Assembly: GCF_040822085.1 (NCBI RefSeq)
Contig: NZ_CP162006.1
Span: 372,001 to 436,000 of the forward strand
Origin: Rhodoferax sp. WC2427
Lineage (GTDB): Bacteria; Pseudomonadota; Gammaproteobacteria; Burkholderiales; Burkholderiaceae_C
Length of the DNA: 64,000 nt
Direction: 5' to 3'
Shown in pieces: positions 1 through 64,000 of this stretch. The notes beneath the pieces are model-generated. The model made no database searches and was not told the DNA's origin. It was given only the letters and a program-made list of their open reading frames with translations. The translations under genes were made by a program, and so were the position numbers. The number at the start of each line of letters is the position of its first letter. The stretch's first letter is position 1.

Positions 1-56
1 GTGAGCGTCTCGAAGCGCACCTCGGAGGCGTCGGGCGGGGCCAGCAGGGCGCTCAT
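1..56 (-). CDS. rimI: Probable ribosomal-protein-alanine N-acetyltransferase, N-terminal start only
   Basis: Only the first 18 codons lie in the window; they begin MSALLAPPDASEVRFETL. The ATG overlaps the tsaB stop codon in an ATGA arrangement, so the two genes are translationally coupled. In Burkholderiales the gene after tsaB is usually rimI, a GNAT-family enzyme that acetylates ribosomal protein bS18, and the proline-rich opening fits proteins of that family. No catalytic region is visible, so the name rests on position and is tentative. Confidence 0.45.
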   Translation of the reverse strand, partial: MSALLAPPDASEVRFETL

Positions 57-757
57 GGTTGGGCGGCCACCAGGGCCAGTGCCGCTTTTTCGGCCATGCG
101 CTCGTCGGTGGTTTTGGCCACTTTGTCGCGGATGTAACGCGGCAGCGCCTGGTCGGCGGGCACGGCACCACCGGCGGCCAGCAAGGCCGGGGCCAGGCGC
201 AGCATGGCCGTGGCGGTGGGCAGGGCGGTGGTGCGCAAGCCGTCGCTGGCAGGGATGCGGTCAACGTACACGGTGAATGGATTGCCCGCCTGGGCCCAGC
301 CGGCCTCGTGTTGCAGATGCTCGGGCCGCAGCAGCTGGAAGTCGTCGCGCTGGACCCATTGGCCGTCCTGGTAGCGGTAAAAGCCGGTATAGACCTCGTC
401 CATGCGCGCGTCCAGCAGCGCCTGCACCTGCAGCACACCGTGCTGGTGCCGGGCTTCTTCGGCCACGGCCATCAGGGTGTCAATGGGCAGCACCGGCACA
501 TTCGCCCCAAACGCCAAGCCTTGCGCCACCGAGCAGGCCGTGCGCAGCCCGGTGAACGAGCCGGGGCCGCTGCCAAAGGCGATGGCTTCCAGCTGGTCCA
601 GCCGCAGCCCGGCCTGGGCCAGCAAGGCCAGAATCGCCGGGATCAGCGTGCTGGAGGCCTGCGCCCCGCCCGGCCCGGCGTGCTGCCACACCTGCACGCC
701 ATCGGTGGCGGCGATGGACAGGGTGTCGGTGCTGGTGTCGAAGGCTAACAAGTTCAT
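53..757 (-). CDS. tsaB: tRNA threonylcarbamoyladenosine biosynthesis protein TsaB
   Basis: TsaB is the inactive ASKHA-fold partner that activates TsaD, and together with TsaE they transfer the threonylcarbamoyl group to A37 of ANN-decoding tRNAs. The 234-residue product has the usual length, begins with the conserved LAFDTST strand, and carries the signature GSGPGSFTGLR at about residues 62-72. The supplier of the threonylcarbamoyl-AMP substrate, a Sua5-type synthase, lies 5 kb away on the same strand. The gene is transcribed away from dacB, and the 81-bp gap between them is mostly filled by a copy of the window's palindromic repeat. Confidence 0.95.
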   Translation of the reverse strand: MNLLAFDTSTDTLSIAATDGVQVWQHAGPGGAQASSTLIPAILALLAQAGLRLDQLEAIAFGSGPGSFTGLRTACSVAQGLAFGANVPVLPIDTLMAVAEEARHQHGVLQVQALLDARMDEVYTGFYRYQDGQWVQRDDFQLLRPEHLQHEAGWAQAGNPFTVYVDRIPASDGLRTTALPTATAMLRLAPALLAAGGAVPADQALPRYIRDKVAKTTDERMAEKAALALVAAQP

Positions 758-769
758 GGGGCAGATTTA

Positions 770-834
770 CATAAGAAAGTGGCTGTCAGCGCAGGATTAT
801 CTAGCGCAATCAGCTACCATTTCTATAGCTGATA
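770..834 (-). repeat. Palindromic repeat copy 1, intergenic (tsaB/dacB)
   Basis: On the minus strand this degenerate copy shows the core TAGCTGnTTGCGC followed by an AT-rich centre, GCGCTnACAGCC and a T-rich tail. It occupies nearly the whole space between the divergent tsaB and dacB genes, so any promoters must overlap it. Confidence 0.6.
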
Positions 835-838
835 ACCT

Positions 839-2278
839 ATGACCTATTCCACACACTCCCCCCGATTCTGGCGCAGCCTGTGCGCTCTTGCTTTGTGGGC
901 CGCATCCAGCCTGGCGCTGGCCCAGCGCCTGCCGCCCGATGTCGCCAACGCCCTGGCCCGGGCCAAGGTGCCGCAAGACGCCGTGAGCCTGTATGTGGCA
1001 CGCGCCGATGGGTTGGGCTCGCCGCGCCTGAGCCACCGGGCCAGCGTGCTGGTGAACCCGGCCTCGGTCATGAAGCTCGTCACCACCTTTGCCGCGCTCG
1101 ACACGCTGGGGGCCGACTACACCTGGAAAACCCGCTTCTACGCCGACGGCCCGCTCAAGGACGGCGTGCTCTACGGCAATTTGTACATCCAGGGCGGTGG
1201 CGACCCCAAGCTGGTGCTGGAGCGCATTGCCGCCACCTTTGCCGCCCTGCAAACCCGCGGCGTGCAAAAAGTGCGCGGCGACATCGTGCTGGACCACCAC
1301 CTCTTCGAGCCCGAAGCCCGCGACCCGGCCGAGTTTGACGGCCAGGCGCTCAGCCCCTACAACACCGCCCCCGACGGCCTGCTGGTCAACTTCAAGTCGC
1401 TGATCTTCACCTTCACCCCCGAGCCCGACAGCGGCATTGCCCGCATCCGCAGCGAGCCGCCGATTGCCGACGTGCAAATGGACGCGCAGGTGCCGCTCAG
1501 CACCCAAAGCTGCAACGACTGGCGCGGCGCGCTGCAGGCCGAGTTTGCCAACCCGGACCAGGTGCATTTCGGGGGCAGCTACCCGGTCAAATGCGGCGAA
1601 CGCGTCTGGCCCGTGGCCTACACCGACCCCGCCAGCTACGCCCGCCGGGTGCTGCAGGCCATGTACCTGGGGCTGGGCGGCAGCTTGACCGGCGTGGTGC
1701 GCGATGGCCGTACGCCAGGAGACGCCACCTGGCTGATGGACGCGCCCTCGCTGCCGCTGGGCGAGCTGATCGCCGATGTCAACAAATTCAGCAACAACGT
1801 AATGGCGCAGCAGATGTTCCTGACGCTGGGTCTGCAGGCGGGCCGACCCGGCACCTTTGCCGCGTCGCGCGCCGCCGTGGCCGCCTGGTGGCCGCAGGCC
1901 ATTGGCCGCAACGTGCCCGTGCCCACGCTGGAAAACGGCTCCGGCCTCAGCCGCGACGAGCGCACCAGCGCCAGCGCCCTGGGCCAGTTGCTGCGCCGCG
2001 CCGCCGCCCACCCGCAGGCGGCGGTGTTTGCCCATTCGCTGTCCGTGGCCGGGGTCGACGGCACTGCCCAGCGCATGCGCGACCGGGGCCTGGCCCCCGA
2101 ATCCATCGGCAACGCCCAGCTCAAAACCGGCACCTTGCGCGACGTGGCCTCGGTGGCCGGCTATGCCACCGGGCGCAGCGGCCAGCGCTACGTGGTGGTG
2201 GGCATCGTCAACCACCCGCTGGCCCCGGCGGCGCGCCCGGCACTGGACGCGCTGGTGGAGTGGGCAGTCAAAGAGTAA
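839..2278 (+). CDS. dacB: D-alanyl-D-alanine carboxypeptidase/endopeptidase, PBP4 type (peptidase S13)
   Basis: The 479-residue protein is a periplasmic low-molecular-weight penicillin-binding protein that trims or cleaves peptidoglycan cross-links. A signal peptide covers about residues 1-29 and ends in ALA-Q. The three serine-acyltransferase motifs are present: SVMK at residues 76-79 (nucleophile Ser76), SNN near residue 320 and KTG near residue 427. The length matches E. coli DacB. The ATG at 839 has no strong ribosome-binding site, and the upstream DNA is a copy of the palindromic repeat. Beta-lactam sensitivity is expected for the family but cannot be read from the sequence. Confidence 0.93.
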   Translation: MTYSTHSPRFWRSLCALALWAASSLALAQRLPPDVANALARAKVPQDAVSLYVARADGLGSPRLSHRASVLVNPASVMKLVTTFAALDTLGADYTWKTRFYADGPLKDGVLYGNLYIQGGGDPKLVLERIAATFAALQTRGVQKVRGDIVLDHHLFEPEARDPAEFDGQALSPYNTAPDGLLVNFKSLIFTFTPEPDSGIARIRSEPPIADVQMDAQVPLSTQSCNDWRGALQAEFANPDQVHFGGSYPVKCGERVWPVAYTDPASYARRVLQAMYLGLGGSLTGVVRDGRTPGDATWLMDAPSLPLGELIADVNKFSNNVMAQQMFLTLGLQAGRPGTFAASRAAVAAWWPQAIGRNVPVPTLENGSGLSRDERTSASALGQLLRRAAAHPQAAVFAHSLSVAGVDGTAQRMRDRGLAPESIGNAQLKTGTLRDVASVAGYATGRSGQRYVVVGIVNHPLAPAARPALDALVEWAVKE

Positions 2279-2351
2279 CAAATGTTATTTATCTCTGCGC
2301 GTTGGTAGTAACCCTTTGTGACTCGCGCGGGCTCCGGCGTACCATTTTAGT

Positions 2352-2373
2352 TACAAACGAACGACCGTTCTTT
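2352..2373. promoter_or_regulatory. Candidate TetR-type operator upstream of the SGNH lipoprotein gene
   Basis: The inverted repeat GAACG-AC-CGTTC at 2359-2370 extends outward with one mismatch to roughly 20 bp and sits just before the AAACAGGAG ribosome-binding site of the SGNH gene. Its size and layout are typical of TetR/AcrR operators. It shares the core ACGAyCGTTC with the palindrome in front of the TetR gene at 51.7 kb. The run of T after it could instead make it a weak hairpin terminator. Confidence 0.35.
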
Positions 2374-2392
2374 TTTTAAACAGGAGTGAAAA

Positions 2393-3589
2393 ATGCGTTG
2401 GATGCCCACAAAAATGGCTGTGCTGGTGGCTTCGGTCTCGGCGGCGTTGGTTTTGTCTGCCTGCGGAGGCGGCGGTAGCGACACGTCCACCAGAGTCACC
2501 TACACCTCGCTGGTGTCCTTCGGCGACAGCCTCAGCGATGTAGGCACCTACAAGGTGGGGGCCATTGCCGCCGTGGGGGGCGGCCGCTGGACTGTCAACG
2601 GCACCACCACCGGCCCGGTCAACTGGACCGAGCTGCTGGCGGGCGAGTTCAGTGTGGCGGCGCCCTGCCCGGCCCAAACCGGTTTGCTGTCCAACGTCCC
2701 GCAGATTCCGCTGGTGGCGGTGGTCAACAATGCGAACTGCACCAACTACGCCCAGGGCAGCTCGCGCGTGAGCCTGCCCTTTGGCCCCAACGCGGTGGCA
2801 TTGCAGCCCTACATCGCCCCGGCCACCAATATCGGCCTGATGGCCGTGCCGGTGAAGACCCAGTTCACAACCCACCTGGCGGCGCATGGCAACTACACCG
2901 GCAACGAGCTGGTCACCGTCTTGGCCGGTGCGAACGACATCTTCATGTATGCCAATGCCGTGTCCGCAGCGGCGGCCGGGGGCGCGGGCGCGGTGGGCGC
3001 CGCCGCGCTGGCGGGCTGGACACCGACCGAGCAAAACGCGGTTGCCGCTGGCGGGGCCGCGGCCGTGAACGCCGCCGCCACCGCCGCCGTGACCCACGCG
3101 GCCCAGGATGCTGCCGTGCTGGCCACGGCCATCAAGGATTCGGTGACCGGCATGGGTGCCAAGCATGTGGTGGTGGTCAATGTGCCCAGCATCGAGTTCA
3201 CGCCGTTTGGCCAGGGCTCCGGCGCGGGCGCGTTGCTGCGCTCCATGGTGACCACGTTCAACGGCACCTTGAAAAACGAATTGGCCGGTGTGTCCACGGT
3301 GCTGATAGTGGATGCCTACACCCAGGGTATCGCCCAGTACAACGACCCGGCACCGTACGGCATCAAAAACGTGACCGATGCGGCCTGCAGCAGCGACGCC
3401 CCCAGCGCCACCAATCCGGCGGGCAACATCCTGCTGGGTTCCTCCCTGGCCTGCACCGTCAACAACACCCTGGCCGGAAAGGATGTCAGTGCCTACTTCT
3501 ACGCCGACTCCGTCCACCCCACGCCCGCAGGCTACAAGTTGTTGTACCGCTACGTTGCCAAGCAAATGGCTATTGCTGGCTGGCTCTAA
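2393..3589 (+). CDS. SGNH/GDSL-family hydrolase, probable outer-membrane lipoprotein esterase
   Basis: The 398-residue protein starts with a lipoprotein signal (lipobox LSAC, lipidated Cys24) followed by a glycine-rich linker. All SGNH catalytic blocks are intact: block I FGDSLSD with nucleophile Ser46, block III GAND at 179-182, and block V DSVH with Asp372 and His375. This predicts an esterase or lipase facing the periplasm or cell surface; the substrate is unknown. An alanine-rich stretch at about 190-240 may be a flexible insertion. The start is supported by an AGGAG site nine bases upstream. It lies next to an OmpW porin and faces a second, degenerate SGNH paralogue. Confidence 0.88.
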   Translation: MRWMPTKMAVLVASVSAALVLSACGGGGSDTSTRVTYTSLVSFGDSLSDVGTYKVGAIAAVGGGRWTVNGTTTGPVNWTELLAGEFSVAAPCPAQTGLLSNVPQIPLVAVVNNANCTNYAQGSSRVSLPFGPNAVALQPYIAPATNIGLMAVPVKTQFTTHLAAHGNYTGNELVTVLAGANDIFMYANAVSAAAAGGAGAVGAAALAGWTPTEQNAVAAGGAAAVNAAATAAVTHAAQDAAVLATAIKDSVTGMGAKHVVVVNVPSIEFTPFGQGSGAGALLRSMVTTFNGTLKNELAGVSTVLIVDAYTQGIAQYNDPAPYGIKNVTDAACSSDAPSATNPAGNILLGSSLACTVNNTLAGKDVSAYFYADSVHPTPAGYKLLYRYVAKQMAIAGWL

Positions 3590-3617
3590 TTGGTTGGATG
3601 AAGCCCTTTAAGGACAC

Positions 3618-4289
3618 ATGATGAAATTTAACTCTCTTGGCATGGCCTGTGCCCTCTTGTTGGCTGCAGGCGCAGCCCACGCCCAAACGGCAGGCACCTG
3701 GATGCTGCGTGGCGGCCTGATGAATATCACCCCCAAGGTCGATAGCGGCGACCTGTCGGCGTCCAGCCTGCCGGGTACCAAGATCGACTCCAACGGCAAC
3801 ACCCGCCTGGCGGGCGGCATCACCTACATGGTTACCGACCAGTGGGCGCTGGACCTGCCCCTGGCTTTGCCATTCAAGCACACGCTGACCGGTGCCGGGG
3901 CCATCCAGGGCGTGGGCAAGATTGGCGAAACCAAGGCGCTGCCCATGTCGCTGTTTGGGCAGTACCGGTTTGGCGAAGCCAGTGCCCAGTTTCGCCCGTA
4001 TGTGGGCGCGGGCCTGACCTATGCCAAGTTTTTCAAGGAGCGCGGCAACGCCACCCTGACGGGCATCACCGGCGGCACCGCCAGCAACCCGACCACGCTG
4101 AAGCTGGAATCCAACCTGGCCCTGTCCATCCAGGCCGGTGCCACCGTGGCCCTGAACGACCGCTGGTTTGTGGAAGGCTCCGTGGTCAAGACCTTCCTGA
4201 AAACCAAGGGCACCTTGTCTACCGGCCAGACGATCGACGTGACCCTCAACCCCCTGACGCTGGCCTTGAGCCTGGGCTACCGCTTCTAA
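3618..4289 (+). CDS. ompW: OmpW-family outer-membrane beta-barrel protein
   Basis: OmpW proteins form eight-stranded barrels with a narrow hydrophobic channel for small apolar molecules. The 223-residue product has a signal peptide (about residues 1-23, cleavage after AHA), alternating amphipathic strands, and the terminal phenylalanine (GYRF) recognised by the Bam machinery. Two adjacent ATG codons follow an AAGGAC ribosome-binding site; either could be the start. It follows the SGNH lipoprotein gene by 28 bp, so the two may be co-transcribed up to the shared bidirectional terminator downstream. Confidence 0.9.
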   Translation: MMKFNSLGMACALLLAAGAAHAQTAGTWMLRGGLMNITPKVDSGDLSASSLPGTKIDSNGNTRLAGGITYMVTDQWALDLPLALPFKHTLTGAGAIQGVGKIGETKALPMSLFGQYRFGEASAQFRPYVGAGLTYAKFFKERGNATLTGITGGTASNPTTLKLESNLALSIQAGATVALNDRWFVEGSVVKTFLKTKGTLSTGQTIDVTLNPLTLALSLGYRF

Positions 4290-4307
4290 GCCGCCCACGC
4301 GCCCATT

Positions 4308-4336
4308 AAAAAACCGACCCTTGGGTCGGTTTTTTG
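4308..4336. terminator. Bidirectional rho-independent terminator
   Basis: A perfect stem of AACCGACCC and its complement is flanked by an A run on the left and a T run on the right. It can therefore stop both the ompW transcript and the convergent SGNH-like gene. Confidence 0.9.
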
Positions 4337-4367
4337 TTGCGTCGGGTTTTAACCCACCGCCCCGCGC

Positions 4368-5345
4368 TTACCAGCGCAGGTGGATCCGGCCATAGGCGTA
4401 CAGGCCAAACAGGCGCTGCGCAATCGGCGTGAAGTACAGGTTGTCGGCAAACAGGTACTGGTCATAGGTCACACCGGCCGAATTGGCGGTGATGGCCGGG
4501 TTGAGGGTGCTGGGGGAGCACTTCGAAGCGTTGACCTGCCCCGTGCCGGTGCCGATGCCCGCACCCGAATCCACCGAGCTGCAGGCCAGACCGGTGACGT
4601 TGGAGATCGCGTAGTTGTTGTGGTCGGTACCGGCCAGCAGGTTGAAGTAGTAGGCCGCGTCGATGTAGAGCACGTTGGCACCCAGGTCAGCGACAGACAC
4701 CAGCATGGCATTGTTGAAGTTGCTACTGGCGCTTTGCAGCAGTCCAGACTGGTTCAGCGAAGCCGCCCAAGGGTTGACTCCCAGGTTGTAGGTTCCCACC
4801 ACCACCACGTGCTTGCCACCAGCGGCCACCAGGCGGCGCACTTGCGCGCCCAGGTCCTTGCCGTACTGGGTGGCGTTGGCCACCATCGTGGCCGAGGTTT
4901 CGGTGCCTGCGTTCACGGCATTCATCTCCACCACCAGGTCGCTGATGCCGGCGTTGATGGTCACGATGTCGTTGTCGCCCAGGGCCACGCCACTGGCCAG
5001 GAAGGTGTCGATCTGCTGCGTCACGGTTTGGGTGGTGGTGCTACCGGCGGCATCGGGCGTGAGTTTGATGCGGGCATTGGGCTGCGCGTACACATAGCCG
5101 CCGCTGGCCACGGGCGCCACGGTCATGCCGTAGCTGCTGGCGATTTGGCCCAGCCAGGTATTGATGGCGGAGTCGTTGACGGTGAAGCTGGCGCCGGGGG
5201 TGACCACGCTGAAGGCATCGCCAAACGCAATGATGCGGTTGGGCTTCAGCTGCGACTCGACGCTGCTGGAGCCGCAGGCGGCCAACAAGACGGCCGAGGC
5301 GCAGGCCAGCCCCAAAACGGCGCGGCGCAAGCTAAAAACGGACAT
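4368..5345 (-). CDS. SGNH-hydrolase-like lipoprotein lacking catalytic residues
   Basis: The 325-residue protein has a lipoprotein signal with Cys24 in LAAC. It is a divergent relative of the SGNH lipoprotein at 2393. Its block I reads FGDAFS, with Ala44 where the nucleophilic serine belongs. Block III reads GISD (133-136) rather than GAND, and the position of the catalytic histidine holds Tyr304 (DNLY). The fold seems kept but the catalytic set is gone, suggesting a binding or structural role. The start at 5345 was preferred to an upstream ATG because GGAG lies eight bases before it. An alignment shift that would restore a catalytic serine (Ser46 in the same block) cannot be fully excluded. 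Confidence 0.8.
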   Translation of the reverse strand: MSVFSLRRAVLGLACASAVLLAACGSSSVESQLKPNRIIAFGDAFSVVTPGASFTVNDSAINTWLGQIASSYGMTVAPVASGGYVYAQPNARIKLTPDAAGSTTTQTVTQQIDTFLASGVALGDNDIVTINAGISDLVVEMNAVNAGTETSATMVANATQYGKDLGAQVRRLVAAGGKHVVVVGTYNLGVNPWAASLNQSGLLQSASSNFNNAMLVSVADLGANVLYIDAAYYFNLLAGTDHNNYAISNVTGLACSSVDSGAGIGTGTGQVNASKCSPSTLNPAITANSAGVTYDQYLFADNLYFTPIAQRLFGLYAYGRIHLRW

Positions 5346-5422
5346 AGGTAACTCCAAAAAAAACAATAGATAAGTTTAACGAGGCAATCCAGCCGCGCCG
5401 GGTAAAGAAGCGTAAGCCCTCT

Positions 5423-6424
5423 TTATGCGACCGAAGCGCGCTGCAACCGGTCGCGCACGCCTTCCCATTCGGGGGTGTCGGGGGGCGTTTCCACCCAGAT
5501 CAGGCGCACGCCCAGGGCATCGAAATCGCGCAGCGCGGCAAACAGCGCCTGGGCCGCGGCGGCAGCGTCCGTGGGCATGGGCTTGCACACCACCTGGGCC
5601 GAGCGGCTGCGCATCGGCTGGCGGGCGTACACGGCAATCGCTACCGACTGGCCGTCCAGGCCGGTGCCCAGGAGGTCCAGCGCGGTTTGCAGCGCGGCAG
5701 CGGTCATCAGCCGCACTTTGGCCGTGGGCGCGTAATGCGCCTCCAGCGTGCCGGAGGCGCGCGGGGCGTTGGCTACCGCGTCCTTGTCGCGCAGCGGCTG
5801 GCCGCAGGCGGCTTCGATCTGTTCGCGGCCAATGCTGCCGGGGCGCAGCAGCACCGGCACGCCCCGGGTGCAGTCCACGATGGTGGACTCGATGCCCATG
5901 GTGCACGGCCCGCCGTCCAGTACCAGCAGGTCGGGGCCGAACTCGGACTGCACATGGGCCGCCGTGGTGGGGCTGACGCGGCCAAACTGGTTGGCGCTGG
6001 GGGCTGCCAGCCCGGCCACGCCCAGGGCGGCGCAGGCTTGCAGCACTGCCTGGGCGACCGGGTGGGCCGGGCAGCGCAGGCCGATGCTGTCTTGCCCGCC
6101 CGCCGCCGCGGTGCCCACGCCAAGACGGCGCGGCAGGATCAGCGTCAGCGGGCCGGGCCAGAACGCGTCCATCAGCGCCTGGGCAAAGGCGGGTACCTGG
6201 GACGCGAAATGCGCCACGCCATCCCCGCCAGAGGCGATGTGCACGATCAGCGGGTGGTCGCTGGGGCGGCCCTTGGCGGTGAAGATCTTGGCCACCGCCG
6301 CGTCGCTGGACGCGTCAGCCGCCAGCCCGTACACCGTTTCGGTGGGCAGGCCCAGCAGCGCACCGTGGGCCAATGCCTGGGCGGCTTGCTGGATGGCCGC
6401 GGGGTCCTGGCCGGACAGCAGCAT
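5423..6424 (-). CDS. tsaC: L-threonylcarbamoyladenylate synthase, Sua5/YrdC/YciO type
   Basis: This enzyme makes threonylcarbamoyl-AMP from threonine, bicarbonate and ATP, the first step of tRNA t6A37 formation. The 333-residue product is the long Sua5 form: an N-terminal YrdC domain (LPTETVYGLAADA near residues 26-38, KGRPSDHPLIVHI near 50-62) and a C-terminal Sua5 domain. The start overlaps the purK stop by one base (TGATG), indicating translational coupling and a purE-purK-sua5 operon. Its partner TsaB is also in this window. Confidence 0.93.
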   Translation of the reverse strand: MLLSGQDPAAIQQAAQALAHGALLGLPTETVYGLAADASSDAAVAKIFTAKGRPSDHPLIVHIASGGDGVAHFASQVPAFAQALMDAFWPGPLTLILPRRLGVGTAAAGGQDSIGLRCPAHPVAQAVLQACAALGVAGLAAPSANQFGRVSPTTAAHVQSEFGPDLLVLDGGPCTMGIESTIVDCTRGVPVLLRPGSIGREQIEAACGQPLRDKDAVANAPRASGTLEAHYAPTAKVRLMTAAALQTALDLLGTGLDGQSVAIAVYARQPMRSRSAQVVCKPMPTDAAAAAQALFAALRDFDALGVRLIWVETPPDTPEWEGVRDRLQRASVA

Positions 6425-7584
6425 CAGAACGCCTCGATGCCGAGCAGCGCCGCGGCCTGCAGGGCGGTGGCGCGCACGGCGGACGCGGTGGGGCCGGTCA
6501 GCGTCAGGTGGCCCATTTTGCGGCCCTTGTTGGCGCTGGCCTTGCCGTACAGGTGCAGGTGCGCGCCGGGCAGGGCCAGCACGTCCGCCCAAGGGGGCGT
6601 GGCGGCTTGCTCGGAGCGCACAAACCACAGGTCGCCCAGCAGGTTCAGCATGATGGCCGGGCTGTGCTGGCGCGGCTGCACCAGCGGCAGGCCGGTGAGG
6701 GTGCGCACCTGCAGCTCGAACTGCGACACATCGCAGCAGTCCATGCTGGCGTGGCCGCTGTTGTGCGGGCGCGGGGCGATCTCGTTGACCACCAGGCTGC
6801 CGTCTTGCAGCACGAAAAACTCTACGCACAGCACGCCCACGTACTGCAACTCGTTTGCTATGGATTTTGCAGCTGCTACCGCTTGTTCCATCAGCGGTAG
6901 AGGCATATTTTCTTCATAGACTTCGGTGACGGCCAGAATGCCGTCGCGGTGCAGGTTGCGCTGGGGTGGCAAGTGCACCATCTGGCCGTCGGCACCGCGC
7001 GCCACGATCACCGAGCACTCGGCCTCCAGCGGCAGCATTTTCTCCAGCACGCAGGGCACGCTGTGCATGTCGGCCCAGGCCGCGGCCAGCGCGGCGCGGT
7101 CGGCCACGCGGGCCTGGCCCTTGCCGTCGTAGCCCAGGCGGGTGGTTTTCAGGATGCCGGGCAGCAGCGTTTCGTCCACTGCAGCTAGTTGCTCTGGCGT
7201 GTCGATCACCGCATAGGGCGCGCAGGGCACGCCGCAGCGCACGAAATGGGCTTTTTCGGCCGCGCGGTCCTGGGCGATGGCCACGGCCGACGCCGCGGGC
7301 GACACCGTGGTGTACACCGCCAGGCGGGCCAGGGCCGACGACGGCACATTTTCAAACTCGGTGGTGATGGCGTCGCAGGTCTCTGCCAACTGGCCCAGGC
7401 CCGGCGCGTCCAGGTAGCCGGCCTGGATATGGTGGTGGCTGACGCGCCCGGCCGGGCTGGCCGGGTCCGGGTCGAGCACGGCGGTGAAATAGCCCATGCG
7501 CTGGGCCGCGTGGATGAACATCCGGCCCAGTTGGCCGCCGCCCATCACGCCCAGCGTGGCCCCGGGAAGGATGGGGCCGCTCAT
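6424..7584 (-). CDS. purK: 5-(carboxyamino)imidazole ribonucleotide synthase
   Basis: PurK is an ATP-grasp ligase that carboxylates AIR to N5-CAIR in purine synthesis. The 386-residue protein starts with the nucleotide-binding loop [12 protein letters not shown] and has the family's length. It overlaps purE by four bases (ATGA) and sua5 by one. Residues about 223-243 are encoded by a copy of the palindromic repeat that is read through in frame; the peptide there ([19 protein letters not shown]) falls at a helix before the [10 protein letters not shown] strand, with codons such as ATA and GTA that are uncommon nearby. Confidence 0.95.
6855..6918 (+). repeat. Palindromic repeat copy 2, inside purK
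   Basis: This copy lies in forward orientation on the plus strand and contains TTGCTAT, an AGCTGCTACCGCTTGTTCC core, the complementary AGCGGTAGAGGC arm and a T-rich tail. The purK gene reads the opposite strand through it without a stop codon. Confidence 0.75.
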
Positions 7585-8084
7585 AGCACGGGCGGTGCAG
7601 GCGGCACGGTCATGTTGCGGGCCACCTCGGTCTGCGCAGCGCGGAAGGCTTCCAGTTGCGCGCGCAGGGCCGGGTTTTCATTGGCCAGCAGGGCCACGGC
7701 AAACAGGGCGGCGTTGGCCGCGCCCGCGTTGCCAATGGCAAACGTGGCCACCGGGATGCCCTTGGGCATCTGCACGATGCTGTACAGCGAATCCACGCCG
7801 CTCAAATGCTTGGTACCCACCGGCACGCCCAGCACCGGCACGGTGGTTTTGGCCGCCAGCATGCCCGGCAGATGGGCGGCACCTCCGGCACCTGCGATGA
7901 TGGCCTTGAGCCCGCGCCCGGCGGCGGCTTCGGCGTAGGCAAACATATCGTCGGGCATGCGGTGGGCCGATACGACGCGTGCCTCATGCGCAATGCCAAA
8001 CTGTTGGAGAATCTGCACCGCATGCTGCATGGTGTCCCAGTCGGAGCTGGAACCCATCACCACACCAATTTGAATAGAAGTCAT
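7581..8084 (-). CDS. purE: 5-(carboxyamino)imidazole ribonucleotide mutase
   Basis: PurE converts N5-CAIR to CAIR. The 167-residue class I protein shows the phosphate-binding [10 protein letters not shown] motif at residues 10-19, the SAHR motif near residue 40, and [16 protein letters not shown] near residues 66-81. It is the first gene of a purE-purK-sua5 run, all overlapping, and is divergent from the thioredoxin-TPR gene with only about 58 bp between start codons. Confidence 0.96.
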
Positions 8085-8142
8085 AGGGCTTTGTTCTGTT
8101 TAACCCCGAATTTTACTTTTTGCCTTGCGGCAACACCCCAAA

Positions 8143-9102
8143 ATGATCGACGTTACCTTTGCCAACTTTGAAACCGAGGTCATTGCCGCCTCCATGACCA
8201 CCCCGGTGCTGGTCGATTTCTGGGCCCCGTGGTGCGGTCCGTGCAAGGTCATCGGCCCCATGCTGGAGAAGCTGGAGGCCGACTACGCGGGCCGCTTCAA
8301 GCTGGTCAAGATCGACTCCGACCAGGAGCAGCAACTGGCGGAAGCCTTCGGCATCCGCAGCATCCCCACCTGCATTTTGGTGGTCAACGGCCAGCCGGTG
8401 GACGGCTTCCAGGGCGCGCTGCCCGAGGGCAAGATCAAGGAATTCCTCGACAAGCATGTGCCCGAGGGCGCGCCGCTGGATGCCGAGCCGTCTGAGGCCG
8501 AACAAGCCCTGGCCCTGGCCGAGGCGGGCGACACCGACGCCGCCCTGGCCAAGCTGGCCGATGCCCTGGCGCTGGACCCGGCCAACGACGATGCCCGCTT
8601 TGACTACGTCCGCCTGCTCACCCAGGCCGGCCACCTGGAAGAGGCCGAAGCCGCACTGCAACCCACCCGCAAATACATCCCCTTGCAGTTGCGCTTTGAA
8701 GCCCTGTTACAGTGGATTGGTGCTCTTAATTTCGCAGCTATCCACGCCGATGGAACGGGCGATACAGCCGAATTTGACGTAAAAATCGCCGCCAACAAGC
8801 GCGACTTCGATGCCCGCTTTGCCAAAGGCCGCATCCTGATGGCCCAGGGCGAATGGACCGCCGCCATGGACGAGCTGCTGGAAATCATCATGCGCGACAA
8901 GAAGTGGAACGACGAAGCCCCCCGCAAGGCCTTCATCGCCATCCTGGAGCTGCTCACCCCGCCCAAGCCCAAAGCCAGCGCGGATGCAGGCAACAAGACC
9001 GCAGGCGGGATTGAGCTGTCTGGCAACTCCGTAGCAGCCCAAGACCCGCAGGCGCAGTTGGTGGCTACCTATCGTCGGCGGCTGAGCATGGTGCTGAATT
9101 GA
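8143..9102 (+). CDS. cnoX: Thioredoxin domain-TPR protein, CnoX/YbbN family
   Basis: CnoX proteins are chaperedoxins that hold unfolding proteins, protect their cysteines and hand them to GroEL or DnaK. The 319-residue product has an N-terminal thioredoxin domain with an intact WCGPC site (Cys31 and Cys34), unlike E. coli YbbN where the site is degenerate, followed by a C-terminal TPR-like half. The ATG at 8143 is preferred over an upstream TTG because the thioredoxin fold starts there. Residues about 192-214 are encoded by a diverged repeat copy that is in frame. Confidence 0.88.
   Translation: MIDVTFANFETEVIAASMTTPVLVDFWAPWCGPCKVIGPMLEKLEADYAGRFKLVKIDSDQEQQLAEAFGIRSIPTCILVVNGQPVDGFQGALPEGKIKEFLDKHVPEGAPLDAEPSEAEQALALAEAGDTDAALAKLADALALDPANDDARFDYVRLLTQAGHLEEAEAALQPTRKYIPLQLRFEALLQWIGALNFAAIHADGTGDTAEFDVKIAANKRDFDARFAKGRILMAQGEWTAAMDELLEIIMRDKKWNDEAPRKAFIAILELLTPPKPKASADAGNKTAGGIELSGNSVAAQDPQAQLVATYRRRLSMVLN
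8717..8786 (+). repeat. Palindromic repeat copy 3, inside the thioredoxin-TPR gene
   Basis: This highly diverged copy is recognised by alignment with copies 7 and 14. It keeps TTAATTT, GCAGCT, CACGCC, GAT, ACAGCC and a terminal TAAAAA at matching spacing. It is read in the same frame as copies 6 and 14, giving an AxxHA peptide. Confidence 0.5.
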
Positions 9103-9114
9103 GGGCTGTTTGAC

Positions 9115-9651
9115 GTGTGGATAGCGCCAAGGGTGACTGCAATTTTGAGTTCTGTTTTATCTGTTGCTGCATTTGCGGCAGATGCATGTCCACCCTCACC
9201 AGCAAGTGGATTGGCTTTTCAGTTCGAGATTCGAGAAGGGTATGCAAATGACCTTCAGTCGGGTCTTGTGCCTGCGAGCCAACGTGGTTGCGCCCATGTC
9301 AGTAGCCCGTTTGTTGTGGAATTGCGCAACACCAGTGCCGTCTTGCGGGAGTTATCTGGCTACAACGCGAGAGCTCATGGTTTTTCTATGGCGTATACCC
9401 CGACCGTTCCGCTGGGTTCATATCGCCTCCAGCTCTGCTTGGCTGAGCTGCCTCGGACGGTGAACGGGTCATCCCCGCTCCGCGTTAGTGCGCTTGAAGT
9501 CAACAAACCACCAGGGGTATGCGGCAAAGTGGATGGGCAGGTGTTTGTTGAGCGTAATCAATGGCAGAGCATTGCAAGCGAGATGGATGCGCGTGCTGAA
9601 GCTCCAGAGCGCGGGGCATATGCTGTCCAGTTCCGGCTAGTGTCAGATTAG
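9115..9651 (+). CDS. Hypothetical secreted protein
   Basis: I do not recognise this family. The 178-residue product has a short signal peptide (AILSSVLSVAAFAADA, cleavage near residue 22), several cysteines (CPP, RGCAH, LQLCLAE, GVCGK) that could form disulfides, and a beta-strand-like body. It starts with GTG, with GAGGG 11 bases upstream, 12 bp after the thioredoxin-TPR gene. Codon use is visibly less GC-rich than in its neighbours, which suggests later acquisition. It is convergent with the phosphonate permease gene. Confidence 0.6.
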   Translation: MWIAPRVTAILSSVLSVAAFAADACPPSPASGLAFQFEIREGYANDLQSGLVPASQRGCAHVSSPFVVELRNTSAVLRELSGYNARAHGFSMAYTPTVPLGSYRLQLCLAELPRTVNGSSPLRVSALEVNKPPGVCGKVDGQVFVERNQWQSIASEMDARAEAPERGAYAVQFRLVSD

Positions 9652-9654
9652 GTT

Positions 9655-10476
9655 TTAACGCATCAACACCCAGCGCACGCCGCTGCTCAGCCCGTCCACC
9701 AGCGCCACCAGCACCAGCATGGCCACCAGCACCGTGCTGGTCTCGGGCATCTGGAACAGGCCCATGTGGAAGGCCAGCATCTGGCCCAGGCCGCCCGCGC
9801 CCACCACGCCCAGCACGGTGGCGGCGCGGATGTTGTTTTCCCAGCGGTACAGGGTGTAGCTCACTAACTGCGGCAGCACCTGGGGCAGGCAGGCGTACAG
9901 CAGCACTTGCACAGCACCCACACCACGCGCGCGCAGGGCCTGGGCCGGGCCGTCGGGGGCGTTCTCCAGGCTCTCGGCAAACAGGCGGCCTAGCACGCCG
10001 GTGGTGTGCAGGGCCAGCGCCAGCGTACCGGCAAACGGCCCCAGCCCGGCGGCGACCAGCAGCAGCGTGGCCCACACCAGCTCGGGGATACTGCGCAGCG
10101 CATTCAGCAGCGCCCGCGTGGGGCCGCGCCACAGCGCCTTATCCTCGGCGTGGGTTTTGCTGGCGGGCAGGGCCAGCGCCAGGCCGCAGACCACCGCCAG
10201 CAGCGTGCCCAGGGCCGACATGGCCAGGGTCTCCAGCGTGGCGGTCAGCAGCTTGCGCAGAAAGGCCGGTGTGGTGTTGGGCACCAGCAGCTCGGCCACA
10301 AAGCGGCCCATGCGCTGCAGCGCGTCGGTGGAGAGGAATTTGGCCCACTGCAAATCCAGCGTGGCAAAGCTGGCCCCCACCAGTGCCACCACGCCGAGGA
10401 CGAACCACAGGGCCTTGGAGCGGGCGTGGAACAGTGCCGGGGGCAGCTTGTAAGTCTCGTTGGCGGCAAGTTTCAC
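9655..10476 (-). CDS. phnE: Phosphonate-type ABC transporter permease, second subunit
   Basis: The 273-residue membrane protein has about six hydrophobic helices and the binding-protein-dependent transport motif in the region SYTLYRWENNIRAATVLG...GAGGLGQ. It resembles PhnE and the permeases of phosphonate or phosphite importers. It starts with GTG overlapping the stop of the upstream permease (GTGA), so the two are coupled. Two different permease genes in tandem suggest a heterodimeric channel. It ends a phnD-phnC-permease-permease run interrupted by an AlbA_2 gene. Confidence 0.88.
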   Translation of the reverse strand: MKLAANETYKLPPALFHARSKALWFVLGVVALVGASFATLDLQWAKFLSTDALQRMGRFVAELLVPNTTPAFLRKLLTATLETLAMSALGTLLAVVCGLALALPASKTHAEDKALWRGPTRALLNALRSIPELVWATLLLVAAGLGPFAGTLALALHTTGVLGRLFAESLENAPDGPAQALRARGVGAVQVLLYACLPQVLPQLVSYTLYRWENNIRAATVLGVVGAGGLGQMLAFHMGLFQMPETSTVLVAMLVLVALVDGLSSGVRWVLMR

Positions 10477-11312
10477 GCGAGCCCTTTGCGCAACCACGCA
10501 CTGGTGCAATCCGCCAGCCACACCAGCACCATGAACACCAACAGCATGGTGCTGACTTCGGAGCCGTTGAACATCTTCATCGACGCGTCCATGTGCTGGC
10601 CCAAGCCGCCTGCGCCCACAAAGCCCAGCACGGCAGACGAGCGGATGGCGCACTCCCAGCGGTAGACGGTGTAGCTGGTCAGCTCGCCCGCGTTTTGCGG
10701 CAGCAGGCCGTAGAAGAAGGCTTGCAGCCGCCCGGTGCCATGGCGCAGCAGGGCCTGGGTGGCGGCGGGCTCACCGGATTCCAGAATCTCGGCGTAGACC
10801 TTGCCCAGCATGCCCGCGTAGGTCAGCGCAATGGCCAGCACGCCCGAGGTGGGGCCCAGGCCCACCACGCGCACAAACACCAGCGCCCAGACCAGCTCGG
10901 GCACGCTGCGCAGCAGCACCAGCAGCCAGCGCACCGCCAGCCGCACGCCCGCGCCCAGCGGAGCCATGCGGCCCGTCAGCGCAGAAATCGACAGCACCCG
11001 TACCGATAGCAGCGTCAGCGGCACCGCCAGCAGCAGCGCCAGGGTGATGCCTGCGGTGGCCATGGCCACGGTGCGCCAGGTTTCCTGGGCCACGGTCCAC
11101 AAAAAGGCGGGCTCCAGCTTGGGCGGGAAAAAGTCGCCCACGAAGCGCAGCGTGGGCCGCAGGCTGTCGGGCTGCAGCAGCACCCAGGGCTGGAATTCGG
11201 TGAGCACCAGCAGCGGCCACAGCAGCACGGTGGCGGCCAGCAGCCAGAACAGGCGGCTGTGCCAGGCGGGGTCGCGGATGGAGTCGCGGGGAAGATGGGG
11301 GCTTATCGGCAA
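10473..11312 (-). CDS. phnE: Phosphonate-type ABC transporter permease, first subunit
   Basis: The 279-residue product is homologous to the following gene and shows the same EAA-like region (SYTVYRWECAIRSSAVLG, then GAGGLGQH). No ATG is available in the right place; the best start is TTG at 11312, inside the end of phnC and overlapping it by ten bases, so the N-terminus is uncertain by a few residues. It would import phosphonate, phosphite or a related anion with PhnC and PhnD; the substrate cannot be decided from sequence alone. Confidence 0.85.
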   Translation of the reverse strand: MPISPHLPRDSIRDPAWHSRLFWLLAATVLLWPLLVLTEFQPWVLLQPDSLRPTLRFVGDFFPPKLEPAFLWTVAQETWRTVAMATAGITLALLLAVPLTLLSVRVLSISALTGRMAPLGAGVRLAVRWLLVLLRSVPELVWALVFVRVVGLGPTSGVLAIALTYAGMLGKVYAEILESGEPAATQALLRHGTGRLQAFFYGLLPQNAGELTSYTVYRWECAIRSSAVLGFVGAGGLGQHMDASMKMFNGSEVSTMLLVFMVLVWLADCTSAWLRKGLA

Positions 11313-12130
11313 TGCATCACCACCGGGGCACTGACCAGCGCAGGCATAGGCTCGGGCGCCGGCCCGGTCAGCTCGTCCAGGTGCTGGGCGTACAGCCTGT
11401 GCAGCCGTTCGCGGTTCACCTGCGCGGCGGGCAGGTCGAACACGATGGCCCCCTCGCGCAGGCCCAGGATGCGCGGGAAGTGCGCCAGCGCCATGTCCAC
11501 GTGGTGCAGGCTGGCCACCAGCGTGGTGCCGCGCGCCTGGGCGGCCTGGGTCAACGCCAACATGGCCTGCTCGGCACGGGCCGGGTCCAGGGCCGACAGG
11601 GGTTCGTCCACCAGCCACAGCCGGGCGTCGGCCACCAGTGCCCGGGCCAGGCCCACGCGCTGGCGTTCGCCACCCGACAGGCGGTCTACCCGCTCAAACA
11701 ATTTATCGGCCAGGTCGAACTGCGCCAGCGCCGCCTCGGCCGCCGGAATGTCCACCGGGTAGAACAGGCTGCGCACGCTGCGCCACAGCCCCATGGACGG
11801 CAGTTGCCCGGCCAGCACGGCAGTGACGACCCGCTGGCGCGGCGGCAGCGGCGGCACCTGCGGGGCGATGAACAGCTGGCGGCGCAGGCCTTGCAGCTGG
11901 GCCCGCGCCAGCGCCCAGGGGTCGCGCCCGTCCAGCAGTACCTGACCCACAGCGGGCCGCAGCGCGCAGCCCAGCACGTGCAGCAGCGTGGTCTTGCCCG
12001 CCCCTGATGGCCCGATCACCGCCATCTGTTCCCCGGCGGCCAGCGCCAGACCGACCGCACGCAGAGCGGCAGGGGCGTGCGCGGCAGCAGCAGGGTGGCG
12101 GGCCGAGGTGTCCAGGAGTTGGAGTTGCAT
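11303..12130 (-). CDS. phnC: Phosphonate-type ABC transporter ATP-binding protein
   Basis: The 275-residue ATPase has Walker A GPSGAGKTT (about residues 40-48), signature LSGGERQRVGLARAL, Walker B LWLVDEPLSALD and a switch histidine further on. It powers the two downstream permeases. Its ATG directly abuts a repeat copy, beyond which lies the AlbA_2 gene rather than phnD; removal of that insert would place phnD just upstream. Confidence 0.92.
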   Translation of the reverse strand: MQLQLLDTSARHPAAAAHAPAALRAVGLALAAGEQMAVIGPSGAGKTTLLHVLGCALRPAVGQVLLDGRDPWALARAQLQGLRRQLFIAPQVPPLPPRQRVVTAVLAGQLPSMGLWRSVRSLFYPVDIPAAEAALAQFDLADKLFERVDRLSGGERQRVGLARALVADARLWLVDEPLSALDPARAEQAMLALTQAAQARGTTLVASLHHVDMALAHFPRILGLREGAIVFDLPAAQVNRERLHRLYAQHLDELTGPAPEPMPALVSAPVVMHCR

Positions 12131-12188
12131 ATAAAAAGAGCCTCTAGCGCATGTACTACCTGCGCGAGCAGCTATTTATTTTGTAGTG
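12129..12188 (-). repeat. Palindromic repeat copy 4, phnC side of the AlbA_2 gene
   Basis: This 60-bp copy matches the one at 14079-14138 at 52 of 60 positions with no gaps and in the same orientation, so the pair form direct repeats 1950 bp apart. Its TAG (of TAGCTGC) is the stop codon of the AlbA_2 gene, whose last codons are also repeat-derived. Confidence 0.9.
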
Positions 12189-14040
12189 TTAAGTCAGGCA
12201 GGGTGTAACGCTGATCTGGATGGTTTTCCATGGCGGGGATGGTGTAGGCCAAAACGCCTTCGGCCACCATGGGGGTGAGGTGGTTGCGCAGGATTTTCTT
12301 ATGGTCTTGCTTGCCCAAAATAAAGGCAATTTCACGGGAACTTGACGGCTGCCACTGGCATATATCCGTAATCAATGATCGCAAAATCTCTTTTCTGGGG
12401 CGCATCCCCGTCGCCGCAATGCGGGCTTTGAGTCCATCCGGGAGTGAGGGGGACTGGTGCCCATCCGTGAGGGGGTGGTGCCCATCCGTGAGGGGGTGGT
12501 GCCCATCCGCTGTGGACTGATGCCCATCCGCGGGCATCAGCATCACATCCCCTGGCACGTAATACGTACGGCTGCCACTGCCTTTCATATCCACCAAACC
12601 CAGGTCGCGCAGTCGGCGTAGATGGGCTGAGGCGTTCAGGGTGTCGGTACGATTAATGGCGCGGTAGGACGAATTGTCGATGGCCCCCACCTCACGCACA
12701 AAAACCAGCGCGCGGGCTTCTTCGTCTGAGATGGTCTCGCTGGTCAGGCGGCGCAGCCACACCAGATCATCGGGACCTAAAAAGTGGTGGAACAGAAAGG
12801 TGGCCACGAATTGGTCGGGCCTGCGTGACGACTCCAACGTGGGCGGTAACAGGTCGTGGCTCAGCATCAGTTCGCGCATGGCGCGGATGCCACTGCCCTT
12901 GGTTTCTGCCATATTGACTTCGTGCAGTACAGCGGCAATGTGGGGGTTGCGGGTTTCCGAACCTGGCTCACCCAGTTGCTCCTCTGCTTTGATGGAGTGG
13001 CCGGGGTTACGGATTTCCAGCCGATTGGCGTAGCGGATGATCTGGATGGCACCATGAATGCGGTAACTGCGGTGCATTACCGCGTTGACAATCGCCTCGC
13101 GAATCACCCGCAGAGGCAAAGTAGGCGCATCTTCTCGCACCAAAGAACCTTCGGGCACGGTGCCGGACTGCAGCAACTCGTCGCGCACGGTGTTGGTGGC
13201 ACGGCGAATGGCCGTGAACAAGGGTGCGCGTATTTCCAGCGTATCGAAACGGTGGTTGGGGTCTTCCACCCATGTTCTTCCCGCTACACGGATGTAGTCG
13301 ATGCGCATCATCGGAAAGCAGCGACGCAACGCCAAAGCGGTACCAAACAACAAGATGCCTGCGACGGTGGGCAAGAGCCGGATGCCCGCACGGGTGTTCT
13401 GATTTTTAACGCAGCCTAATGCACGCAATAAATCGGGGTCGGTCCAGGTCAACTCTTCGGCACTGGGGTTGATTTGGCCGCGCAGCTTGCGATAGTCCTC
13501 GATGGCCAAGGGGTCGATGTCTTCCAAACTGGCATCTTCCAGTACCACTGCATCGTAGGTATCCACTTGGTGGCCTGCATACAAGGCGATGAGGTCGTCT
13601 TCCGTACCCTCTTGGTCGGTCGGGCCAATGCGCCGGTACGCACCACGCGGCAGGCCCAAATTTGACAGATAAATAGGCTTGTCAGCGGGGGCTGCCTCGG
13701 GAACAAAAACCACGACAACCGTTTTATCACCTAGTGTCTCCACCGAAATGCGGGGTCGCACGGGCCGATTAAAAACACTGGCGCATTGGCTCGCCAAGTC
13801 GGATTGCAACTTGTCCGGATTGGCGATGCCTAGGGCTTGGTAGGCATTGCCGAAAAGGTCCTGTGGGTCACGCTCCACACCCAGCAGCAAGTAGCCGCCT
13901 CCCAGACCAGGCTCATTGGCAAAGGCACATACGGTTTCCATGACCGAGCGATCCACCTGCGTGCAGCGCTTGGCCTCGATGCCGTGTGATTCATCGAGGG
14001 CAAGCAACTCTTGCATCAAGTCTTCGGCAGTGCGCATCAT
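12172..14040 (-). CDS. AlbA_2 (Schlafen-like) domain / GHKL-type ATP-binding protein
   Basis: The 622-residue protein has an N-terminal AlbA_2 nucleic-acid-binding domain (about residues 1-150, with the CAFANEPGLGGGYLLLGV strand), a central HATPase_c_4-like region (REAIVNAVMHRSY near residue 320, then GSGIRAM) and a C-terminal winged-helix tail after a heptad-repeat linker. Such proteins are described as RecG-like or transcriptional-regulator proteins of uncertain role, and relatives occur in defence and accessory regions. Base composition is less GC-rich than the phn genes on both sides. It is bracketed by direct repeats and splits the phosphonate operon, so it is an insertion. Function is not established. 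Confidence 0.85.
   Translation of the reverse strand: MMRTAEDLMQELLALDESHGIEAKRCTQVDRSVMETVCAFANEPGLGGGYLLLGVERDPQDLFGNAYQALGIANPDKLQSDLASQCASVFNRPVRPRISVETLGDKTVVVVFVPEAAPADKPIYLSNLGLPRGAYRRIGPTDQEGTEDDLIALYAGHQVDTYDAVVLEDASLEDIDPLAIEDYRKLRGQINPSAEELTWTDPDLLRALGCVKNQNTRAGIRLLPTVAGILLFGTALALRRCFPMMRIDYIRVAGRTWVEDPNHRFDTLEIRAPLFTAIRRATNTVRDELLQSGTVPEGSLVREDAPTLPLRVIREAIVNAVMHRSYRIHGAIQIIRYANRLEIRNPGHSIKAEEQLGEPGSETRNPHIAAVLHEVNMAETKGSGIRAMRELMLSHDLLPPTLESSRRPDQFVATFLFHHFLGPDDLVWLRRLTSETISDEEARALVFVREVGAIDNSSYRAINRTDTLNASAHLRRLRDLGLVDMKGSGSRTYYVPGDVMLMPADGHQSTADGHHPLTDGHHPLTDGHQSPSLPDGLKARIAATGMRPRKEILRSLITDICQWQPSSSREIAFILGKQDHKKILRNHLTPMVAEGVLAYTIPAMENHPDQRYTLPDLTLQNK
12456..12530 (-). repeat. 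21-bp tandem repeat within the AlbA_2 gene
   Basis: Two perfect and two imperfect 21-bp units encode consecutive heptads of the form (A/T)DGH(H/Q)(P/S)(L/T/P). They form a linker between the ATPase region and the C-terminal winged helix, and copy number could vary by slippage without shifting the frame. Confidence 0.85.
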
Positions 14041-14078
14041 GGCGCAGACTTTCTGGGCGGGTGATAGAGCATGGGTTT

Positions 14079-14138
14079 ATATAAAAAGAGCCTCTTGCGC
14101 TTATTCCATCAGCACGAGCAGCTATTTATTTTGTAGTG
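14079..14138 (-). repeat. Palindromic repeat copy 5, phnD side of the AlbA_2 gene
   Basis: This copy has a clear core (AGCACGAGCAGCTATTTATT on the plus strand) and shares 52 of 60 bases with copy 4. It lies between the phnD stop codon and the AlbA_2 start. Confidence 0.9.
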
Positions 14139-14142
14139 CGGC

Positions 14143-14997
14143 CTATTTCAGCAAACCGGCGCTGCGGGCTGCGGCTTCGATGCCCTTGTAGTTGGCGGGC
14201 TGGGTGGGGATGAAGCGGGTGGCGCGTTGCAGTTCCAGCACTTCTTTGCCCTCGGGGGTGGCGCTGCTCAGGTCCAGAAAGGCTTTGGCCAGCTTCTCGC
14301 GCAGGGCCACGGGCATGTCGGCGTGCACGCTCCAGTTGTAGTCGAAGTAGGGCGGGGTGGTGTAGAACACGTGGACCTTGACGGTGTCGACCTTTTTGTC
14401 GGCCACAAACTTGTCCCACACCGAGATGTTGAGCGCGCCCGCGTCCACTTTGCCCGCAGCCACGGCGGCGATGGTGGCATCGTGTGCGCCCGAGAAGGCC
14501 AGGCGTTTCAGGTCCTTGTCGGGGTCGACCTTGGCTTCCAGCAAAAAGCTGCGCGGCATCAGGTGGCCGGAGGTGCTGGACGGTGCGCCAAAGCTCAGGG
14601 TGTGGCCTTTCAGGTCGGCCAGCGCCTTGATGGCCGGGTCGGCGGTGATGAAGACCGAGCGGAATTTGGTGTCCTCCTCGCGCTGCACCAGCGGGATGAT
14701 CTTGCCGCCCGAGCGCTCGTTGGCCTGCACAAAGGTGAAGCCGCCAAACCAGGCCACGTCCACCTGCTTGTTGACCAGCGCCTCGACCGCCGCCGCGTAG
14801 TCGCTCACCGGGGTGAACTCGACCTTCATGGAAAGCCGGCCCTCCAGGTACTTGACCAGCGGCGCGGCCTTGCGGGCCAGCTCGGTGGGGGCTTCGTCGG
14901 GGATGGCCGTCAGGCGCAGCACCTGCTGGGCGCTGGTCAGCCCGGCAAAGCACAGGGTGGCCACGGCCAGGGCGGTTTGGAGGAAAGAGCGTTTCAT
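14143..14997 (-). CDS. phnD: Phosphonate/phosphite-type ABC transporter substrate-binding protein
   Basis: The 284-residue periplasmic protein has a signal peptide (about residues 1-23, TSAQQ junction) and the PhnD fold with typical segments such as VDVAWFGGFTFVQA, FGAPSSTSGHLMPR and the FYTTPPYFDYNWSVH region. It would capture phosphonate, phosphite or a similar oxyanion for PhnC and the two permeases. No C-P lyase or phosphite dehydrogenase gene lies in the window, so the substrate stays open. It is the first gene of the interrupted transporter operon. Confidence 0.92.
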   Translation of the reverse strand: MKRSFLQTALAVATLCFAGLTSAQQVLRLTAIPDEAPTELARKAAPLVKYLEGRLSMKVEFTPVSDYAAAVEALVNKQVDVAWFGGFTFVQANERSGGKIIPLVQREEDTKFRSVFITADPAIKALADLKGHTLSFGAPSSTSGHLMPRSFLLEAKVDPDKDLKRLAFSGAHDATIAAVAAGKVDAGALNISVWDKFVADKKVDTVKVHVFYTTPPYFDYNWSVHADMPVALREKLAKAFLDLSSATPEGKEVLELQRATRFIPTQPANYKGIEAAARSAGLLK

Positions 14998-15056
14998 GGG
15001 GCGGTACCGGGTGGATGGGGGTGGGTGCGAAACCCGGTATTAGACCCCAGCGCCCT

Positions 15057-15899
15057 TCAGTCCAATTGCAGCAGCTGCGCAAACCCCTGCGTCCGCAACA
15101 GCGCATCCAGGCGGTCCAGCAGGCGGGCCACTGGGGGCAACACCACCGTGTCACCCTGGCCTGCGGCGGCCAGCACCGCGTGCACATCGGCCTCCATCGT
15201 CTGCGGCAGCAGGGCGCAGCGCTGCTGGGCGTGGGCCAGCAGGCGCTTTTCGCCCGGGTGCAGTTGGCCATTCAGCGCAAAAATAATGTCGAAATAGCTG
15301 GCCAGCAAGGCTGTGGTTCGGTGGTGCACGCTGAAGGCGTCGCCGCGCTGGCAGGCCTTGGCCAGTTGGTTGGCGTAGCTGGGCATGACCCGGCGCAGCA
15401 CGGCGTGGTTTTTCACCAGGATCGCGTCGCGCAGGGCCGCAGGATAGGCACCGCCAAAGCGCTGGCGCAGGTCGGCGAACCAGCCCGACCGGTCCCACAG
15501 CACGGTGGAGCGCTGCACCGTGTGCCAGTGCGCCGTGCTGTAGCCCAGGCTGGCACGGTGTTGGTGGGCCACCTGCTCCAGCAGCCCTTCGATCCAGTCC
15601 GTGCCCCAGTACATCGCGTCCAGATGGATGCCGGTCTGGGTATCGACCCACTCATCGCCCACGTCCCAAAACCGCATGTCCAGCTCCGCGTGCTGGGTGC
15701 CCAATGCCTGCACGATGGCCTGGCGCTGGCCCAGCGGCACTTCGGCAGTGGTGTAGATGTACAGGTCGATATCTGACAAATCGTCGTTGAGGCCGGTGGC
15801 CCGTGAGCCTCCCATGGCGATGGCCTGGACCATGGGAAGCTGGGAAAAAGCGGTGGCTATGCGCTGGGTGAGTGCCGCGGGCGTGTGGTTGAAGGTCAT
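15057..15899 (-). CDS. Nucleotidyltransferase-domain protein
   Basis: The 280-residue protein starts with a minimal nucleotidyltransferase domain: GGSRATG at residues 30-36 and the metal-binding pair SDIDLY at about 42-47, with a third acidic residue in ELDMRFWD near residue 73. The rest is helical and resembles DUF4037-like C-terminal domains. Relatives include aminoglycoside-nucleotidyltransferase-like and toxin-antitoxin MNT enzymes, but no HEPN partner is adjacent. The substrate is unknown. It reads away from the AT-rich spacer at 15.9-16.06 kb. Confidence 0.7.
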   Translation of the reverse strand: MTFNHTPAALTQRIATAFSQLPMVQAIAMGGSRATGLNDDLSDIDLYIYTTAEVPLGQRQAIVQALGTQHAELDMRFWDVGDEWVDTQTGIHLDAMYWGTDWIEGLLEQVAHQHRASLGYSTAHWHTVQRSTVLWDRSGWFADLRQRFGGAYPAALRDAILVKNHAVLRRVMPSYANQLAKACQRGDAFSVHHRTTALLASYFDIIFALNGQLHPGEKRLLAHAQQRCALLPQTMEADVHAVLAAAGQGDTVVLPPVARLLDRLDALLRTQGFAQLLQLD

Positions 15900-15992
15900 G
15901 GAATAGGGCGTGAAACTGGGCTGTAGAACGGGAATACCCCATAGGGCGTTACCCGTGAGCGTGGTGACCGCATCATAAAAATGAAAATATAA

Positions 15993-16002
15993 TTGTATAC
16001 AA
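15993..16002. promoter_or_regulatory. Candidate GntR/FCD-type operator
   Basis: The perfect palindrome TTGTATACAA lies in an unusually AT-rich spacer (15960-16025) between the nucleotidyltransferase gene and the gene at 16065. The same sequence is a common operator core for GntR-family regulators. Which regulator, if any, acts here is not visible. Confidence 0.3.
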
Positions 16003-16064
16003 AGATTTTGGATTTATAAATACAGGCTAGCTTACTTGTAACAATTCGTAGAGACCCAGACACC

Positions 16065-16625
16065 ATGTCAGAACTCCATTCGCTGTATGTCCGCGTCCAT
16101 TTATCCAAAAGGGCTTACCAAAAATTCATGGACAGCCGGTGTGCCAACGCCAATGTCTTTGGCGACTGGATGGAGTGGCTTGGCGGTATTGAGCTGGTGA
16201 GCGGCCCCATGACCCCAAAGCGGGTGGCCGAGTACGCCCGGCGCGGGGGGCCAGACGTGTCGGTGGGTACCTTTGTCGCACAGTGGTGTGCCGAACCCGA
16301 GAACGCCGCGGCGTCCCGCTATGACGAGGCCACCGAGACCTGGCAGTTCTGCGTACTGCAGTTTTCCGAGAACTACGGCGAATTTCTGGAGTTTTTGCCC
16401 TCGATGCGGGCCGCCTGCTTCTTCAAGGACCGCCCGGGCGACGACTTTCTGGTGGTCTACCCGTTTATCTGGGATACCGGCCACACCGTTTGTTTCAGCA
16501 TCGACAGTGGTCACAGCCGTTTTTTGCCCGATTTCGCCCCCGCCTGGCACACCGAGGCCAATACCGAGTTAGGCGCCCTGATGGACGATCTGGGGGTAAT
16601 GGGTTCCGACTTCGTGGATCTGTAG
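16065..16625 (+). CDS. Hypothetical protein
   Basis: I do not recognise this 186-residue protein. It is soluble, has no signal peptide or membrane segment, is rich in aromatic residues (the run FCVLQFSENYGEFLEF near 100-115) and ends with an acidic LDDLGVMGSDFVDL-like tail. Its start follows an AT-rich spacer containing a GntR-type palindrome. It has clean coding character in this frame and is convergent with the ribbon-helix-helix gene. It could be an immunity-type or DUF-family protein, but nothing in the sequence proves it. Confidence 0.65.
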   Translation: MSELHSLYVRVHLSKRAYQKFMDSRCANANVFGDWMEWLGGIELVSGPMTPKRVAEYARRGGPDVSVGTFVAQWCAEPENAAASRYDEATETWQFCVLQFSENYGEFLEFLPSMRAACFFKDRPGDDFLVVYPFIWDTGHTVCFSIDSGHSRFLPDFAPAWHTEANTELGALMDDLGVMGSDFVDL

Positions 16626-16631
16626 CCCCCG

Positions 16632-16997
16632 CTACGCCGCCCGCGCCAACAGGCTGCGGTGCCCCTCGGTGGCCAGCACCTGCTGGGCGTTCAGGCTGCG
16701 AATGGAAATGCTGGCATCTTGCGGAATGCCGCCCGACAGCTGCAAGGCCAGGTAGCGGCCACAGCTGACGCGCAGGAACGAGGCAAAGTTGTCCACCTCG
16801 CCGCGCTGCGCCACCAGCTCGTCGTACAGCTTGGCACACAACTGGGGCACGCCCATGCCGTCGCGCTGGGCGATCTCGGTCAGCACCTGCCAAAACAGGT
16901 TTTCCAGCTTGATGCTGGTTGCTACGCCATGCAGCCGCACCGAGCGGGCGCGGCTGTCGTACAGGTGGGGGTCGGCGCTGATAAATACTTGGCACAT
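16632..16997 (-). CDS. Ribbon-helix-helix domain protein
   Basis: The 121-residue product contains a ribbon-helix-helix-like segment: the strand RSVRLHGVATSIKLEN (about residues 17-32) followed by two helices (FWQVLTEIAQRDG and VPQLCAKLYDELV). This matches the RHH_4 family of small putative DNA-binding proteins. The start at 16997 is chosen because it begins with MCQVFISADPHLYDSRAR, typical of the family; in-frame ATGs upstream have weaker sites. A DNA target is unknown. It follows the DJ-1/PfpI gene on the same strand. Confidence 0.75.
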   Translation of the reverse strand: MCQVFISADPHLYDSRARSVRLHGVATSIKLENLFWQVLTEIAQRDGMGVPQLCAKLYDELVAQRGEVDNFASFLRVSCGRYLALQLSGGIPQDASISIRSLNAQQVLATEGHRSLLARAA

Positions 16998-17050
16998 GGC
17001 GATTTCCGGTGGGGAGCAATCTGCCATCATCCGACGGCAAGCCACCCGTG

Positions 17051-17632
17051 TCAAAGGCTGATTTTGGTGCCCAGAAGGGTCAAAAACTGCGCAATCCAGG
17101 CCGGGTGGGCGGGCCAGGCGGGGGCGCTGACCAGGTTGCCCTCGGTGATGGCCGCGTCGATGGCGATCTCGGCATAGGTGCCGCCCGCAATCTCCACTTC
17201 CATGCGGCAGGCCGGGTAGGCCGAGCAGGTACGGCCCTTGAGCACACCGGCCCCGGCCAGCAGCTGGGCACCGTGGCAGACGGCAGCCACGGGCTTGTTG
17301 GCTTCAAAGAAGTGCTTCACCGCCGACACGACCGCCGGGTAGGTGCGCAGGTACTCGGGGCCACGGCCACCGGGAATGACCAGCGCGTCGTAGCTGGCGA
17401 CATCCAGGCCCGCAAAGGTGGCGTTCAGGGTGAAGTTGTGGCCGGGCTTTTCGCTGTAGGTCTGCGCGCCTTCGAAGTCGTGGATGGCGGTTTTGATGTG
17501 GTCCCCGGCCTTTTTGTCGGGGCAGACCGCGTGCACCGTGTGGCCCACGGCCAGCAGCGCCTGGAATGGCACCATGGTCTCGTAGTCTTCGCAGTAGTCG
17601 CCGCAGATCATCAGAATCTTTTTCGCTGCCAT
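17051..17632 (-). CDS. DJ-1/PfpI family protein
   Basis: The 193-residue protein has the DJ-1/PfpI fold with the nucleophile elbow [10 protein letters not shown] (Cys near residue 118) and an early glutamate in GDYCEDYET. Members act as glyoxalases, deglycases, chaperones or cysteine proteases, and the activity here cannot be told. A strong GGAGACAGCC ribosome-binding region precedes the ATG. It lies 60 bp downstream of the P450 gene and could be on the same transcript as the biotin genes. Confidence 0.88.
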
Positions 17633-17692
17633 GGCTGTCTCCTCAAAGGTAGTTGGTAAGCCATTGTGGGCAGCGAAAAGAGGTGGTGGGTG

Positions 17693-18904
17693 TTAGCCGG
17701 TTACTACATCCAGCGCCACCAGCCCCCGGTAGGCCGGGTTGTCGGCCCATTGCGGCGGCGCATCGGCCAGGCGCAGGTTGGGCCAGCGCTGCAGCACCTG
17801 GCGAAAGGTGATTTCGGCCTCGATGCGGGTCAGCAGGGCGCCGATGCAAACGTGGGCGCCGCTGCCGAAAGAGATGGAAGCACCATCGCGCCCGGCCACA
17901 TCCAGCTTATCCGGCTCGGGGTGGCGGGCCGGGTCGCGGTTGGCGGAGCCGATCAGGGGCACCACCAGGTCGCCCCGGCACAGGGTGTGACCGTGCAGTT
18001 GCAGATCGGTGGCGACGCGGCGGCCTGTGTACTGCACCGGGCTGTCGAAGCGCAGCAGCTCGCGCACGGCACTGGGGACCAGGCTGGGGTCTTGTTGCAG
18101 GCGCTGCCACTGGTCCGGGTGGGCCAGCAGGGCCTGCAGGCCGTTGCCCAGCAGGTTGCGGGTGGTTTCATGGCCCGCAAACAAGAGCATGGCGCACTGG
18201 GCCAGTAGCTCGGCGTGGTTGTGCAGCGCGCCATCGGCCTCGGCCTGCAGCAGGCGGCTGACCAGGTCGTCGCCAGGGTTCTTACGGCGTTCGGCGATTA
18301 ATTTCTCGAAATACCGGCCCATGGCCAACAAACTGGCCTGGGCGCGGCGGGCTTGCTGGTGGGTGGCCAGCGGTGCGCCGATAAACACCGCCAGGTCGTC
18401 GGACCAGACCGCAAAGTCGGCATTGGCCGCCTCCTCGATACCCATCATCTTGGCGATGACGCGGGTGGGCAATTGGCGGGCCACGGCCTGCATGAAGTCG
18501 AAACGGGGGGCATCGCCCACCGCGTCCAGCAGTTCGGCCACGGTTTGGGCGATGAACGGCTCCAGCGCCTGGATCTGGGCGGGTTTGAAACCGGCGTTGA
18601 GCACCTTGCGGATGCGGGTGTGGTCGGGCGCGTCCAGGAACAGCATGGCGCGGGCAAATAGCTGCTGGAAACCGGCCAGCTCGCCCTTGGTTTCCTCGCG
18701 GTCGGTCACCCAACCGCCTGTGCGCTGGGCCGAAAAGCGCGGGTCGCGCAGCACCTGCTCCACGTCGGCATGGCGGGTCAGCAGCCAGGCCCCGCCGAAG
18801 AATTCGGTGCTCCAGTGCAGCGGCCCGGCCTCGCGCAGGGCCTGGTAGGCCGGGTAGGGGTTGGCCAGAAAGGCGGCATCGACAAAGGGGGCGGTGGCAT
18901 TCAT
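17693..18904 (-). CDS. Cytochrome P450, possible BioI-like pimelate-forming enzyme
   Basis: The 403-residue soluble P450 has the I-helix oxygen-binding motif AGHETTRN, the K-helix ExxR (ELLRF) and the heme loop FGSGAHVCIGALL with its cysteine ligand. Its ATG overlaps the bioD stop, making it the last gene of a bioA-bioF-bioD-P450 series. In Bacillus subtilis BioI, a P450 in the biotin operon, cleaves acyl-ACP to make pimeloyl-ACP. The context suggests a similar precursor role here, but general bacterial CYP function is also possible, and no redox partner is adjacent. Confidence 0.82.
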   Translation of the reverse strand: MNATAPFVDAAFLANPYPAYQALREAGPLHWSTEFFGGAWLLTRHADVEQVLRDPRFSAQRTGGWVTDREETKGELAGFQQLFARAMLFLDAPDHTRIRKVLNAGFKPAQIQALEPFIAQTVAELLDAVGDAPRFDFMQAVARQLPTRVIAKMMGIEEAANADFAVWSDDLAVFIGAPLATHQQARRAQASLLAMGRYFEKLIAERRKNPGDDLVSRLLQAEADGALHNHAELLAQCAMLLFAGHETTRNLLGNGLQALLAHPDQWQRLQQDPSLVPSAVRELLRFDSPVQYTGRRVATDLQLHGHTLCRGDLVVPLIGSANRDPARHPEPDKLDVAGRDGASISFGSGAHVCIGALLTRIEAEITFRQVLQRWPNLRLADAPPQWADNPAYRGLVALDVVTG

Positions 18905-19587
18905 GCGGTAAAGATCTTGTGCAGGGCCGCAGCATCCAGATAGGTGGTGGCAGATGCGTTACCAATCAGACGCGGAACCACGCCCAGGCAGGGAGCCTGG
19001 TGGCGGCGCTGGAATTCATGGCGCAGGGTGTCGATATTGGCTTGCAGCTGGGCCATTTGCGGGTCGATGGTGTTGGCGATCCAGCCCGCCAGCAGCAGGC
19101 CGCGTGCGCGGATGGCCTCGGCCGTCAGCAGCGCGTGGTTGATGCAGCCCAGGCGCAGGCCGACCACCAGGATGACGGGGTAGCCCAGCGCCACGGCCAG
19201 GTCGGCGGTGTCTACCTCCGGCCCCAGCGGCACGCAGAAGCCGCCCACGCCTTCCACCACCAGCACGTCGGCGCGGGCAGCCAAGGCCCGGGCTTGTTGC
19301 ACCAGCGTGGCCATGGCTATGGTTTGTCCTTCGAGCGCCGCCGCGATGTGTGGGGCGCAGGCTGCCTGGAACTGCAGCGGGCCGACTTCGGCGCGGGTCA
19401 GGGGCAGCGAGCTGGCAGCGAGCAGCATTTGCACGTCTTCGTTCACGCCGTCTGCGTCCAGCCCGGCGGCCACCGGCTTGAAGCCTGCGCTGCGCCAGCC
19501 TTGTTGGGCGCACCAGTGCAGAAGAGCGGCGCTGCAGCAGGTTTTGCCGACTTCGGTGTCGGTACCGGTGACGAAGACGTTACGCAT
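18901..19587 (-). CDS. bioD: Dethiobiotin synthetase
   Basis: BioD closes the ureido ring of dethiobiotin from DAPA, CO2 and ATP. The 228-residue product has the P-loop GTDTEVGKT at residues 7-15, the [11 protein letters not shown] loop and the GWIANTID segment. It overlaps bioF by eight bases and the P450 gene by four. Confidence 0.95.
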
Positions 19588-20785
19588 GCAACTCCTTCGC
19601 GGCCACGGCCAGTCCGTCGACCAGGCGCTGCACGTCCTGTGCGCTGTGGGCGGCGCTGAGTGTGATGCGCAGCCGCGCCGTGCCCACGGGCACGGTGGGC
19701 GGGCGGATGGCGGGCACCCACAGGCCTTGCGCGTCCAGCGCGGCAGACAGGGCCAGCGCGGCGGCGTTGCTGCCCACGATGAGCGGCTGGATGGCAGTAG
19801 CTGAATCGGCCAGAGACCAGCCCAGATCGGCGTGGGCAGCTATTAATTTTGACAACTCACCGCGCAGTTGGGCGACCAGCGCGTGCAGGTGGGCGCGGCG
19901 CTGCTCGCCCTCGGGCCCAGCGATCAGTTGCAGGCTGGCGCTGAGCGCATGCGCGATGGCGGGCGGCGCGGCGGTGGTGTAGATATAGGGCCGGGCGGTT
20001 TGCACCAGCCACTCGATGATGGTGGGGTGCGCGGCCACAAAGGCACCGCCCACGCCTGCGGCCTTGCCCAGCGTGCCCATGGTAATCAGCCGTTCGCTGC
20101 GCAGGCCGAAGTGCGCCAGGCTGCCCCGGCCCTGGGTGCCGAGCACGCCGAAGCCGTGTGCGTCGTCCACCACCAGCCAGGCATCGAACCGCTCGGCCAG
20201 CGCCAGCAGAGCGGGCAGGTCGGCCAGGTCGCCGTCCATGCTGAAGACGGCGTCGGTGACGATGAGTTTGATCTCGGTATCGCAGGCACTGAGTTGCCGC
20301 TCCAGCACCGCCAGGTTGCGGTGGGCGTAGCGGTGCAGCCGGGCCTTGGACATCAGCGCGCCATCGACCAGCGAGGCGTGGTTTAGCTTGTCTGCAAAAA
20401 TCGTAGCGCCTTGTGCAGACAGGGCGGGCACAAGCGCCATATTGGCCATAAACCCGGTGCAGAAGTACAGCGCCCGCGCATTGGGGATGCAGGGGGCCAT
20501 CCAGGCGGCAAGCTCTTCTTCCAGCGTGGCATGCGCCCGCGAGTGGCCGCTGACCAGGTGGGATGCGCCGCTGCCCGCGCCAAAGCGGCGCGCGCCCTCG
20601 GCCAGGGCCTCCACCAGCGCGGGGTGGTGGGCCAGGCCCAGATAGTCGTTGCTGCAAAACGCCAGCAGGTCGCGGCCATCCACTGTTTGCCGCGGCGCGC
20701 AGGGCGACTCGGCAGTGCGGCGCGTGCGGGTCAGGGCCTGGTCGGCGCGCTCACGCAGTTGGCGGTTCAGGTGGTCTATCAGCAT
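19580..20785 (-). CDS. bioF: 8-amino-7-oxononanoate synthase
   Basis: BioF is a PLP enzyme joining pimeloyl thioester and alanine. The 401-residue protein shows [10 protein letters not shown] near residue 44, the [10 protein letters not shown] motif and the PLP lysine in [15 protein letters not shown] near residue 236. It overlaps bioA by 35 bases and bioD by eight. Residues about 311-330 coincide with a diverged repeat copy; the codons TCA, TTA and ATA there are rare in this genome region, yet the reading frame and the following SATAIQPL motif are intact. Confidence 0.95.
19797..19855 (-). repeat. Palindromic repeat copy 6, inside bioF
   Basis: The sense strand of bioF carries TCAAAATTAATAGCTGCCCA followed by CGCCGAT, matching the left half of the repeat in frame with copies 3 and 14 (SKLIAAHA versus SKFVARHA). 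The right half is badly decayed, so the identification is weaker than for most copies. Confidence 0.45.
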
Positions 20786-22109
20786 CGGTGGGGGCTTGGT
20801 TCAGGGTGTCGTCCAGCGTGGCCAGGACCTGGCGGGCCAGCCATTCTGAAAGTGTGGCCTCCAGCAAATACGGCGGCAGCAGATAGACGGTGCGGCCAAT
20901 CGGGCGGATCAGCAGCTCGCGGGCCCGGCCCGCCAGGTGGAAGCGCTCGGCAAAGCGTGGCCCGGGGTCTTTGACATCAAAGGCCCAAATCATGCCGACG
21001 TGGCGGAAGTTCTCCACCCGCGGGTCGGACTGCAGCGGGGCCAGCGCCGCGCTGAGGGTCGCCGCCTGCAGGCGGTTGTGGGCCAGCACGTCATCGAAGT
21101 CAAACCGGTCCAGCACCGCCAGCGCGGCACGGCAGGCCAGGGCGTTGCCGGTGTAGGAGTGCGAGTGCAGAAAGCCCCGCGCCACGTTGTCGTCCAGAAA
21201 GGCCTCGTACACGCTGTCGCGCGACAGCACCAGCGACAAAGGCAGGTAACCGCCGCTGATGCCCTTGGACAGGCACAGCAGATCCGGCCAGATGCCGGCC
21301 TGCTCCACCGCGAAAAAGGTGCCGGTGCGGCCACACCCCACGGCGATCTCGTCGGCGATCAGCAGCACCTGGTACCGGTCGCACAGCGCCCGCACGGCCT
21401 GCAAATACACCGGGTCGTACATGGCCATGCCCGCTGCGCCCTGCACCAGCGGCTCCAGGATGAGGGCGGCGATCTGGCCGTGGCGGGCTTGCAGCAAGCT
21501 GTCGACTTCGGCGGCGGCACGCCGGGCCACGTCGGCGGCGGTTTCCCCGGGCAGGGCCTGGCGCGCATCGGGCGACATCACCTGGTGCGAACGCATCAGC
21601 AGCGGGTCGTAGGCATCGCGGAAGATCTGCACGTCGGTCACGGCCAGCGCGCCCAGGGTTTCGCCGTGGTAGCCCTGGCGCAGGCAGACGAATTCGCGCT
21701 TGTCACCCAGGCCCCGGTTGCGCCAGTGGTGGAAGGCCATCTTCAGCGCAATCTCCACGGCAGACGCGCCGTCGCTGGCAAAGAAGCAGTGGCCCAGCAC
21801 GCCGCCCGTGCGGGCCGACAAACGTTCGGCCAGTTCCACCGCCGGGGCGTGGGTGCAGCCCGCCAGCATCACATGCGGCAAGGTGTCGAGCTGGTCCTTG
21901 ATGGCGGCGTTGATGCGCGCATCGGCATGGCCAAACAAATTGACCCACCAGGAGCTGATGGCATCGAAGTAGCGCTTGCCATCTTCGCCATAGAGCCACA
22001 CGCCCTGGCCGCGCACGATGGGCAGTGGCGGCACCTCGGCGGCGCGCTGCATCTGGGTGCAGGGATGCCAGATGTGGGCCAGGCTGCGGGTGACGAGGGA
22101 GGAGGTCAT
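20751..22109 (-). CDS. bioA: Adenosylmethionine-8-amino-7-oxononanoate aminotransferase
   Basis: BioA is a class III PLP aminotransferase using S-adenosylmethionine to turn KAPA into DAPA. The 452-residue protein includes the substrate-site [11 protein letters not shown] near residue 50, [14 protein letters not shown] and the PLP lysine in [13 protein letters not shown]. It is the first biotin gene, 10 bp after purC, so the bio genes may be read through from the purC promoter. No bioB or bioC lies in the window. Confidence 0.95.
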
Positions 22110-22119
22110 AGCCAGAGGC

Positions 22120-23013
22120 CTACGCCGTCAACCGCTCCAGCGCCTCCTGGTACTTGGCGGCGGTCTTGGCGATCACGTCGGCGGGGACGCGGGGCGCGGG
22201 TGGGGTTTTGTTCCAGGGCTTGCCGTCGATCTGCACCTGCTCCAGCCAGTCCCGCACGAATTGCTTGTCGTAGCTGGGGGGATTGCTGCCTTCCACGTAA
22301 CCTTCCACCGGCCAGAAGCGCGAGGAGTCGGGGGTCAGCACCTCGTCCATCAGCACCAGGGTGCCGTCGGTGTCCAGGCCGAACTCGAACTTGGTGTCGG
22401 CAATGATCACGCCCTTGGTCAGGGCGAAGGCGGCGGCTTCTGAGTAGATTTGGATGCTCAAATCGCGGATGCGCCCGGCCAGGTCGGCGCCAATCATCTC
22501 CACGCTGCGAGCGAAGGTGATGTTTTCGTCGTGGTCGCCCACGGCTGCCTTGGCCGCCGGGGTGTAGATGGGGGCGGCCAGCTTGGAGGCGTTGCGCAGG
22601 CCCGCAGGCAGGGGCACGCCGCAAACCGATTGGCTGTCCTGGTACTCCTTCCAGCCGCTACCGGCCAGGTAGCCGCGCACCACGGCCTCGATGGGCAGGG
22701 GCTTGAGGCGCTTGACCAGCATGGAGCGGCCGGTGACCTGGGGTACTTCTTCCGGCAGCACGGCGCTCTCGGGGGCTTCGCCGGTGAGGTGGTTGGGGCA
22801 GATGTGGCCCAGCTTGGCAAACCAGAACAGCGCCATTTGCGTCAGCAAAATGCCCTTGCCGGGAATCGGCTCGCCCAGGATCACGTCAAAGGCACTCAGA
22901 CGGTCGCTGGCCACCATCAGAATGCGATCGGTCCCCACGGCATAGTTGTCGCGAACCTTGCCGCGCGCCAGCAGGGGCAGGCTGTGGATGGAGGAAGTGT
23001 GGACTGTGGTCAT
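22120..23013 (-). CDS. purC: Phosphoribosylaminoimidazole-succinocarboxamide synthase
   Basis: SAICAR synthase joins aspartate to CAIR in purine synthesis. The 297-residue product has [14 protein letters not shown] near residues 14-27 and [12 protein letters not shown] near 35-46, typical of the longer family. The start at 23013 is chosen because the conserved N-terminus begins there, after GAGAACG. It is the third purine gene type in the window after purE/purK and before purB. Confidence 0.96.
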
Positions 23014-23071
23014 GGGGGCGTTCTCAAGAGGAAATTGGGCGGGGCGCAACCCTAGAGTGTAAAACGCCACG

Positions 23072-23707
23072 CTAAATGGAGTTCCATCCCTGCACCGCCG
23101 TCCAGACCGCCCCCAGCACCAGCACCCCGCCCACGCCACGGGCCATGGCGTTTGCGGCGCGGGGGCGGGACTCCAGCCAGGCCCGCGAACTGCCCGCCGC
23201 CAGCGCCCACAGGCCGTACACCACGGTTTGCGTCAGCGCGATGATGCCGCCCAGCACCACGGCCTGTACTGCTATGGACCCATATTCCACGCGCAAAAAC
23301 TGCGGAAAGATGGCCAACATGAACAAATAAGCCTTGGGATTCATCAGGCAGGTCAGCAGGGCCCGGCGAAAAATCACCCTGGGCGGTGGCGTGCCGACGG
23401 CGGGCAATGGCCCGATGGCTGACGCACTGCGCAACACCGCCACGCCAATCCAGGCGATATAGGCCGCCCCGGCCTGCAACAAGATGTTCAGCAGGCCCGG
23501 CACCCAGCGCAGCACCAGCCCCAAGCCCAGCACCCCGGCGACCACATGGCACACCCCACCGGCCACGATGCCCGCCACCGCAACCAGGCCGGATGTACGC
23601 CCTCCCACCAGGGCATTCGACAGCACAAAGGCCATGTCCATACCGGGCAGGGCAATGATGCCGAATACCATCAAGAAGAAGAGCCAAAGGTGGGCGTAGT
23701 GGGTCAT
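23072..23707 (-). CDS. LysE/RhtB family exporter
   Basis: The 211-residue integral membrane protein has about six hydrophobic helices and the family pattern near the N-terminus ([18 protein letters not shown]) with the GRTSGL loop that follows. Members export amino acids such as lysine, threonine or homoserine lactones. It is divergently transcribed from a WYL-domain regulator 79 bp away, which is the obvious candidate for its control. The substrate is not readable. Confidence 0.9.
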
Positions 23708-23786
23708 GGTGCAGGGTCTCGGTGGATGCTAAAACCCCACTCTAAAACCGTATCCGGGCGGTATTGGCCCTGATTAAACTCAGACC

Positions 23787-24737
23787 ATGTATTCACCCAC
23801 CACCCGCGTGTTGGCCGTGCTGGAACTCCTGCAGGCCCATGGCCGCCTGAGCGGCCCGGACCTGGCCCAGCGGCTGGCGGTGGACGGGCGCACGCTGCGG
23901 CGCTACATCCGCCGACTGGAAGACCTGGGCATTCCCGTGCTGTCCGAGCGTGGGCGCTACGGCTGCTACAGCCTGATGCCCGGCTTCAAGCTGCCGCCCA
24001 TGGTGTTCACCGACGACGAAGCGCTGGCCATCGCCTTGGGCCTGGTGGCAGCCCGTGGGCTGGCGGTGGCGGGCGCGGCGGTGGAAAGCGCGCAGGCCAA
24101 GCTGGAGCGGGTCATGCCTGGCCCCTTGAAGCAGCGCGTGCGGGCCCTGGGCGAAACCGTGGCCCTGGACCGCCAGCCCTCCACCCCCCTGCAAGACAGC
24201 CAGACGCTGATGGCTTTCAGTCTGGCCTGCTACCAATGCCAGCAGGTGCATGTGCACTATGGTTCGGCGCAGTTGGAGACCACGCAGCGGGATTTCGACC
24301 CCTACGGCCTGGCCTACCGGGGCCACCGGTGGTACGTGGTGGGTTACTGCCATTTGCGCGGTGCGCTGCGCTCTTTGCGGCTGGACCGGGTACAGGCTAT
24401 CGAGCCGCGTGCGCAGCGCTTTGTGGCCCCGGCCAACTTTGATGCGGTGCGCCATCTGGCGCTGGGCGTGGCCAGCATCCCCCGGGCGGTCCAGATCGAG
24501 GTGCTGCTGCACACCGACATGGAGACGGCGCGCAGGGCGCTGTTTGACAGCATCGGCCTGCTCCACCCTGCCGACGGCGGTGTCGTGCTGCACAGCCAGG
24601 CCGATGATGTGGACTGGTTCGCCCGCGAACTGGCACGCCTGCCGTTTAGTTTTGAGATCCGCCAGCCAGCGGCCTTGCGCGCCGCCCTGGCAGCATGGGC
24701 GCAGCGCTTGCAACAACTAGCGGCGGTGGTGCCGTAG
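23787..24737 (+). CDS. WYL-domain transcriptional regulator, YafY type
   Basis: The 316-residue protein has an N-terminal HTH_11 winged helix (residues about 5-60, DLAQRLAVDGRTLRRYIRRLE) and a central WYL ligand-binding domain (YRGHRWYVVGYCHLRGALRSLRLDR near residues 175-200), followed by a WCX-like tail. WYL proteins respond to nucleic-acid or small-molecule ligands. Its divergent position suggests control of the LysE exporter gene. A palindromic repeat follows immediately downstream. Confidence 0.9.
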   Translation: MYSPTTRVLAVLELLQAHGRLSGPDLAQRLAVDGRTLRRYIRRLEDLGIPVLSERGRYGCYSLMPGFKLPPMVFTDDEALAIALGLVAARGLAVAGAAVESAQAKLERVMPGPLKQRVRALGETVALDRQPSTPLQDSQTLMAFSLACYQCQQVHVHYGSAQLETTQRDFDPYGLAYRGHRWYVVGYCHLRGALRSLRLDRVQAIEPRAQRFVAPANFDAVRHLALGVASIPRAVQIEVLLHTDMETARRALFDSIGLLHPADGGVVLHSQADDVDWFARELARLPFSFEIRQPAALRAALAAWAQRLQQLAAVVP

Positions 24738-24758
24738 AGCAGGAGAGATGCAGCGCTA

Positions 24759-24838
24759 TGCTACGATTTTTAGCATCAAAATAAATAGCTGCTCACGCCC
24801 ATTCCATAAGCACAGGCTGCCATTTTCATGCTGAAAAA
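24759..24838 (+). repeat. Palindromic repeat copy 7, intergenic (WYL regulator/metW)
   Basis: This is one of the clearer copies: TAGCTGCTCACGCCCATTCC, then ATAAGCACAGGCTGCC and a T-rich tail reaching CTGAAAAAAT. It is the best reference for aligning the in-gene copy in the fadN-like gene, with which it shares TCAAAAT, TCACGCCC and TGAAAAAAT at matching spacing. Confidence 0.85.
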
Positions 24839-24860
24839 ATGCCCTTGCCGGGCGGCACAC

Positions 24861-25445
24861 TCAGCCCTTTTGGAACTTGAACACCGCCGTGCCTGCCAGC
24901 ATGTTGGGCAGGAAGCGCACCTCGCGGCCCTCTTGCAGGCCGAAGGCATCGAGGATGTGCAGGTCGTTCTTGCCGGCCAGCACCTCGAAGTCCTTGAAGG
25001 TGCCGACGCGGATGTTGGGCGTGTCGTACCACTGGTAGGGCAGGCGCTTGGTGACCGGCATGCGGCCGCGCAGAATGCTCAGGCGGTTGGGCCAGTGGGC
25101 AAAGTTGGGAAAGGCCAGCACGCCCATGCGGCCCACGCGCGCAGTTTCGCGCAGCATGACTTCGGCGTTGCGCAGGTGTTGCAGGGTGTCGATCTGCAGC
25201 ACCACGTCAAACGACGCGTCTTCGAACAGGGCCAGGCCCTCGTCCAGATTCAGCTGCACCACGTTCACGCCGCGCTGCACGCACTTGAGCAGCTTGGCAT
25301 CGTCGATTTCCACGCCGTAGCCGGTGCAGCCGCGGGTGGCCTGCAAATGGGCCAGCAGCGCGCCGTCGCCGCAGCCCAGGTCGAGCACGCGCGAGCCCAC
25401 GGGCACCAGGCGGGCAATGGATTCGAGCATCGATTGGGCGCTCAT
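24861..25445 (-). CDS. metW: Methionine biosynthesis protein MetW
   Basis: MetW is a class I methyltransferase-fold protein required with MetX for homoserine acylation in proteobacteria. The 194-residue product has the SAM-like loop [12 protein letters not shown] at about residues 20-31 and the [12 protein letters not shown] motif near 135. It overlaps metX by four bases, the conserved metX-metW pair. Confidence 0.94.
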
Positions 25446-26575
25446 GGCATCACCTCCGCCGCGATGCGGTCAAAGTAGGCGCGTACGGCGGCCATGTAGC
25501 GGGCATCGTCGAGCAAAAACGCATCGTGGCCGTGGGGCGCGTCGATTTCGGCGTAGCTCACGGTGTGGTGGTGGTCGAGCAAGGCTTTGGCGATTTCGCG
25601 GCTGCGCTGGGGCGAGAAGCGCCAGTCGGTGGTGAAGCTGACCAGCAAAAACTTGGCCTTGACCTGGGCAAACGCCGCGCTCAGGCTGCCGCCGAAATTC
25701 CGCGCCGGGTCAAAGTAGTCCAGCGCGCGGGTGATCAGCAGGTAGGTGTTGGCGTCGAAGTATTCGCTGAACTTGTCGCCCTGGTAGCGCAGGTAGCTTT
25801 CGATCTGGAACTCGGCGTCCTGCGTGGTGTAGCGGTAGTTGCCATGGATGAGCTGGCGGCCGAACTTGGTGTTCATCACGTCGTCGCTCAGGTAGGTGAT
25901 GTGGCCAATCATGCGGGCGATGCGCAGGCCGCGCTGGGGCACTACGCCGTGGCGGTAGAAGTGGCCGCCGTGGAAATCGGGGTCGGTGGTGATGGCGCGG
26001 CGGGCAACTTCGTTAAATGCGATGTTCTCGGCGGTGAGGTTGGGCGCGCTGGCAATCACCACCGCGTGCCGCACACGCTCTGGAAATTGTAGCGTCCAGC
26101 CCAGCGCCTGCATACCGCCCAGGCTACCGCCCATCACGGCGGCGAGGGTCTGGATGCCCAGCTGGTCGAGCAGCCGGGCCTGGGCGTTGACCCAGTCTTC
26201 CACGGTGACCACCGGAAAGTCGGCACCGTAGACCTGGCCGGTGTCGGGGTGGATGTGCATTGGCCCGGTGGAGCCAAAGCAGGAGCCCAGGTTGTTCACG
26301 CCGATGACGAAGAAGTGGTTGGTGTCCAGCGGCTTGCCGGGGCCGACCATGTTGTCCCACCAGCCTGCCGATTTAGGCTGGCCTTCGTAGGTGCCCGCCA
26401 CGTGGTGTGAGGCGTTCAGCGCGTGGCAGACCAGCACAGCGTTGGAGCGGTCGGCGTTCAGCGTGCCGTAGGTCTCATAGGCCAGGTCGTAGGCGCGGAT
26501 GGAGCCGCCGCCTTGCAGGGGCAGCGGGTCGGCAAAGTGGTGGTATTGCGGTGTGGCGATCAAGGGCTTACCCAC
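25442..26575 (-). CDS. metX: Homoserine O-acyltransferase (probably O-succinyltransferase)
   Basis: The 377-residue alpha/beta hydrolase-fold enzyme acylates homoserine as the first committed step to methionine. It shows the nucleophile elbow GGSLGGMQ, the acid in [10 protein letters not shown] and the histidine in [10 protein letters not shown]. In proteobacteria with metW the enzyme is generally of the succinyl-CoA-using type (MetXS), so succinyl transfer is inferred from linkage. It begins three bases after the GST-like gene. Confidence 0.95.
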
Positions 26576-26578
26576 GCC

Positions 26579-27193
26579 CTAAACCGGCTTTGTGTCGATA
26601 AAACTCTGGCGCTGCATCAGCTTGTCTTGCAGCTTGGCGAGGTTGGGGTGGCGGCTGCGCCAGGGCAGGTCGGGGAAGCGGAAGTCGAGCCAGCCCAACG
26701 CGCAGCCCACCGAAATGTCCGACAGGCTGAGGTGGATGCCGCTGCAGTAAGGCTTTTCGGCCAGGCCGCGGGCCATGGCCTTCAGGCTGGCATCGACCTT
26801 GCCCATCTGGCGGTCGATCCAGGCCTGGCTACGCTGCTCCACAAAGCGCTCGACCCACACCGACTCCATGCGCGCCAGGATGCCCGCGTCGGACATACCG
26901 TCTGCCAGGGCTTCCCAGGTTTTGACCTCGACCCGCTCGCGGCTTTGCGACGGAATGAGCTTGCCCACCGGCGACAAGGTGTCCAGGTACTCCACGATCA
27001 CCCGCGAATCGAAGATCGCCTCGCCCGCTTCCATCACCAGGCAGGGCACTTTGCCCAGCGGGTTGGATTCGGCGATCACGGTGCCGGGTGCCCACACGTC
27101 GTCCAGCACAAACTGGTAGTCGAGCTTTTTTTCGGCCATCACGACGCGCACTTTGCGCACGTAGGGGCTGGTGAGAGATCCGATAAGTTTCAT
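26579..27193 (-). CDS. Glutathione S-transferase-family protein
   Basis: The 204-residue protein has an N-terminal thioredoxin-like domain (MKLIGSLTSPYVRKVRVVMA, with Ser8 as likely glutathione-activating residue, and the cis-Pro region GKVPCLVMEAGEAIFDS) and a helical C-terminal domain, resembling YibF. The start is set at the beginning of this fold. It precedes metX by three bases and so probably shares its transcript; a link to sulphur metabolism is only suggested. Confidence 0.88.
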   Translation of the reverse strand: MKLIGSLTSPYVRKVRVVMAEKKLDYQFVLDDVWAPGTVIAESNPLGKVPCLVMEAGEAIFDSRVIVEYLDTLSPVGKLIPSQSRERVEVKTWEALADGMSDAGILARMESVWVERFVEQRSQAWIDRQMGKVDASLKAMARGLAEKPYCSGIHLSLSDISVGCALGWLDFRFPDLPWRSRHPNLAKLQDKLMQRQSFIDTKPV

Positions 27194-27267
27194 GGGCACG
27201 GTGGTTCTGGGGCAAGGATCTGGGGATGCTTCCATTCTAGCGATTCACCCCTGCCAAGAAGGCCCGG

Positions 27268-27296
27268 TTTGCCAAGGGTGGCGCGCATCCTACAAT
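27268..27296 (+). promoter_or_regulatory. Candidate sigma-70 promoter of purB, implying a leaderless mRNA
   Basis: TTTGCC at 27268-27273 and TACAAT at 27291-27296 are spaced 17 bp apart. Transcription would start about 7 bases after the -10 element, at or just before the purB ATG at 27304, and no ribosome-binding site is seen in front of the ATG. Confidence 0.45.
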
Positions 27297-27303
27297 TCGC
27301 AAC

Positions 27304-28707
27304 ATGAATCTCTCTACGATCTCGGCCCTGTCGCCACTGGACGGTCGCTATGCCGCCAAACTCGCCCCCCTGCGCCCTTTGATGAGCGAACTGGGCTACA
27401 TGCAACGCCGCGTCCAGGTGGAAGTGGCCTGGTTCATCGCCCTGAGCGATGCCGGTTTTGCCGAATTCAAGCCGCTTACGCCGGGCGCGCGCACCTATTT
27501 GCTGAACCTGGTCACCAAGTTCAGCGAAGCCGATGGCAAGGCCATCAAGGACATTGAAAAAGTCACCAACCACGACGTCAAGGCCGTCGAATACTGGATC
27601 AAGTCCAAGTTCGAAGCCCGCCCCGAGCTGGAGCACGCCAGCGAATTCGTCCACTTTGCCTGCACCAGCGAAGACATCAACAACACCAGCCACGCGCTGC
27701 AGCTCAAGGGCGCCCGCGACCAGGTCATCCTGCCCGGCCTGGACGCCCTGATCACCAAGCTGCGCACCATGGCCCATGCCTTCGCCGACGTGCCCATGCT
27801 CAGCCGCACCCATGGCCAAACCGCCAGCCCCACCACCGTGGGCAAGGAAGTGGCCAACGTGCTGGTGCGCGTGGTCGCCGCCCGTGACAAGATCGCCAAG
27901 ATCCCGCTGATGGCCAAGATGAACGGCGCCGTGGGCAACTACAACGCCCACCTGTCCGCCTGGCCCGACTTCGACTGGGAGGCCTTCAGCCGCAAAGTCG
28001 TCGAAACCCCCGAGCACGGCCCCGACACCGGCATCAACCCCTGGGGCCTGGGCCTGACCTTCCAGCCCTACAGCATCCAGATCGAGCCACACGACTACAT
28101 GGCCGAGCTGTTCGACGCGATGGCCCGCACCAACACCATCCTGATCGACTGGTCGCGCGACGTGTGGGGCTACGTGAGCCTGGGCTACTTCAAGCAGCGC
28201 CTGAAAGACGGCGAAATCGGCTCCAGCACCATGCCGCACAAGGTCAACCCCATCGACTTTGAAAACGCCGAAGGCAACCTCGGCCTGGCCAACGCCCTGC
28301 TGCGCCACCTGAGCGAAAAGCTGCCCATCAGCCGCTGGCAGCGCGACCTGACCGACTCCACCGTGCTGCGCAACATGGGCGTGGCCGTGGGTTACGCCGC
28401 GCTGGCCTACCAGTCGCTGCTGACCGGGATGAACAAGCTGGAGCTGAACGAAGAAGCCCTGGCCGCCGACCTCGATAGTTCATGGGAAGTGCTGGCCGAG
28501 CCGATCCAGACGGTGATGCGCCGCTTTGGCGTGTCGGGGGCGTACGAGCAGCTCAAGGAAGTCACCCGCGGCAAAACGGTCACCGCCGAAGCCCTGCACG
28601 GCCTGATCAATTCCCTGGCCATTCCCGATGCCGAAAAGCAGCGCCTGCTGGCCATGACGCCGGGCAGCTACACCGGCATCGCCGCCGACCTGGCCCGTCG
28701 CGCGTAA
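27304..28707 (+). CDS. purB: Adenylosuccinate lyase
   Basis: PurB cleaves SAICAR and adenylosuccinate, acting twice in purine synthesis. The 467-residue protein has the superfamily signature SSTMPHKVNPIDFENAEGN near residues 305-323 and the catalytic histidine in SRTHGQTASPT near 175-185, matching the long E. coli type. The adjacent promoter suggests leaderless translation. Confidence 0.96.
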   Translation: MNLSTISALSPLDGRYAAKLAPLRPLMSELGYMQRRVQVEVAWFIALSDAGFAEFKPLTPGARTYLLNLVTKFSEADGKAIKDIEKVTNHDVKAVEYWIKSKFEARPELEHASEFVHFACTSEDINNTSHALQLKGARDQVILPGLDALITKLRTMAHAFADVPMLSRTHGQTASPTTVGKEVANVLVRVVAARDKIAKIPLMAKMNGAVGNYNAHLSAWPDFDWEAFSRKVVETPEHGPDTGINPWGLGLTFQPYSIQIEPHDYMAELFDAMARTNTILIDWSRDVWGYVSLGYFKQRLKDGEIGSSTMPHKVNPIDFENAEGNLGLANALLRHLSEKLPISRWQRDLTDSTVLRNMGVAVGYAALAYQSLLTGMNKLELNEEALAADLDSSWEVLAEPIQTVMRRFGVSGAYEQLKEVTRGKTVTAEALHGLINSLAIPDAEKQRLLAMTPGSYTGIAADLARRA

Positions 28708-28713
28708 TTTTCT

Positions 28714-28773
28714 CAATGAAATAGCCTGCCTGTGCTTATCTGATAAGCGCAAGCAGCTATAAAAACAATAGTA
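28714..28773 (-). repeat. Palindromic repeat copy 8, intergenic (purB/yaeQ)
   Basis: On the minus strand it reads TAGCTGCTTGCGCTTATC, then the complementary ATAAGCAC arm and a T-poor tail GGCTATTTCATT. It fills the purB-yaeQ gap. Confidence 0.85.
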
Positions 28774-28780
28774 TTCAGGC

Positions 28781-29341
28781 ATGGCCCTCAAATCCACGAT
28801 CTTCAAGGCCAACCTGCAAATTGCAGACATTGACCACGGCTACTACGCCGACCACGCCCTGACCCTGGCGCGCCACCCCAGCGAAACCGACGAACGCATG
28901 ATGGTGCGCCTGGTCGCCCTGGCGCTGAACGCCTACAAACTGCAAAGCGAGCTGGGTGGCGATGGCGTGCTGGCCTTTGGCGCGGGCCTGAGCAACCCCG
29001 ACGACCCCGACCTCAGCCTGCGCGACTACACCGGCCGCACCCGACTGTGGGTGGAAGTGGGCCAGCCCGAAGACAAACCGCTGATCAAAGCCTGCGGCAA
29101 GGCCGACCAGGTGCTGCTGTACCCGTTCAGCTCGTCGGCCGACGTGTGGTGGCGCACCATGGAAGCCAAGCTGGCCCGCCCGCAAAACCTGCAGGTCTGG
29201 CGCGTGCCCACCGACGCATCCCAGGCCCTGGCCGCCCTGGCCGAACGCAGCATGCAGCTGCAGGCCACGGTGCAGGAAGGCAACCTCACCTTGGGCAGCG
29301 AAAAAGGCAGCGTGGATGTGGAGTGCGTCCGCTGGAAGTAA
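28781..29341 (+). CDS. yaeQ: YaeQ family protein
   Basis: The 186-residue product begins MALKSTIFKANLQIADIDHGYY and contains GRTRLWVEVGQP, both typical of YaeQ, which has a PD-(D/E)XK nuclease-like fold. E. coli YaeQ was noted as a suppressor of rfaH defects, but the biochemical role is unresolved. It lies downstream of purB, separated by a repeat copy. Confidence 0.92.
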   Translation: MALKSTIFKANLQIADIDHGYYADHALTLARHPSETDERMMVRLVALALNAYKLQSELGGDGVLAFGAGLSNPDDPDLSLRDYTGRTRLWVEVGQPEDKPLIKACGKADQVLLYPFSSSADVWWRTMEAKLARPQNLQVWRVPTDASQALAALAERSMQLQATVQEGNLTLGSEKGSVDVECVRWK

Positions 29342-29349
29342 TTTGGCGG

Positions 29350-29408
29350 ATCTTTTAGGCCGCTGGCGCTTATTCCATAGGCGCAAGCAGCTACTTAATC
29401 AATAGCAG
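29350..29408 (-). repeat. Palindromic repeat copy 9, intergenic and 3' end of the DUF3717 gene
   Basis: The minus strand reads TAGCTGCTTGCGCCTATGG then AATAAGCGCCAGCGGCC. Its upstream edge (TGCTATTGATTAAG) supplies the last codons and the TAA stop of the neighbouring DUF3717-DUF1289 gene. Confidence 0.85.
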
Positions 29409-29829
29409 GCATGCGCCCTTCGGCGGCGCGCTCGGCATAGCGGTTGAAGCGCCAGGAATTGCCTTCCAGCGTGATGCGCCGCCAGGTGGCGCGCTTGTCG
29501 GCCGGGCCCATGGCGGGCCAGTGCTGGACTTCTTCAAACGTGCGGCCGCAGCCTTTGCAGATGGCATCGCCCTGGAACGTGGAGCAGATGGCGATGCAGG
29601 GCGTGTCGGGCGTCGTCTCGTACCAGGTCAGCCAGGCAGCCCACGCCTCGGGGGCGTTTGCGGCCATGGACGCAGCGTCCACCGTGTCTTCGTGGTGGTA
29701 GACCATCAGCGCGTACACCTCGGCCAGCGCGCGCAATTCGGCGCACAGGGTGAAGCCGTCGGGGGAGGGCTTTTGGGCACGCCAGTAGTTGATGGCGGCT
29801 TCGATGTCGGTGATGTGGAGTCCGGCCAT
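29395..29829 (-). CDS. DUF3717-DUF1289 two-domain protein
   Basis: The 144-residue protein appears to fuse two small families. Residues about 3-48 (ITDIEAAINYWRAQKP) match DUF3717. Residues about 75-115 carry the DUF1289 zinc-ribbon-like cysteines in CIAICSTF...CKGCGRTFEEV followed by a WPAM segment. DUF1289 proteins are thought to bind metal, but function is unknown. The start at 29829 follows the conserved MAGLHITD beginning. The C-terminal PAID residues and the stop codon come from the adjoining repeat. It is divergent from the TerC gene and its riboswitch. Confidence 0.75.
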   Translation of the reverse strand: MAGLHITDIEAAINYWRAQKPSPDGFTLCAELRALAEVYALMVYHHEDTVDAASMAANAPEAWAAWLTWYETTPDTPCIAICSTFQGDAICKGCGRTFEEVQHWPAMGPADKRATWRRITLEGNSWRFNRYAERAAEGRMPAID

Positions 29830-29876
29830 GGCGGGGAAGAATGCGAAAGGAGGCCGATTGTGCTCTAATTGCGTCC

Positions 29877-30005
29877 CTGAAGGGGAGTAGCTCCCGCCCG
29901 CCATCCTGGTGGGCATCCACTGGTCGTCAATACGTTGCCCCGCGCGGGCAACCGGGCAGTGGGGCAGTGGTGAACATGTTTCACCACGCCGAGCAAGACC
30001 TTCGA
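29877..30005 (+). ncRNA. Manganese riboswitch (yybP-ykoY family) upstream of a TerC gene
   Basis: The leader contains the diagnostic GAAGGGGAGTAGC at its 5' end and GCCGAGCAAGACCTTC at its 3' end, whose GAAGG/CCTTC edges pair as the basal stem; further hairpins lie between. This is the yybP-ykoY (mntP/alx) Mn2+-sensing motif. It lies about 105 bases ahead of the TerC start, which fits riboswitch control of a metal exporter. Confidence 0.88.
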
Positions 30006-30110
30006 TGTCCATCTGCCAAGGTGGGTTTCGAAGCGTGCTTGCTGGCCACCACACCATCTGCATCCCGATTCCCGCCTTTGCTGTTTTTCAACTGCAAAGG
30101 AGTGTTTTTC

Positions 30111-30803
30111 ATGGAATTTTTATCCGCCCCCTGGTGGTCTGCCCTGCTGGCGATCATTTTGATCGACCTGGTACTGGCGGGCGACAACGCCATCGTCATC
30201 GCCCTGGCGGCGCGCAGCCTGCCGCCGCATCTGCAAAAGAAAGCCATCCTGTGGGGCACGGTGGGTGCCATCGCGGTGCGCTCGGTGATGACCATCGGCG
30301 TGGTCTGGCTGCTGAAGATCCCCGGCCTGATGCTGGTGGGGGGCTTGGGCCTGCTGTGGATTGCCTACAAGCTGCTGGCCGACCAGGGCAATGAAGACGG
30401 GCACGACGGTCCGGTGGTCAGCACCTTCTGGGGTGCGATGAAGACCATTCTGGTGGCCGACGCGCTGATGGGCGTGGACAACGTGCTGGGCGTGGCCGGT
30501 GCCGCGCACGGCGCGTTTGACCTGGTCATCATCGGCCTGCTGGTCAGCGTGCCCATCGTGGTGCTGGGCAGCACGGTGGTGTTGAAGCTGGTGGAGCGCT
30601 TCCCGGCCATCATCCAGATCGGCGCTGCGGTGCTGGCCTTTACCGCTGCCAAGATGATCGTGGGCGAACCGGTGCTGGCCAGCGTGTTTGGCCCGGACGC
30701 CCCCTGGAGCACTGCCGCCCACTGGGGCTTGTATACGGTGGCCGTGGCCGGTGTGCTGGCAACCGGTAGCTGGGCCGCGCGCCGCAAAGTGTCGGCAGCG
30801 TGA
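30111..30803 (+). CDS. TerC/Alx-type membrane protein, probable Mn2+ exporter
   Basis: The 230-residue protein has about seven hydrophobic helices and the family motif IDLVLAGDNAIVIALAA (residues about 17-33), with a second copy ADALMGVDNVLGVAGAA in the C-terminal half; the aspartates and asparagines of these repeats form the presumed metal path. The ATG follows AAAGGAGTG. The upstream Mn2+ riboswitch implies induction by manganese excess. A paralogue without a visible riboswitch lies at 43.4-44.1 kb. Confidence 0.92.
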   Translation: MEFLSAPWWSALLAIILIDLVLAGDNAIVIALAARSLPPHLQKKAILWGTVGAIAVRSVMTIGVVWLLKIPGLMLVGGLGLLWIAYKLLADQGNEDGHDGPVVSTFWGAMKTILVADALMGVDNVLGVAGAAHGAFDLVIIGLLVSVPIVVLGSTVVLKLVERFPAIIQIGAAVLAFTAAKMIVGEPVLASVFGPDAPWSTAAHWGLYTVAVAGVLATGSWAARRKVSAA

Positions 30804-30844
30804 TGGCGGGGCGGGGGTAGCGTAATCGCGCTATCCTTGCCCGC

Positions 30845-31177
30845 ATGAAACTCATCCTCAAATGGCTGCTCAGCGCAGCCGCATTGCTTCTGGTGGCCCA
30901 TTTGTACAGTGGGGTGCAGGTGCAGAACTTCACCACCGCGCTCATCGCCGCGCTGGTGATCGGCCTGCTCAACACGGTGCTGCGGCCGGTGCTGGTGCTG
31001 CTGACGCTGCCGGTGACCGTGCTCACGCTGGGGCTGTTCTTGTTTGTGGTGAACGCGCTGATGTTCTGGTCTGCCTCGGGCCTGCTGGCGGGCTTCCACG
31101 TGACCGGGTTTGCCGCCGCCCTGATCGGCTCGCTGCTGTATTCGGCCGCCGGTATCGTGATCGACGCCGTGGTTTAG
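30845..31177 (+). CDS. Phage_holin_4_2-family small membrane protein
   Basis: The 110-residue protein has about four hydrophobic helices and the conserved GLLNTVLRPVLVLLTLPVTVLTLG segment split across helices two and three. Despite the family name it is a common chromosomal membrane protein (YvlD-like) of unknown role; nothing nearby is phage-related. It overlaps the M48 protease gene by four bases tail to tail. Confidence 0.88.
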   Translation: MKLILKWLLSAAALLLVAHLYSGVQVQNFTTALIAALVIGLLNTVLRPVLVLLTLPVTVLTLGLFLFVVNALMFWSASGLLAGFHVTGFAAALIGSLLYSAAGIVIDAVV

Positions 31178-32739
31178 TTGTTGGCTTTGTCCAGGGCCTG
31201 TTCTTTGAGCAGGGCCTGGATTTGGCGCGTGCGGGTGTCGATGATGGAGGCCTCGATGTCGTCCACCGGTCCGCTGCCCGGCGGCGGCTTGCGCACAAAA
31301 TCTTGCGCGGCGCGGAAGCGGTCCATGGCCCCGGCATAGTCCAGCCGGGCCACCTGGGCTTCGGCTTCGGCCCGGATGGCGCGCAGCGTCTGGCCCTGGG
31401 CGGTGTAGGCACTGGCCAATAGCTGCCAGGCCGTGCCGTCGCGCGGGTGCAGGGCCACCCAGGGTTGCAGGCGGGCCATGGCGTTGGCCGCCTGGCCCAT
31501 GCGGATACGCACCTGGGAGCCCAGCACCAGCTCGGGTCGGCCCGGGGCTTCTAGCTCCAGCAAGGCGGCGGTGGCGGGCGCGTCACCCGCCGTCCATTCG
31601 ATTTCGGCGGCCAGCAGGCGGCTGGTGCGGGCCAGTGCCGGGTCGGTACCTGTGAGGGCCTGCAGCCGCGCCACCAAGGTGCGGGCCATGGGAACGTCGC
31701 GCTGCTGCAGCGCCGCCAGCGTGCCGGCGTACAGCACGCCGACACTGCGCACGTCCAGGGCCGGGCCGCTGGGGTGTACGGCCCGGGCCTCGGCCACCCA
31801 GGCGCGCAGCATGTCCACGCCGGGGTTGCCCAGCACGCGGGCCCGGGCGGCCATCATGGCGTGCAGGGCATTGGGCGGGGCGTGCACAGGGCGCGCGTCC
31901 AGCGCCTGGCGCGACTGCATGTCGGCAATCCGCTCGGTGGTCAGCGGGTGGGTGCGCAGGTAGGGCAGCGAGCCGTTGTCGCCGATGCGGGAGGCCTGCT
32001 GCAGTTTTTCGAACATGCTGACGAAGCCGATGGGGTCATAGCCCGCCTGGGTCATCACGCCGTAGCCGATGCGGTCGGCCTCGCGCTCCATGTCGCGCGA
32101 GAAGTTGAGCTGGTTTTGCACCGCCGCCGCCTGCCCGCCGACGACCATGGCGTTGGCCGCGTCCGGGTTCTTGCTGGCGGCCAGTGCGCCCAGAATCATG
32201 GCCCCGATCATCCAGGGCATGGCCTTGCTTTGCGATTCCATCATCCGCGAAATATGCCGCTGGGTAACGTGGCTGAGCTCGTGGCCCAGCACCGAGGCCA
32301 GCTCGTCCGGGCTGGTGACCACGCCCACCAGGCCCAGGTGCAGGCCCAGGTAGCCGCCGGGCAGGGCGAAGGCGTTGATGGTGCGGTCGGCCCCCATCAG
32401 CACCTCCCAGGCAAAGCGCTGGTCGAGCTCATCGGTGAGCTCACCGCGCTGGCGGGCGGCGGCCAGCAGCGGCTGCCAGATGCTTTGCACGTATTCGACC
32501 AGCACCGGGTCGTCCACGTAGTCGGGGTCGCGGTAGATTTCACGGGCGATGCGTTCGCCCAGGCGGCGCTCGGCGCTGGTGGTCATGCTGCTGCCGTCGC
32601 CCAGCTGGGGCAGTTGCGACGGTTGAGCCGTGGCCGGGATGCCTGCGCTGAATGCTATTAAAATTAGAGCTGCTGTCGCTGATGCTATAAGCGATAGGCC
32701 CTGTTTTTTTATAAATTTTTGCTGCAATTGGGTTCCCAT
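31174..32739 (-). CDS. M48-family periplasmic metalloprotease with TPR tail, BepA-like
   Basis: The 521-residue protein has an N-terminal signal peptide, an M48 protease domain with the zinc motif HELSH ([13 protein letters not shown] near residue 150) and a second glutamate in the EREADRIG segment, and a helical TPR-like C-terminal half. BepA-type proteases monitor outer-membrane protein assembly such as LptD. The signal peptide (residues about 7-30) is encoded almost wholly by a palindromic repeat: [20 protein letters not shown] forms the basic and hydrophobic regions before ATAQP. The ATG at 32739 is preferred since the region upstream overlaps moaC's start on the other strand. Confidence 0.9.
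32651..32720 (+). repeat. Palindromic repeat copy 10, encoding the M48 protease signal peptide
   Basis: The plus strand reads TGCTATTAAAATTAGAGCTG then CTGTCGCT, TATAAGCGATAGGCCC and a T-rich tail. The protease gene reads the opposite strand through the entire element, in the same frame as copies 2, 11 and 16. Confidence 0.8.
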
Positions 32740-32818
32740 GGCATGGCGCTGTGGAGGGGAGGGTGTCCGTATGATGCGGCTCCACCATAAACGTTCTGTA
32801 AATAGGATTGTGACCCGC

Positions 32819-33307
32819 ATGTCCACCCTGACCCATTTTGACGCGCACGGCCAAGCCCACATGGTCGATGTGGCGGCCAAGGCCCACACCCACCGCACGG
32901 CGGTCGCCACCGGCCGCATCGAGATGCTGCCCGCCACCCTGGCGCTGATCGAGAGTGGCACCGCCAAAAAAGGCGATGTGCTGGGCATTGCCCGCATTGC
33001 CGGTATCCAGGCCGCCAAGAAGACCAGCGACCTGGTGCCCCTGTGCCACCCACTGGCGCTGACCCGGGTGGCGCTGGACTTTGCGGTGGTGTCCGAGCCT
33101 GCCGCCGTGGTGTGCACCGCCACCGTAGAAACCGTGGGCCCCACCGGCGTAGAGATGGAAGCCCTGTGCGCCGTCCAGGTCGCCTTGCTGACCATTTACG
33201 ACATGTGCAAGGCAGTCGACCGGGGCATGGCCATCACTGGCGTGCGGGTGGTGGAGAAGCACGGCGGCAAGTCGGGCAGTTTTGTGGCGCAGGTACCGTC
33301 CCGGTAG
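32819..33307 (+). CDS. moaC: Cyclic pyranopterin monophosphate synthase
   Basis: MoaC acts with MoaA to turn GTP into cyclic pyranopterin for molybdenum cofactor. The 162-residue product has [16 protein letters not shown] near residues 15-30, the [13 protein letters not shown] motif near 63-75 and GVEMEAL near 111, as expected. The start follows the conserved MSTLTHFD opening. It is divergent from the M48 gene and stands alone among moa genes here. Confidence 0.95.
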
Positions 33308-33369
33308 CCCTCTTTGGATGGCCCACTGTCTGGTATTCTGTTACGACTTTCTACCGCCAGAGGCTCCCT

Positions 33370-34452
33370 GTGAAGCACGTCAACCGGCAAGAACTCATCG
33401 CGCGGCTTGTCGCCATCTGTGATCCCGCCAACCCGGCTGCTCCTCTGAGCGCCGAAGGCCGACAGCAGGCGATTACCGAAGCCATTGACGACGCCACCCA
33501 GCACGCCACCGACAGCGAAACCCGCCGGGTGACGATTTTGCTGTCCGACCTGCGCGGCTTTACCGCGATTGCCGAGAAGTTCTCGGCCATGGAGATGGTG
33601 GCTGCGCTGAACCGCTACCTGTCGCGCATGACCGAAATCATCCTGCGCCACGGTGGCAGCATCGACAAATTCATGGGCGACGCGATCATGGTGTTGTTTG
33701 GGGCACCCCACGCCCTGCCCAACAGCATCGAGTCCGCGCTGGCCTGCGCCATCGAAATGCAGCTGGCCATGGACGAGATCAATTCTGAAAACAAGCTGCA
33801 TGGCATGGCCGCGCTGTACATGGGCATTGGCATTAACACCGGCGACGTGGTGGTGGGCCACCTGGGCTCGCGGCTGCACAGCGAGTACACCGTGATTGGC
33901 GACCAGGTGAACCTGGCCTCGCGGGTGGAGGCGCACAGCCTGCGCGGGCAGATTCTGCTCAGCGAGAGCACCTACCAGCAGGCCCGGGACTTCATCGACA
34001 TTGGCGACATCAACGAGGTGCAGGTCAAAGGTAAAAAGGGCTGCGTGCGCATGGTCGAGCTGCTGGCGCTACGCGGCAGCCACCCGCTGATAGCGCCCAA
34101 GCGCGAGGTGCGCAACAGCCCCCGGGTCGAGGTGGACCTGCCGCTGGTTTTCCAGATACTGCAAGGCAAATCCGTCCTGCCGCAGGAGCATGTCGGCCAG
34201 ATAGTGGACATGGGCTACGGCGGCATGTTCGTCGTCAGCCCGGTGGCGCTGGCCCCGTTTGACGATATCAAGATCACCCTCTCTTTGTCCCTGATGGGCC
34301 GCGAACTGACCGAAATTTACGCCAAGGTGCTGCGCGTGACCGAGGTCCACGGCGAATACAAATGCCCGGTGGAGTTCACCTCTATCGAGACCAAGGCCGC
34401 GCAGACCATCAAGGAGTTTGTCGACGGCATTGTGGAGTTCAACCAGCACTGA
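33370..34452 (+). CDS. Class III adenylate/guanylate cyclase with C-terminal PilZ domain
   Basis: The 360-residue protein has a class III nucleotide cyclase domain (residues about 55-235): first metal aspartate in LLSDLRGFT, second in GGSIDKFMGDAIM, and the transition-state region YTVIGDQVNLASR. A PilZ domain follows (RNSPRVEVDLP near residue 255, then DMGYGGMF), a fold that often binds cyclic di-GMP. The N-terminal 50 residues are unassigned. It starts with GTG after AGAGG. It may link c-di-GMP to cAMP, and a second cyclase and a cAMP phosphodiesterase lie at 38.5-41.6 kb. No membrane segment is seen. Confidence 0.88.
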   Translation: MKHVNRQELIARLVAICDPANPAAPLSAEGRQQAITEAIDDATQHATDSETRRVTILLSDLRGFTAIAEKFSAMEMVAALNRYLSRMTEIILRHGGSIDKFMGDAIMVLFGAPHALPNSIESALACAIEMQLAMDEINSENKLHGMAALYMGIGINTGDVVVGHLGSRLHSEYTVIGDQVNLASRVEAHSLRGQILLSESTYQQARDFIDIGDINEVQVKGKKGCVRMVELLALRGSHPLIAPKREVRNSPRVEVDLPLVFQILQGKSVLPQEHVGQIVDMGYGGMFVVSPVALAPFDDIKITLSLSLMGRELTEIYAKVLRVTEVHGEYKCPVEFTSIETKAAQTIKEFVDGIVEFNQH

Positions 34453-34490
34453 CTTGCATGGACCAGGATGCAGATCCCGAGCACTGAACG

Positions 34491-36002
34491 TTATTGCACG
34501 TTATCCCGGCGGCGGGAAGCCACCCAGTCGGCAAAGGCTTCGGGAAAAGCCGCTTTGAAGCGCAGCATGTGGAACACCGCCACATCGTCCAGGCCCAGCA
34601 GCATGGCGCTGTCGATCACCCGTTCAATCACCCGGTGCTCGGGCGAAAAATGCAGCAGCGCCAGCGCCAACTGGTATTGCGCCCGCGCATTGGCCTGGGT
34701 CAGGGGCGTAGTGCTGAGCTCGGCAAACTGCACCTGGTTCTGGAACAAAAAGCTGCTGCGCGCAGCGGCCAGCGGGTCGTCCCGGTAGGCCGGGTCGCGC
34801 GCCGCAGGTGGCATGTAGACCTGGCTGGCGCGCCGGTAGTCCCAGGCCGTGTACAGGCATGTTGCTATTAAAAACAGAGCTGCTAGCGCGTATGGAATAA
34901 GCACGGGAGCCTGTTTTCTTATAGGGGCCGGTTGCGGGGTTCGCCACAGCAAAACCACGCACAGACCTACGGCGATCTGGAACGGTCCGTACCACAGTGG
35001 GTATTCCAGCAAGCTGTGCAAACCCACCACCGCCAGCACCGTCCAGGCCATGCGGCGGCTGGCATCCGTCTCGGCCCAGGGTTGGCTGCGCAGCACCCAC
35101 CAGACCAGCAGGCCGCACGCCGCCACCGCCATAGGCACACCTAGCTCCACCGCCAGGTGCAGCGGCAGGTTGTGCGCGTTGTCCAAAATGTCACAAAACC
35201 GCGGGCCGTCGTATAGGTGGATGTAGTGCGCGTAGTCCAGTTCGCCCCAGCCCCAGCCCAGCCAGGGGTGCTGGGCGACCAGCGTGAGCACGTTGTGCCA
35301 CAGCGTCAGGCGGCTGGAGCACAGCGCATCGCCCTCGCGCAGCCGCGCCCAGGCCCCGGTGTCCAGCCCCACCAGGCTCGGCAGCAGCAGCAGGCCCAGC
35401 CCGTAGGCCAGTACAAATGCCAGCAGCACCCGGCGTACCGCCGCGTCGCGCCACCCCCCCCAGACCGCTGCCAACGCCACCACCAGGGCCGTCTGCACCA
35501 AGCCAGTGCGAGACGACGACACGGCGTTGCCCACCGCCAGCAAAATGGCCAAAGCCACGGCCAGATTCCGCGCCGCGTGCCGGGCCACCGCAGGCCGCAC
35601 CTGCACCACCCACCACAGCAAAGCGGCCAAGGCGATATGGACCAGGCTGGCAAACTGGTTGCGCTGGCGCAAATTGGCAAACGCCTCGCCCAGTGGCGTG
35701 GTGTTGACCCACGGGGCCAACGCCGGGCTCACGCCGAAGTACTGGACCATGCCTATGGCACAGCTCAGCGCCCCTGCCACCAGCCAGCCACCAGCGGCAG
35801 CACCGGCCCAGCCAGAGGCGCCCGCCCGCCGGGCAGGTTGCCAAATCGCCTGCACCGCCAAAAGCCCCGCCACTGACGCCAGCGCCACCAGCCAGGGCAC
35901 CATCGCCGCCATCGGGCCGGGGGCGAAGGGGTTGAGCCAGGGGAGGGCGAGGAGGAGGGTGGCGATGCCGGTCGCTGCGGGGGACGTGGCGGCTGGGCGC
36001 AT
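34491..36002 (-). CDS. O-antigen ligase/PglL-type O-oligosaccharyltransferase, copy 2
   Basis: The 503-residue polytopic membrane protein has about ten to twelve helices, a large periplasmic loop with the Wzy_C signature region (HPWLGWGWGELDYAHY and DNAHNLPLHLAVELG) and a soluble C-terminal tail. Adjacent to a pilin and a paralogue, it fits PglL/PilO-type ligases that move lipid-linked glycans onto pilin. Residues about 359-381 (IRKQAPVLIPYALAALFLIA) are encoded by a palindromic repeat and form one predicted membrane helix just before the soluble tail. It follows the paralogue by 11 bp. Confidence 0.85.
   Translation of the reverse strand: MRPAATSPAATGIATLLLALPWLNPFAPGPMAAMVPWLVALASVAGLLAVQAIWQPARRAGASGWAGAAAGGWLVAGALSCAIGMVQYFGVSPALAPWVNTTPLGEAFANLRQRNQFASLVHIALAALLWWVVQVRPAVARHAARNLAVALAILLAVGNAVSSSRTGLVQTALVVALAAVWGGWRDAAVRRVLLAFVLAYGLGLLLLPSLVGLDTGAWARLREGDALCSSRLTLWHNVLTLVAQHPWLGWGWGELDYAHYIHLYDGPRFCDILDNAHNLPLHLAVELGVPMAVAACGLLVWWVLRSQPWAETDASRRMAWTVLAVVGLHSLLEYPLWYGPFQIAVGLCVVLLWRTPQPAPIRKQAPVLIPYALAALFLIATCLYTAWDYRRASQVYMPPAARDPAYRDDPLAAARSSFLFQNQVQFAELSTTPLTQANARAQYQLALALLHFSPEHRVIERVIDSAMLLGLDDVAVFHMLRFKAAFPEAFADWVASRRRDNVQ
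34861..34926 (+). repeat. Palindromic repeat copy 11, inside the PglL-type ligase
   Basis: The plus strand reads TTGCTATTAAAAACAGAGCT then GCTAGCGCGTATGGAATAAG and a GGAGCCTGTTTTCTTATA tail, one of the best preserved copies. The ligase gene reads the opposite strand through it in the same frame as copy 10. Confidence 0.85.
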
Positions 36003-36013
36003 GGCAGCAAAGA

Positions 36014-37750
36014 TTAAGGTTGTTGCGCGCTGGGGGCCGCCGGTGCGTCGTCGGTTTCAGGCCACTGGACCGCCGCCATGGCCGGTTGGGTGGCCGCTTG
36101 GGCCTTCCAGGCGCGGCGCATGGTCACGTTGAATTCAGCCGGCTGCACCTTCAGCACCTTGGCGATCCAATCTGTGGCCGCTTCTGGCTCGTGGCGAAAC
36201 GCCAAGGCCTTCGCGAAATTAAACAAATTGCTGGGATTGGGAAAGCTGGTGGTCAAACTACGCAACTTCTCCAACTCAGCTGCGCTGATTGTGGGTTGGA
36301 CTTCAAGTCGGGCATTGACAATAAATTCCCGCATTTGGTTCAGTACCAGGACATCGGGTGGAAGCCCAGGCGGTAGAGTTCCAATGTGTGCGGCATCCAG
36401 CCTGAAAGTTCTAAAACTACTGTCTACGCGCAAATAGTCGCTAATGATGGTTCCCAGCAGCACGCTGGTGCCCAGCCATAAAACCAAGACGCTCCAGCGA
36501 TTGCAACTCCACGCCACCCACCGGTGCTGGCGCTGGTTCAACATGCCCATTACCAGCCCTGTGGGCAACAGGAAATATGCGTAGTGCAGGGGCAGCTCCA
36601 CCATGGCATGTAGCCCAACGACCATTATGAACAGCACCAGCACCATATCTTCGCGGGAATTTACCTTCCAGGCTGCACGCAAAATCCAGCCCACCAAAGC
36701 CAAAATAACCACGCCGCCAATGGGAATGCCGCACCACAGCACCAAGTCCAAAAACAAGTTGTGCGAATGCTGGAAAAATGATGACAGCGTTCCATGGTTC
36801 TGTGCCACTGCCAGCTGCGCCACGGCGAGCTGGTCCCAGCCAAAACCCCACCAAGGGCGCTGAGAAACAGCGTCTAGAAACAAGCGGTAGGCTTTGAGCC
36901 GCAATTCGGTGGAGCCTCCACCCAGGGAGACGGACCGAATCTGCACATCCAGACCAAACAGGTCGCTGAGGTGCTGCAGGGACAAGGCGCACACCAAGAA
37001 ATACACACAAAGCAGCGTCACCACCCAAGGACCACGGGACGGTAAAAACCGCCGCCAAGCCCAGGCGCACAAGGTGATCAGCAGGATGGCCATAAAGGCA
37101 ACACGCGACTGTGTTAGCGCTACACCAAACAGAAGAAACATGGTGGCCAAGACGGCATACCCGATCCGTGCCTGCTTGCGTAACACGGCCCACGCGCAAC
37201 CCAGCACCGCCCACAGCAACAGGGTCGCCAATTGGTTCGGTTGCCCTAAATTAGCAGAAGGCCGCCCAGGTGTGAACTCGGCAGTCCAAATCGTCATCTC
37301 GACACCGTCTTCCGCCAACCCAAACCACTGGCGTAGCTGCATCCCCACCGAGGCAAGTGCTGCGATTCCAATGGCTAAAAACAAACCATCCGCCGCTTTC
37401 CCAGGCGTCGCTGCCTCCCATCCAGCCCCCACCAACAAGGCCATCAGCAGACCCAACACAAACGCGGTGTAGAGCCAAGCTTGTCCACTGAACGGCAGCA
37501 ATCCTGTAGCAAACTGCACAAAAGGCATTGCCGCCAACAAAGCCATCACCACGGTAATTCCATGCCATGCGACAGGGGCAGGGGACCGCATCAACACCGC
37601 TGCTCCCGCTATCGCCAGCATGACCGCTACCCAAGCATCCGAATGAAAAGCAGGCCAAGGGAAGTAGTGGTTGGGCATCACCCAGGCAATGGCGAGCAAT
37701 GGTGCCCATAAGCCTAACCATAGCGGTGGAAGCGGATGTTTTGAAAGCAC
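36014..37750 (-). CDS. O-antigen ligase/PglL-type O-oligosaccharyltransferase, copy 1
   Basis: The 578-residue membrane protein has an N-terminal set of about ten helices, a Wzy_C core (QRPWWGFGWDQLAVAQL and QHSHNLFLDLVLWCG) and a long C-terminal soluble region like the Wzy_C_2 domain of PglL. It lies directly downstream of the pilin gene across a terminator, which suggests it is the pilin glycan ligase. The GTG at 37750 is chosen because AAGGGG precedes it and upstream codons run through the terminator. Its base composition is somewhat lower in GC than its paralogue. Confidence 0.85.
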   Translation of the reverse strand: MLSKHPLPPLWLGLWAPLLAIAWVMPNHYFPWPAFHSDAWVAVMLAIAGAAVLMRSPAPVAWHGITVVMALLAAMPFVQFATGLLPFSGQAWLYTAFVLGLLMALLVGAGWEAATPGKAADGLFLAIGIAALASVGMQLRQWFGLAEDGVEMTIWTAEFTPGRPSANLGQPNQLATLLLWAVLGCAWAVLRKQARIGYAVLATMFLLFGVALTQSRVAFMAILLITLCAWAWRRFLPSRGPWVVTLLCVYFLVCALSLQHLSDLFGLDVQIRSVSLGGGSTELRLKAYRLFLDAVSQRPWWGFGWDQLAVAQLAVAQNHGTLSSFFQHSHNLFLDLVLWCGIPIGGVVILALVGWILRAAWKVNSREDMVLVLFIMVVGLHAMVELPLHYAYFLLPTGLVMGMLNQRQHRWVAWSCNRWSVLVLWLGTSVLLGTIISDYLRVDSSFRTFRLDAAHIGTLPPGLPPDVLVLNQMREFIVNARLEVQPTISAAELEKLRSLTTSFPNPSNLFNFAKALAFRHEPEAATDWIAKVLKVQPAEFNVTMRRAWKAQAATQPAMAAVQWPETDDAPAAPSAQQP

Positions 37751-37800
37751 TAGATCAAACCCCTTGAAAACCCATGAGCCTCGCCATTGAGAGGAGGCAT

Positions 37801-37828
37801 AAAAAAAGCCCCCCGAAGGAGGCTTTTT
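37801..37828 (-). terminator. Rho-independent terminator after the pilin gene
   Basis: Read on the minus strand, an AAAAAGCCTCC arm pairs with GGGGGGCTTTTT (one G-T pair) and is followed by a T run. Partial read-through would still allow the downstream PglL-type genes to be expressed. Confidence 0.85.
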
Positions 37829-37844
37829 GATCGTACCCGCAATA

Positions 37845-38306
37845 TTAGCCTTGGCAGCTTGCAGGGCGGTATTTGGATGCAATGGTTCCAGAGCATACCC
37901 AGACAACCTGGCCGTTACCCTGGATGGTACCTGTCAACACAATCGTTCCGGCGGTACTGCCCGTACCACCTGCCGCCAATTTGGCTTCGCGAGCAATACT
38001 GGCAGTAGCAGTGATAACGCCGACCGATGAATTAGTTTGGGCATAACTGACCGAGGCCACGTATGTGGATGCTTGCGTATCGACCGTCACGCTGTTAGTT
38101 CCCGGCATCTGACCAAGTGTTTGGGCCGCTTCAGAAACGCTGGTCTTTGGCGAAGAGGCCGCCAAGATCACTTCCGTGGCCTTTGCGCGCACGGTGTAGT
38201 CCTGGTATGCAGGCAAGGCTACAGCCGCCAAAATACCGATGATCGCCACGACGATCATCAATTCGATCAAGGTAAAGCCTTGTTGCAGTGAACGTTTCAT
38301 TTTCAT
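37845..38306 (-). CDS. pilA: Type IV pilin major subunit
   Basis: The 153-residue prepilin has a nine-residue basic leader ending in QQG before FTLIE, the PilD processing site, with Glu5 of the mature chain, followed by the hydrophobic N-terminal helix. A C-terminal disulfide loop is formed by the cysteines in VWVCSG and PASCQG. A strong TAGGAGT site precedes the ATG, and a sigma-54 promoter lies upstream. Two PglL-type ligases follow, so the pilin is probably O-glycosylated; serines and threonines in the central region are the candidate sites. Confidence 0.94.
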
Positions 38307-38345
38307 GGAGTACTCCTAGGGTGAACGGTTAAGACACAGCTGTAA

Positions 38346-38361
38346 CGCAGGTTGCGTGCCA
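38346..38361 (-). promoter_or_regulatory. Sigma-54 (RpoN) promoter of the pilin gene
   Basis: The minus strand reads TGGCACGCAACCTGCG, with the invariant GG and GC dinucleotides spaced by ten bases as required for RpoN. It ends 40 bases before the pilA start codon. Pilin genes of many proteobacteria are under RpoN with the PilS-PilR system. Confidence 0.75.
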
Positions 38362-38526
38362 GCGCGCTTTGGTGCAAAGGCTCGTGAAATTTGCCACAAA
38401 TTGGGTTGATTTGTAACTTTTTCTTGCATTCTCGCGCGGAGAGAGGCGCATTTTTGTCAACTTGTCTTCAGGGAAATGAAGGTCGCGACATTTTTGTCAC
38501 CCGCCAAAGTCCGTCGCCGCGCTAAG

Positions 38527-39318
38527 TCAGACCTCAAACGCTTGCCCGGCCTTGAGCCACCGGATGTCATGCGGTACGTGCCGTCCCGCCGGCAATGCGC
38601 CATCAAATTCGGCGATCTCGTCCATGATCAGCTCTGTCTCGAAGGGTTTGGTGTGGGTAATGAAGATGGGGAATTGTTTCCGGGGGTTAATGCCTTCGAG
38701 CTCCTCGGCCAGCGCTACCGGCGACAGGTGCAGGCTGCGGCGGGCGAGGTCTTTTTCGCGGTTGCTGAAGGCGGTTTCGATCACCAGCATGGCCACGTCG
38801 AGTTGCTCCAGTCGCTGCCAGAACGCCGGATTGCGTTCGGTGTCGCCGGTAAACACCCAACAAGGGCCACCTGCCGAAACAGCGTAGCCCACCGCAGGCA
38901 CGGTGTGCACAGCAGGCAGCGCTTCGATGGTTTTGCCGGTAATCAATGTGGTTTCACCCACGGTGATTTCATGGAAGGTGATGAATGGCGCAGCAACGGT
39001 GGGGATGACGCTGAAGTCGGGCCAGATCACGTTGTTGAAAATATGCGTTTTCAGCGCGGCGATGGTGCCGGCGAGCGCGTAGATTTTGAGGGGAGCGGTG
39101 CGTTGGGAGGCGACGGCGTCCACCATCAGCGGCAGCGCGGCAACGTGGTCGAGGTGGGAGTGGGTCAGAAAGACGTGGTTGATGGCGCACATCTCGTCCA
39201 GGGTGAGGTCGCCCACGCCGGTGCCGGCATCGATCAGTACATCGGCATCGACCAGGAACGATGTGGTTTTGCAGTCTTTAGCGATGGCACCAGAGCATCC
39301 CAGCACGCGGACTTTCAT
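38527..39318 (-). CDS. Metallo-beta-lactamase-fold 3',5'-cyclic-nucleotide phosphodiesterase (class II type)
   Basis: The 263-residue protein has the metal motif THSHLDH at about residues 53-59, a second histidine in PAVHTVPAVGYAV, and the TGDTERNP and ITHTKPF segments. This pattern matches class II cyclic-nucleotide phosphodiesterases within the metallo-beta-lactamase superfamily. It directly follows a CHASE2-cyclase gene by 11 bp, so synthesis and breakdown of cAMP or cGMP are probably co-expressed. Confidence 0.85.
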   Translation of the reverse strand: MKVRVLGCSGAIAKDCKTTSFLVDADVLIDAGTGVGDLTLDEMCAINHVFLTHSHLDHVAALPLMVDAVASQRTAPLKIYALAGTIAALKTHIFNNVIWPDFSVIPTVAAPFITFHEITVGETTLITGKTIEALPAVHTVPAVGYAVSAGGPCWVFTGDTERNPAFWQRLEQLDVAMLVIETAFSNREKDLARRSLHLSPVALAEELEGINPRKQFPIFITHTKPFETELIMDEIAEFDGALPAGRHVPHDIRWLKAGQAFEV

Positions 39319-39329
39319 GACGACACCCT

Positions 39330-41576
39330 TTATTTGGTTTCAAAATTGGTAGCACCATCCCATGTGGGATCGGACGGTAACACGCGCATGGTAGCAACTC
39401 GTTCGGCATAGAGGCGGTAGAGGTATTTTGTCGCATCCATGTTTTGCAGTTGCAGTATTTGCGGTTCGCATGCCGTCCAATTTTGGGTACGGTAGTGGCC
39501 CAGGAAGCGGTCCCAGAGCTGGAGTTCGTCCGCCAGCAGGGGGGAAGTGGGGTTTGCGGCTGCCAGGGGCGTGTAAATGGCCACGGCCTGTTCTTTGCCT
39601 TTGACGCGGACTTTGTCGAGTTCTTGCCATACACATTCGGGCGCCTGCGCGCGGGTGGAGGCGCTGACGACGATGGCCACACCGTATATTTTGCTCAAAC
39701 CTTCCAGCCGGGCCCCAAGGTTGACGGCGTCACCGATCACGGTGTAGCTGCGCCGAATATTGGAGCCCATGTCGCCAACGCACATGCTGCCGGTGTTCAG
39801 GCCTATGCCGATGCTGATTTCGGGAATGCTGCGGCTGCGGTGCTCTTCGTTCAATTGCTCTACGGCCTGCACCATGGCCAGTGCGGCTTGCACCGACAAT
39901 TGGGCGTGGTCGGCAGTGGCCACTGGTGCGCCCCAAAAGGCCATCACGCAGTCGCCCATGTATTTGTCGATGGTGCCGCGGTGGGTACGTATCTGCGCGG
40001 TGAGTTGGCTGAACACGCCGTTGAGTACCGCTTGCAATTGCAGCGGCTCCATGTTCTCGGACATTTGGGTAAAGCCCCGGATGTCGCAAAACATCACCGT
40101 CAGCTCCTGGTTGCTGGCGCGCATGGTGTAGCTGTCGGGGTGCTTGAGCATCTCGTCGACCAGCTCAGGTGGTACGTAGGTACCGAACAGGTGGGCCAAT
40201 TCGCGTTTGGAGCGGCTTTCGACAAAGTAGCCATACGCCATGTTCAGCACCGACGCGGTCACCACCATCCACAATGCGGCGGCCAGCGGCAACACCAGTC
40301 CATGGCCAAGGTACAGCGCTCCGTTCAGGCCCACCACCGACAGCAGCACGCCTGCGCTGAGCGCCACTGCGCGCAGGGCGGACAAGCGCGGCAGAGCCCA
40401 GGCCAGGGTCAGTCCGGCCAACAGCAGCACCAGGATGTCGTAGCCCACGGCATAGTCGGGTTTGACCGCGATGTTGCCGTCCATCAGGCCGGACAGAACG
40501 TTGGCGTGGATCTCCACTCCGGGGTAGGTTTCGCCCACGGGGGTGACACGCAGGTCGAGCAGCCCGGGCACCGTGGTGCCCACCAACACGATCTTGTCTT
40601 GCAAACTGCGGTCGGGCAGGCGGTGGGCCAGGACATCGGCGGCGGAAACGTAGCGGTAGGAGTTGCCCTGGCCGTGGCTGGTACCACCTGCGCCACGAAA
40701 CGGCACCAACACGGCACCGCGTGCATCCATGGGTATGGCCTGCTGCTGGTTGCCATGTTGGAGCAGCAGGCTTTCCTGCTGGGATGTTCCAAAACTGTCT
40801 TTCGAGAAGCCGGGCGTGACGCGGGGTAGGCCCGTCAGCATGCGAAACATGCCCAGTGACAAAGACTCGTAATCGCGGCCCTGGTGCTCGGCCAGCAGCG
40901 GCAGGGAGCGGACTACGCCGTCTGCGTCGGTGATGGCGTTAAAGAATCCGGCGTTGGGTGCGGCGGTGGCAATGCTGTCGATGTTGGAGTTGTAGCCGCT
41001 CCAGACGGTTAACCCCAATGGACGCTCTTGGATAACCTTTGCATCCACCACCGGAGCGGGCAAGGTGCCCGAGGTGCGTCCGTCGCGGTCGCTGCTGAAG
41101 TAGTAGCCCAGCACCACCGGCCGATTGCGCAGCGACCGTGCAAAGGCCGCGTCAAAGTCCAGCGTGCTGCGCAGTTGCTGCACGGCTTCGGCAAAACCGG
41201 GTTGGTCGCGCAACTGGTGGCGTGCCAGTTGTTGCAACTGGGCCAGGCCCGAACTTTCGTCTGTTTCGGCAAACACCACGTCAAAACCCAGCAGGCGGAT
41301 TTTTTGGCGTTCAAACAGGGTGTTGACCAGTGCGGCGAGCTTGTTGCGGCTCCAGGGCCAACCCAGTTCGGTCAGACTCTTTTCATCCAGGTCCACGATG
41401 ACGATGCGCTCGTCCAGGGTGCGGGGCATGGTGGCCCGCAGGCGTGCATCAAAAATGATGTTATCCAGGTGCTGCAAAACGCCCAGTTGCAAGATGCCTG
41501 CAGCATGCAACAAGGCAAAAATGACCGGAATGAGGGTCACAAGCACCCGGGGCCAGTGTTGCACCAGTGCTCGCAT
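39330..41576 (-). CDS. CHASE2-domain adenylate/guanylate cyclase
   Basis: The 748-residue membrane receptor has an N-terminal helix (residues about 8-30), an extracytoplasmic CHASE2 sensor domain (about 35-345), three membrane helices (about 350-440) and a class III cyclase domain (about 475-650) with MFCDIRGFTQM, GTIDKYMGDCVMAFWG and YTVIGDAVNLGAR. A short TPR-like tail follows. The start at 41576 has a GGGAGGGG site. The neighbouring FHA, PP2C and phosphodiesterase genes suggest that cAMP signalling and protein phosphorylation are integrated. The CHASE2 ligand is unknown. Confidence 0.9.
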   Translation of the reverse strand: MRALVQHWPRVLVTLIPVIFALLHAAGILQLGVLQHLDNIIFDARLRATMPRTLDERIVIVDLDEKSLTELGWPWSRNKLAALVNTLFERQKIRLLGFDVVFAETDESSGLAQLQQLARHQLRDQPGFAEAVQQLRSTLDFDAAFARSLRNRPVVLGYYFSSDRDGRTSGTLPAPVVDAKVIQERPLGLTVWSGYNSNIDSIATAAPNAGFFNAITDADGVVRSLPLLAEHQGRDYESLSLGMFRMLTGLPRVTPGFSKDSFGTSQQESLLLQHGNQQQAIPMDARGAVLVPFRGAGGTSHGQGNSYRYVSAADVLAHRLPDRSLQDKIVLVGTTVPGLLDLRVTPVGETYPGVEIHANVLSGLMDGNIAVKPDYAVGYDILVLLLAGLTLAWALPRLSALRAVALSAGVLLSVVGLNGALYLGHGLVLPLAAALWMVVTASVLNMAYGYFVESRSKRELAHLFGTYVPPELVDEMLKHPDSYTMRASNQELTVMFCDIRGFTQMSENMEPLQLQAVLNGVFSQLTAQIRTHRGTIDKYMGDCVMAFWGAPVATADHAQLSVQAALAMVQAVEQLNEEHRSRSIPEISIGIGLNTGSMCVGDMGSNIRRSYTVIGDAVNLGARLEGLSKIYGVAIVVSASTRAQAPECVWQELDKVRVKGKEQAVAIYTPLAAANPTSPLLADELQLWDRFLGHYRTQNWTACEPQILQLQNMDATKYLYRLYAERVATMRVLPSDPTWDGATNFETK

Positions 41577-41607
41577 CAGCCGCCCCTCCCGCGGCGGCAC
41601 AGCCTGG

Positions 41608-42303
41608 TCACGGCTGGATAAATTGCATTTGTGTGCCCGCCAGTTGCAATACGTCACCATGCTTGAGTGCCACTGGTGTTGCGCCGATCGGGGTGGCGTT
41701 CAAGGTGGGAAGTTCTGCACCCTCTACATGTCCCACCACATAACCGTGGGGGCGGCGGGTAATGGCGGCGACTGCCACGCCCGGCTTGCCCAGCGTGGTG
41801 ACCACTTTGGTCAGTGTGACTTCGCGTCCGGCAGCGGCACCCGTCAGTACCTTGATCGCTGCATGGCTCAGGGTGATGGTCTCCGTACCCGCCAGGGGCA
41901 TGGCGGCCGAGTGGTCGGTGGCGCGCCGGTTCAGGTTGCCCGAGCCCGATGGCACTGGGGGGGTGCCCAACATGCCGGGCCGGGCCATGGTGGTCTTCTC
42001 GAAGCCGGTTTCGGTGGCCTCGTTGATGAACTTGAGCTTGTACTTGCCCACCTCCACCAGATCGTTGTTTTGCAAAATCTGCTTGCGTGCAGCCTTGCCG
42101 TTGATGTAAGTGCCGTTGGTGCTGTTGAGGTCTTCCAGGTGCACCTCGTGCCCCACCATCAACACCACGGCATGCTCGCCACTGACCGCCAAGTTGTCGA
42201 TAACGATGTCGTTATAAGGCCGCCGACCCAAAGTCGTCCGATCTTTGGTCAGCTGCACTTCCTTGATGACCACACCGTCGATCGACACGATCAGTTTCGG
42301 CAT
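41608..42303 (-). CDS. FHA-domain protein
   Basis: The 231-residue protein has a forkhead-associated domain at about residues 20-85 (TLGRRPYNDIVID, VSGEHAVV, DLNSTNGTYING), which binds phosphothreonine peptides. A second, degenerate FHA-like half (VTTLGKPGVAVAAITRRPHGY) lies at about 160-230 after a flexible linker. It sits between the PP2C phosphatase and CHASE2-cyclase genes, implying a phosphorylation-dependent adaptor. No kinase gene is in the window. Confidence 0.9.
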   Translation of the reverse strand: MPKLIVSIDGVVIKEVQLTKDRTTLGRRPYNDIVIDNLAVSGEHAVVLMVGHEVHLEDLNSTNGTYINGKAARKQILQNNDLVEVGKYKLKFINEATETGFEKTTMARPGMLGTPPVPSGSGNLNRRATDHSAAMPLAGTETITLSHAAIKVLTGAAAGREVTLTKVVTTLGKPGVAVAAITRRPHGYVVGHVEGAELPTLNATPIGATPVALKHGDVLQLAGTQMQFIQP

Positions 42304-42352
42304 GCTCGGCTCCTGTGACGGTTCATAGACTAGGCAATCGTAATAAGAGGGG

Positions 42353-43138
42353 CTAGTTGCCCAGCAGGCGAGACATTAACCCCCGTTTGGGAATTCCTGC
42401 AACTGCGTGGGCCAGCAATACTGTAATGTTATCCCGTCCGCCGTGGGCGTTGGCGATGCTGATGAGTTGGCGGGCTTTTTGTTCAAGTGGCGCGTCGGTT
42501 TCCATAATACGGGCGATCGGCACATCGTCCACCATGTCGGACAGCCCGTCGGAGCACATTAAATACACATCTCCCTCTTCGACGTTGTGTTCGTGCACCT
42601 CCAGCATCACAGCTTCTTCAATGCCCAACGCCCGGGTGACCAGGTTCTTGTTGGTCGATACCGCCGCCTGTGCCGGGGTGATCAGGCCCGCGTCCAATTG
42701 TTCTTGGAGCAACGAGTGGTCCTTGGTGATTTGTACCAGGGTCTTGTCCCGGAAGCGGTAGCAGCGCGAATCGCCAATATGGCCCACCACCACACGGGAA
42801 TCCTGGAACACGCCGACCACCAAGGTGGTCCCCATGCCTAAGAACTCGTCGTGCGTATTGGCCGCAGTAAACACGGCCAGATTGGCGTTGTGCACGCAAA
42901 TGTCCATGGCGCGCCGGATTTCCTTGCCATTGGCTTGCTGCCCGGCGTCCAGTAGCCAGCGGCCCAATTCTGTTTGGATAAAGGCGGTTGCCATGCTGCT
43001 GGCGACTTCACCTGCGTTGTAGCCGCCCATGCCGTCGGCCAATACAGCCACTCCACTGGGGGCATCGAATGCCACGGCATCTTCATTATTTTCACGCAAT
43101 AAACCAGCGTGGGTTTGCGTGCAGAACTCGTACATCAT
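42353..43138 (-). CDS. PP2C-family serine/threonine phosphatase (Stp1/PrpC type)
   Basis: The 261-residue soluble enzyme has the family's metal-binding aspartates in LADGMGGYNAGE (about residue 33), VGHIGDSRCYRF, LMCSDGLSDM and GGRDNITVLL. Such phosphatases reverse the action of Hanks-type kinases. It heads a run with the FHA, CHASE2-cyclase and phosphodiesterase genes, with 49 bp to the next. A 235-bp spacer with no recognisable gene lies upstream. Confidence 0.93.
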   Translation of the reverse strand: MMYEFCTQTHAGLLRENNEDAVAFDAPSGVAVLADGMGGYNAGEVASSMATAFIQTELGRWLLDAGQQANGKEIRRAMDICVHNANLAVFTAANTHDEFLGMGTTLVVGVFQDSRVVVGHIGDSRCYRFRDKTLVQITKDHSLLQEQLDAGLITPAQAAVSTNKNLVTRALGIEEAVMLEVHEHNVEEGDVYLMCSDGLSDMVDDVPIARIMETDAPLEQKARQLISIANAHGGRDNITVLLAHAVAGIPKRGLMSRLLGN

Positions 43139-43323
43139 CTTTGAGCGGGCTAACTTCGTTGGAACAGTGGCCGTGGAGGGTTATCAGTCGGGAACGGTGG
43201 AAGGAGTCCATTTACATGCCCCAAGGCTACGCATCTGCGCAGTCTCCAACCGTAGCTGAGGGGTATACCCGCAACAAGAGACTTTTGCACACTTTGGACG
43301 TATTTTGTTACAAATTGCGGGCA

Positions 43324-43348
43324 AAAATAGCCCCGTAGAGGCTATTTT
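43324..43348 (-). terminator. Terminator hairpin after the second terC gene
   Basis: A perfect nine-base stem AAAATAGCC/GGCTATTTT encloses a seven-base loop, with a short T run on the minus-strand exit side. It separates the TerC gene from the PP2C gene. Confidence 0.75.
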
Positions 43349-43374
43349 CGAGCGACTGCCAACCCCGAACTGTA

Positions 43375-44076
43375 TCAAACGCTGGAAGTTGCCGACTTGC
43401 GCTGCATCCATTTTCCCACGGCCAGTACCAGCAGTGCCCCGGCGACACCAAAGACATAGCTTGTGGTTTTATCTTGCGGCAGGTAAGCCGCCAGCGCGGG
43501 GTCGGAGTGTGCCATGGTGCCGGCAATCCATCCCAGCAGCATGCCGCCCAGGGTGATGATGATCGGGAAGCGGTCCATCAGCTTGAGGACGATCTGGCTG
43601 CCGCCAACGATGATGGGAATGCTCACCAGCAAGCCGAAGATCACCAATGGCAACTGGTGCGTCTCACCGGCTCCTTGCGCCGCACCGGCGATGGCAATGA
43701 CATTGTCGACGCTCATGACCAGATCGGCCACGATGACGGTCTTGACCGCGCTCCACAGTTTGTCGCTGGCCTGGATGTTGTCGTGTCCGCCGTCATCTTC
43801 GGGTACCAGCAGTTTGATGCCAATCCATAGCAGCAAAATAGCCCCGACCAGCTTCAGGTAAGGCACCTGCAGCAGCGAGAGCGCAAATGCGATCAGCACT
43901 ACGCGCAAAACAATGGCGCCCACGGTGCCCCACAAAATACCTTTGGTGCGCTGGGAGGGGGCCAGTCCTCGGCAAGCCAGTGCAATCACCACCGCGTTGT
44001 CGCCGCCCAGCAAGATGTCGATCATGATGATTTGGCCGACAGCCAGCCAGAAATGGGCGGTGAGGAATTCTTCCAT
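43375..44076 (-). CDS. TerC/YjbE-type membrane protein
   Basis: The 233-residue protein has about seven helices and the paired family motifs MIDILLGGDNAVVIALAC near residues 19-36 and VADLVMSVDNVIAIAGAA in the second half. Such proteins export Mn2+ or other metals, or help metalate exported proteins. The start has an AAGGACC site ten bases upstream. Unlike the paralogue at 30.1 kb, no yybP-ykoY leader is visible in the 177 bp upstream. Confidence 0.9.
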   Translation of the reverse strand: MEEFLTAHFWLAVGQIIMIDILLGGDNAVVIALACRGLAPSQRTKGILWGTVGAIVLRVVLIAFALSLLQVPYLKLVGAILLLWIGIKLLVPEDDGGHDNIQASDKLWSAVKTVIVADLVMSVDNVIAIAGAAQGAGETHQLPLVIFGLLVSIPIIVGGSQIVLKLMDRFPIIITLGGMLLGWIAGTMAHSDPALAAYLPQDKTTSYVFGVAGALLVLAVGKWMQRKSATSSV

Positions 44077-44151
44077 GGTGGTCCTTAGGGTGAAATAGCG
44101 CACAGGGCTGTCAGTAACAGGCGCGCTTTACAAAAGTTAATATTTTCGCCC

Positions 44152-44194
44152 AAAAAAACGGCCTGGCACTGTGGATAACCGCAATGCCAAGCCG
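44152..44194 (-). terminator. Rho-independent terminator of sucCD
   Basis: On the minus strand GGCTTGGCA pairs with TGCCAGGCC around a 16-base loop and is followed by seven T residues. It lies about 60 bp past the sucD stop. Confidence 0.75.
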
Positions 44195-44253
44195 ATGGGG
44201 AGAGCCGGGCCCGGCACACCGCGTGGTGCCCTGGGCCTTGGCGCAAAAACGTG

Positions 44254-45150
44254 TTACTTCAGCAAAGCCTTCAGCAGCTTGGCCATCTCAGACGGGTTGC
44301 GCGTGACGGTGAAGCCACACTCTTCCATCACTGCCAGCTTGGCATCGGCCGTATCAGCACCGCCAGAGATCAGCGCACCGGCGTGGCCCATGCGCTTGCC
44401 GGGGGGCGCGGTCACGCCTGCGATGAAGCCGACGATGGGCTTCTTCATGTTCAGCTTGCACCAGCGGGCGGCTTCGGCTTCGTCCGGGCCGCCGATTTCG
44501 CCGATCATGATGACCGCGTCGGTATCAGGATCGTCGTTGAAGGCCTTCATCACGTCGATGTGCTTCAAACCGTTGATCGGGTCGCCACCGATGCCGACGG
44601 CGCTGGACTGGCCCAGGCCGATTTCGGTCAACTGTGCCACCGCTTCGTAGGTCAGCGTGCCGGAGCGCGAAACCACGCCAATCCGACCCTTGCGGTGGAT
44701 GTGGCCGGGCATGATGCCGATCTTGATTTCTTCGGGCGTGATCAGGCCGGGGCAGTTGGGGCCCAGCAGCAGGGTCTTCTTGCCGCCAGCGGCTTCCTTG
44801 GCCTTCATGCGGTTGCGCAGTTCCAGCATGTCCTTGACGGGGATGCCTTCGGTGATGCAGATCGCCAGGTCCAGGTCGGCCTCAACGGCTTCCCAGATGG
44901 CGGCAGCGGCACCGGCGGGCGGCACGTAGATCACCGACACGGTCGCGCCGGTATCGACAGCCGCTTCTTTGACGGAGGCAAAAATCGGGATACCGAAAAT
45001 CGACTCGCCCGCCTTCTTGGGGTTCACGCCGGCGACGAAGCAGTTTTTACCGTTGGCGTATTCCTGGCACTTTTCGGTGTGGAACTGGCCGGTCTTGCCG
45101 GTAATACCTTGGGTGATGACCTTGGTGTCTTTGTTGATGTAGATGGACAT
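44254..45150 (-). CDS. sucD: Succinyl-CoA synthetase alpha subunit
   Basis: SucD carries the phosphohistidine of the ATP- or GTP-forming TCA-cycle step from succinyl-CoA to succinate. The 298-residue product has the CoA-binding start [15 protein letters not shown], the [10 protein letters not shown] motif and the active-site histidine in [11 protein letters not shown]. It follows sucC by nine bases and ends the operon. Confidence 0.97.
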
Positions 45151-45159
45151 AAAGGTTCC

Positions 45160-46329
<1,170 letters not shown>

Positions 46330-46492
46330 GAGGGCTCTCTCAGGAATGGATGGATTTTTGCCCGTCTGTACAGGTAAAACCGCACAAAAGGACCCCGTTC
46401 TGTCAACCTAGGAATGTATCATGCTGCAGTGCAACGAACTGACCCGTCGCTGACGGCGCGGGCCTGCCTCTCCACCTACTGACTGCCTTTTT

Positions 46493-47407
46493 ATGCCCAA
46501 AGTCTTTATCGACGGTGAAGCCGGAACCACCGGTTTGCAAATCCGTGAACGCTTGCAAACCATGCCGCAGATCGAGGTGGTCAGCATCGACCCCGCGCTG
46601 CGCAAAGACCCCGAGGCCAAGCGCGCGCTGATGGCCGGCGTCGACCTGGTCATCCTGTGCCTGCACGACGATGCCGCCATCGCATCGGTGGCCATGATCG
46701 ACAGCCTGCCCGGCAAAAAGCCCAAGATCATCGACGCATCCACCGCCCACCGCACCGCACCGGGCTGGGTGTATGGCTTCCCGGAGCTGGCTGCAGGCCA
46801 GCAGGAAGCCGTGGCCCGGGCCGACCGCGTGGGCAACCCCGGCTGCTATGCCACCGGTGCCATCGCGCTGATCCGCCCCTTGGTGGATGCCGGTTTCATC
46901 GCCCCGGACAGCGCCCTGGCACTGCCTTCGGTCAGCGGCTACTCGGGCGGCGGGCGCAGCATGATGGAGGCCTATGAAAAGGGCGAAGCCCCGCTGTTTG
47001 AAACCTACGCACTGGGCCTGTCGCACAAGCATTTGCCAGAAATCATGCGCTACACCGGCCTGACCCGGCGGCCGATTTTTGTGCCCTCGGTGGGCAACTT
47101 CGCGCAGGGCATGCTGGTGCAATTGCCCCTGCATCTTGATTTGCTGCCCGGCCAGCCCACGGCACAAGACCTGCACGATGCCCTGGCCAAACACTACGCC
47201 GGCAGCACCTGGGTCACGGTGGAAGCCCCGGGCGACAGCGGCAAACTCGATGCCACCGCCCTGGTCAACACCAACAAGATGGAATTGCGCGTGTTCGGCA
47301 ATGCCGAGCACCACCACGCCGTGCTGATCGCCCGCCTGGACAACCTGGGCAAGGGCGCCAGCGGTGCCGCGGTGCAGAACCTGGAATTGATGCTGGGCTT
47401 GAAATAG
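46493..47407 (+). CDS. argC: N-acetyl-gamma-glutamyl-phosphate reductase, type 2
   Basis: ArgC reduces acetylglutamyl phosphate in arginine synthesis. The 304-residue product is of the short type 2 form, starting [21 protein letters not shown], with the catalytic cysteine in NPGCYATG near residue 120 and [13 protein letters not shown]. It stands alone, upstream of a repeat copy, and is convergent with the UxaA-like gene. Confidence 0.93.
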
Positions 47408-47410
47408 CAG

Positions 47411-47470
47411 GTTGCTATTTGTTTTATAGCTTCTTACGCTTATGGAATAAGCGCTAGCGGCCTAAAACAC
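47411..47470 (+). repeat. Palindromic repeat copy 12, intergenic (argC/UxaA-like gene)
   Basis: The plus strand reads TTGCTATTTGTTTTATAGCT, then TACGCTTATGGAATAAGCGC and TAGCGGCCTAAAAC. It fills the convergent gap and its edge touches the stop codon of the UxaA-like gene. Confidence 0.9.
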
Positions 47471-49002
47471 TACATAACCGCACCCACCTGCCAGGGCACG
47501 AATTCGTTCTGGCCGTAGCCATGCTGTTCGCTCTTGCTGTGCGTGCCGGAGGCGGTAGCCAGCATCAGCGCAAAGATCCGCGCGCCCATGGCCTGCACCG
47601 TGCTGCTGCCGTCGATGATCTCGCCGCAGTTGATGTCCATGTCTTCCTCCTGCTTCTTCCACAGCGCGGTGTTGGTCGCCAGCTTCAGCGACGGGGTGGG
47701 CGCGCAGCCGTAGGCGCTGCCGCGGCCGGTGGTGAAGCAGATCAGATTCGCCCCGCCCGCCACCTGGCCGGTAGCGCTGACCGGGTCGTAGCCGGGGGTG
47801 TCCATGAACACAAAGCCGTGCGCCGTCACCGGTTCGGCGTACTCGAACACGCCCTCCAGGTTGGTAGTGCCGCCCTTGGCCACCGCGCCCAGGGACTTTT
47901 CCAGGATGGTGGTCAGCCCACCGGCCTTGTTGCCGGGGGAGGGGTTGTTGTTCATCTCGCCGCCGTTGATCTGGGTGTAGTGCTCCCACCAGTGGATGCG
48001 TTCGATCAGCTTTTCGGCGATGGCGGGGGCCACGGCGCGGCGCGTCAGCAGGTGCTCGGCGCCATAGACCTCGGGCGTTTCGCTGAGGATGGCGGTGCCA
48101 CCATGGGCCACCAGCAAATCGACGGCCGCGCCCAGGGCCGGGTTGGCGCTGATGCCCGAATAGCCGTCGGAGCCGCCGCACTGCAGGCCGATGGTGAGGT
48201 GCGAGGCGCTACAGGGCTCGCGGGTGACGGCGTTGGCGCTGGCCAGCATGCCGGTGACCAGGGCAATGCCTTTGTCCACCGACTGCCGGGTGCCGCCGGT
48301 GTCCTGGATGTTGAAGGTGCGCAGGGTATCGCCCTCGCGCAGGCTGCTGTGGGCCAGCCAGGCGCTGACCTGGTTGGCTTCGCAGCCCAGGCCCACGACC
48401 ACTACCGCACCGAAGTTGGCGTGGCGGGCATAGCCTGCCAGCGTGCGCTCCAGCAGCTGCAGGCCCAGGCCTTCGCCGTCCATGCCGCAGCCCGTGCCGT
48501 GGGTCAGGGCCACCACGCCGTCGATCTGCGGATAGTCGGCCAGCGCCGCCGGGTTCGTCTGGCGCGAGAAATGCGCGGCAATCGCCCGGGCCACGGTGGC
48601 CGAGCAGTTGACGCTGCTCAGGATGCCGATGTAGTTGCGCGTGGCGACCCGGCCATCGGCGCGGCGGATGCCCATGAACGTGGCCTCTTGCCGGGGCGCC
48701 GCGGGTTTCACGTCGGCACCAAAGGCGTAGTCGCGGGCAAAGTCGCCTTTGTCGGGCCCCATGTCCAGGTTGTGGGTGTGCACATGCTCGCCAGGGCCGA
48801 TGGCGCGGCTGGCGAAGCCGATCACCTGGTTGTAGCGGCGCACCGGCACGCCCGCGGCAATGGCGTGGGTGGCGATCTTGTGGCCGGGCGGCACCATGCC
48901 TTTGACGGCGACGCCCTCCACGGTGGCACCGCTGAGCAGCTGGCTGCGGGCGATGAGCACGTCGTCGGCGGGGTGGAGGCGGATGAAAGGGGCGGTGGTC
49001 AT
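47470..49002 (-). CDS. UxaA-family altronate/galactarate-type dehydratase
   Basis: The 510-residue protein has an N-terminal SAF-like domain (VLIARSQLLSGATVEGVAV, residues about 15-33) and a catalytic UxaA domain with GTGCGMDGEGLGLQLLERT and LGCEANQVSAW. Family enzymes dehydrate sugar acids such as altronate, galactarate or fuconate-like acids using iron. With the divergent SDR and FAH genes and the FCD regulator it fits a non-phosphorylating deoxy-sugar-acid pathway; the exact substrate is not decided. Confidence 0.88.
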   Translation of the reverse strand: MTTAPFIRLHPADDVLIARSQLLSGATVEGVAVKGMVPPGHKIATHAIAAGVPVRRYNQVIGFASRAIGPGEHVHTHNLDMGPDKGDFARDYAFGADVKPAAPRQEATFMGIRRADGRVATRNYIGILSSVNCSATVARAIAAHFSRQTNPAALADYPQIDGVVALTHGTGCGMDGEGLGLQLLERTLAGYARHANFGAVVVVGLGCEANQVSAWLAHSSLREGDTLRTFNIQDTGGTRQSVDKGIALVTGMLASANAVTREPCSASHLTIGLQCGGSDGYSGISANPALGAAVDLLVAHGGTAILSETPEVYGAEHLLTRRAVAPAIAEKLIERIHWWEHYTQINGGEMNNNPSPGNKAGGLTTILEKSLGAVAKGGTTNLEGVFEYAEPVTAHGFVFMDTPGYDPVSATGQVAGGANLICFTTGRGSAYGCAPTPSLKLATNTALWKKQEEDMDINCGEIIDGSSTVQAMGARIFALMLATASGTHSKSEQHGYGQNEFVPWQVGAVM

Positions 49003-49017
49003 GGTGGGGTGCTCTGG

Positions 49018-49737
49018 TTAGGTCGGATTGGCGCTGTGCCAACTGGCGTTGAGGCGGTGGTGGGATTTGTCCATGTGGGCGTGCATGGCGGCACGGGCGG
49101 CAGTGGGGTCCTGGGCGCGGATGGCGGCCAGGATGGTCTGGTGTTCTCTCAAAGCGGTGCGCCAGGAGCGCGGGGTTTCAAAATAGCCGCCCAGCCGGGT
49201 GAAAAGGGGGCCGCGCCGCGCGTCCCAGAAGCTGTGCACCGTCTCCACCAGCACGGCGTTGCCGCAGGCCTGCACGATGGCCGAATGGAAGGCCCGGTCG
49301 CCCTCCAGCGGGGGCTGGCCCAGGGCGGCCTCTTCGCGCATGGTCTGCAAGGCCTGGTCCATGGCCGCCAGGTGCTCGGGCTGGGCCAGGGTGGCGGCCA
49401 GGGCGGCGGTTTCGCCCTCCACCACGCGGCGGGCGCGGATCAGCTCCAGCGGTCCCCATTCGGCAGCGGCCACGGGCGTGCCTTTGCTGCTGTGGACGCG
49501 TTCCAGCACGTAGATGCCCGAGCCGGTGCGCACCTCGACCCAGCCCTCCACCTCCAGCGCAATCAGCGCCTCGCGCACCGACGGACGGCTCACGCCCAGC
49601 AGCACGGCCAGCTCGCGCTCGGCGGGCAGGCGGCTGCCCACGGCGTATTCGCCCGACAGCATGCCGGCGCGCAGTTGGTCGGCAATCTGGCGGTACAGGC
49701 GCTGGGGTTCCAGGGGTTGCAGGGGCATGGGATGCAA
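49018..49737 (-). CDS. GntR-family regulator, FCD subfamily
   Basis: The 239-residue protein has the winged helix at about residues 10-75 (GSRLPAERELAVLLGVSRPSVREAL) and an FCD effector domain with metal-binding histidines in DRAFHSAIV and the C-terminal MHAHMDKSHH segment. It lies 15 bp upstream of the UxaA-like gene on the same strand and is divergent from the SDR and FAH genes. It probably represses both sides from the palindrome at 49755-49779. Confidence 0.92.
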   Translation of the reverse strand: MHPMPLQPLEPQRLYRQIADQLRAGMLSGEYAVGSRLPAERELAVLLGVSRPSVREALIALEVEGWVEVRTGSGIYVLERVHSSKGTPVAAAEWGPLELIRARRVVEGETAALAATLAQPEHLAAMDQALQTMREEAALGQPPLEGDRAFHSAIVQACGNAVLVETVHSFWDARRGPLFTRLGGYFETPRSWRTALREHQTILAAIRAQDPTAARAAMHAHMDKSHHRLNASWHSANPT

Positions 49738-49754
49738 ATTTAAGGGTTAGCCTT

Positions 49755-49779
49755 AATTGGTAAAGTGGTAAGGCCAATT
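49755..49779. promoter_or_regulatory. Candidate FCD/GntR operator
   Basis: AATTGG and CCAATT form an inverted repeat around 13 bases including TGGTAA, in the space between the divergent regulator and SDR genes. Related TGGT/ACCA half-sites are common for FCD regulators. Confidence 0.4.
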
Positions 49780-49896
49780 CATAATCCCACAGATTGTCCC
49801 ACTGCCCATCGGGCAAAACCCCAACTTCATGGACCCAGGTGCAGAGGCACCCCGCGCCATGAACGTTGTTTCACGTTCACTCTCTGGAGCTAAAGC

Positions 49897-50631
49897 ATGC
49901 GACTTTCAGGAAAAACCGCGCTGGTCACCGCCGCCGGGCAAGGCATTGGCCAGGCCGCCGTGCTGGCCATGGCGGCCGAGGGGGCCCAGGTATGGGCCAC
50001 CGACGTGAACCCGGCCCTGCTGGCCAGCTACGAGGGTGTGGCCAACGTGACCGCGCTGCCGCTGGACGTGCGCGACCAGGTCGCCATCCAGGCGCTGGTC
50101 GCCAGCATGCCGCGCATCGACGTGCTGTTCAATTGCGCAGGCGTGGTGCACAACGGCACCGTGCTGGAAGTGCAAAACAGCGACCTGGAATTTGCCTTCT
50201 TGCTCAATGTGCAGGCGCAGATGTGGGCCATCCAGGCGGCGCTGCCGCGTATGCTGGCCCAGGGCGCGGGCAGCATCATCAACATGGCCAGCGTGTGCAG
50301 CAGCATCAAGGGTCTGCCCAACCGCTGCGTCTATGGCACCACCAAGGCGGCGGTGATCGGCCTGACCAAAAGCGTGGCCGCCGACTTTGTGGCCCAGGGC
50401 ATACGCTGCAACGCCATCGCCCCCGGTACGGTCGACACCCCTTCGCTGGCCGACCGCATCAACGCCAACGCCGACCCGGTGGCCGCCCGCAAGGCCTTCA
50501 TCGCCCGCCAGCCCATGGGGCGGCTGGCGCAGGCGCATGAGATCGTGCCCATCGTGGTATTTTTGGCCAGCGACGAATCCATTTTCACCACCGGCCAAGC
50601 CTACTCGGTGGACGGCGGCATGACCATTTAA
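49897..50631 (+). CDS. SDR-family sugar-acid dehydrogenase
   Basis: The 244-residue Rossmann protein has AAGQGIGQAA (cofactor loop, residues about 12-21), NCAGVV, the catalytic Ser-Tyr-Lys set with YGTTK near residue 148, and the VDGGMTI C-terminus. Close family members oxidise 2-keto-3-deoxy-L-fuconate or similar acids. It is followed after 18 bp by an FAH-family hydrolase, the usual next step. Confidence 0.88.
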   Translation: MRLSGKTALVTAAGQGIGQAAVLAMAAEGAQVWATDVNPALLASYEGVANVTALPLDVRDQVAIQALVASMPRIDVLFNCAGVVHNGTVLEVQNSDLEFAFLLNVQAQMWAIQAALPRMLAQGAGSIINMASVCSSIKGLPNRCVYGTTKAAVIGLTKSVAADFVAQGIRCNAIAPGTVDTPSLADRINANADPVAARKAFIARQPMGRLAQAHEIVPIVVFLASDESIFTTGQAYSVDGGMTI

Positions 50632-50649
50632 CCCCCAGCAAAGGACTTT

Positions 50650-51498
50650 ATGAAACTCGTTCGTTACGGCAAGCCCGGCAAGGAAAAGCCCGGCCTCATC
50701 GATGCCGAAGGCAAGCTGCGCGACCTGAGCAAAGAGCTCAAGGACATCGGCCCCGACCAGCTCGGCGATGCCGCCCTGGCCAAGATCGCCAAGCTCAACA
50801 CCGCCAAGCTGCCGCTGGTCAAGGGCAAGCCGCGCATGGGCAGTCCGGTGGCCCACGTGGGCAAGTTCATCGCCATTGGCCTGAACTACGCCGACCACGC
50901 CGCCGAATCCGGTCTGCCGATCCCGGCCGAGCCGGTGGTGTTCATGAAGGCCACCAGCTGCATCCAGGGCCCGAACGACCCGATCATGCTGCCCAAGGGC
51001 TCCAAAAAGACCGATTGGGAGGTCGAGCTGGGCGTGGTCATCGGCACCCAGGCACGCTACGTGTCGCAAAAGGACGCGCTCAACTTTGTGGCCGGCTACT
51101 GCACCATCAACGACATCAGCGAGCGCGAATACCAGCTCGAGCGCGGCGGCACATGGGACAAGGGCAAAGGCTGCGACACCTTCGGCCCGCTCGGCCCCTG
51201 GCTGGTCACGCGCGACGAAGTGCCGAACCCGCAAAAACTCGGCATGTGGCTGGACGTGAACGGCCAGCGCGTGCAGACCGGCAACACCAAGACCATGGTG
51301 TTTACCGTGGCCAAGATCGTCAGCTACGTCAGCCAGTTCATGACCCTGATGCCCGGCGACGTGATCACCACCGGCACCCCGCCCGGCGTGGGCCTGGGCA
51401 TGAAGCCGCCCAAGTTCCTGAAGAAAGGTGACACCATGGCCTTGGGGATCGATGGCCTGGGCGAGCAGCACCAGGAAGTGGTGGCCTTCAAGCTGTAA
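50650..51498 (+). CDS. Fumarylacetoacetate hydrolase-family protein, probable 2,4-diketo-3-deoxy-sugar-acid hydrolase
   Basis: The 282-residue protein has the FAH fold with metal ligands in DWEVELGVVIG and the INDISEREYQL segment, plus GTPPGVGLG near the C-terminus. In the non-phosphorylating L-fuconate and L-rhamnonate routes such enzymes cleave 2,4-diketo-3-deoxy acids to pyruvate and lactate. Its pairing with an SDR and a UxaA-like dehydratase supports that role here, but no sugar dehydrogenase or transporter is nearby. Confidence 0.88.
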   Translation: MKLVRYGKPGKEKPGLIDAEGKLRDLSKELKDIGPDQLGDAALAKIAKLNTAKLPLVKGKPRMGSPVAHVGKFIAIGLNYADHAAESGLPIPAEPVVFMKATSCIQGPNDPIMLPKGSKKTDWEVELGVVIGTQARYVSQKDALNFVAGYCTINDISEREYQLERGGTWDKGKGCDTFGPLGPWLVTRDEVPNPQKLGMWLDVNGQRVQTGNTKTMVFTVAKIVSYVSQFMTLMPGDVITTGTPPGVGLGMKPPKFLKKGDTMALGIDGLGEQHQEVVAFKL

Positions 51499-51508
51499 CC
51501 ACTGGCTC

Positions 51509-51571
51509 AATGCCTTTGAGGCTGCTGATGCTTATGGAATAAGCGTGAGAAGCTATTGAATAAATAGCAAT
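51509..51571 (-). repeat. Palindromic repeat copy 13, intergenic (FAH/TetR)
   Basis: The minus strand reads TTGCTATTTATTCAATAGCT then TCTCACGCTTATTCCATAAG and CATCAGCAGCC. It directly follows the FAH gene and precedes its terminator. Confidence 0.85.
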
Positions 51572-51587
51572 TGCTATTGACAAACAC

Positions 51588-51617
51588 AAAAAGACCGCCG
51601 CTTTGCTGCGGTCTTTT
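51588..51617 (+). terminator. Rho-independent terminator of the SDR-FAH operon
   Basis: AAAAGACCGC pairs perfectly with GCGGTCTTTT around a nine-base loop and ends in a T run. Confidence 0.9.
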
Positions 51618-51716
51618 GCGTGGTGGCGCCATGGGTTTACCCTGTCGCACAGGCGCAAAAAATGCGGTCCCATCGGTAGACTTTTGAAACCCAATCTGGT
51701 TAAATTCGAAAAAATA

Positions 51717-51728
51717 GCACGATCGTTC
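51717..51728. promoter_or_regulatory. Candidate TetR autoregulatory operator
   Basis: The palindrome ACGATCGT (with flanking G and C also paired) lies about 20 bp ahead of the TetR ATG. It shares ACGAyCGTTC with the inverted repeat upstream of the SGNH esterase gene at 2.36 kb. Confidence 0.4.
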
Positions 51729-51748
51729 GTATTTTTCACTTGACACCC

Positions 51749-52408
51749 ATGGCCCTCACTGAACACCCCGCCAAAGTAGCCCGCGACGCGTCCCTGGATG
51801 GGCGCGCACTGCTCAAGGGCCGCCAGACCAAGGCCTCCATCATCGAGGCCGCCTTGGGCCTGGCCAGCCACATCGGACTCGAAGGCCTGAGCATTGGCGC
51901 GCTGGCCGAAGTCACGCAAATGAGCAAGTCCGGCGTGTTTGCCCATTTCGGCTCGCGCGAAGAGCTGCAAATCTCCGTCATCCGCGAGTACTACCGCCAG
52001 TTTGAGGCCGAGGTGTTCTACCCCGCCATGCAGGCCCGGCGCGGCCTGCCCCGGTTGCAGGCGCTGTTTGCCAACTGGATGCAGCGCGTGGCCATCGAGC
52101 TGCAGTCGGGCTGCATTTTCATCAGCGGCGCGGTCGAGTTCGACGACCGGCCCGGTCCGGTGCGCGACGCGCTGGCCAACTCGGTCCAGGCCTGGCTGTC
52201 AGCGTTTTGCCGCGCCGTGGTGCAGGCCAAGGAAGTCGGCGACCTGCGTGCCGATGCCGATGAACGCCAAGTCGCCTTCGAGATACACGGTTTGATCTTG
52301 TCGCTGCACTATGAGCACCGCTTTCTGAAGAACCCCGGCGCAGTCGACCGTGCCAACACCGGTTTTGCCCACCTCCTGGCGCGCTACGGACAGCCTGCCA
52401 ACCCCTGA
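51749..52408 (+). CDS. TetR-family regulator of the acyl-CoA degradation cluster
   Basis: The 219-residue protein has a TetR DNA-binding domain at about residues 25-75 (IIEAALGLASHIGLEGLSI, then MSKSGVFAHFGSREELQ) and a helical ligand domain. The ATG at 51749 was chosen over a TTG nine bases earlier. It is 32 bp upstream of an acyl-CoA dehydrogenase gene in the same direction, so it probably senses acyl-CoA and controls this cluster from the palindrome in front of it. Confidence 0.88.
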   Translation: MALTEHPAKVARDASLDGRALLKGRQTKASIIEAALGLASHIGLEGLSIGALAEVTQMSKSGVFAHFGSREELQISVIREYYRQFEAEVFYPAMQARRGLPRLQALFANWMQRVAIELQSGCIFISGAVEFDDRPGPVRDALANSVQAWLSAFCRAVVQAKEVGDLRADADERQVAFEIHGLILSLHYEHRFLKNPGAVDRANTGFAHLLARYGQPANP

Positions 52409-52440
52409 AAACAGCCTTTTAAAAATTCCAAGGAGCCCCC

Positions 52441-54237
<1,797 letters not shown>

Positions 54238-54356
54238 GGACGCACGGACACCGGCACCCCGACAGAAGCGGTTTTTTTGATGCAATTGAAACGCTTTCTT
54301 ACGGGCTGCTATGGGTCCAGGGTGGTTACCCTCGTTCCTTTTACCGGAGATCCAAA

Positions 54357-54785
54357 ATGAAGAAAATCGTAGCACTTACCGCTGGTCTGATCTGCGCAAG
54401 CGCCGTATTCGCCCAAATGACCCCCGAAGGCCTGTGGCGCAGCATCGACGACAAATCGGGCCAGCCCAAGGCCGAGATCCGTATCACCGCCAATGGCGGC
54501 GTGCTGTCCGGCGTGGTCGAAAAGTCCCTGATGCCCAGCAATGAAACGCATTGCACCGCCTGCACCGACGACCGCAAGGACAAGCCCAAGCTGGGCATGG
54601 AAATCATCCGCGGCGCCAAGAAAGCCGACGGCAAGGACGTGTGGGAAGACGGCAAGATCCTCGACCCCGACAACGGCAAAAACTACACCCTGCGCCTGGA
54701 GCCGCTGGAAGACGGCAAGAAACTCCAGGTGCGTGGCTATATCGGCCCGTTCTACCGCACCCAGGTGTGGCAACGCATACAGTAA
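54357..54785 (+). CDS. DUF2147-family secreted protein
   Basis: The 142-residue product has a signal peptide (about residues 1-20, cleavage at VFAQ) and the DUF2147 pattern: PEGLWRSIDDKSGQP, the CTAC pair, and the GPFYRTQVWQRI C-terminus. These lipocalin-like small exported proteins have no fixed function; several occur near fatty-acid genes. It lies between the acyl-CoA dehydrogenase and fadN-like genes, both in the same direction. Confidence 0.88.
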   Translation: MKKIVALTAGLICASAVFAQMTPEGLWRSIDDKSGQPKAEIRITANGGVLSGVVEKSLMPSNETHCTACTDDRKDKPKLGMEIIRGAKKADGKDVWEDGKILDPDNGKNYTLRLEPLEDGKKLQVRGYIGPFYRTQVWQRIQ

Positions 54786-54800
54786 TTTTGAAAGAAGCCC

Positions 54801-57215
54801 ATGTCCCGATTCCCGATTAAAAAAGTTGCCGTGCTGGGTGCTGGCGTGATGGGTGCACAGATCGCTGCGCACCTGGTCAACGTCAAAGTGCAAGTGGTGC
54901 TGTTTGACCTGAAAGCCAAGGAGGGCCCGGCCAACGGCATCACCGCCAAAGCTATTGCCAACCTGAAAAAGCTCAAACCCGCGCCCCTGGGCGTGGCCGA
55001 CGACGCAGCCCTGATCCAGGAGGCCAACTACGACGACCACCTGGAGCAATTGAAGGACTGCGACCTCATCATCGAGGCGATCGCGGAACGCATGGACTGG
55101 AAGCTCGATCTGTACAAAAAGATCGCGCCCTTTGTGGCCCCGCACGCGCTGGTGGCCTCCAACACCTCGGGCCTGTCGATCACCAAGCTCAGTGAAGCGC
55201 TGCCCGAGGAAATCAAGCCGCGCTTTTGCGGCATCCATTTCTTCAACCCGCCGCGCTACATGTACCTGGTGGAGCTGATCAACACGCCCACCACCCGGCC
55301 CGAAGCGCTGGACCAGCTCGAAGCCTTCGTCACCACCAGCCTGGGCAAGGGCGTGGTGCGGGCCAAGGACACGCCCAACTTCATCGCCAACCGCGTGGGT
55401 ATCGCCGGCATGCTGGGCATCATCGGCGAGACGCAAAAGTTTGGCCTGACCTATGACGTGGTGGACGACCTGACCGGCAAGCGCCTGGGCCGCGCCAGCT
55501 CGGGCACCTTCCGCACCGCCGACGTGGTGGGTCTGGACACGATGGCCCACGTGGTCAAGACGCTGCAAGACAACCTGAGCCTGGAAACCGACCCGTTCTA
55601 CGGCAGCTACGGCACGCCGCCGGTGCTGGCGCAGTTGCTGGAAATGAAGAACCTGGGCCAGAAAACCAAGGCCGGTTTCTTCAAGAAAGTGGGCCGCGAT
55701 GTGCTGCGCTTCGACGCGGCCAGTGCCACCTACGTGCCCGGCGGCGAAAAGGCCGACGAGGTCTATGGCCGCATGCTCAAGAAGCCCGCCGCCGAGCGCC
55801 TGGCCCTGCTGCGCAGCAGCGAAGGCCCGCAAGGTCAATTCCTGTGGGCCATCCTGCGCAACAGCTTCCACTACGCCGCCGTGCACCTGCAAACCATCGC
55901 CGAAACCGCCCGCGATGTCGATCTGGCCATGCGCTGGGGCTTCGGCATGCAGCAAGGCCCGTTCGAACTGTGGCAAGAAGCCGGTTGGCTCACCGTGGCC
56001 AACTGGATCAAGGAAGACATAGAGGCTGGCAAAGCCCTGAGCAATGCGCCCTTGCCCGACTGGGTGTTCAAGGGCCCGGTGGCCGAGGCCGGTGGTGTGC
56101 ACACGGCAGAAGGTTCGTGGAACCCGTCTACTTCAAAATTTGTAGCGCGTCACGCCCTTGCTGTCTACGATAGGCAGCTGTTTCCTGAAAAAATATCCGG
56201 CCACACCCAAGGCCTGGGCCTGGGCGGTGGATTCGAGACGGCGGGCGCCACGCTGTTCGAAGACAAGGCGATACGCCTGTGGACGCTCGATGACCAAGTG
56301 GTCATCGCCAGCATCAAAACCAAGATGCACGCCATCAGCCCCGAAGTTTCCGAAGGCCTGGCCCGTGCGGTCGATCTGGCCGAAAAGGATTACGCCGCCG
56401 TGGTGGTCTGGTCGGGCGACGAGCCCTTCAGCGCCGGTGCCGACCTGCAGGCCATGCTGCCCGGCTTCATGATGGGCGGCGCGGCTGCCATCAATATCGC
56501 CGAGAAGGCCCTGCAAAGCGTGATGCTGAAAATCCGCTACGCCAACGTGCCGGTGGTGTCTGCCATCCGGGGCCTGGCCCTGGGCGGCGGCTGCGAGCTG
56601 GCGGTGCATTCGGCCCGCCGCGTGGTGGCGATGGAAAGCTACATCGGCCTGGTGGAAGTGGGCGTGGGCCTGGTGCCCGGCGCGGGCGGCCTGACCTATA
56701 TCGCCCGCCGGGCCGCGGAAAACGCCGCCCTGTCGGTGCACAAAGACCTGCTGCCCTTCCTCACCGAAGGCTTCACCGCCGCCGCCATGGCCAAGGTGGG
56801 CACCAGCGCGCTGGAGTCGCGCAAGCTGGGCTACCTGCTGGACAGCGACGTCATCGTGCCCAACAAGGACGAACTGCTGTTTGTCGCCCTCAATGAAGCC
56901 AAAGCCATGGCCGCCAGCGGGTACCGCGCCCCGCACAAACGCACGTTCCCCGTGGCAGGCCGCAACGGCAAGGCCACCATCCAGGGCCAGCTGGTCAACC
57001 TGCGCGACGGCGGTTTCATCAGCCAGCACGACTTCCACATCGCCAGCCTGATCGCCGGTGTGGTGACGGGCGGCGACGTGGACAACGGCACCCTGGTCAC
57101 CGAGGAATACCTCATGGCCCTGGAGCGCAAAGCCTTCTGCAGCCTGCTGGAAAATGCCAAAACGCAGGAACGCATCATGGGTATGCTGAGTACGGGTAAG
57201 CCGGTACGCAACTAG
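54801..57215 (+). CDS. 3-hydroxyacyl-CoA dehydrogenase/enoyl-CoA hydratase, FadN-type
   Basis: The 804-residue bifunctional beta-oxidation enzyme has the NAD domain first (VLGAGVMGAQIAAHL at residues 10-24) and the crotonase domain last (FSAGADLQAM and ALGGGCELAVHSARR after residue 540). This is the FadN order, opposite to E. coli FadB. Residues about 443-465 (SKFVARHALAVYDRQLFPEK) are encoded by a palindromic repeat located in the linker region between the two halves. It runs toward a thiolase gene, from which a DUF559 unit now separates it. Confidence 0.92.
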   Translation: MSRFPIKKVAVLGAGVMGAQIAAHLVNVKVQVVLFDLKAKEGPANGITAKAIANLKKLKPAPLGVADDAALIQEANYDDHLEQLKDCDLIIEAIAERMDWKLDLYKKIAPFVAPHALVASNTSGLSITKLSEALPEEIKPRFCGIHFFNPPRYMYLVELINTPTTRPEALDQLEAFVTTSLGKGVVRAKDTPNFIANRVGIAGMLGIIGETQKFGLTYDVVDDLTGKRLGRASSGTFRTADVVGLDTMAHVVKTLQDNLSLETDPFYGSYGTPPVLAQLLEMKNLGQKTKAGFFKKVGRDVLRFDAASATYVPGGEKADEVYGRMLKKPAAERLALLRSSEGPQGQFLWAILRNSFHYAAVHLQTIAETARDVDLAMRWGFGMQQGPFELWQEAGWLTVANWIKEDIEAGKALSNAPLPDWVFKGPVAEAGGVHTAEGSWNPSTSKFVARHALAVYDRQLFPEKISGHTQGLGLGGGFETAGATLFEDKAIRLWTLDDQVVIASIKTKMHAISPEVSEGLARAVDLAEKDYAAVVVWSGDEPFSAGADLQAMLPGFMMGGAAAINIAEKALQSVMLKIRYANVPVVSAIRGLALGGGCELAVHSARRVVAMESYIGLVEVGVGLVPGAGGLTYIARRAAENAALSVHKDLLPFLTEGFTAAAMAKVGTSALESRKLGYLLDSDVIVPNKDELLFVALNEAKAMAASGYRAPHKRTFPVAGRNGKATIQGQLVNLRDGGFISQHDFHIASLIAGVVTGGDVDNGTLVTEEYLMALERKAFCSLLENAKTQERIMGMLSTGKPVRN
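56127..56195 (+). repeat. Palindromic repeat copy 14, inside the fadN-like gene
   Basis: Aligned with copy 7 it shares TCAAAAT, TAGC, TCACGCCC, TAGGC or AGGC, TTTC and TGAAAAAAT at fixed spacing. The gene reads it on the same strand in the frame also used by copies 3 and 6; copy 7 has an in-phase TAA here, which this coding copy lacks. Confidence 0.65.
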
Positions 57216-57240
57216 CGGCAACGGACCCTCGACTTCCTCC

Positions 57241-57271
57241 TTCCCCCTTCGGGGGAAGGCCGGGATGGGGG
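57241..57271 (+). repeat. Left inverted repeat of the DUF559 unit
   Basis: The 31-bp sequence consists of TTCCCCCTTCGGGGGAAGG, itself a hairpin, followed by CCGGGATGGGGG. It matches the reverse complement of the right repeat at 29 of 31 positions. Confidence 0.92.
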
Positions 57272-57279
57272 CACGCACC

Positions 57280-57705
57280 ATGCACAACCACGCCACACCC
57301 GCCGCCAACACCCATGCCCGTCTTTTGCGGGCAGGAATGACCGATTCCGAGCGGCGGCTGTGGTCGCGTTTACGCAGGGAGCAGTTGGGAGTGAAGTTTC
57401 GCCGCCAGCATCCGCTGGGCAACTTCATTGCCGACTTTGCGTGTCTGGCCCCCAAGCTGGTGGTCGAACTCGACGGGTCTCAGCACGCCGACCATGCTGC
57501 GTACGACGCGCGCCGAGAGGCGTTCATACGCAGCCAGGGTTTTACCGTGCTGCGCTTTGCGACCGACGCGCCTTTTTCCAATCTCGAAGGGGTGTTGGTG
57601 GTGATTTTGGAAGCACTCGCTGCCGCCTCCACCAGCCCCCATCCCAGCCTTCCCCCGGAGGGGGAAGGGGCGAATACCGCACACATTTCCAGGAGCCCTC
57701 CATGA
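57280..57705 (+). CDS. DUF559-domain endonuclease-like protein
   Basis: The 141-residue protein has the DUF559 fold, related to very-short-patch-repair and restriction-type nucleases: the helix MTDSERRLWSRLRREQLG, then KFRRQHPLGNFIADF with catalytic-like Asp, VVELDGSQHAD with a second acid pair, and FTVLRF. The start at 57280 (MHNHAT) is just inside the left repeat. The C-terminal segment SPHPSLPPEGEG is translated from the right repeat, and the stop overlaps the thiolase start (ATGA). The real biological end of the protein may therefore be accidental. Confidence 0.82.
   Translation: MHNHATPAANTHARLLRAGMTDSERRLWSRLRREQLGVKFRRQHPLGNFIADFACLAPKLVVELDGSQHADHAAYDARREAFIRSQGFTVLRFATDAPFSNLEGVLVVILEALAAASTSPHPSLPPEGEGANTAHISRSPP
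57636..57666 (-). repeat. Right inverted repeat of the DUF559 unit
   Basis: It reads CCCCCATCCCAGCCTTCCCC then CGGAGGGGGAA on the plus strand and lies inside the DUF559 reading frame, 25 bases before the AGGAG site of the thiolase gene. Confidence 0.92.
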
Positions 57706-58907
57706 AACACATCCAAGACGCCTACATCGTCGCCGCCACCCGCACACCCATTGGCCGCTCGCACAAGGGTTATCTGCGCAACACCCGGCCCGACGAGCTG
57801 CTGGCCACCACGCTGCGGGCCGCCCTGGCCCAGGTGCCGGGCCTCGACCCGGCCAGCATCGAAGACGTGATCTGCGGCTGCGCCATCCCCGAAGCCCAGC
57901 AGGGCCTGAACGTGGCGCGCATCGGCGCGGTGCTGGCCGGGCTGCCAAATTCGGTGGGGGGCATCACCGTCAACCGCTTCTGCGCCTCGGGCATCAGCGC
58001 GGTGCAGATGGCGGCTGACCGCATCCGCGTGGGCGAGGCCGACGTGATGTTTGCCGCTGGTGTGGAAAGCATGAGCATGGTGCCCATGATGGGCAACGGC
58101 CCCAGCCTGTCGCCCAATATCTTCAGCAACACCGACGACGTGGACAACTACGGCATCGCCTACGGCATGGGCCTCACCGCCGAGAAAGTGGCGCAGCAGT
58201 GGAAAATCAGCCGCAGCGCGCAAGACGAGTTTGCCTACGCCTCGCACATGAAGGCGCTGGCAGCGATGAAAGCTGGCTATTTCAGCGACGAGATCACTCC
58301 CATCACGGTGGACGACCGCAGCGTCGACCTGGACAGCGCCAAGGTCAGCATCCACCAGCGCACCGTCAGCCTGGACGAAGGCGTGCGCCCCGAGACCACC
58401 GTGGAAGGCCTGGGCAAACTGAAGACGGTGTTCTCGGCGCGTGGCTCGGTCACGGCCGGCAACAGCTCGCAAACCTCGGACGGCGCAGGCGCGCTGATTT
58501 TGGCCAGCGAGTCGGCCGTGAAGCGCTTTGGCCTGACGCCGCTGGCCCGCTTCGTCAGCTTTGCCAGCAAGGGCGTGCCGCCGCACATCATGGGCATCGG
58601 CCCGATCGAGGCGATTCCCGCCGCGCTGCGCTACGCCGGGCTGAAGCACCAGGACATCGACTGGTTCGAGCTGAACGAGGCTTTCGCCGCCCAGTCGCTG
58701 GCGGTGATGAACACCCTGGGCCTGGACCCGTCCAAGGTCAACCCCATGGGCGGCGCGATCGCCCTGGGCCACCCGCTGGGCGCCACCGGTGCCATCCGTG
58801 CCGCCACCGTTATCCACGCGCTGCGCCGCAACAACCTGAAGTACGGCATGGTGACCATGTGCGTCGGCATGGGCCAGGGCGCAGCAGGCATTTTTGAGCG
58901 GGTTTAA
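57702..58907 (+). CDS. fadA: Acetyl-CoA C-acyltransferase (3-ketoacyl-CoA thiolase)
   Basis: The 401-residue thiolase completes beta-oxidation. It shows the acylated cysteine in NRFCASGISAVQ near residue 91, NEAFAAQSLAVM, GHPLGATGA and the proton-donor cysteine in CVGMGQGAAG near 390. AGGAG lies seven bases before the ATG. It partners the fadN-like gene upstream, from which it is separated by the DUF559 unit, and is followed after four bases by an enoyl-CoA hydratase. Confidence 0.95.
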   Translation: MKHIQDAYIVAATRTPIGRSHKGYLRNTRPDELLATTLRAALAQVPGLDPASIEDVICGCAIPEAQQGLNVARIGAVLAGLPNSVGGITVNRFCASGISAVQMAADRIRVGEADVMFAAGVESMSMVPMMGNGPSLSPNIFSNTDDVDNYGIAYGMGLTAEKVAQQWKISRSAQDEFAYASHMKALAAMKAGYFSDEITPITVDDRSVDLDSAKVSIHQRTVSLDEGVRPETTVEGLGKLKTVFSARGSVTAGNSSQTSDGAGALILASESAVKRFGLTPLARFVSFASKGVPPHIMGIGPIEAIPAALRYAGLKHQDIDWFELNEAFAAQSLAVMNTLGLDPSKVNPMGGAIALGHPLGATGAIRAATVIHALRRNNLKYGMVTMCVGMGQGAAGIFERV

Positions 58908-58911
58908 CACC

Positions 58912-59673
58912 ATGACCGACATCCTGACCCACACCGAAGACGGCATTCTGACCATCACGCTGAACCGCGTGGCCAAGAAGAACTCCCTCACCGCCGCCAT
59001 GTACACCGCGATCTCCGACGCGCTGGAGGCGGCGCAGGCCGACCCGGTGGTGCGGGTGGCGGTGGTCCAGGGGCACGAGACCATCTTTTCGGCGGGCAAC
59101 GACATCGGCGACTTCTTGAAGGCGCCGCCCAGCGCCGACTCGCCGGTGATCCGCTTCCTGCGCGTCATCAGCAGCTTCCCCAAGCCGTTGATTGGTGCGG
59201 TGTGCGGCGCGGCGGTGGGCGTGGGCACCACGCTGCTGCTGCACTGCGACCTGGTCTATGCGGGTGACAACGCGGCGTTTTCGCTGCCGTTTGTCAACCT
59301 GGGCCTATGCCCCGAGGCTGGCTCCAGCTACCTGCTGCCGCGCCTGATGGGCCACCAGCGTGCGGCCGAAGCGCTGCTGCTGGGCGACCCGTTCACCGCC
59401 GAGACGGCGCTGGAAGTGGGCCTGATCAACCGCATCGTGCCGCCCGCCGAGGTGCACGCCCTGGCGCACCGCCAGGCCCAGCGCCTGGCGGCCAAACCCA
59501 TGGCTTCCCTGGTGGCCAGCAAACGCCTGATGAAGCAGGAGCAGGCCGCCCCGGTGGCTGCGCGCATCGACGAAGAAATCGCCATCTTTGGCCGCATGCT
59601 GCGCGAGCCTGCCGCCAAAGAGGCGCTGACCGCATTCATGGAAAATCGCCGCCCGGATTTCTCCGCTTTCTGA
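58912..59673 (+). CDS. Enoyl-CoA hydratase/isomerase family protein
   Basis: The 253-residue crotonase has the oxyanion-hole segments FSAGNDIGDFL (near residues 63-73) and GAAVGVGTTLLLHCDLVYA (near 103-121), and the LPFVNLGLCPEAGSS catalytic region near 128-142 with its glutamate. It begins four bases after the thiolase stop. Its role may be hydration of short or unusual enoyl-CoAs or an isomerase step. Confidence 0.92.
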   Translation: MTDILTHTEDGILTITLNRVAKKNSLTAAMYTAISDALEAAQADPVVRVAVVQGHETIFSAGNDIGDFLKAPPSADSPVIRFLRVISSFPKPLIGAVCGAAVGVGTTLLLHCDLVYAGDNAAFSLPFVNLGLCPEAGSSYLLPRLMGHQRAAEALLLGDPFTAETALEVGLINRIVPPAEVHALAHRQAQRLAAKPMASLVASKRLMKQEQAAPVAARIDEEIAIFGRMLREPAAKEALTAFMENRRPDFSAF

Positions 59674-59704
59674 TCCAGTGCGTGCATAGAATCCACGCTT
59701 TCCC

Positions 59705-60724
59705 ATGAAAGCCTCTATGCACGCTGGATACCCGGTCCGTCGCTCCGTTCTTGCCTGCCTGGGCGGCGTGCTCACCGGGCTCTCGCCCGCGCTGCACGCC
59801 CAGAACCTGCCCCCCTTCAAAAAGCTGCCCACCAAGCCCTTGGCGGCGCGCATGCGCATCGTCATCCCCGCCAATGAAAACGGCGGCTGGGACCAGACGG
59901 GCCGGGCCCTGGGGGCGTCCATGGTGGCCGCGGGCCTGTGCGAGCAGATTGATTTCGAAAACCTGGGCGGCAAAGGTGGCACGCTAGGTCTGGCTGCATT
60001 TGTGCAAAAGTACGGCCAGGATCCCAACGCCTTGCTGGTCGGCGGCGCGGTGATGGTGGGGGCTGTGGCCCTGCAGCGGCCGGTGGTCGACCTCGGCCAG
60101 GTACAACCCCTGGCGCGCCTCACCAGCGACTATCTGGTCATGGTGGTCAAGGCCGACTCGCCCATCCAGACGGTCGCCGACCTGGTAGCGCTGGCGCGCA
60201 AAGACATCAAGGGCGCGCCTTTCGCCGGGGGCTCTGCGGGCGGGATCGACCATATTTTTTCGGGCCTGTTCGTCCGCGCTGCCGGGGCTGCGGTGGGCGA
60301 TCTGGTCTACCAACCGTTTGCCGGGGGCGTGCAAGTGGCCGATGCCGTGCTGTCGGGCAAGGCGGTGGTGGGGGTGTCGGGCTACAGTGAGTTTTCCGAT
60401 CTGCTGGCAGGCAGCAAGCTGCGGGCGATTGGTGTGTCGTCACGCAAGACCACGTTCGGCATCCCGGCCATCCGCGACCAGGGCGTGGATGCGGTGATGT
60501 CCAATTGGCGTGGCCTGCTGGTCGGCAACGGCGTGGGCCCCGCGCGCCTGGCCGAGCTGCTCGATGGTGTGCACCGGGCTACCGCGCACCCGTCCTGGCT
60601 GCAAAGCCTCAAGGCCAAGCGCTGGGATGCCGCGTGGCTGGCGGGCGACGATCTGCGCAGTTTCATGGACATGGACCGCACTACGGCGGCGGCCATGGCG
60701 TATCTGTTGAAGCTAAAGGCTTAA
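59705..60724 (+). CDS. Bug/TctC-family periplasmic binding protein
   Basis: The 339-residue protein has a signal peptide (to about residue 35, ALHAQN junction) and the TctC fold, with PANENGGWDQTGRAL near residue 53 and ENLGGKGGTLG near 88. Such proteins bind carboxylates for tripartite tricarboxylate transporters, but no tctA or tctB genes are adjacent, as is usual for the many orphan Bug proteins of Burkholderiales. A second ATG 12 bases later is possible. Confidence 0.88.
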   Translation: MKASMHAGYPVRRSVLACLGGVLTGLSPALHAQNLPPFKKLPTKPLAARMRIVIPANENGGWDQTGRALGASMVAAGLCEQIDFENLGGKGGTLGLAAFVQKYGQDPNALLVGGAVMVGAVALQRPVVDLGQVQPLARLTSDYLVMVVKADSPIQTVADLVALARKDIKGAPFAGGSAGGIDHIFSGLFVRAAGAAVGDLVYQPFAGGVQVADAVLSGKAVVGVSGYSEFSDLLAGSKLRAIGVSSRKTTFGIPAIRDQGVDAVMSNWRGLLVGNGVGPARLAELLDGVHRATAHPSWLQSLKAKRWDAAWLAGDDLRSFMDMDRTTAAAMAYLLKLKA

Positions 60725-60785
60725 TAGTCTTTTGACCTGCTAGCGCTTATTTGGTAAGCGTAAGCAGCTACTAAATGCATAGCGC
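60724..60785 (-). repeat. Palindromic repeat copy 15, intergenic (Bug/gph)
   Basis: The minus strand reads TAGTAGCTGCTTACGCTTAC, then AAATAAGCGCTAGCAGGTC and AAAAGACTA. It fills the convergent gap and borders the gph stop codon. Confidence 0.85.
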
Positions 60786-60787
60786 TG

Positions 60788-61486
60788 CTAAATATCTACC
60801 AGCGCATCCAGAAACCCATCGCAATCCACCATGCGCACCGGCTCACCGTGGTTGTAGCCGTAGGTCACCAGCAGCACCGGGCAGCCCGCAGCCCGGGCAG
60901 CCTGGGCATCGTTGCTGGAGTCGCCCACCACCAGGGTGTGGGCGGGCAGGGTGCCCAGGGCTTCGCAGGTTTTCAGCAGCGGCAGCGGGTCGGGCTTTTT
61001 GCGGTCAAACGAATCCCCGCCAAACACCTGGCTGAAAAAACCGCCCAGCCCCTTGGCCTGCAGCAGCGGCAGGGCCAGGGCGATGGGTTTGTTGGTCACG
61101 CAGGCCAGCTTCCAGCCGCGCTGCTGCATGGCCTGCAAGCCGGCCACCACACCGGGGTACAGCTGCGAAAACTGCCCGTTGATGGCCCCGTAGTGGTGCT
61201 GGTAGCGCGCGAACGCCCGGTCGAACAACGCTTCATTATGGATAGCAGCTTGTGCCGATGGAATAAGCGCCAGCACATGTTTAAGCACTGAATGGATGAG
61301 GTTCTCAGAGCCCTTGCCCACCATCGGTTCGATGGCGCTGGGGGCGATCGCGGGCAGGCCCAGGTCGACCAGCATGCCGTTCAAGGCGGCCGCAAAGTCG
61401 CCCAGGGTATCGACCATGGTGCCGTCGAGGTCGATGATGGCGGCGTGGATGGCGGGCTTAATACAGCACCCGCCGAAACATGCCAA
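60788..61486 (-). CDS. gph: Phosphoglycolate phosphatase
   Basis: The HAD-family enzyme removes phosphate from 2-phosphoglycolate. It has the nucleophile aspartates in IIDLDGTMVDTLGD, the VTNKP threonine motif, the lysine in FDRKKPDPLPL and VVGDSSNDAQAA. No ATG exists before the conserved start; TTG at 61486 inside the dienelactone hydrolase gene is assumed, and an ATT at 61462 is the alternative. A repeat-derived peptide (LALIPSAQAAIHN, residues about 67-85) extends the cap domain. Confidence 0.85.
   Translation of the reverse strand: MACFGGCCIKPAIHAAIIDLDGTMVDTLGDFAAALNGMLVDLGLPAIAPSAIEPMVGKGSENLIHSVLKHVLALIPSAQAAIHNEALFDRAFARYQHHYGAINGQFSQLYPGVVAGLQAMQQRGWKLACVTNKPIALALPLLQAKGLGGFFSQVFGGDSFDRKKPDPLPLLKTCEALGTLPAHTLVVGDSSNDAQAARAAGCPVLLVTYGYNHGEPVRMVDCDGFLDALVDI
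61233..61287 (+). repeat. Palindromic repeat copy 16, inside gph
   Basis: The plus strand reads TTATGGATAGCAGCTTGTGC then CGATGGAATAAGCGCCAGCA and ends without the usual T-rich tail. The gph gene reads the opposite strand through it in the same frame as copies 2, 10 and 11. Confidence 0.75.
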
Positions 61487-62210
61487 TCGCCATCTGGTAG
61501 CCCAGCAAGGCCAGCTCCGCGTCATAGCGCTCGCCCTCGTCGCGCATGAAGGCGTGGACGCCGTTGAATTCGTGCCAGGTGAAGCGCACGCCCTCGTCGC
61601 TCAGCTTTTGGTAGACCAGGGCCCGGCCTTCTGCGGGGATGTGCGGGTCTTGCTTGCCCCAGACCATTTGCAGTTCGCCTTTGATTTCGCCGGTGCGCGC
61701 CAGGCTGGCGTTGCCGGGGCGGGATGGGACCATGCCCGAGTGGATGTCGGTGGCGTAAAAGCAGGAGGTGGCGGCGATGGCGGGGTTCAGCGCCGCGCGG
61801 TAGGCCAGGCCGCCGCCCAGGCAAAAGCCCATGGCCCCGACTTTGCCGGAGTAAAAGTCCAGCGTGCCCAGGTAGTCGATGATGGCTTGCGCGTCACTGT
61901 CATGGGCTTCCAGGGTTTTGGCCACCTTGTCGGCATTGCCCTTGTCGCGCCCCGCGTCGTCGTAGCCGAGCACGGTGCCGATGGGGTTGAGCTCGTGGAA
62001 CACCTCGGGCACTACCACCACAAAACCGTGGCCCGCCATGGTCTGCGCGCTGCGGCGGATAGGGCCGGTCTGCTGAAAGATCTCGGAGTACAGGATCAGC
62101 GCCGGGTACTTTTTGGGGACCGCGCCCGCCTCGGCTTTTGGGCGGTACACATAGCAGCGCATGGTGCCGGTGGGGGTGGGTAGATCGACTTCGCTGGCTT
62201 GGATTTGCAT
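61458..62210 (-). CDS. Dienelactone hydrolase-family protein
   Basis: The 250-residue alpha/beta hydrolase has the nucleophile cysteine in MGFCLGGGLAYRAA near residue 120 and the histidine in FNGVHAFMRDEG near residue 220. True dienelactone hydrolases open chloroaromatic lactones, but the family is broad and no aromatic pathway lies here. The start follows GAGGAAAC. It overlaps gph and they are probably co-transcribed. Confidence 0.9.
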   Translation of the reverse strand: MQIQASEVDLPTPTGTMRCYVYRPKAEAGAVPKKYPALILYSEIFQQTGPIRRSAQTMAGHGFVVVVPEVFHELNPIGTVLGYDDAGRDKGNADKVAKTLEAHDSDAQAIIDYLGTLDFYSGKVGAMGFCLGGGLAYRAALNPAIAATSCFYATDIHSGMVPSRPGNASLARTGEIKGELQMVWGKQDPHIPAEGRALVYQKLSDEGVRFTWHEFNGVHAFMRDEGERYDAELALLGYQMAIGMFRRVLY

Positions 62211-62247
62211 GGTGTTTCCTCGTCTGCGCAGTGTAGCTACCCCGGCC

Positions 62248-63180
62248 TTAGCGCCGCGCCAGGTGGATGCCTGCCAGCATGCAGCGCACCGAGCCGCCCG
62301 CCATTTCAATCGTCGGCACGACCAGCGGCACGGTCTGGGCGTGGCGGGCGATCACCTGCTTTTGCGCGGCGGTCAGGCAGGCTTCGGCGCGGGCCGAAAG
62401 CGCCAGCAGCCGCCCGTCGCGGCCCGTCAGCTCAATCGCGTTGCCCGCGAAATCGGCGATCTGGGCCTGGCTGAGCGCCACCACCTCCCGGCCCGACTGG
62501 GCCAGCCGGGCGTGGATTTCGGCGCGCCGCTGCGGGTCGGTCAGGGTGTCAAAACCCACCAGGCAGAAGTCGGTGGCAATGCACATCAGCACATTGGTGT
62601 GGTAGACGGGCACGCCTTGCGGGTCGGCGGCATCGAACACCATGGGTTCAAAGTTGAAATGGGTGGCAAAGCGCTCCAGCGCCACCGGGTTGGCGCGGTG
62701 CGAGCGGGCGGTGTAGGCCACGCGCTCGGCATGGTCCAGCACCATGGCCCCCGTACCTTCCAGGAACAGGCCGTCGGGCTCCAGGCCCGAGTAGTCAATC
62801 ACGTCCTGCACCCGGTATTCGGCCTTCAGCATCTCGATGACGTCCTGGCGGCGCTCGCGTCGGCGGTTGGGTGAGTACATCGGGTACAGCGCGACATGGC
62901 CGCCCGCGTGGGTGGAAAACCAGTTATTGGGAAACACCGCGTCCGGCGTGTCGCGCTCACCCGTGTCGTCAAACAGGTGCACCCGCACGCCGTGGCGCTC
63001 CAGGGTGGCGGCTGCGGCCGTCACTTCGGCATAGGCCGCTGCTGCCACGGCACTGGCGGGGGTGCCGTCGGTCGGGCGCTGGAAGCGGTTGTCGGCGGCG
63101 GTTTGCGGGTTGGGCGTGAAGGCGTGGGGGCGCACCATCACGACGGCATCGGGGGCTTGGACAGAACGGGGGCTGGGCAT
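62248..63180 (-). CDS. ctlX: Citrulline utilisation hydrolase CtlX
   Basis: The 310-residue amidinotransferase-fold protein has VMVRPHAFTPNPQTAADN near the N-terminus, the FPNNWFSTH motif, a histidine in YHTNVLM and the C-terminal catalytic cysteine in GGSVRCMLAGIHL. CtlX proteins hydrolyse citrulline or related guanidino/ureido compounds. The start at 63180 follows AGGAGT. It is divergent from an Lrp regulator. Confidence 0.92.
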   Translation of the reverse strand: MPSPRSVQAPDAVVMVRPHAFTPNPQTAADNRFQRPTDGTPASAVAAAAYAEVTAAAATLERHGVRVHLFDDTGERDTPDAVFPNNWFSTHAGGHVALYPMYSPNRRRERRQDVIEMLKAEYRVQDVIDYSGLEPDGLFLEGTGAMVLDHAERVAYTARSHRANPVALERFATHFNFEPMVFDAADPQGVPVYHTNVLMCIATDFCLVGFDTLTDPQRRAEIHARLAQSGREVVALSQAQIADFAGNAIELTGRDGRLLALSARAEACLTAAQKQVIARHAQTVPLVVPTIEMAGGSVRCMLAGIHLARR

Positions 63181-63245
63181 GGGGACTCCTGGGGTAGAGC
63201 CCAAATTCTCCGGGGACCCTGCGCCAAGCAAAAGAGCACAAGTTG

Positions 63246-63278
63246 GCACATTTTGTGTTGCACCAGCGCAAAATGTGC
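63246..63278. promoter_or_regulatory. Candidate Lrp/AsnC operator between ctlX and lrp
   Basis: A perfect inverted repeat, GCACATTTTG and CAAAATGTGC, spaced by 13 bases, lies in the 122-bp divergent gap. Its size suits an Lrp-family dimer or tetramer site. Confidence 0.55.
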
Positions 63279-63302
63279 ACCACCACTTGCCAATATGACC
63301 CT

Positions 63303-63725
63303 ATGGACGATACCGACCGTGAACTGATCAGCCTGCTGCGCGACGATGCCCGCATGCCGGTGGTGGCGCTGGCCAAGAAGCTGCGCATCGCCCGGGCCAC
63401 GGTGCAAAACCGCCTGGCCCGGCTGGAGCAGGCGGGCACCATCCAGGGCTACACCCTGCGCCTGATGCCCGCGGCCGAGGGCTACCGCATCCGCGCCCTG
63501 ATGATGGTGGCGGTAGAGGGCAACCGCGCCGCCGAGGTGTTGCAGGCGCTGCGTGGCCACCCGAACGTGTTTGGCCTGCACACCACCAACGGCCGCTGGG
63601 ACATGGTGGCCGAGCTGCGGGCTGACACGCTGGAGGCGTTTGACAAGGTGCTCAATGCCATCCGCCGTACCAGCGGCATTGCCACCACCGAGACCAGCAT
63701 CCTGCTATCGACCCACAAGCTGTAA
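63303..63725 (+). CDS. Lrp/AsnC-family transcriptional regulator
   Basis: The 140-residue protein has an N-terminal HTH (residues about 4-50, LAKKLRIARATVQNRLARLEQ) and a C-terminal RAM/AsnC ligand domain (GNRAAEVLQALRGHPNVFGLHTTNG). It is divergent from ctlX and probably regulates it in response to an amino acid such as arginine or citrulline. It is convergent with sodC across seven bases. Confidence 0.93.
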   Translation: MDDTDRELISLLRDDARMPVVALAKKLRIARATVQNRLARLEQAGTIQGYTLRLMPAAEGYRIRALMMVAVEGNRAAEVLQALRGHPNVFGLHTTNGRWDMVAELRADTLEAFDKVLNAIRRTSGIATTETSILLSTHKL

Positions 63726-63732
63726 CGCGAAG

Positions 63733-64000
63733 CTAGTCTTTCGTGACGACCGCGCAGGCCAGCCGCGCGCCCGAATTGCCGGTGGGCTGGGTGGTGAAGT
63801 CGTCGGGGTCCTTGTGCACGATCAGGCCGCGGCCCACCACGTCGTTCGGGCCGCTGCCCACGGCCAGGTCGGTGGTTTCAAAATTGATTTTTGCGCTGCC
63901 GCTGGCATCGGCCTGCAGGCTGGGCAGGTCGCCCGCGTGGTGCAGGGGGCCGCTGGCAGCCCCGTGCGCATGGGCCGTGGGGTTGAAATGGCCGCCGGTA
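63733..64000 (-). CDS. sodC: Copper/zinc superoxide dismutase, C-terminal part
   Basis: The last 88 codons are present; the gene continues past the window. The fragment shows GHFNPTAHAHG (metal histidines), LHHAGDLPSL with the zinc site, VGRGLIVHKDPDDF with another metal histidine, and GNSGARLACAVV with the active-site arginine and a disulfide cysteine. SodC works in the periplasm. The truncation is due to the window edge only. Confidence 0.93.
   Translation of the reverse strand, partial: TGGHFNPTAHAHGAASGPLHHAGDLPSLQADASGSAKINFETTDLAVGSGPNDVVGRGLIVHKDPDDFTTQPTGNSGARLACAVVTKD

Follow-up and report, generated by a model that had tools for sequence, protein, structure and literature searches.

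The palindromic repeat scattered through the window (the whole 64,000-nucleotide stretch of Rhodoferax sp. WC2427 DNA analysed here) is tentatively read as a genome-wide recognition signal on double-stranded DNA, for which a DNA uptake signal, comparable in function to the DUS of Neisseriaceae and the USS of Pasteurellaceae, is the most likely candidate. A profile scan beyond the window, the check that had been proposed together with the sequence-only reading of the stretch, detected 232 copies in 1.244 Mb sampled from the genome (G000) and none in a Markov control, and extrapolation from this sample gives ca. 890 copies in the whole genome. Four genus mates (G155, G039, G151, and G153), each scanned with its own model, carried 17.4 to 19.8 copies per 100 kb, again with none in the control. 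The presence of the element in the family is patchy, with enrichment in 43 of 150 genomes, and the G000 model gave a single match at E < 0.01 across 622,795 bp from named relatives that lack the core pattern or were not counted as having it. Conservation spans ca. 64 columns of an A+T-rich consensus (ca. 36% G+C), whose steady part is a dyad, GCTAY-N7-RTAGC; a central palindrome adjoins it and is followed by a T/A-rich right end. Half dyads (GCTA-N9-TAGC) outside the called elements numbered 17, against 4 in the whole control; some of the 17 are missed elements, and the unit thus seems to be the element as a whole. A search of plasmids and phages, which had little power because a single copy served as the query, yielded nothing at E 0.01. 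One exact match to the element was seen in viral contigs.

The window was scanned with four models at E ≤ 5, which yielded 34 places, each E-value being the best of the four models. The sequence-only reading had described a palindromic repeat of 16 copies and listed no coordinates; 16 of the 34 places match its end points, its count, and the genes it named. Fifteen of these reached E < 0.01, 13 of them being strong copies of 22.7 to 51.5 bits, and the repeat as such is real; the remaining copy, in a gene called fadN-like (54849–57215, +), was not significant (56135..56159, +; 4.0 bits, E 4.4). The core, allowing up to three mismatches, matched 17 times in the window compared with 0.36 matches expected, and a search of the window against Rfam returned no family. 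Copies between convergent genes are located at 24779..24825 (+, 40.1 bits), 29354..29405 (−, 48.8 bits), 47415..47463 (+, 42.4 bits), and 60731..60782 (−, 37.9 bits), those between tandem genes and 3′ of a stop codon at 28720..28771 (−, 37.8 bits) and 51516..51567 (−, 39.6 bits), and further copies between genes at 788..828 (−, 22.7 bits with the G151 model) and 14085..14136 (−, 51.5 bits). The copy at 12135..12186 (−) overlaps the 3′ end of a gene and matches the G039 model (45.8 bits) better than the model of its own genome (33.7 bits).

Copies inside genes whose identity is supported by Pfam were found in purK (6424–7584, −) at 6858..6909 (+, 27.5 bits), in a Wzy_C_2/PglL-type ligase gene (34491–36002, −) at 34865..34916 (+, 36.6 bits), and in a HAD phosphatase gene called gph (60788–61525, −) at 61231..61282 (+, 28.4 bits). 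The names bioF, thioredoxin-TPR, M48, and fadN-like are those of the sequence-only reading. A weak copy (8723..8761, +; 12.8 bits, E 0.0078) lies in the 319-aa gene named thioredoxin-TPR (8143–9102, +) and aligns with a copy called in a 319-aa gene of G155 (L179:5084–5135), and only the left half of the element (19826..19849, −; 15.9 bits, E 0.00077) is present in the 401-aa gene named bioF (19580–20785, −). The copy at 32655..32706 (+, 26.3 bits) is upstream of the gene named M48 protease (31174–32586, −), between this gene and the one called at 32810–33307 (+), and its placement inside the M48 gene is therefore doubtful. Outside the 16, an open frame read by eye (MKKIVALTAG...) begins at a further weak place (54363..54400, +; 14.6 bits, E 0.0024).

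Of the 232 copies in the sampled genome, genes held 29, convergent gaps 88, tandem gaps 94, and divergent gaps 17, the other 4 being at the ends of stretches, which bears out the earlier claim that copies lie inside genes. A preference of these copies for one frame per orientation was also confirmed, as a bias and not as a fixed rule. Among 54 in-gene sites from five genomes, of which at least two orthologous pairs were left unmerged, one frame was used by 25 of the 31 opposite-strand copies and one by 17 of the 23 same-strand copies, a bias beyond what the need for stop-free frames would give (Monte Carlo p = 5e-5, with no simulation out of 20,000 reaching it). It was likewise judged right that in-gene copies affect protein sequence. 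Over the 29 genes of G000 that hold a copy, GC3 was 0.41 within the element and 0.86 in the remainder of the same genes, a difference that is partly built in because the motif is A+T-rich, and 12 rare codons made up 104 of 522 codons within the element compared with 234 of 12711 outside it; one copy without a full flank was omitted from the arm-covariation and dialect tallies, for which 28 were used. GC3 was 0.48 to 0.60 at three of five same-length sites in the element-poor genome G152, which may thus keep traces of the element.

Dialects of the central palindrome, GCGCTTAT/ATAAGCGC and GCGCAGAT/ATCTGCGC, exist within this one genus. Between species both palindrome arms change together, and the dialect is followed by intergenic copies and by orthologous in-gene copies (one genome per species). 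In tallies that are partly circular because the models were trained in each genome, column 26 was T/C in 244 of 251 intergenic and 40 of 45 in-gene copies of G000 and G155 and A in 131 of 152 and 34 of 39 copies, respectively, of G039, G151, and G153, and column 36 was A/G in 243 of 251 and 37 of 45 of the former and T in 124 of 152 and 25 of 39 of the latter. A freer test used orthologous in-gene sites of the second clade at which no model had called a copy, including those of G154, which has no model; column 26 was A in 11 of 14 and column 36 was T in only 6 of 14. Columns 26, 35, and 36 differed in 0.60 of 16 site groups on average, compared with 0.18 for the 46 other, non-dialect columns, and columns 23 and 32 differed between the clades at 0.69 and 0.62, about like the dialect columns. 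The purK copy has the other dialect in G039. Within G000, 19 of 21 arm pairs showed no pairing excess at p < 0.05, the near-invariant pairs having no power, and an excess was found at 26:36 and 21:41. The arms thus hardly covary within a genome, which suggests that the element is read as double-stranded DNA. The structure obtained automatically with RNAalifold contained only six pairs, and this model was not used.

If the repeat is an uptake signal, a putative sequence-specific protein would read it as double-stranded DNA, and this trans-acting receptor would have changed its specificity between species, with the sites following and the dialects as the outcome; the signal itself would spread by biased uptake and recombination. 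This reading draws on the copy number, the accumulation at gene 3′ ends and in convergent gaps, the frame bias and rare codons of in-gene copies, the unchanged length at several in-gene sites, the dialect shifts in both arms, and the scant covariation of the arms. It also draws on the least coding-typical fifth of the stretches, which held 2.3 copies per 20 kb compared with 4.1, although the number of convergent pairs is a confounder of this difference. The evidence that copies are evenly spaced is no more than suggestive (variance/mean 0.72, lower-tail p 0.053). Against this reading, the element has two dyads and spans ca. 64 bp, which far exceeds the 9–12 bp of known uptake sequences. The 5–13 extra residues in four of the 11 host proteins compared below, the variation of columns 23 and 32 and of the loop, the pairing excess at two arm pairs, and the outcome for column 36 in the freer test also count against it. 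ComEC was found in 144 of 150 family genomes and does not discriminate.

It is unlikely that the repeat is instead bound by a protein that organises the chromosome, or by another DNA-binding protein, with no part in uptake, the dialects resulting from drift of specificity and selection keeping sites along the chromosome. Such a protein would account for the double-stranded-DNA-type conservation of the arms, for the in-gene copies that match the dialect, and for the presence of a copy in 58 of 59 sampled stretches. However, the extrapolated number of sites, the patchy enrichment in the family, and the strong bias to 3′ ends, which such proteins do not need, argue against it.

This bias is what a dedicated bidirectional transcription terminator or 3′-end element of the lineage would produce, with in-gene copies as by-products or roadblocks. 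Of the 81 convergent gaps in the G000 sample, 69 hold a copy, and in three genus mates the corresponding counts are 14 of 18, 21 of 29, and 21 of 27; many tandem-gap copies begin no more than 20 bp from a stop codon, and the arms are able to pair. We nevertheless consider a terminator quite improbable, as a scan for intrinsic terminators (a stem directly followed by a T run) in two window segments of 14 and 19 kb (22000–36000 and 45000–64000) overlapped one element only (24790–24812), the arms hardly covary within a genome, and the dialect change of in-gene copies would be left unexplained. The occupancy of convergent gaps suggests a local function at 3′ ends that is not required for uptake, and in this respect it speaks against the uptake reading.

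The sequence-only reading had likened the repeat to Rickettsia palindromic elements (RPEs) inserted in frame into proteins. A mobile palindromic element of the RPE, REPIN, or MITE type, perhaps trimmed after insertion, would fit the dispersal of palindromic copies and the two favoured frames. Eleven host proteins were compared with element-free or distant homologues (orthologues for Dxr, PDB homologues for the others); at the site, six had none or a single extra residue, four had 5–13 extra residues, one was mixed, and a full-length insert of 17–21 residues was found in none of the 11. Dxr showed no gap at the site in any of 29 other orthologues, PurK had no extra residue relative to two PDB homologues, the HSP70 and SelO proteins likewise had none, and galactokinase and aminopeptidase N had one each. 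Extra residues were present in a YfiH-type protein (+8), a CoA-transferase (+8), a D-amino-acid-aminotransferase-type protein (+5 to +7), and a YjeF_N/Carb_kinase protein (+6 within the site, 13 when the next gap is counted), and G152 was shorter by 39 and 9 nt at two of these four; for the gph-type phosphatase, the PDB homologues were mixed. The gph copy is of equal length, with other dialects, in five genus mates, and the ligase copy is of equal length in G155 and G039. Equal lengths were obtained in 42 of 45 comparisons of in-gene sites among genus mates; in most of these both genomes have the element in some form, and the comparisons thus test stability, not insertion. A gap inside the element was present in 21 of 187 in-gene comparisons, many of these involving G152 or local alignment shifts. 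Furthermore, Y1_Tnp (RAYT-type) exceeded the cut-off in 111 of 150 family genomes, many of them without the core pattern, and the core-carrying G141 and G095 were not among the matches listed. The sequence-only reading is supported in part, but in-frame insertion was not upheld as a general mechanism, and a mobile element is a remote explanation. Judging from these alignments, in-gene copies seem to have arisen mostly by letter changes, and the extra residues at the four hosts may reflect partial insertion or drift of loop length. What looks like a repeat inserted in frame can be the outcome of change in place, which is a warning for similar cases.

Short-tract gene conversion between copies, overwriting resembling stretches in genes, would give concerted dialects between species and fits the differences in loop columns 30–32 (0.40 of the 16 site groups), but it is very improbable, given that the dialect columns differ far more often than the 46 others and that some species pairs at dxr and gph share loop and left-dyad letters while their dialect letters differ.

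Turning back to the uptake signal, members of the same family are reported to transform selectively: Acidovorax and Verminephrobacter are both described in this way in PMC4212676, according to which A. temperans yields transformants only from DNA of its own species and V. eiseniae takes up DNA selectively and needs type IV pili. The species barrier in Acidovorax could also lie in recombination and not in uptake. We regard it as quite possible, if short of probable, that the element is the missing uptake signal of selective natural transformation in Comamonadaceae, a large, two-dyad, dialect-bearing site on double-stranded DNA that rewrites codons in ordinary genes (dxr and purK among them). 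It would then be a DNA uptake sequence (DUS) that evolved independently and is of a new structural kind. In the open-licence literature, the exact element strings were absent, no paper on a DUS in Comamonadaceae and none on an uptake signal sequence together with natural transformation in Burkholderiales was found, and among the repeat papers listed nothing came closer than the Beta-proteobacterial repeat element (BRE). The repeat mentioned in PMC2755013 is a CRISPR array. If the proposal is true, it could explain how environmental betaproteobacteria distinguish DNA of their own kind from foreign DNA. The element is also a case of a genome-wide DNA signal that overrides codon choice inside proteins; the closely related species allow the dialect change to be traced site by site.

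REP and REPIN sequences, like the element, are palindromic and located 3′ of genes. Unlike REP/REPIN with RAYT, the distribution of the element does not match that of Y1_Tnp. The BRE is a betaproteobacterial repeat, known also from Comamonadaceae, with some copies in genes; it is described as ca. 90 bp long, with an average of 69% G+C in Bordetella, some tandem copies, and at most 29 copies per genome (PMC3110155), and the element differs from it in length, G+C content, and extrapolated copy number, being set apart by description and not by letters. RPEs are palindromic and dispersed, and some lie within genes, where they are translated in frame (PMC10969869); the element is like them in being palindromic, dispersed, and partly intragenic, and in its favoured frame; unlike RPEs, which are insertions of ca. 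150 bp, it adds at most one residue in six of the 11 tested hosts. The uptake signal sequence (USS) of Pasteurellaceae also has in-gene copies with an orientation bias (PMC2346458), a feature shared by the element, whereas the USS is a 10-bp word of unrelated sequence and lineage. The likeness to DNA uptake sequences is one of behaviour and not of size. A DUS is a word of 10–12 bp, and the element, unlike a 9–12 bp word, has two dyads, in genes too. The DUS of Neisseriaceae, the receptor of which is ComP (PMC3868556), occurs in thousands of copies with species dialects, terminator-linked inverted pairs, and some copies in genes (PMC3630211); like it, the element is over-represented genome-wide, has species dialects, and combines copies in genes with hairpin-capable copies at 3′ ends.

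The palindromic core pattern of the repeat was matched 17 times in the window at up to 3 mismatches, against 0.36 expected, and 120 times in the whole genome (G000; 4.78 Mb, single contig, with the window at 372001-436000) at no more than 1 mismatch, the reversed pattern giving 1. An iterated profile search of 1.244 Mb of G000 (the window and 59 stretches of 20 kb taken at even spacing) returned 401 matches and a first-order Markov control 0. These matches merged into 232 elements, which extrapolates to ca. 890 per genome, with the consensus tTGCTATnnAATtAATAGCTGCTtaCGCTgATgGAATAAGCGCtAGcGGCCtATTTnatYTaAAA. Models built from the genomes of genus mates gave similar densities (17.4-19.8 elements per 100 kb). 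Real DNA of named relatives that lacked the core pattern or had not been counted with it (622,795 bp) yielded 1 match at E<0.01 with the G000 model, in Variovorax EL159 near a place where Acidovorax and Polaromonas carry one; since a later dialect-free count found that some of these genomes do hold the element, this control is conservative.

The best of four models found 34 places at E<=5 in the window. The 16 copies proposed in the sequence-only reading were partly borne out: 16 places fit its description, 15 of them at E<0.01. Three hosts of in-gene copies were confirmed by Pfam, namely purK, a Wzy_C_2/PglL-type ligase and a HAD phosphatase. A further place at 54363-54400 (E 0.0024, best of four models) is weak and element-like and opens a frame, judged by eye, reading MKKIVALTAGLICASAV, like a signal peptide. 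The copy at 12135-12186, next to a Schlafen-type gene, was fitted better by the dialect of the genus mate G039 than by that of G000 (45.8 vs 33.7 bits) and might be a sign of DNA transfer. The neighbouring frame 12172-14040(-) has Schlafen AlbA_2 and HATPase_c_4 domains and, near its 3' end, a 21-bp unit repeated three times head-to-tail (12450-12530). Elsewhere, two adjoining genes at 9655-11312, perhaps a tandem paralogue pair, have in common an 81-bp stretch (80% identity, 815 bp apart), and an inverted repeat rich in G+C has 34-nt arms at 57239-57272 and 57635-57668 that are 94% complementary and 362 nt apart.

With gene positions from our own gene caller, the 232 copies fell in convergent gaps (88), tandem gaps (94), divergent gaps (17), genes (29) and stretch ends (4). 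Among gaps of 40-400 bp, the share holding a copy was 69/81 for convergent, 73/302 for tandem and 13/125 for divergent gaps; convergent-gap occupancy in the genus mates was 14/18 (G155), 21/29 (G039) and 21/27 (G151). Many tandem-gap copies start no more than 20 bp from a stop codon. When 33 kb of the window was scanned for terminators, only one element was overlapped.

GC3 was 0.41 within the 29 in-gene copies and 0.86 in the remainder of their host genes (Wilcoxon p 4e-9). A set of 12 rare codons accounted for 104 of 522 codons inside and 234 of 12711 outside. Both differences arise partly because the motif is A+T-rich. The earlier proposal of one fixed frame per orientation was evaluated on 54 in-gene sites, with expectations taken from the frames without stops in 403 intergenic copies, and favoured frames beyond chance were confirmed (Monte Carlo p 5e-5). 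On the opposite strand, frame 1 was used at 25 sites (10.0 expected), frame 2 at 5 (13.0) and frame 0 at 1 (2.5); on the same strand, frame 0 was used at 17 (16.4), frame 1 at 0 (11.5) and frame 2 at 6 (0.6). The 25 sites of at least 25 bits were distributed as opposite-1 11, same-0 8, opposite-2 4 and same-2 2. The bias thus exceeds the effect of stop codons alone, and its cause is likely peptide compatibility, which Findlay and Redfield reportedly proposed for uptake sequences. An orientation bias of an in-gene uptake signal, described in PMC2346458, is consistent with this reading.

The hosts include conserved proteins such as Dxr, PurK, HemD, HSP70, SelO, galactokinase and peptidase M1 (Pfam). 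It had been proposed that in-gene copies arose by in-frame insertion, as Rickettsia palindromic elements do. Flank-to-flank length was equal in 42 of 45 genus-mate comparisons covering 13 of the 20 in-gene copies having a relative (of the three exceptions, two were in G152, at -39 and -9 nt, and one in G154, at +1 nt); as in most of these the element is present in some form on both sides, they show stability, and the test of insertion proper is comparison with element-free or distant homologues. At the Dxr site, no gap was seen over 39 residues in 29 of 29 other orthologues (38 of 40 genomes matched; 30 loci read, own included). The nearest named Dxr relatives were Extensimonas, Polaromonas and Variovorax at no more than 77% identity, with very near genomes possibly left out, which would place G000 in the Comamonadaceae. 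The best two or three PDB alignments per protein, in which element residues were compared by eye, showed no length difference at the site in PurK, a shorter protein than the homologues in HSP70 and SelO, and +1 residue in galactokinase and aminopeptidase N. Extra residues were present in a YfiH-type protein (+8), a CoA-transferase (+8 in two alignments, the third stopping before it passes the site), a D-amino-acid-aminotransferase-type protein (+5 to +7) and a YjeF_N/Carb_kinase protein (+6 in the site and 7 more just after, in the single alignment covering it). The gph-type protein was mixed, with a net +1 against one homologue and +10 or more against two. Thus 6 of the 11 host proteins lacked an insertion, 4 had some additional residues and 1 was mixed, and a full insert of 17-21 residues was found in 0 of 11. 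The element occupies variable stretches, and change in place occurs as well as small changes in length.

Judged by eye, the sequence at the dxr site resembles the element in genus mates and, in part, in four other genera, and consists of plain G+C-rich codons in the remaining genomes; models also called the element there in Extensimonas, Polaromonas, Ramlibacter and Comamonas testosteroni. Another place inside a gene is common to Acidovorax, Polaromonas, Ramlibacter, Extensimonas and C. testosteroni (5 of the 6 matching loci); in Xylophilus the longest open frame at this place is a different one.

Own-genome models placed GCGCTTAT/ATAAGCGC, close to G000, at the centre of the element in G155, GCGCAGRT/ATCTGCGC in G151 and G153, and GCGCAGGT/ATATGCGC in G039. 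In G000+G155, alignment column 26 was T/C in 244 of 251 intergenic and 40 of 45 in-gene copies; in G039+G151+G153 it was A in 131 of 152 and 34 of 39, respectively. Since every model was trained on the genome in which it was then applied, these tallies have some circularity. A freer test used orthologous in-gene sites, 16 of the 54 having sequence from both clades, and scored second-clade sites uncalled by any model, including those of G154, which had no model: column 26 was A in 11 of 14 and column 36 T in only 6 of 14. Columns 26, 35 and 36 differed in a mean of 0.60 of the 16 site groups, as compared to 0.18 for 46 others, and between-clade differences were also frequent at column 23 (0.69), column 32 (0.62) and the loop (0.40). 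Certain species pairs have different dialect letters in dxr and gph and the same loop and left-dyad letters. Among 203 intergenic G000 copies, Watson-Crick pairing was about that of independently drawn columns (p>0.05 at 19 of 21 pairs, near-invariant pairs having no power), with an excess at pairs 26:36 (0.0005) and 21:41 (0.016). On this pattern, recognition of double-stranded DNA by a protein is more probable than an RNA hairpin.

The dyad pattern was counted as enriched where it had 27 or more matches and reached 1.8 times the reversed control or more. This held for 43 of 150 family genomes, some of which had 0-5 matches to the G000 dialect; 16 genomes of other families of the order had 0-5 dyad matches. 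Dyad and control counts were 225 and 27 in Acidovorax HMWF029, 350 and 18 and 207 and 11 in two Polaromonas genomes, 211 and 16 in Ramlibacter H39, 234 and 26 in Xylophilus, 93 and 13 in Variovorax RYN_538, 172 and 7 in a Comamonadaceae MAG, 50 and 19 in Extensimonas and 36 and 12 in C. testosteroni; Variovorax EL159 (41 and 51) was not enriched, and the remaining 18 of 28 named genomes had 0-7 dyads. Neither Y1_Tnp nor ComEC follows element presence among the family genomes, and the six that lack a ComEC match all fall outside the 43 enriched. The family genome G003, with 102 dyad matches, has its ComEC match split into three adjacent pieces that seem to lie in different frames (G003:C1:1836740-1837544), and has perhaps lost competence recently. 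Another, the repeat-rich G015, has twenty Y1_Tnp matches, several equal in score, suggesting an active IS200-like element. The exact core palindrome also occurs in one IMG/VR contig (L257:6085-6112).

For a motif that has dialects, overrides codon choice and lies both at 3' ends and in genes, the closest parallel is DNA uptake sequences; PMC3630211 describes species dialects, inverted pairs associated with terminators and copies inside genes for them. Its length and symmetry set the element apart from DUS and USS, and it is therefore not classed as a DUS. According to PMC4212676, Acidovorax temperans and Verminephrobacter eiseniae are both competent; the former is transformed only by conspecific DNA, and the latter is selective in the DNA that it takes up via type IV pili. 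None of eight places there on uptake sequences, signal sequences or sequence specificity names a signal for these two, and the element is a candidate for it.
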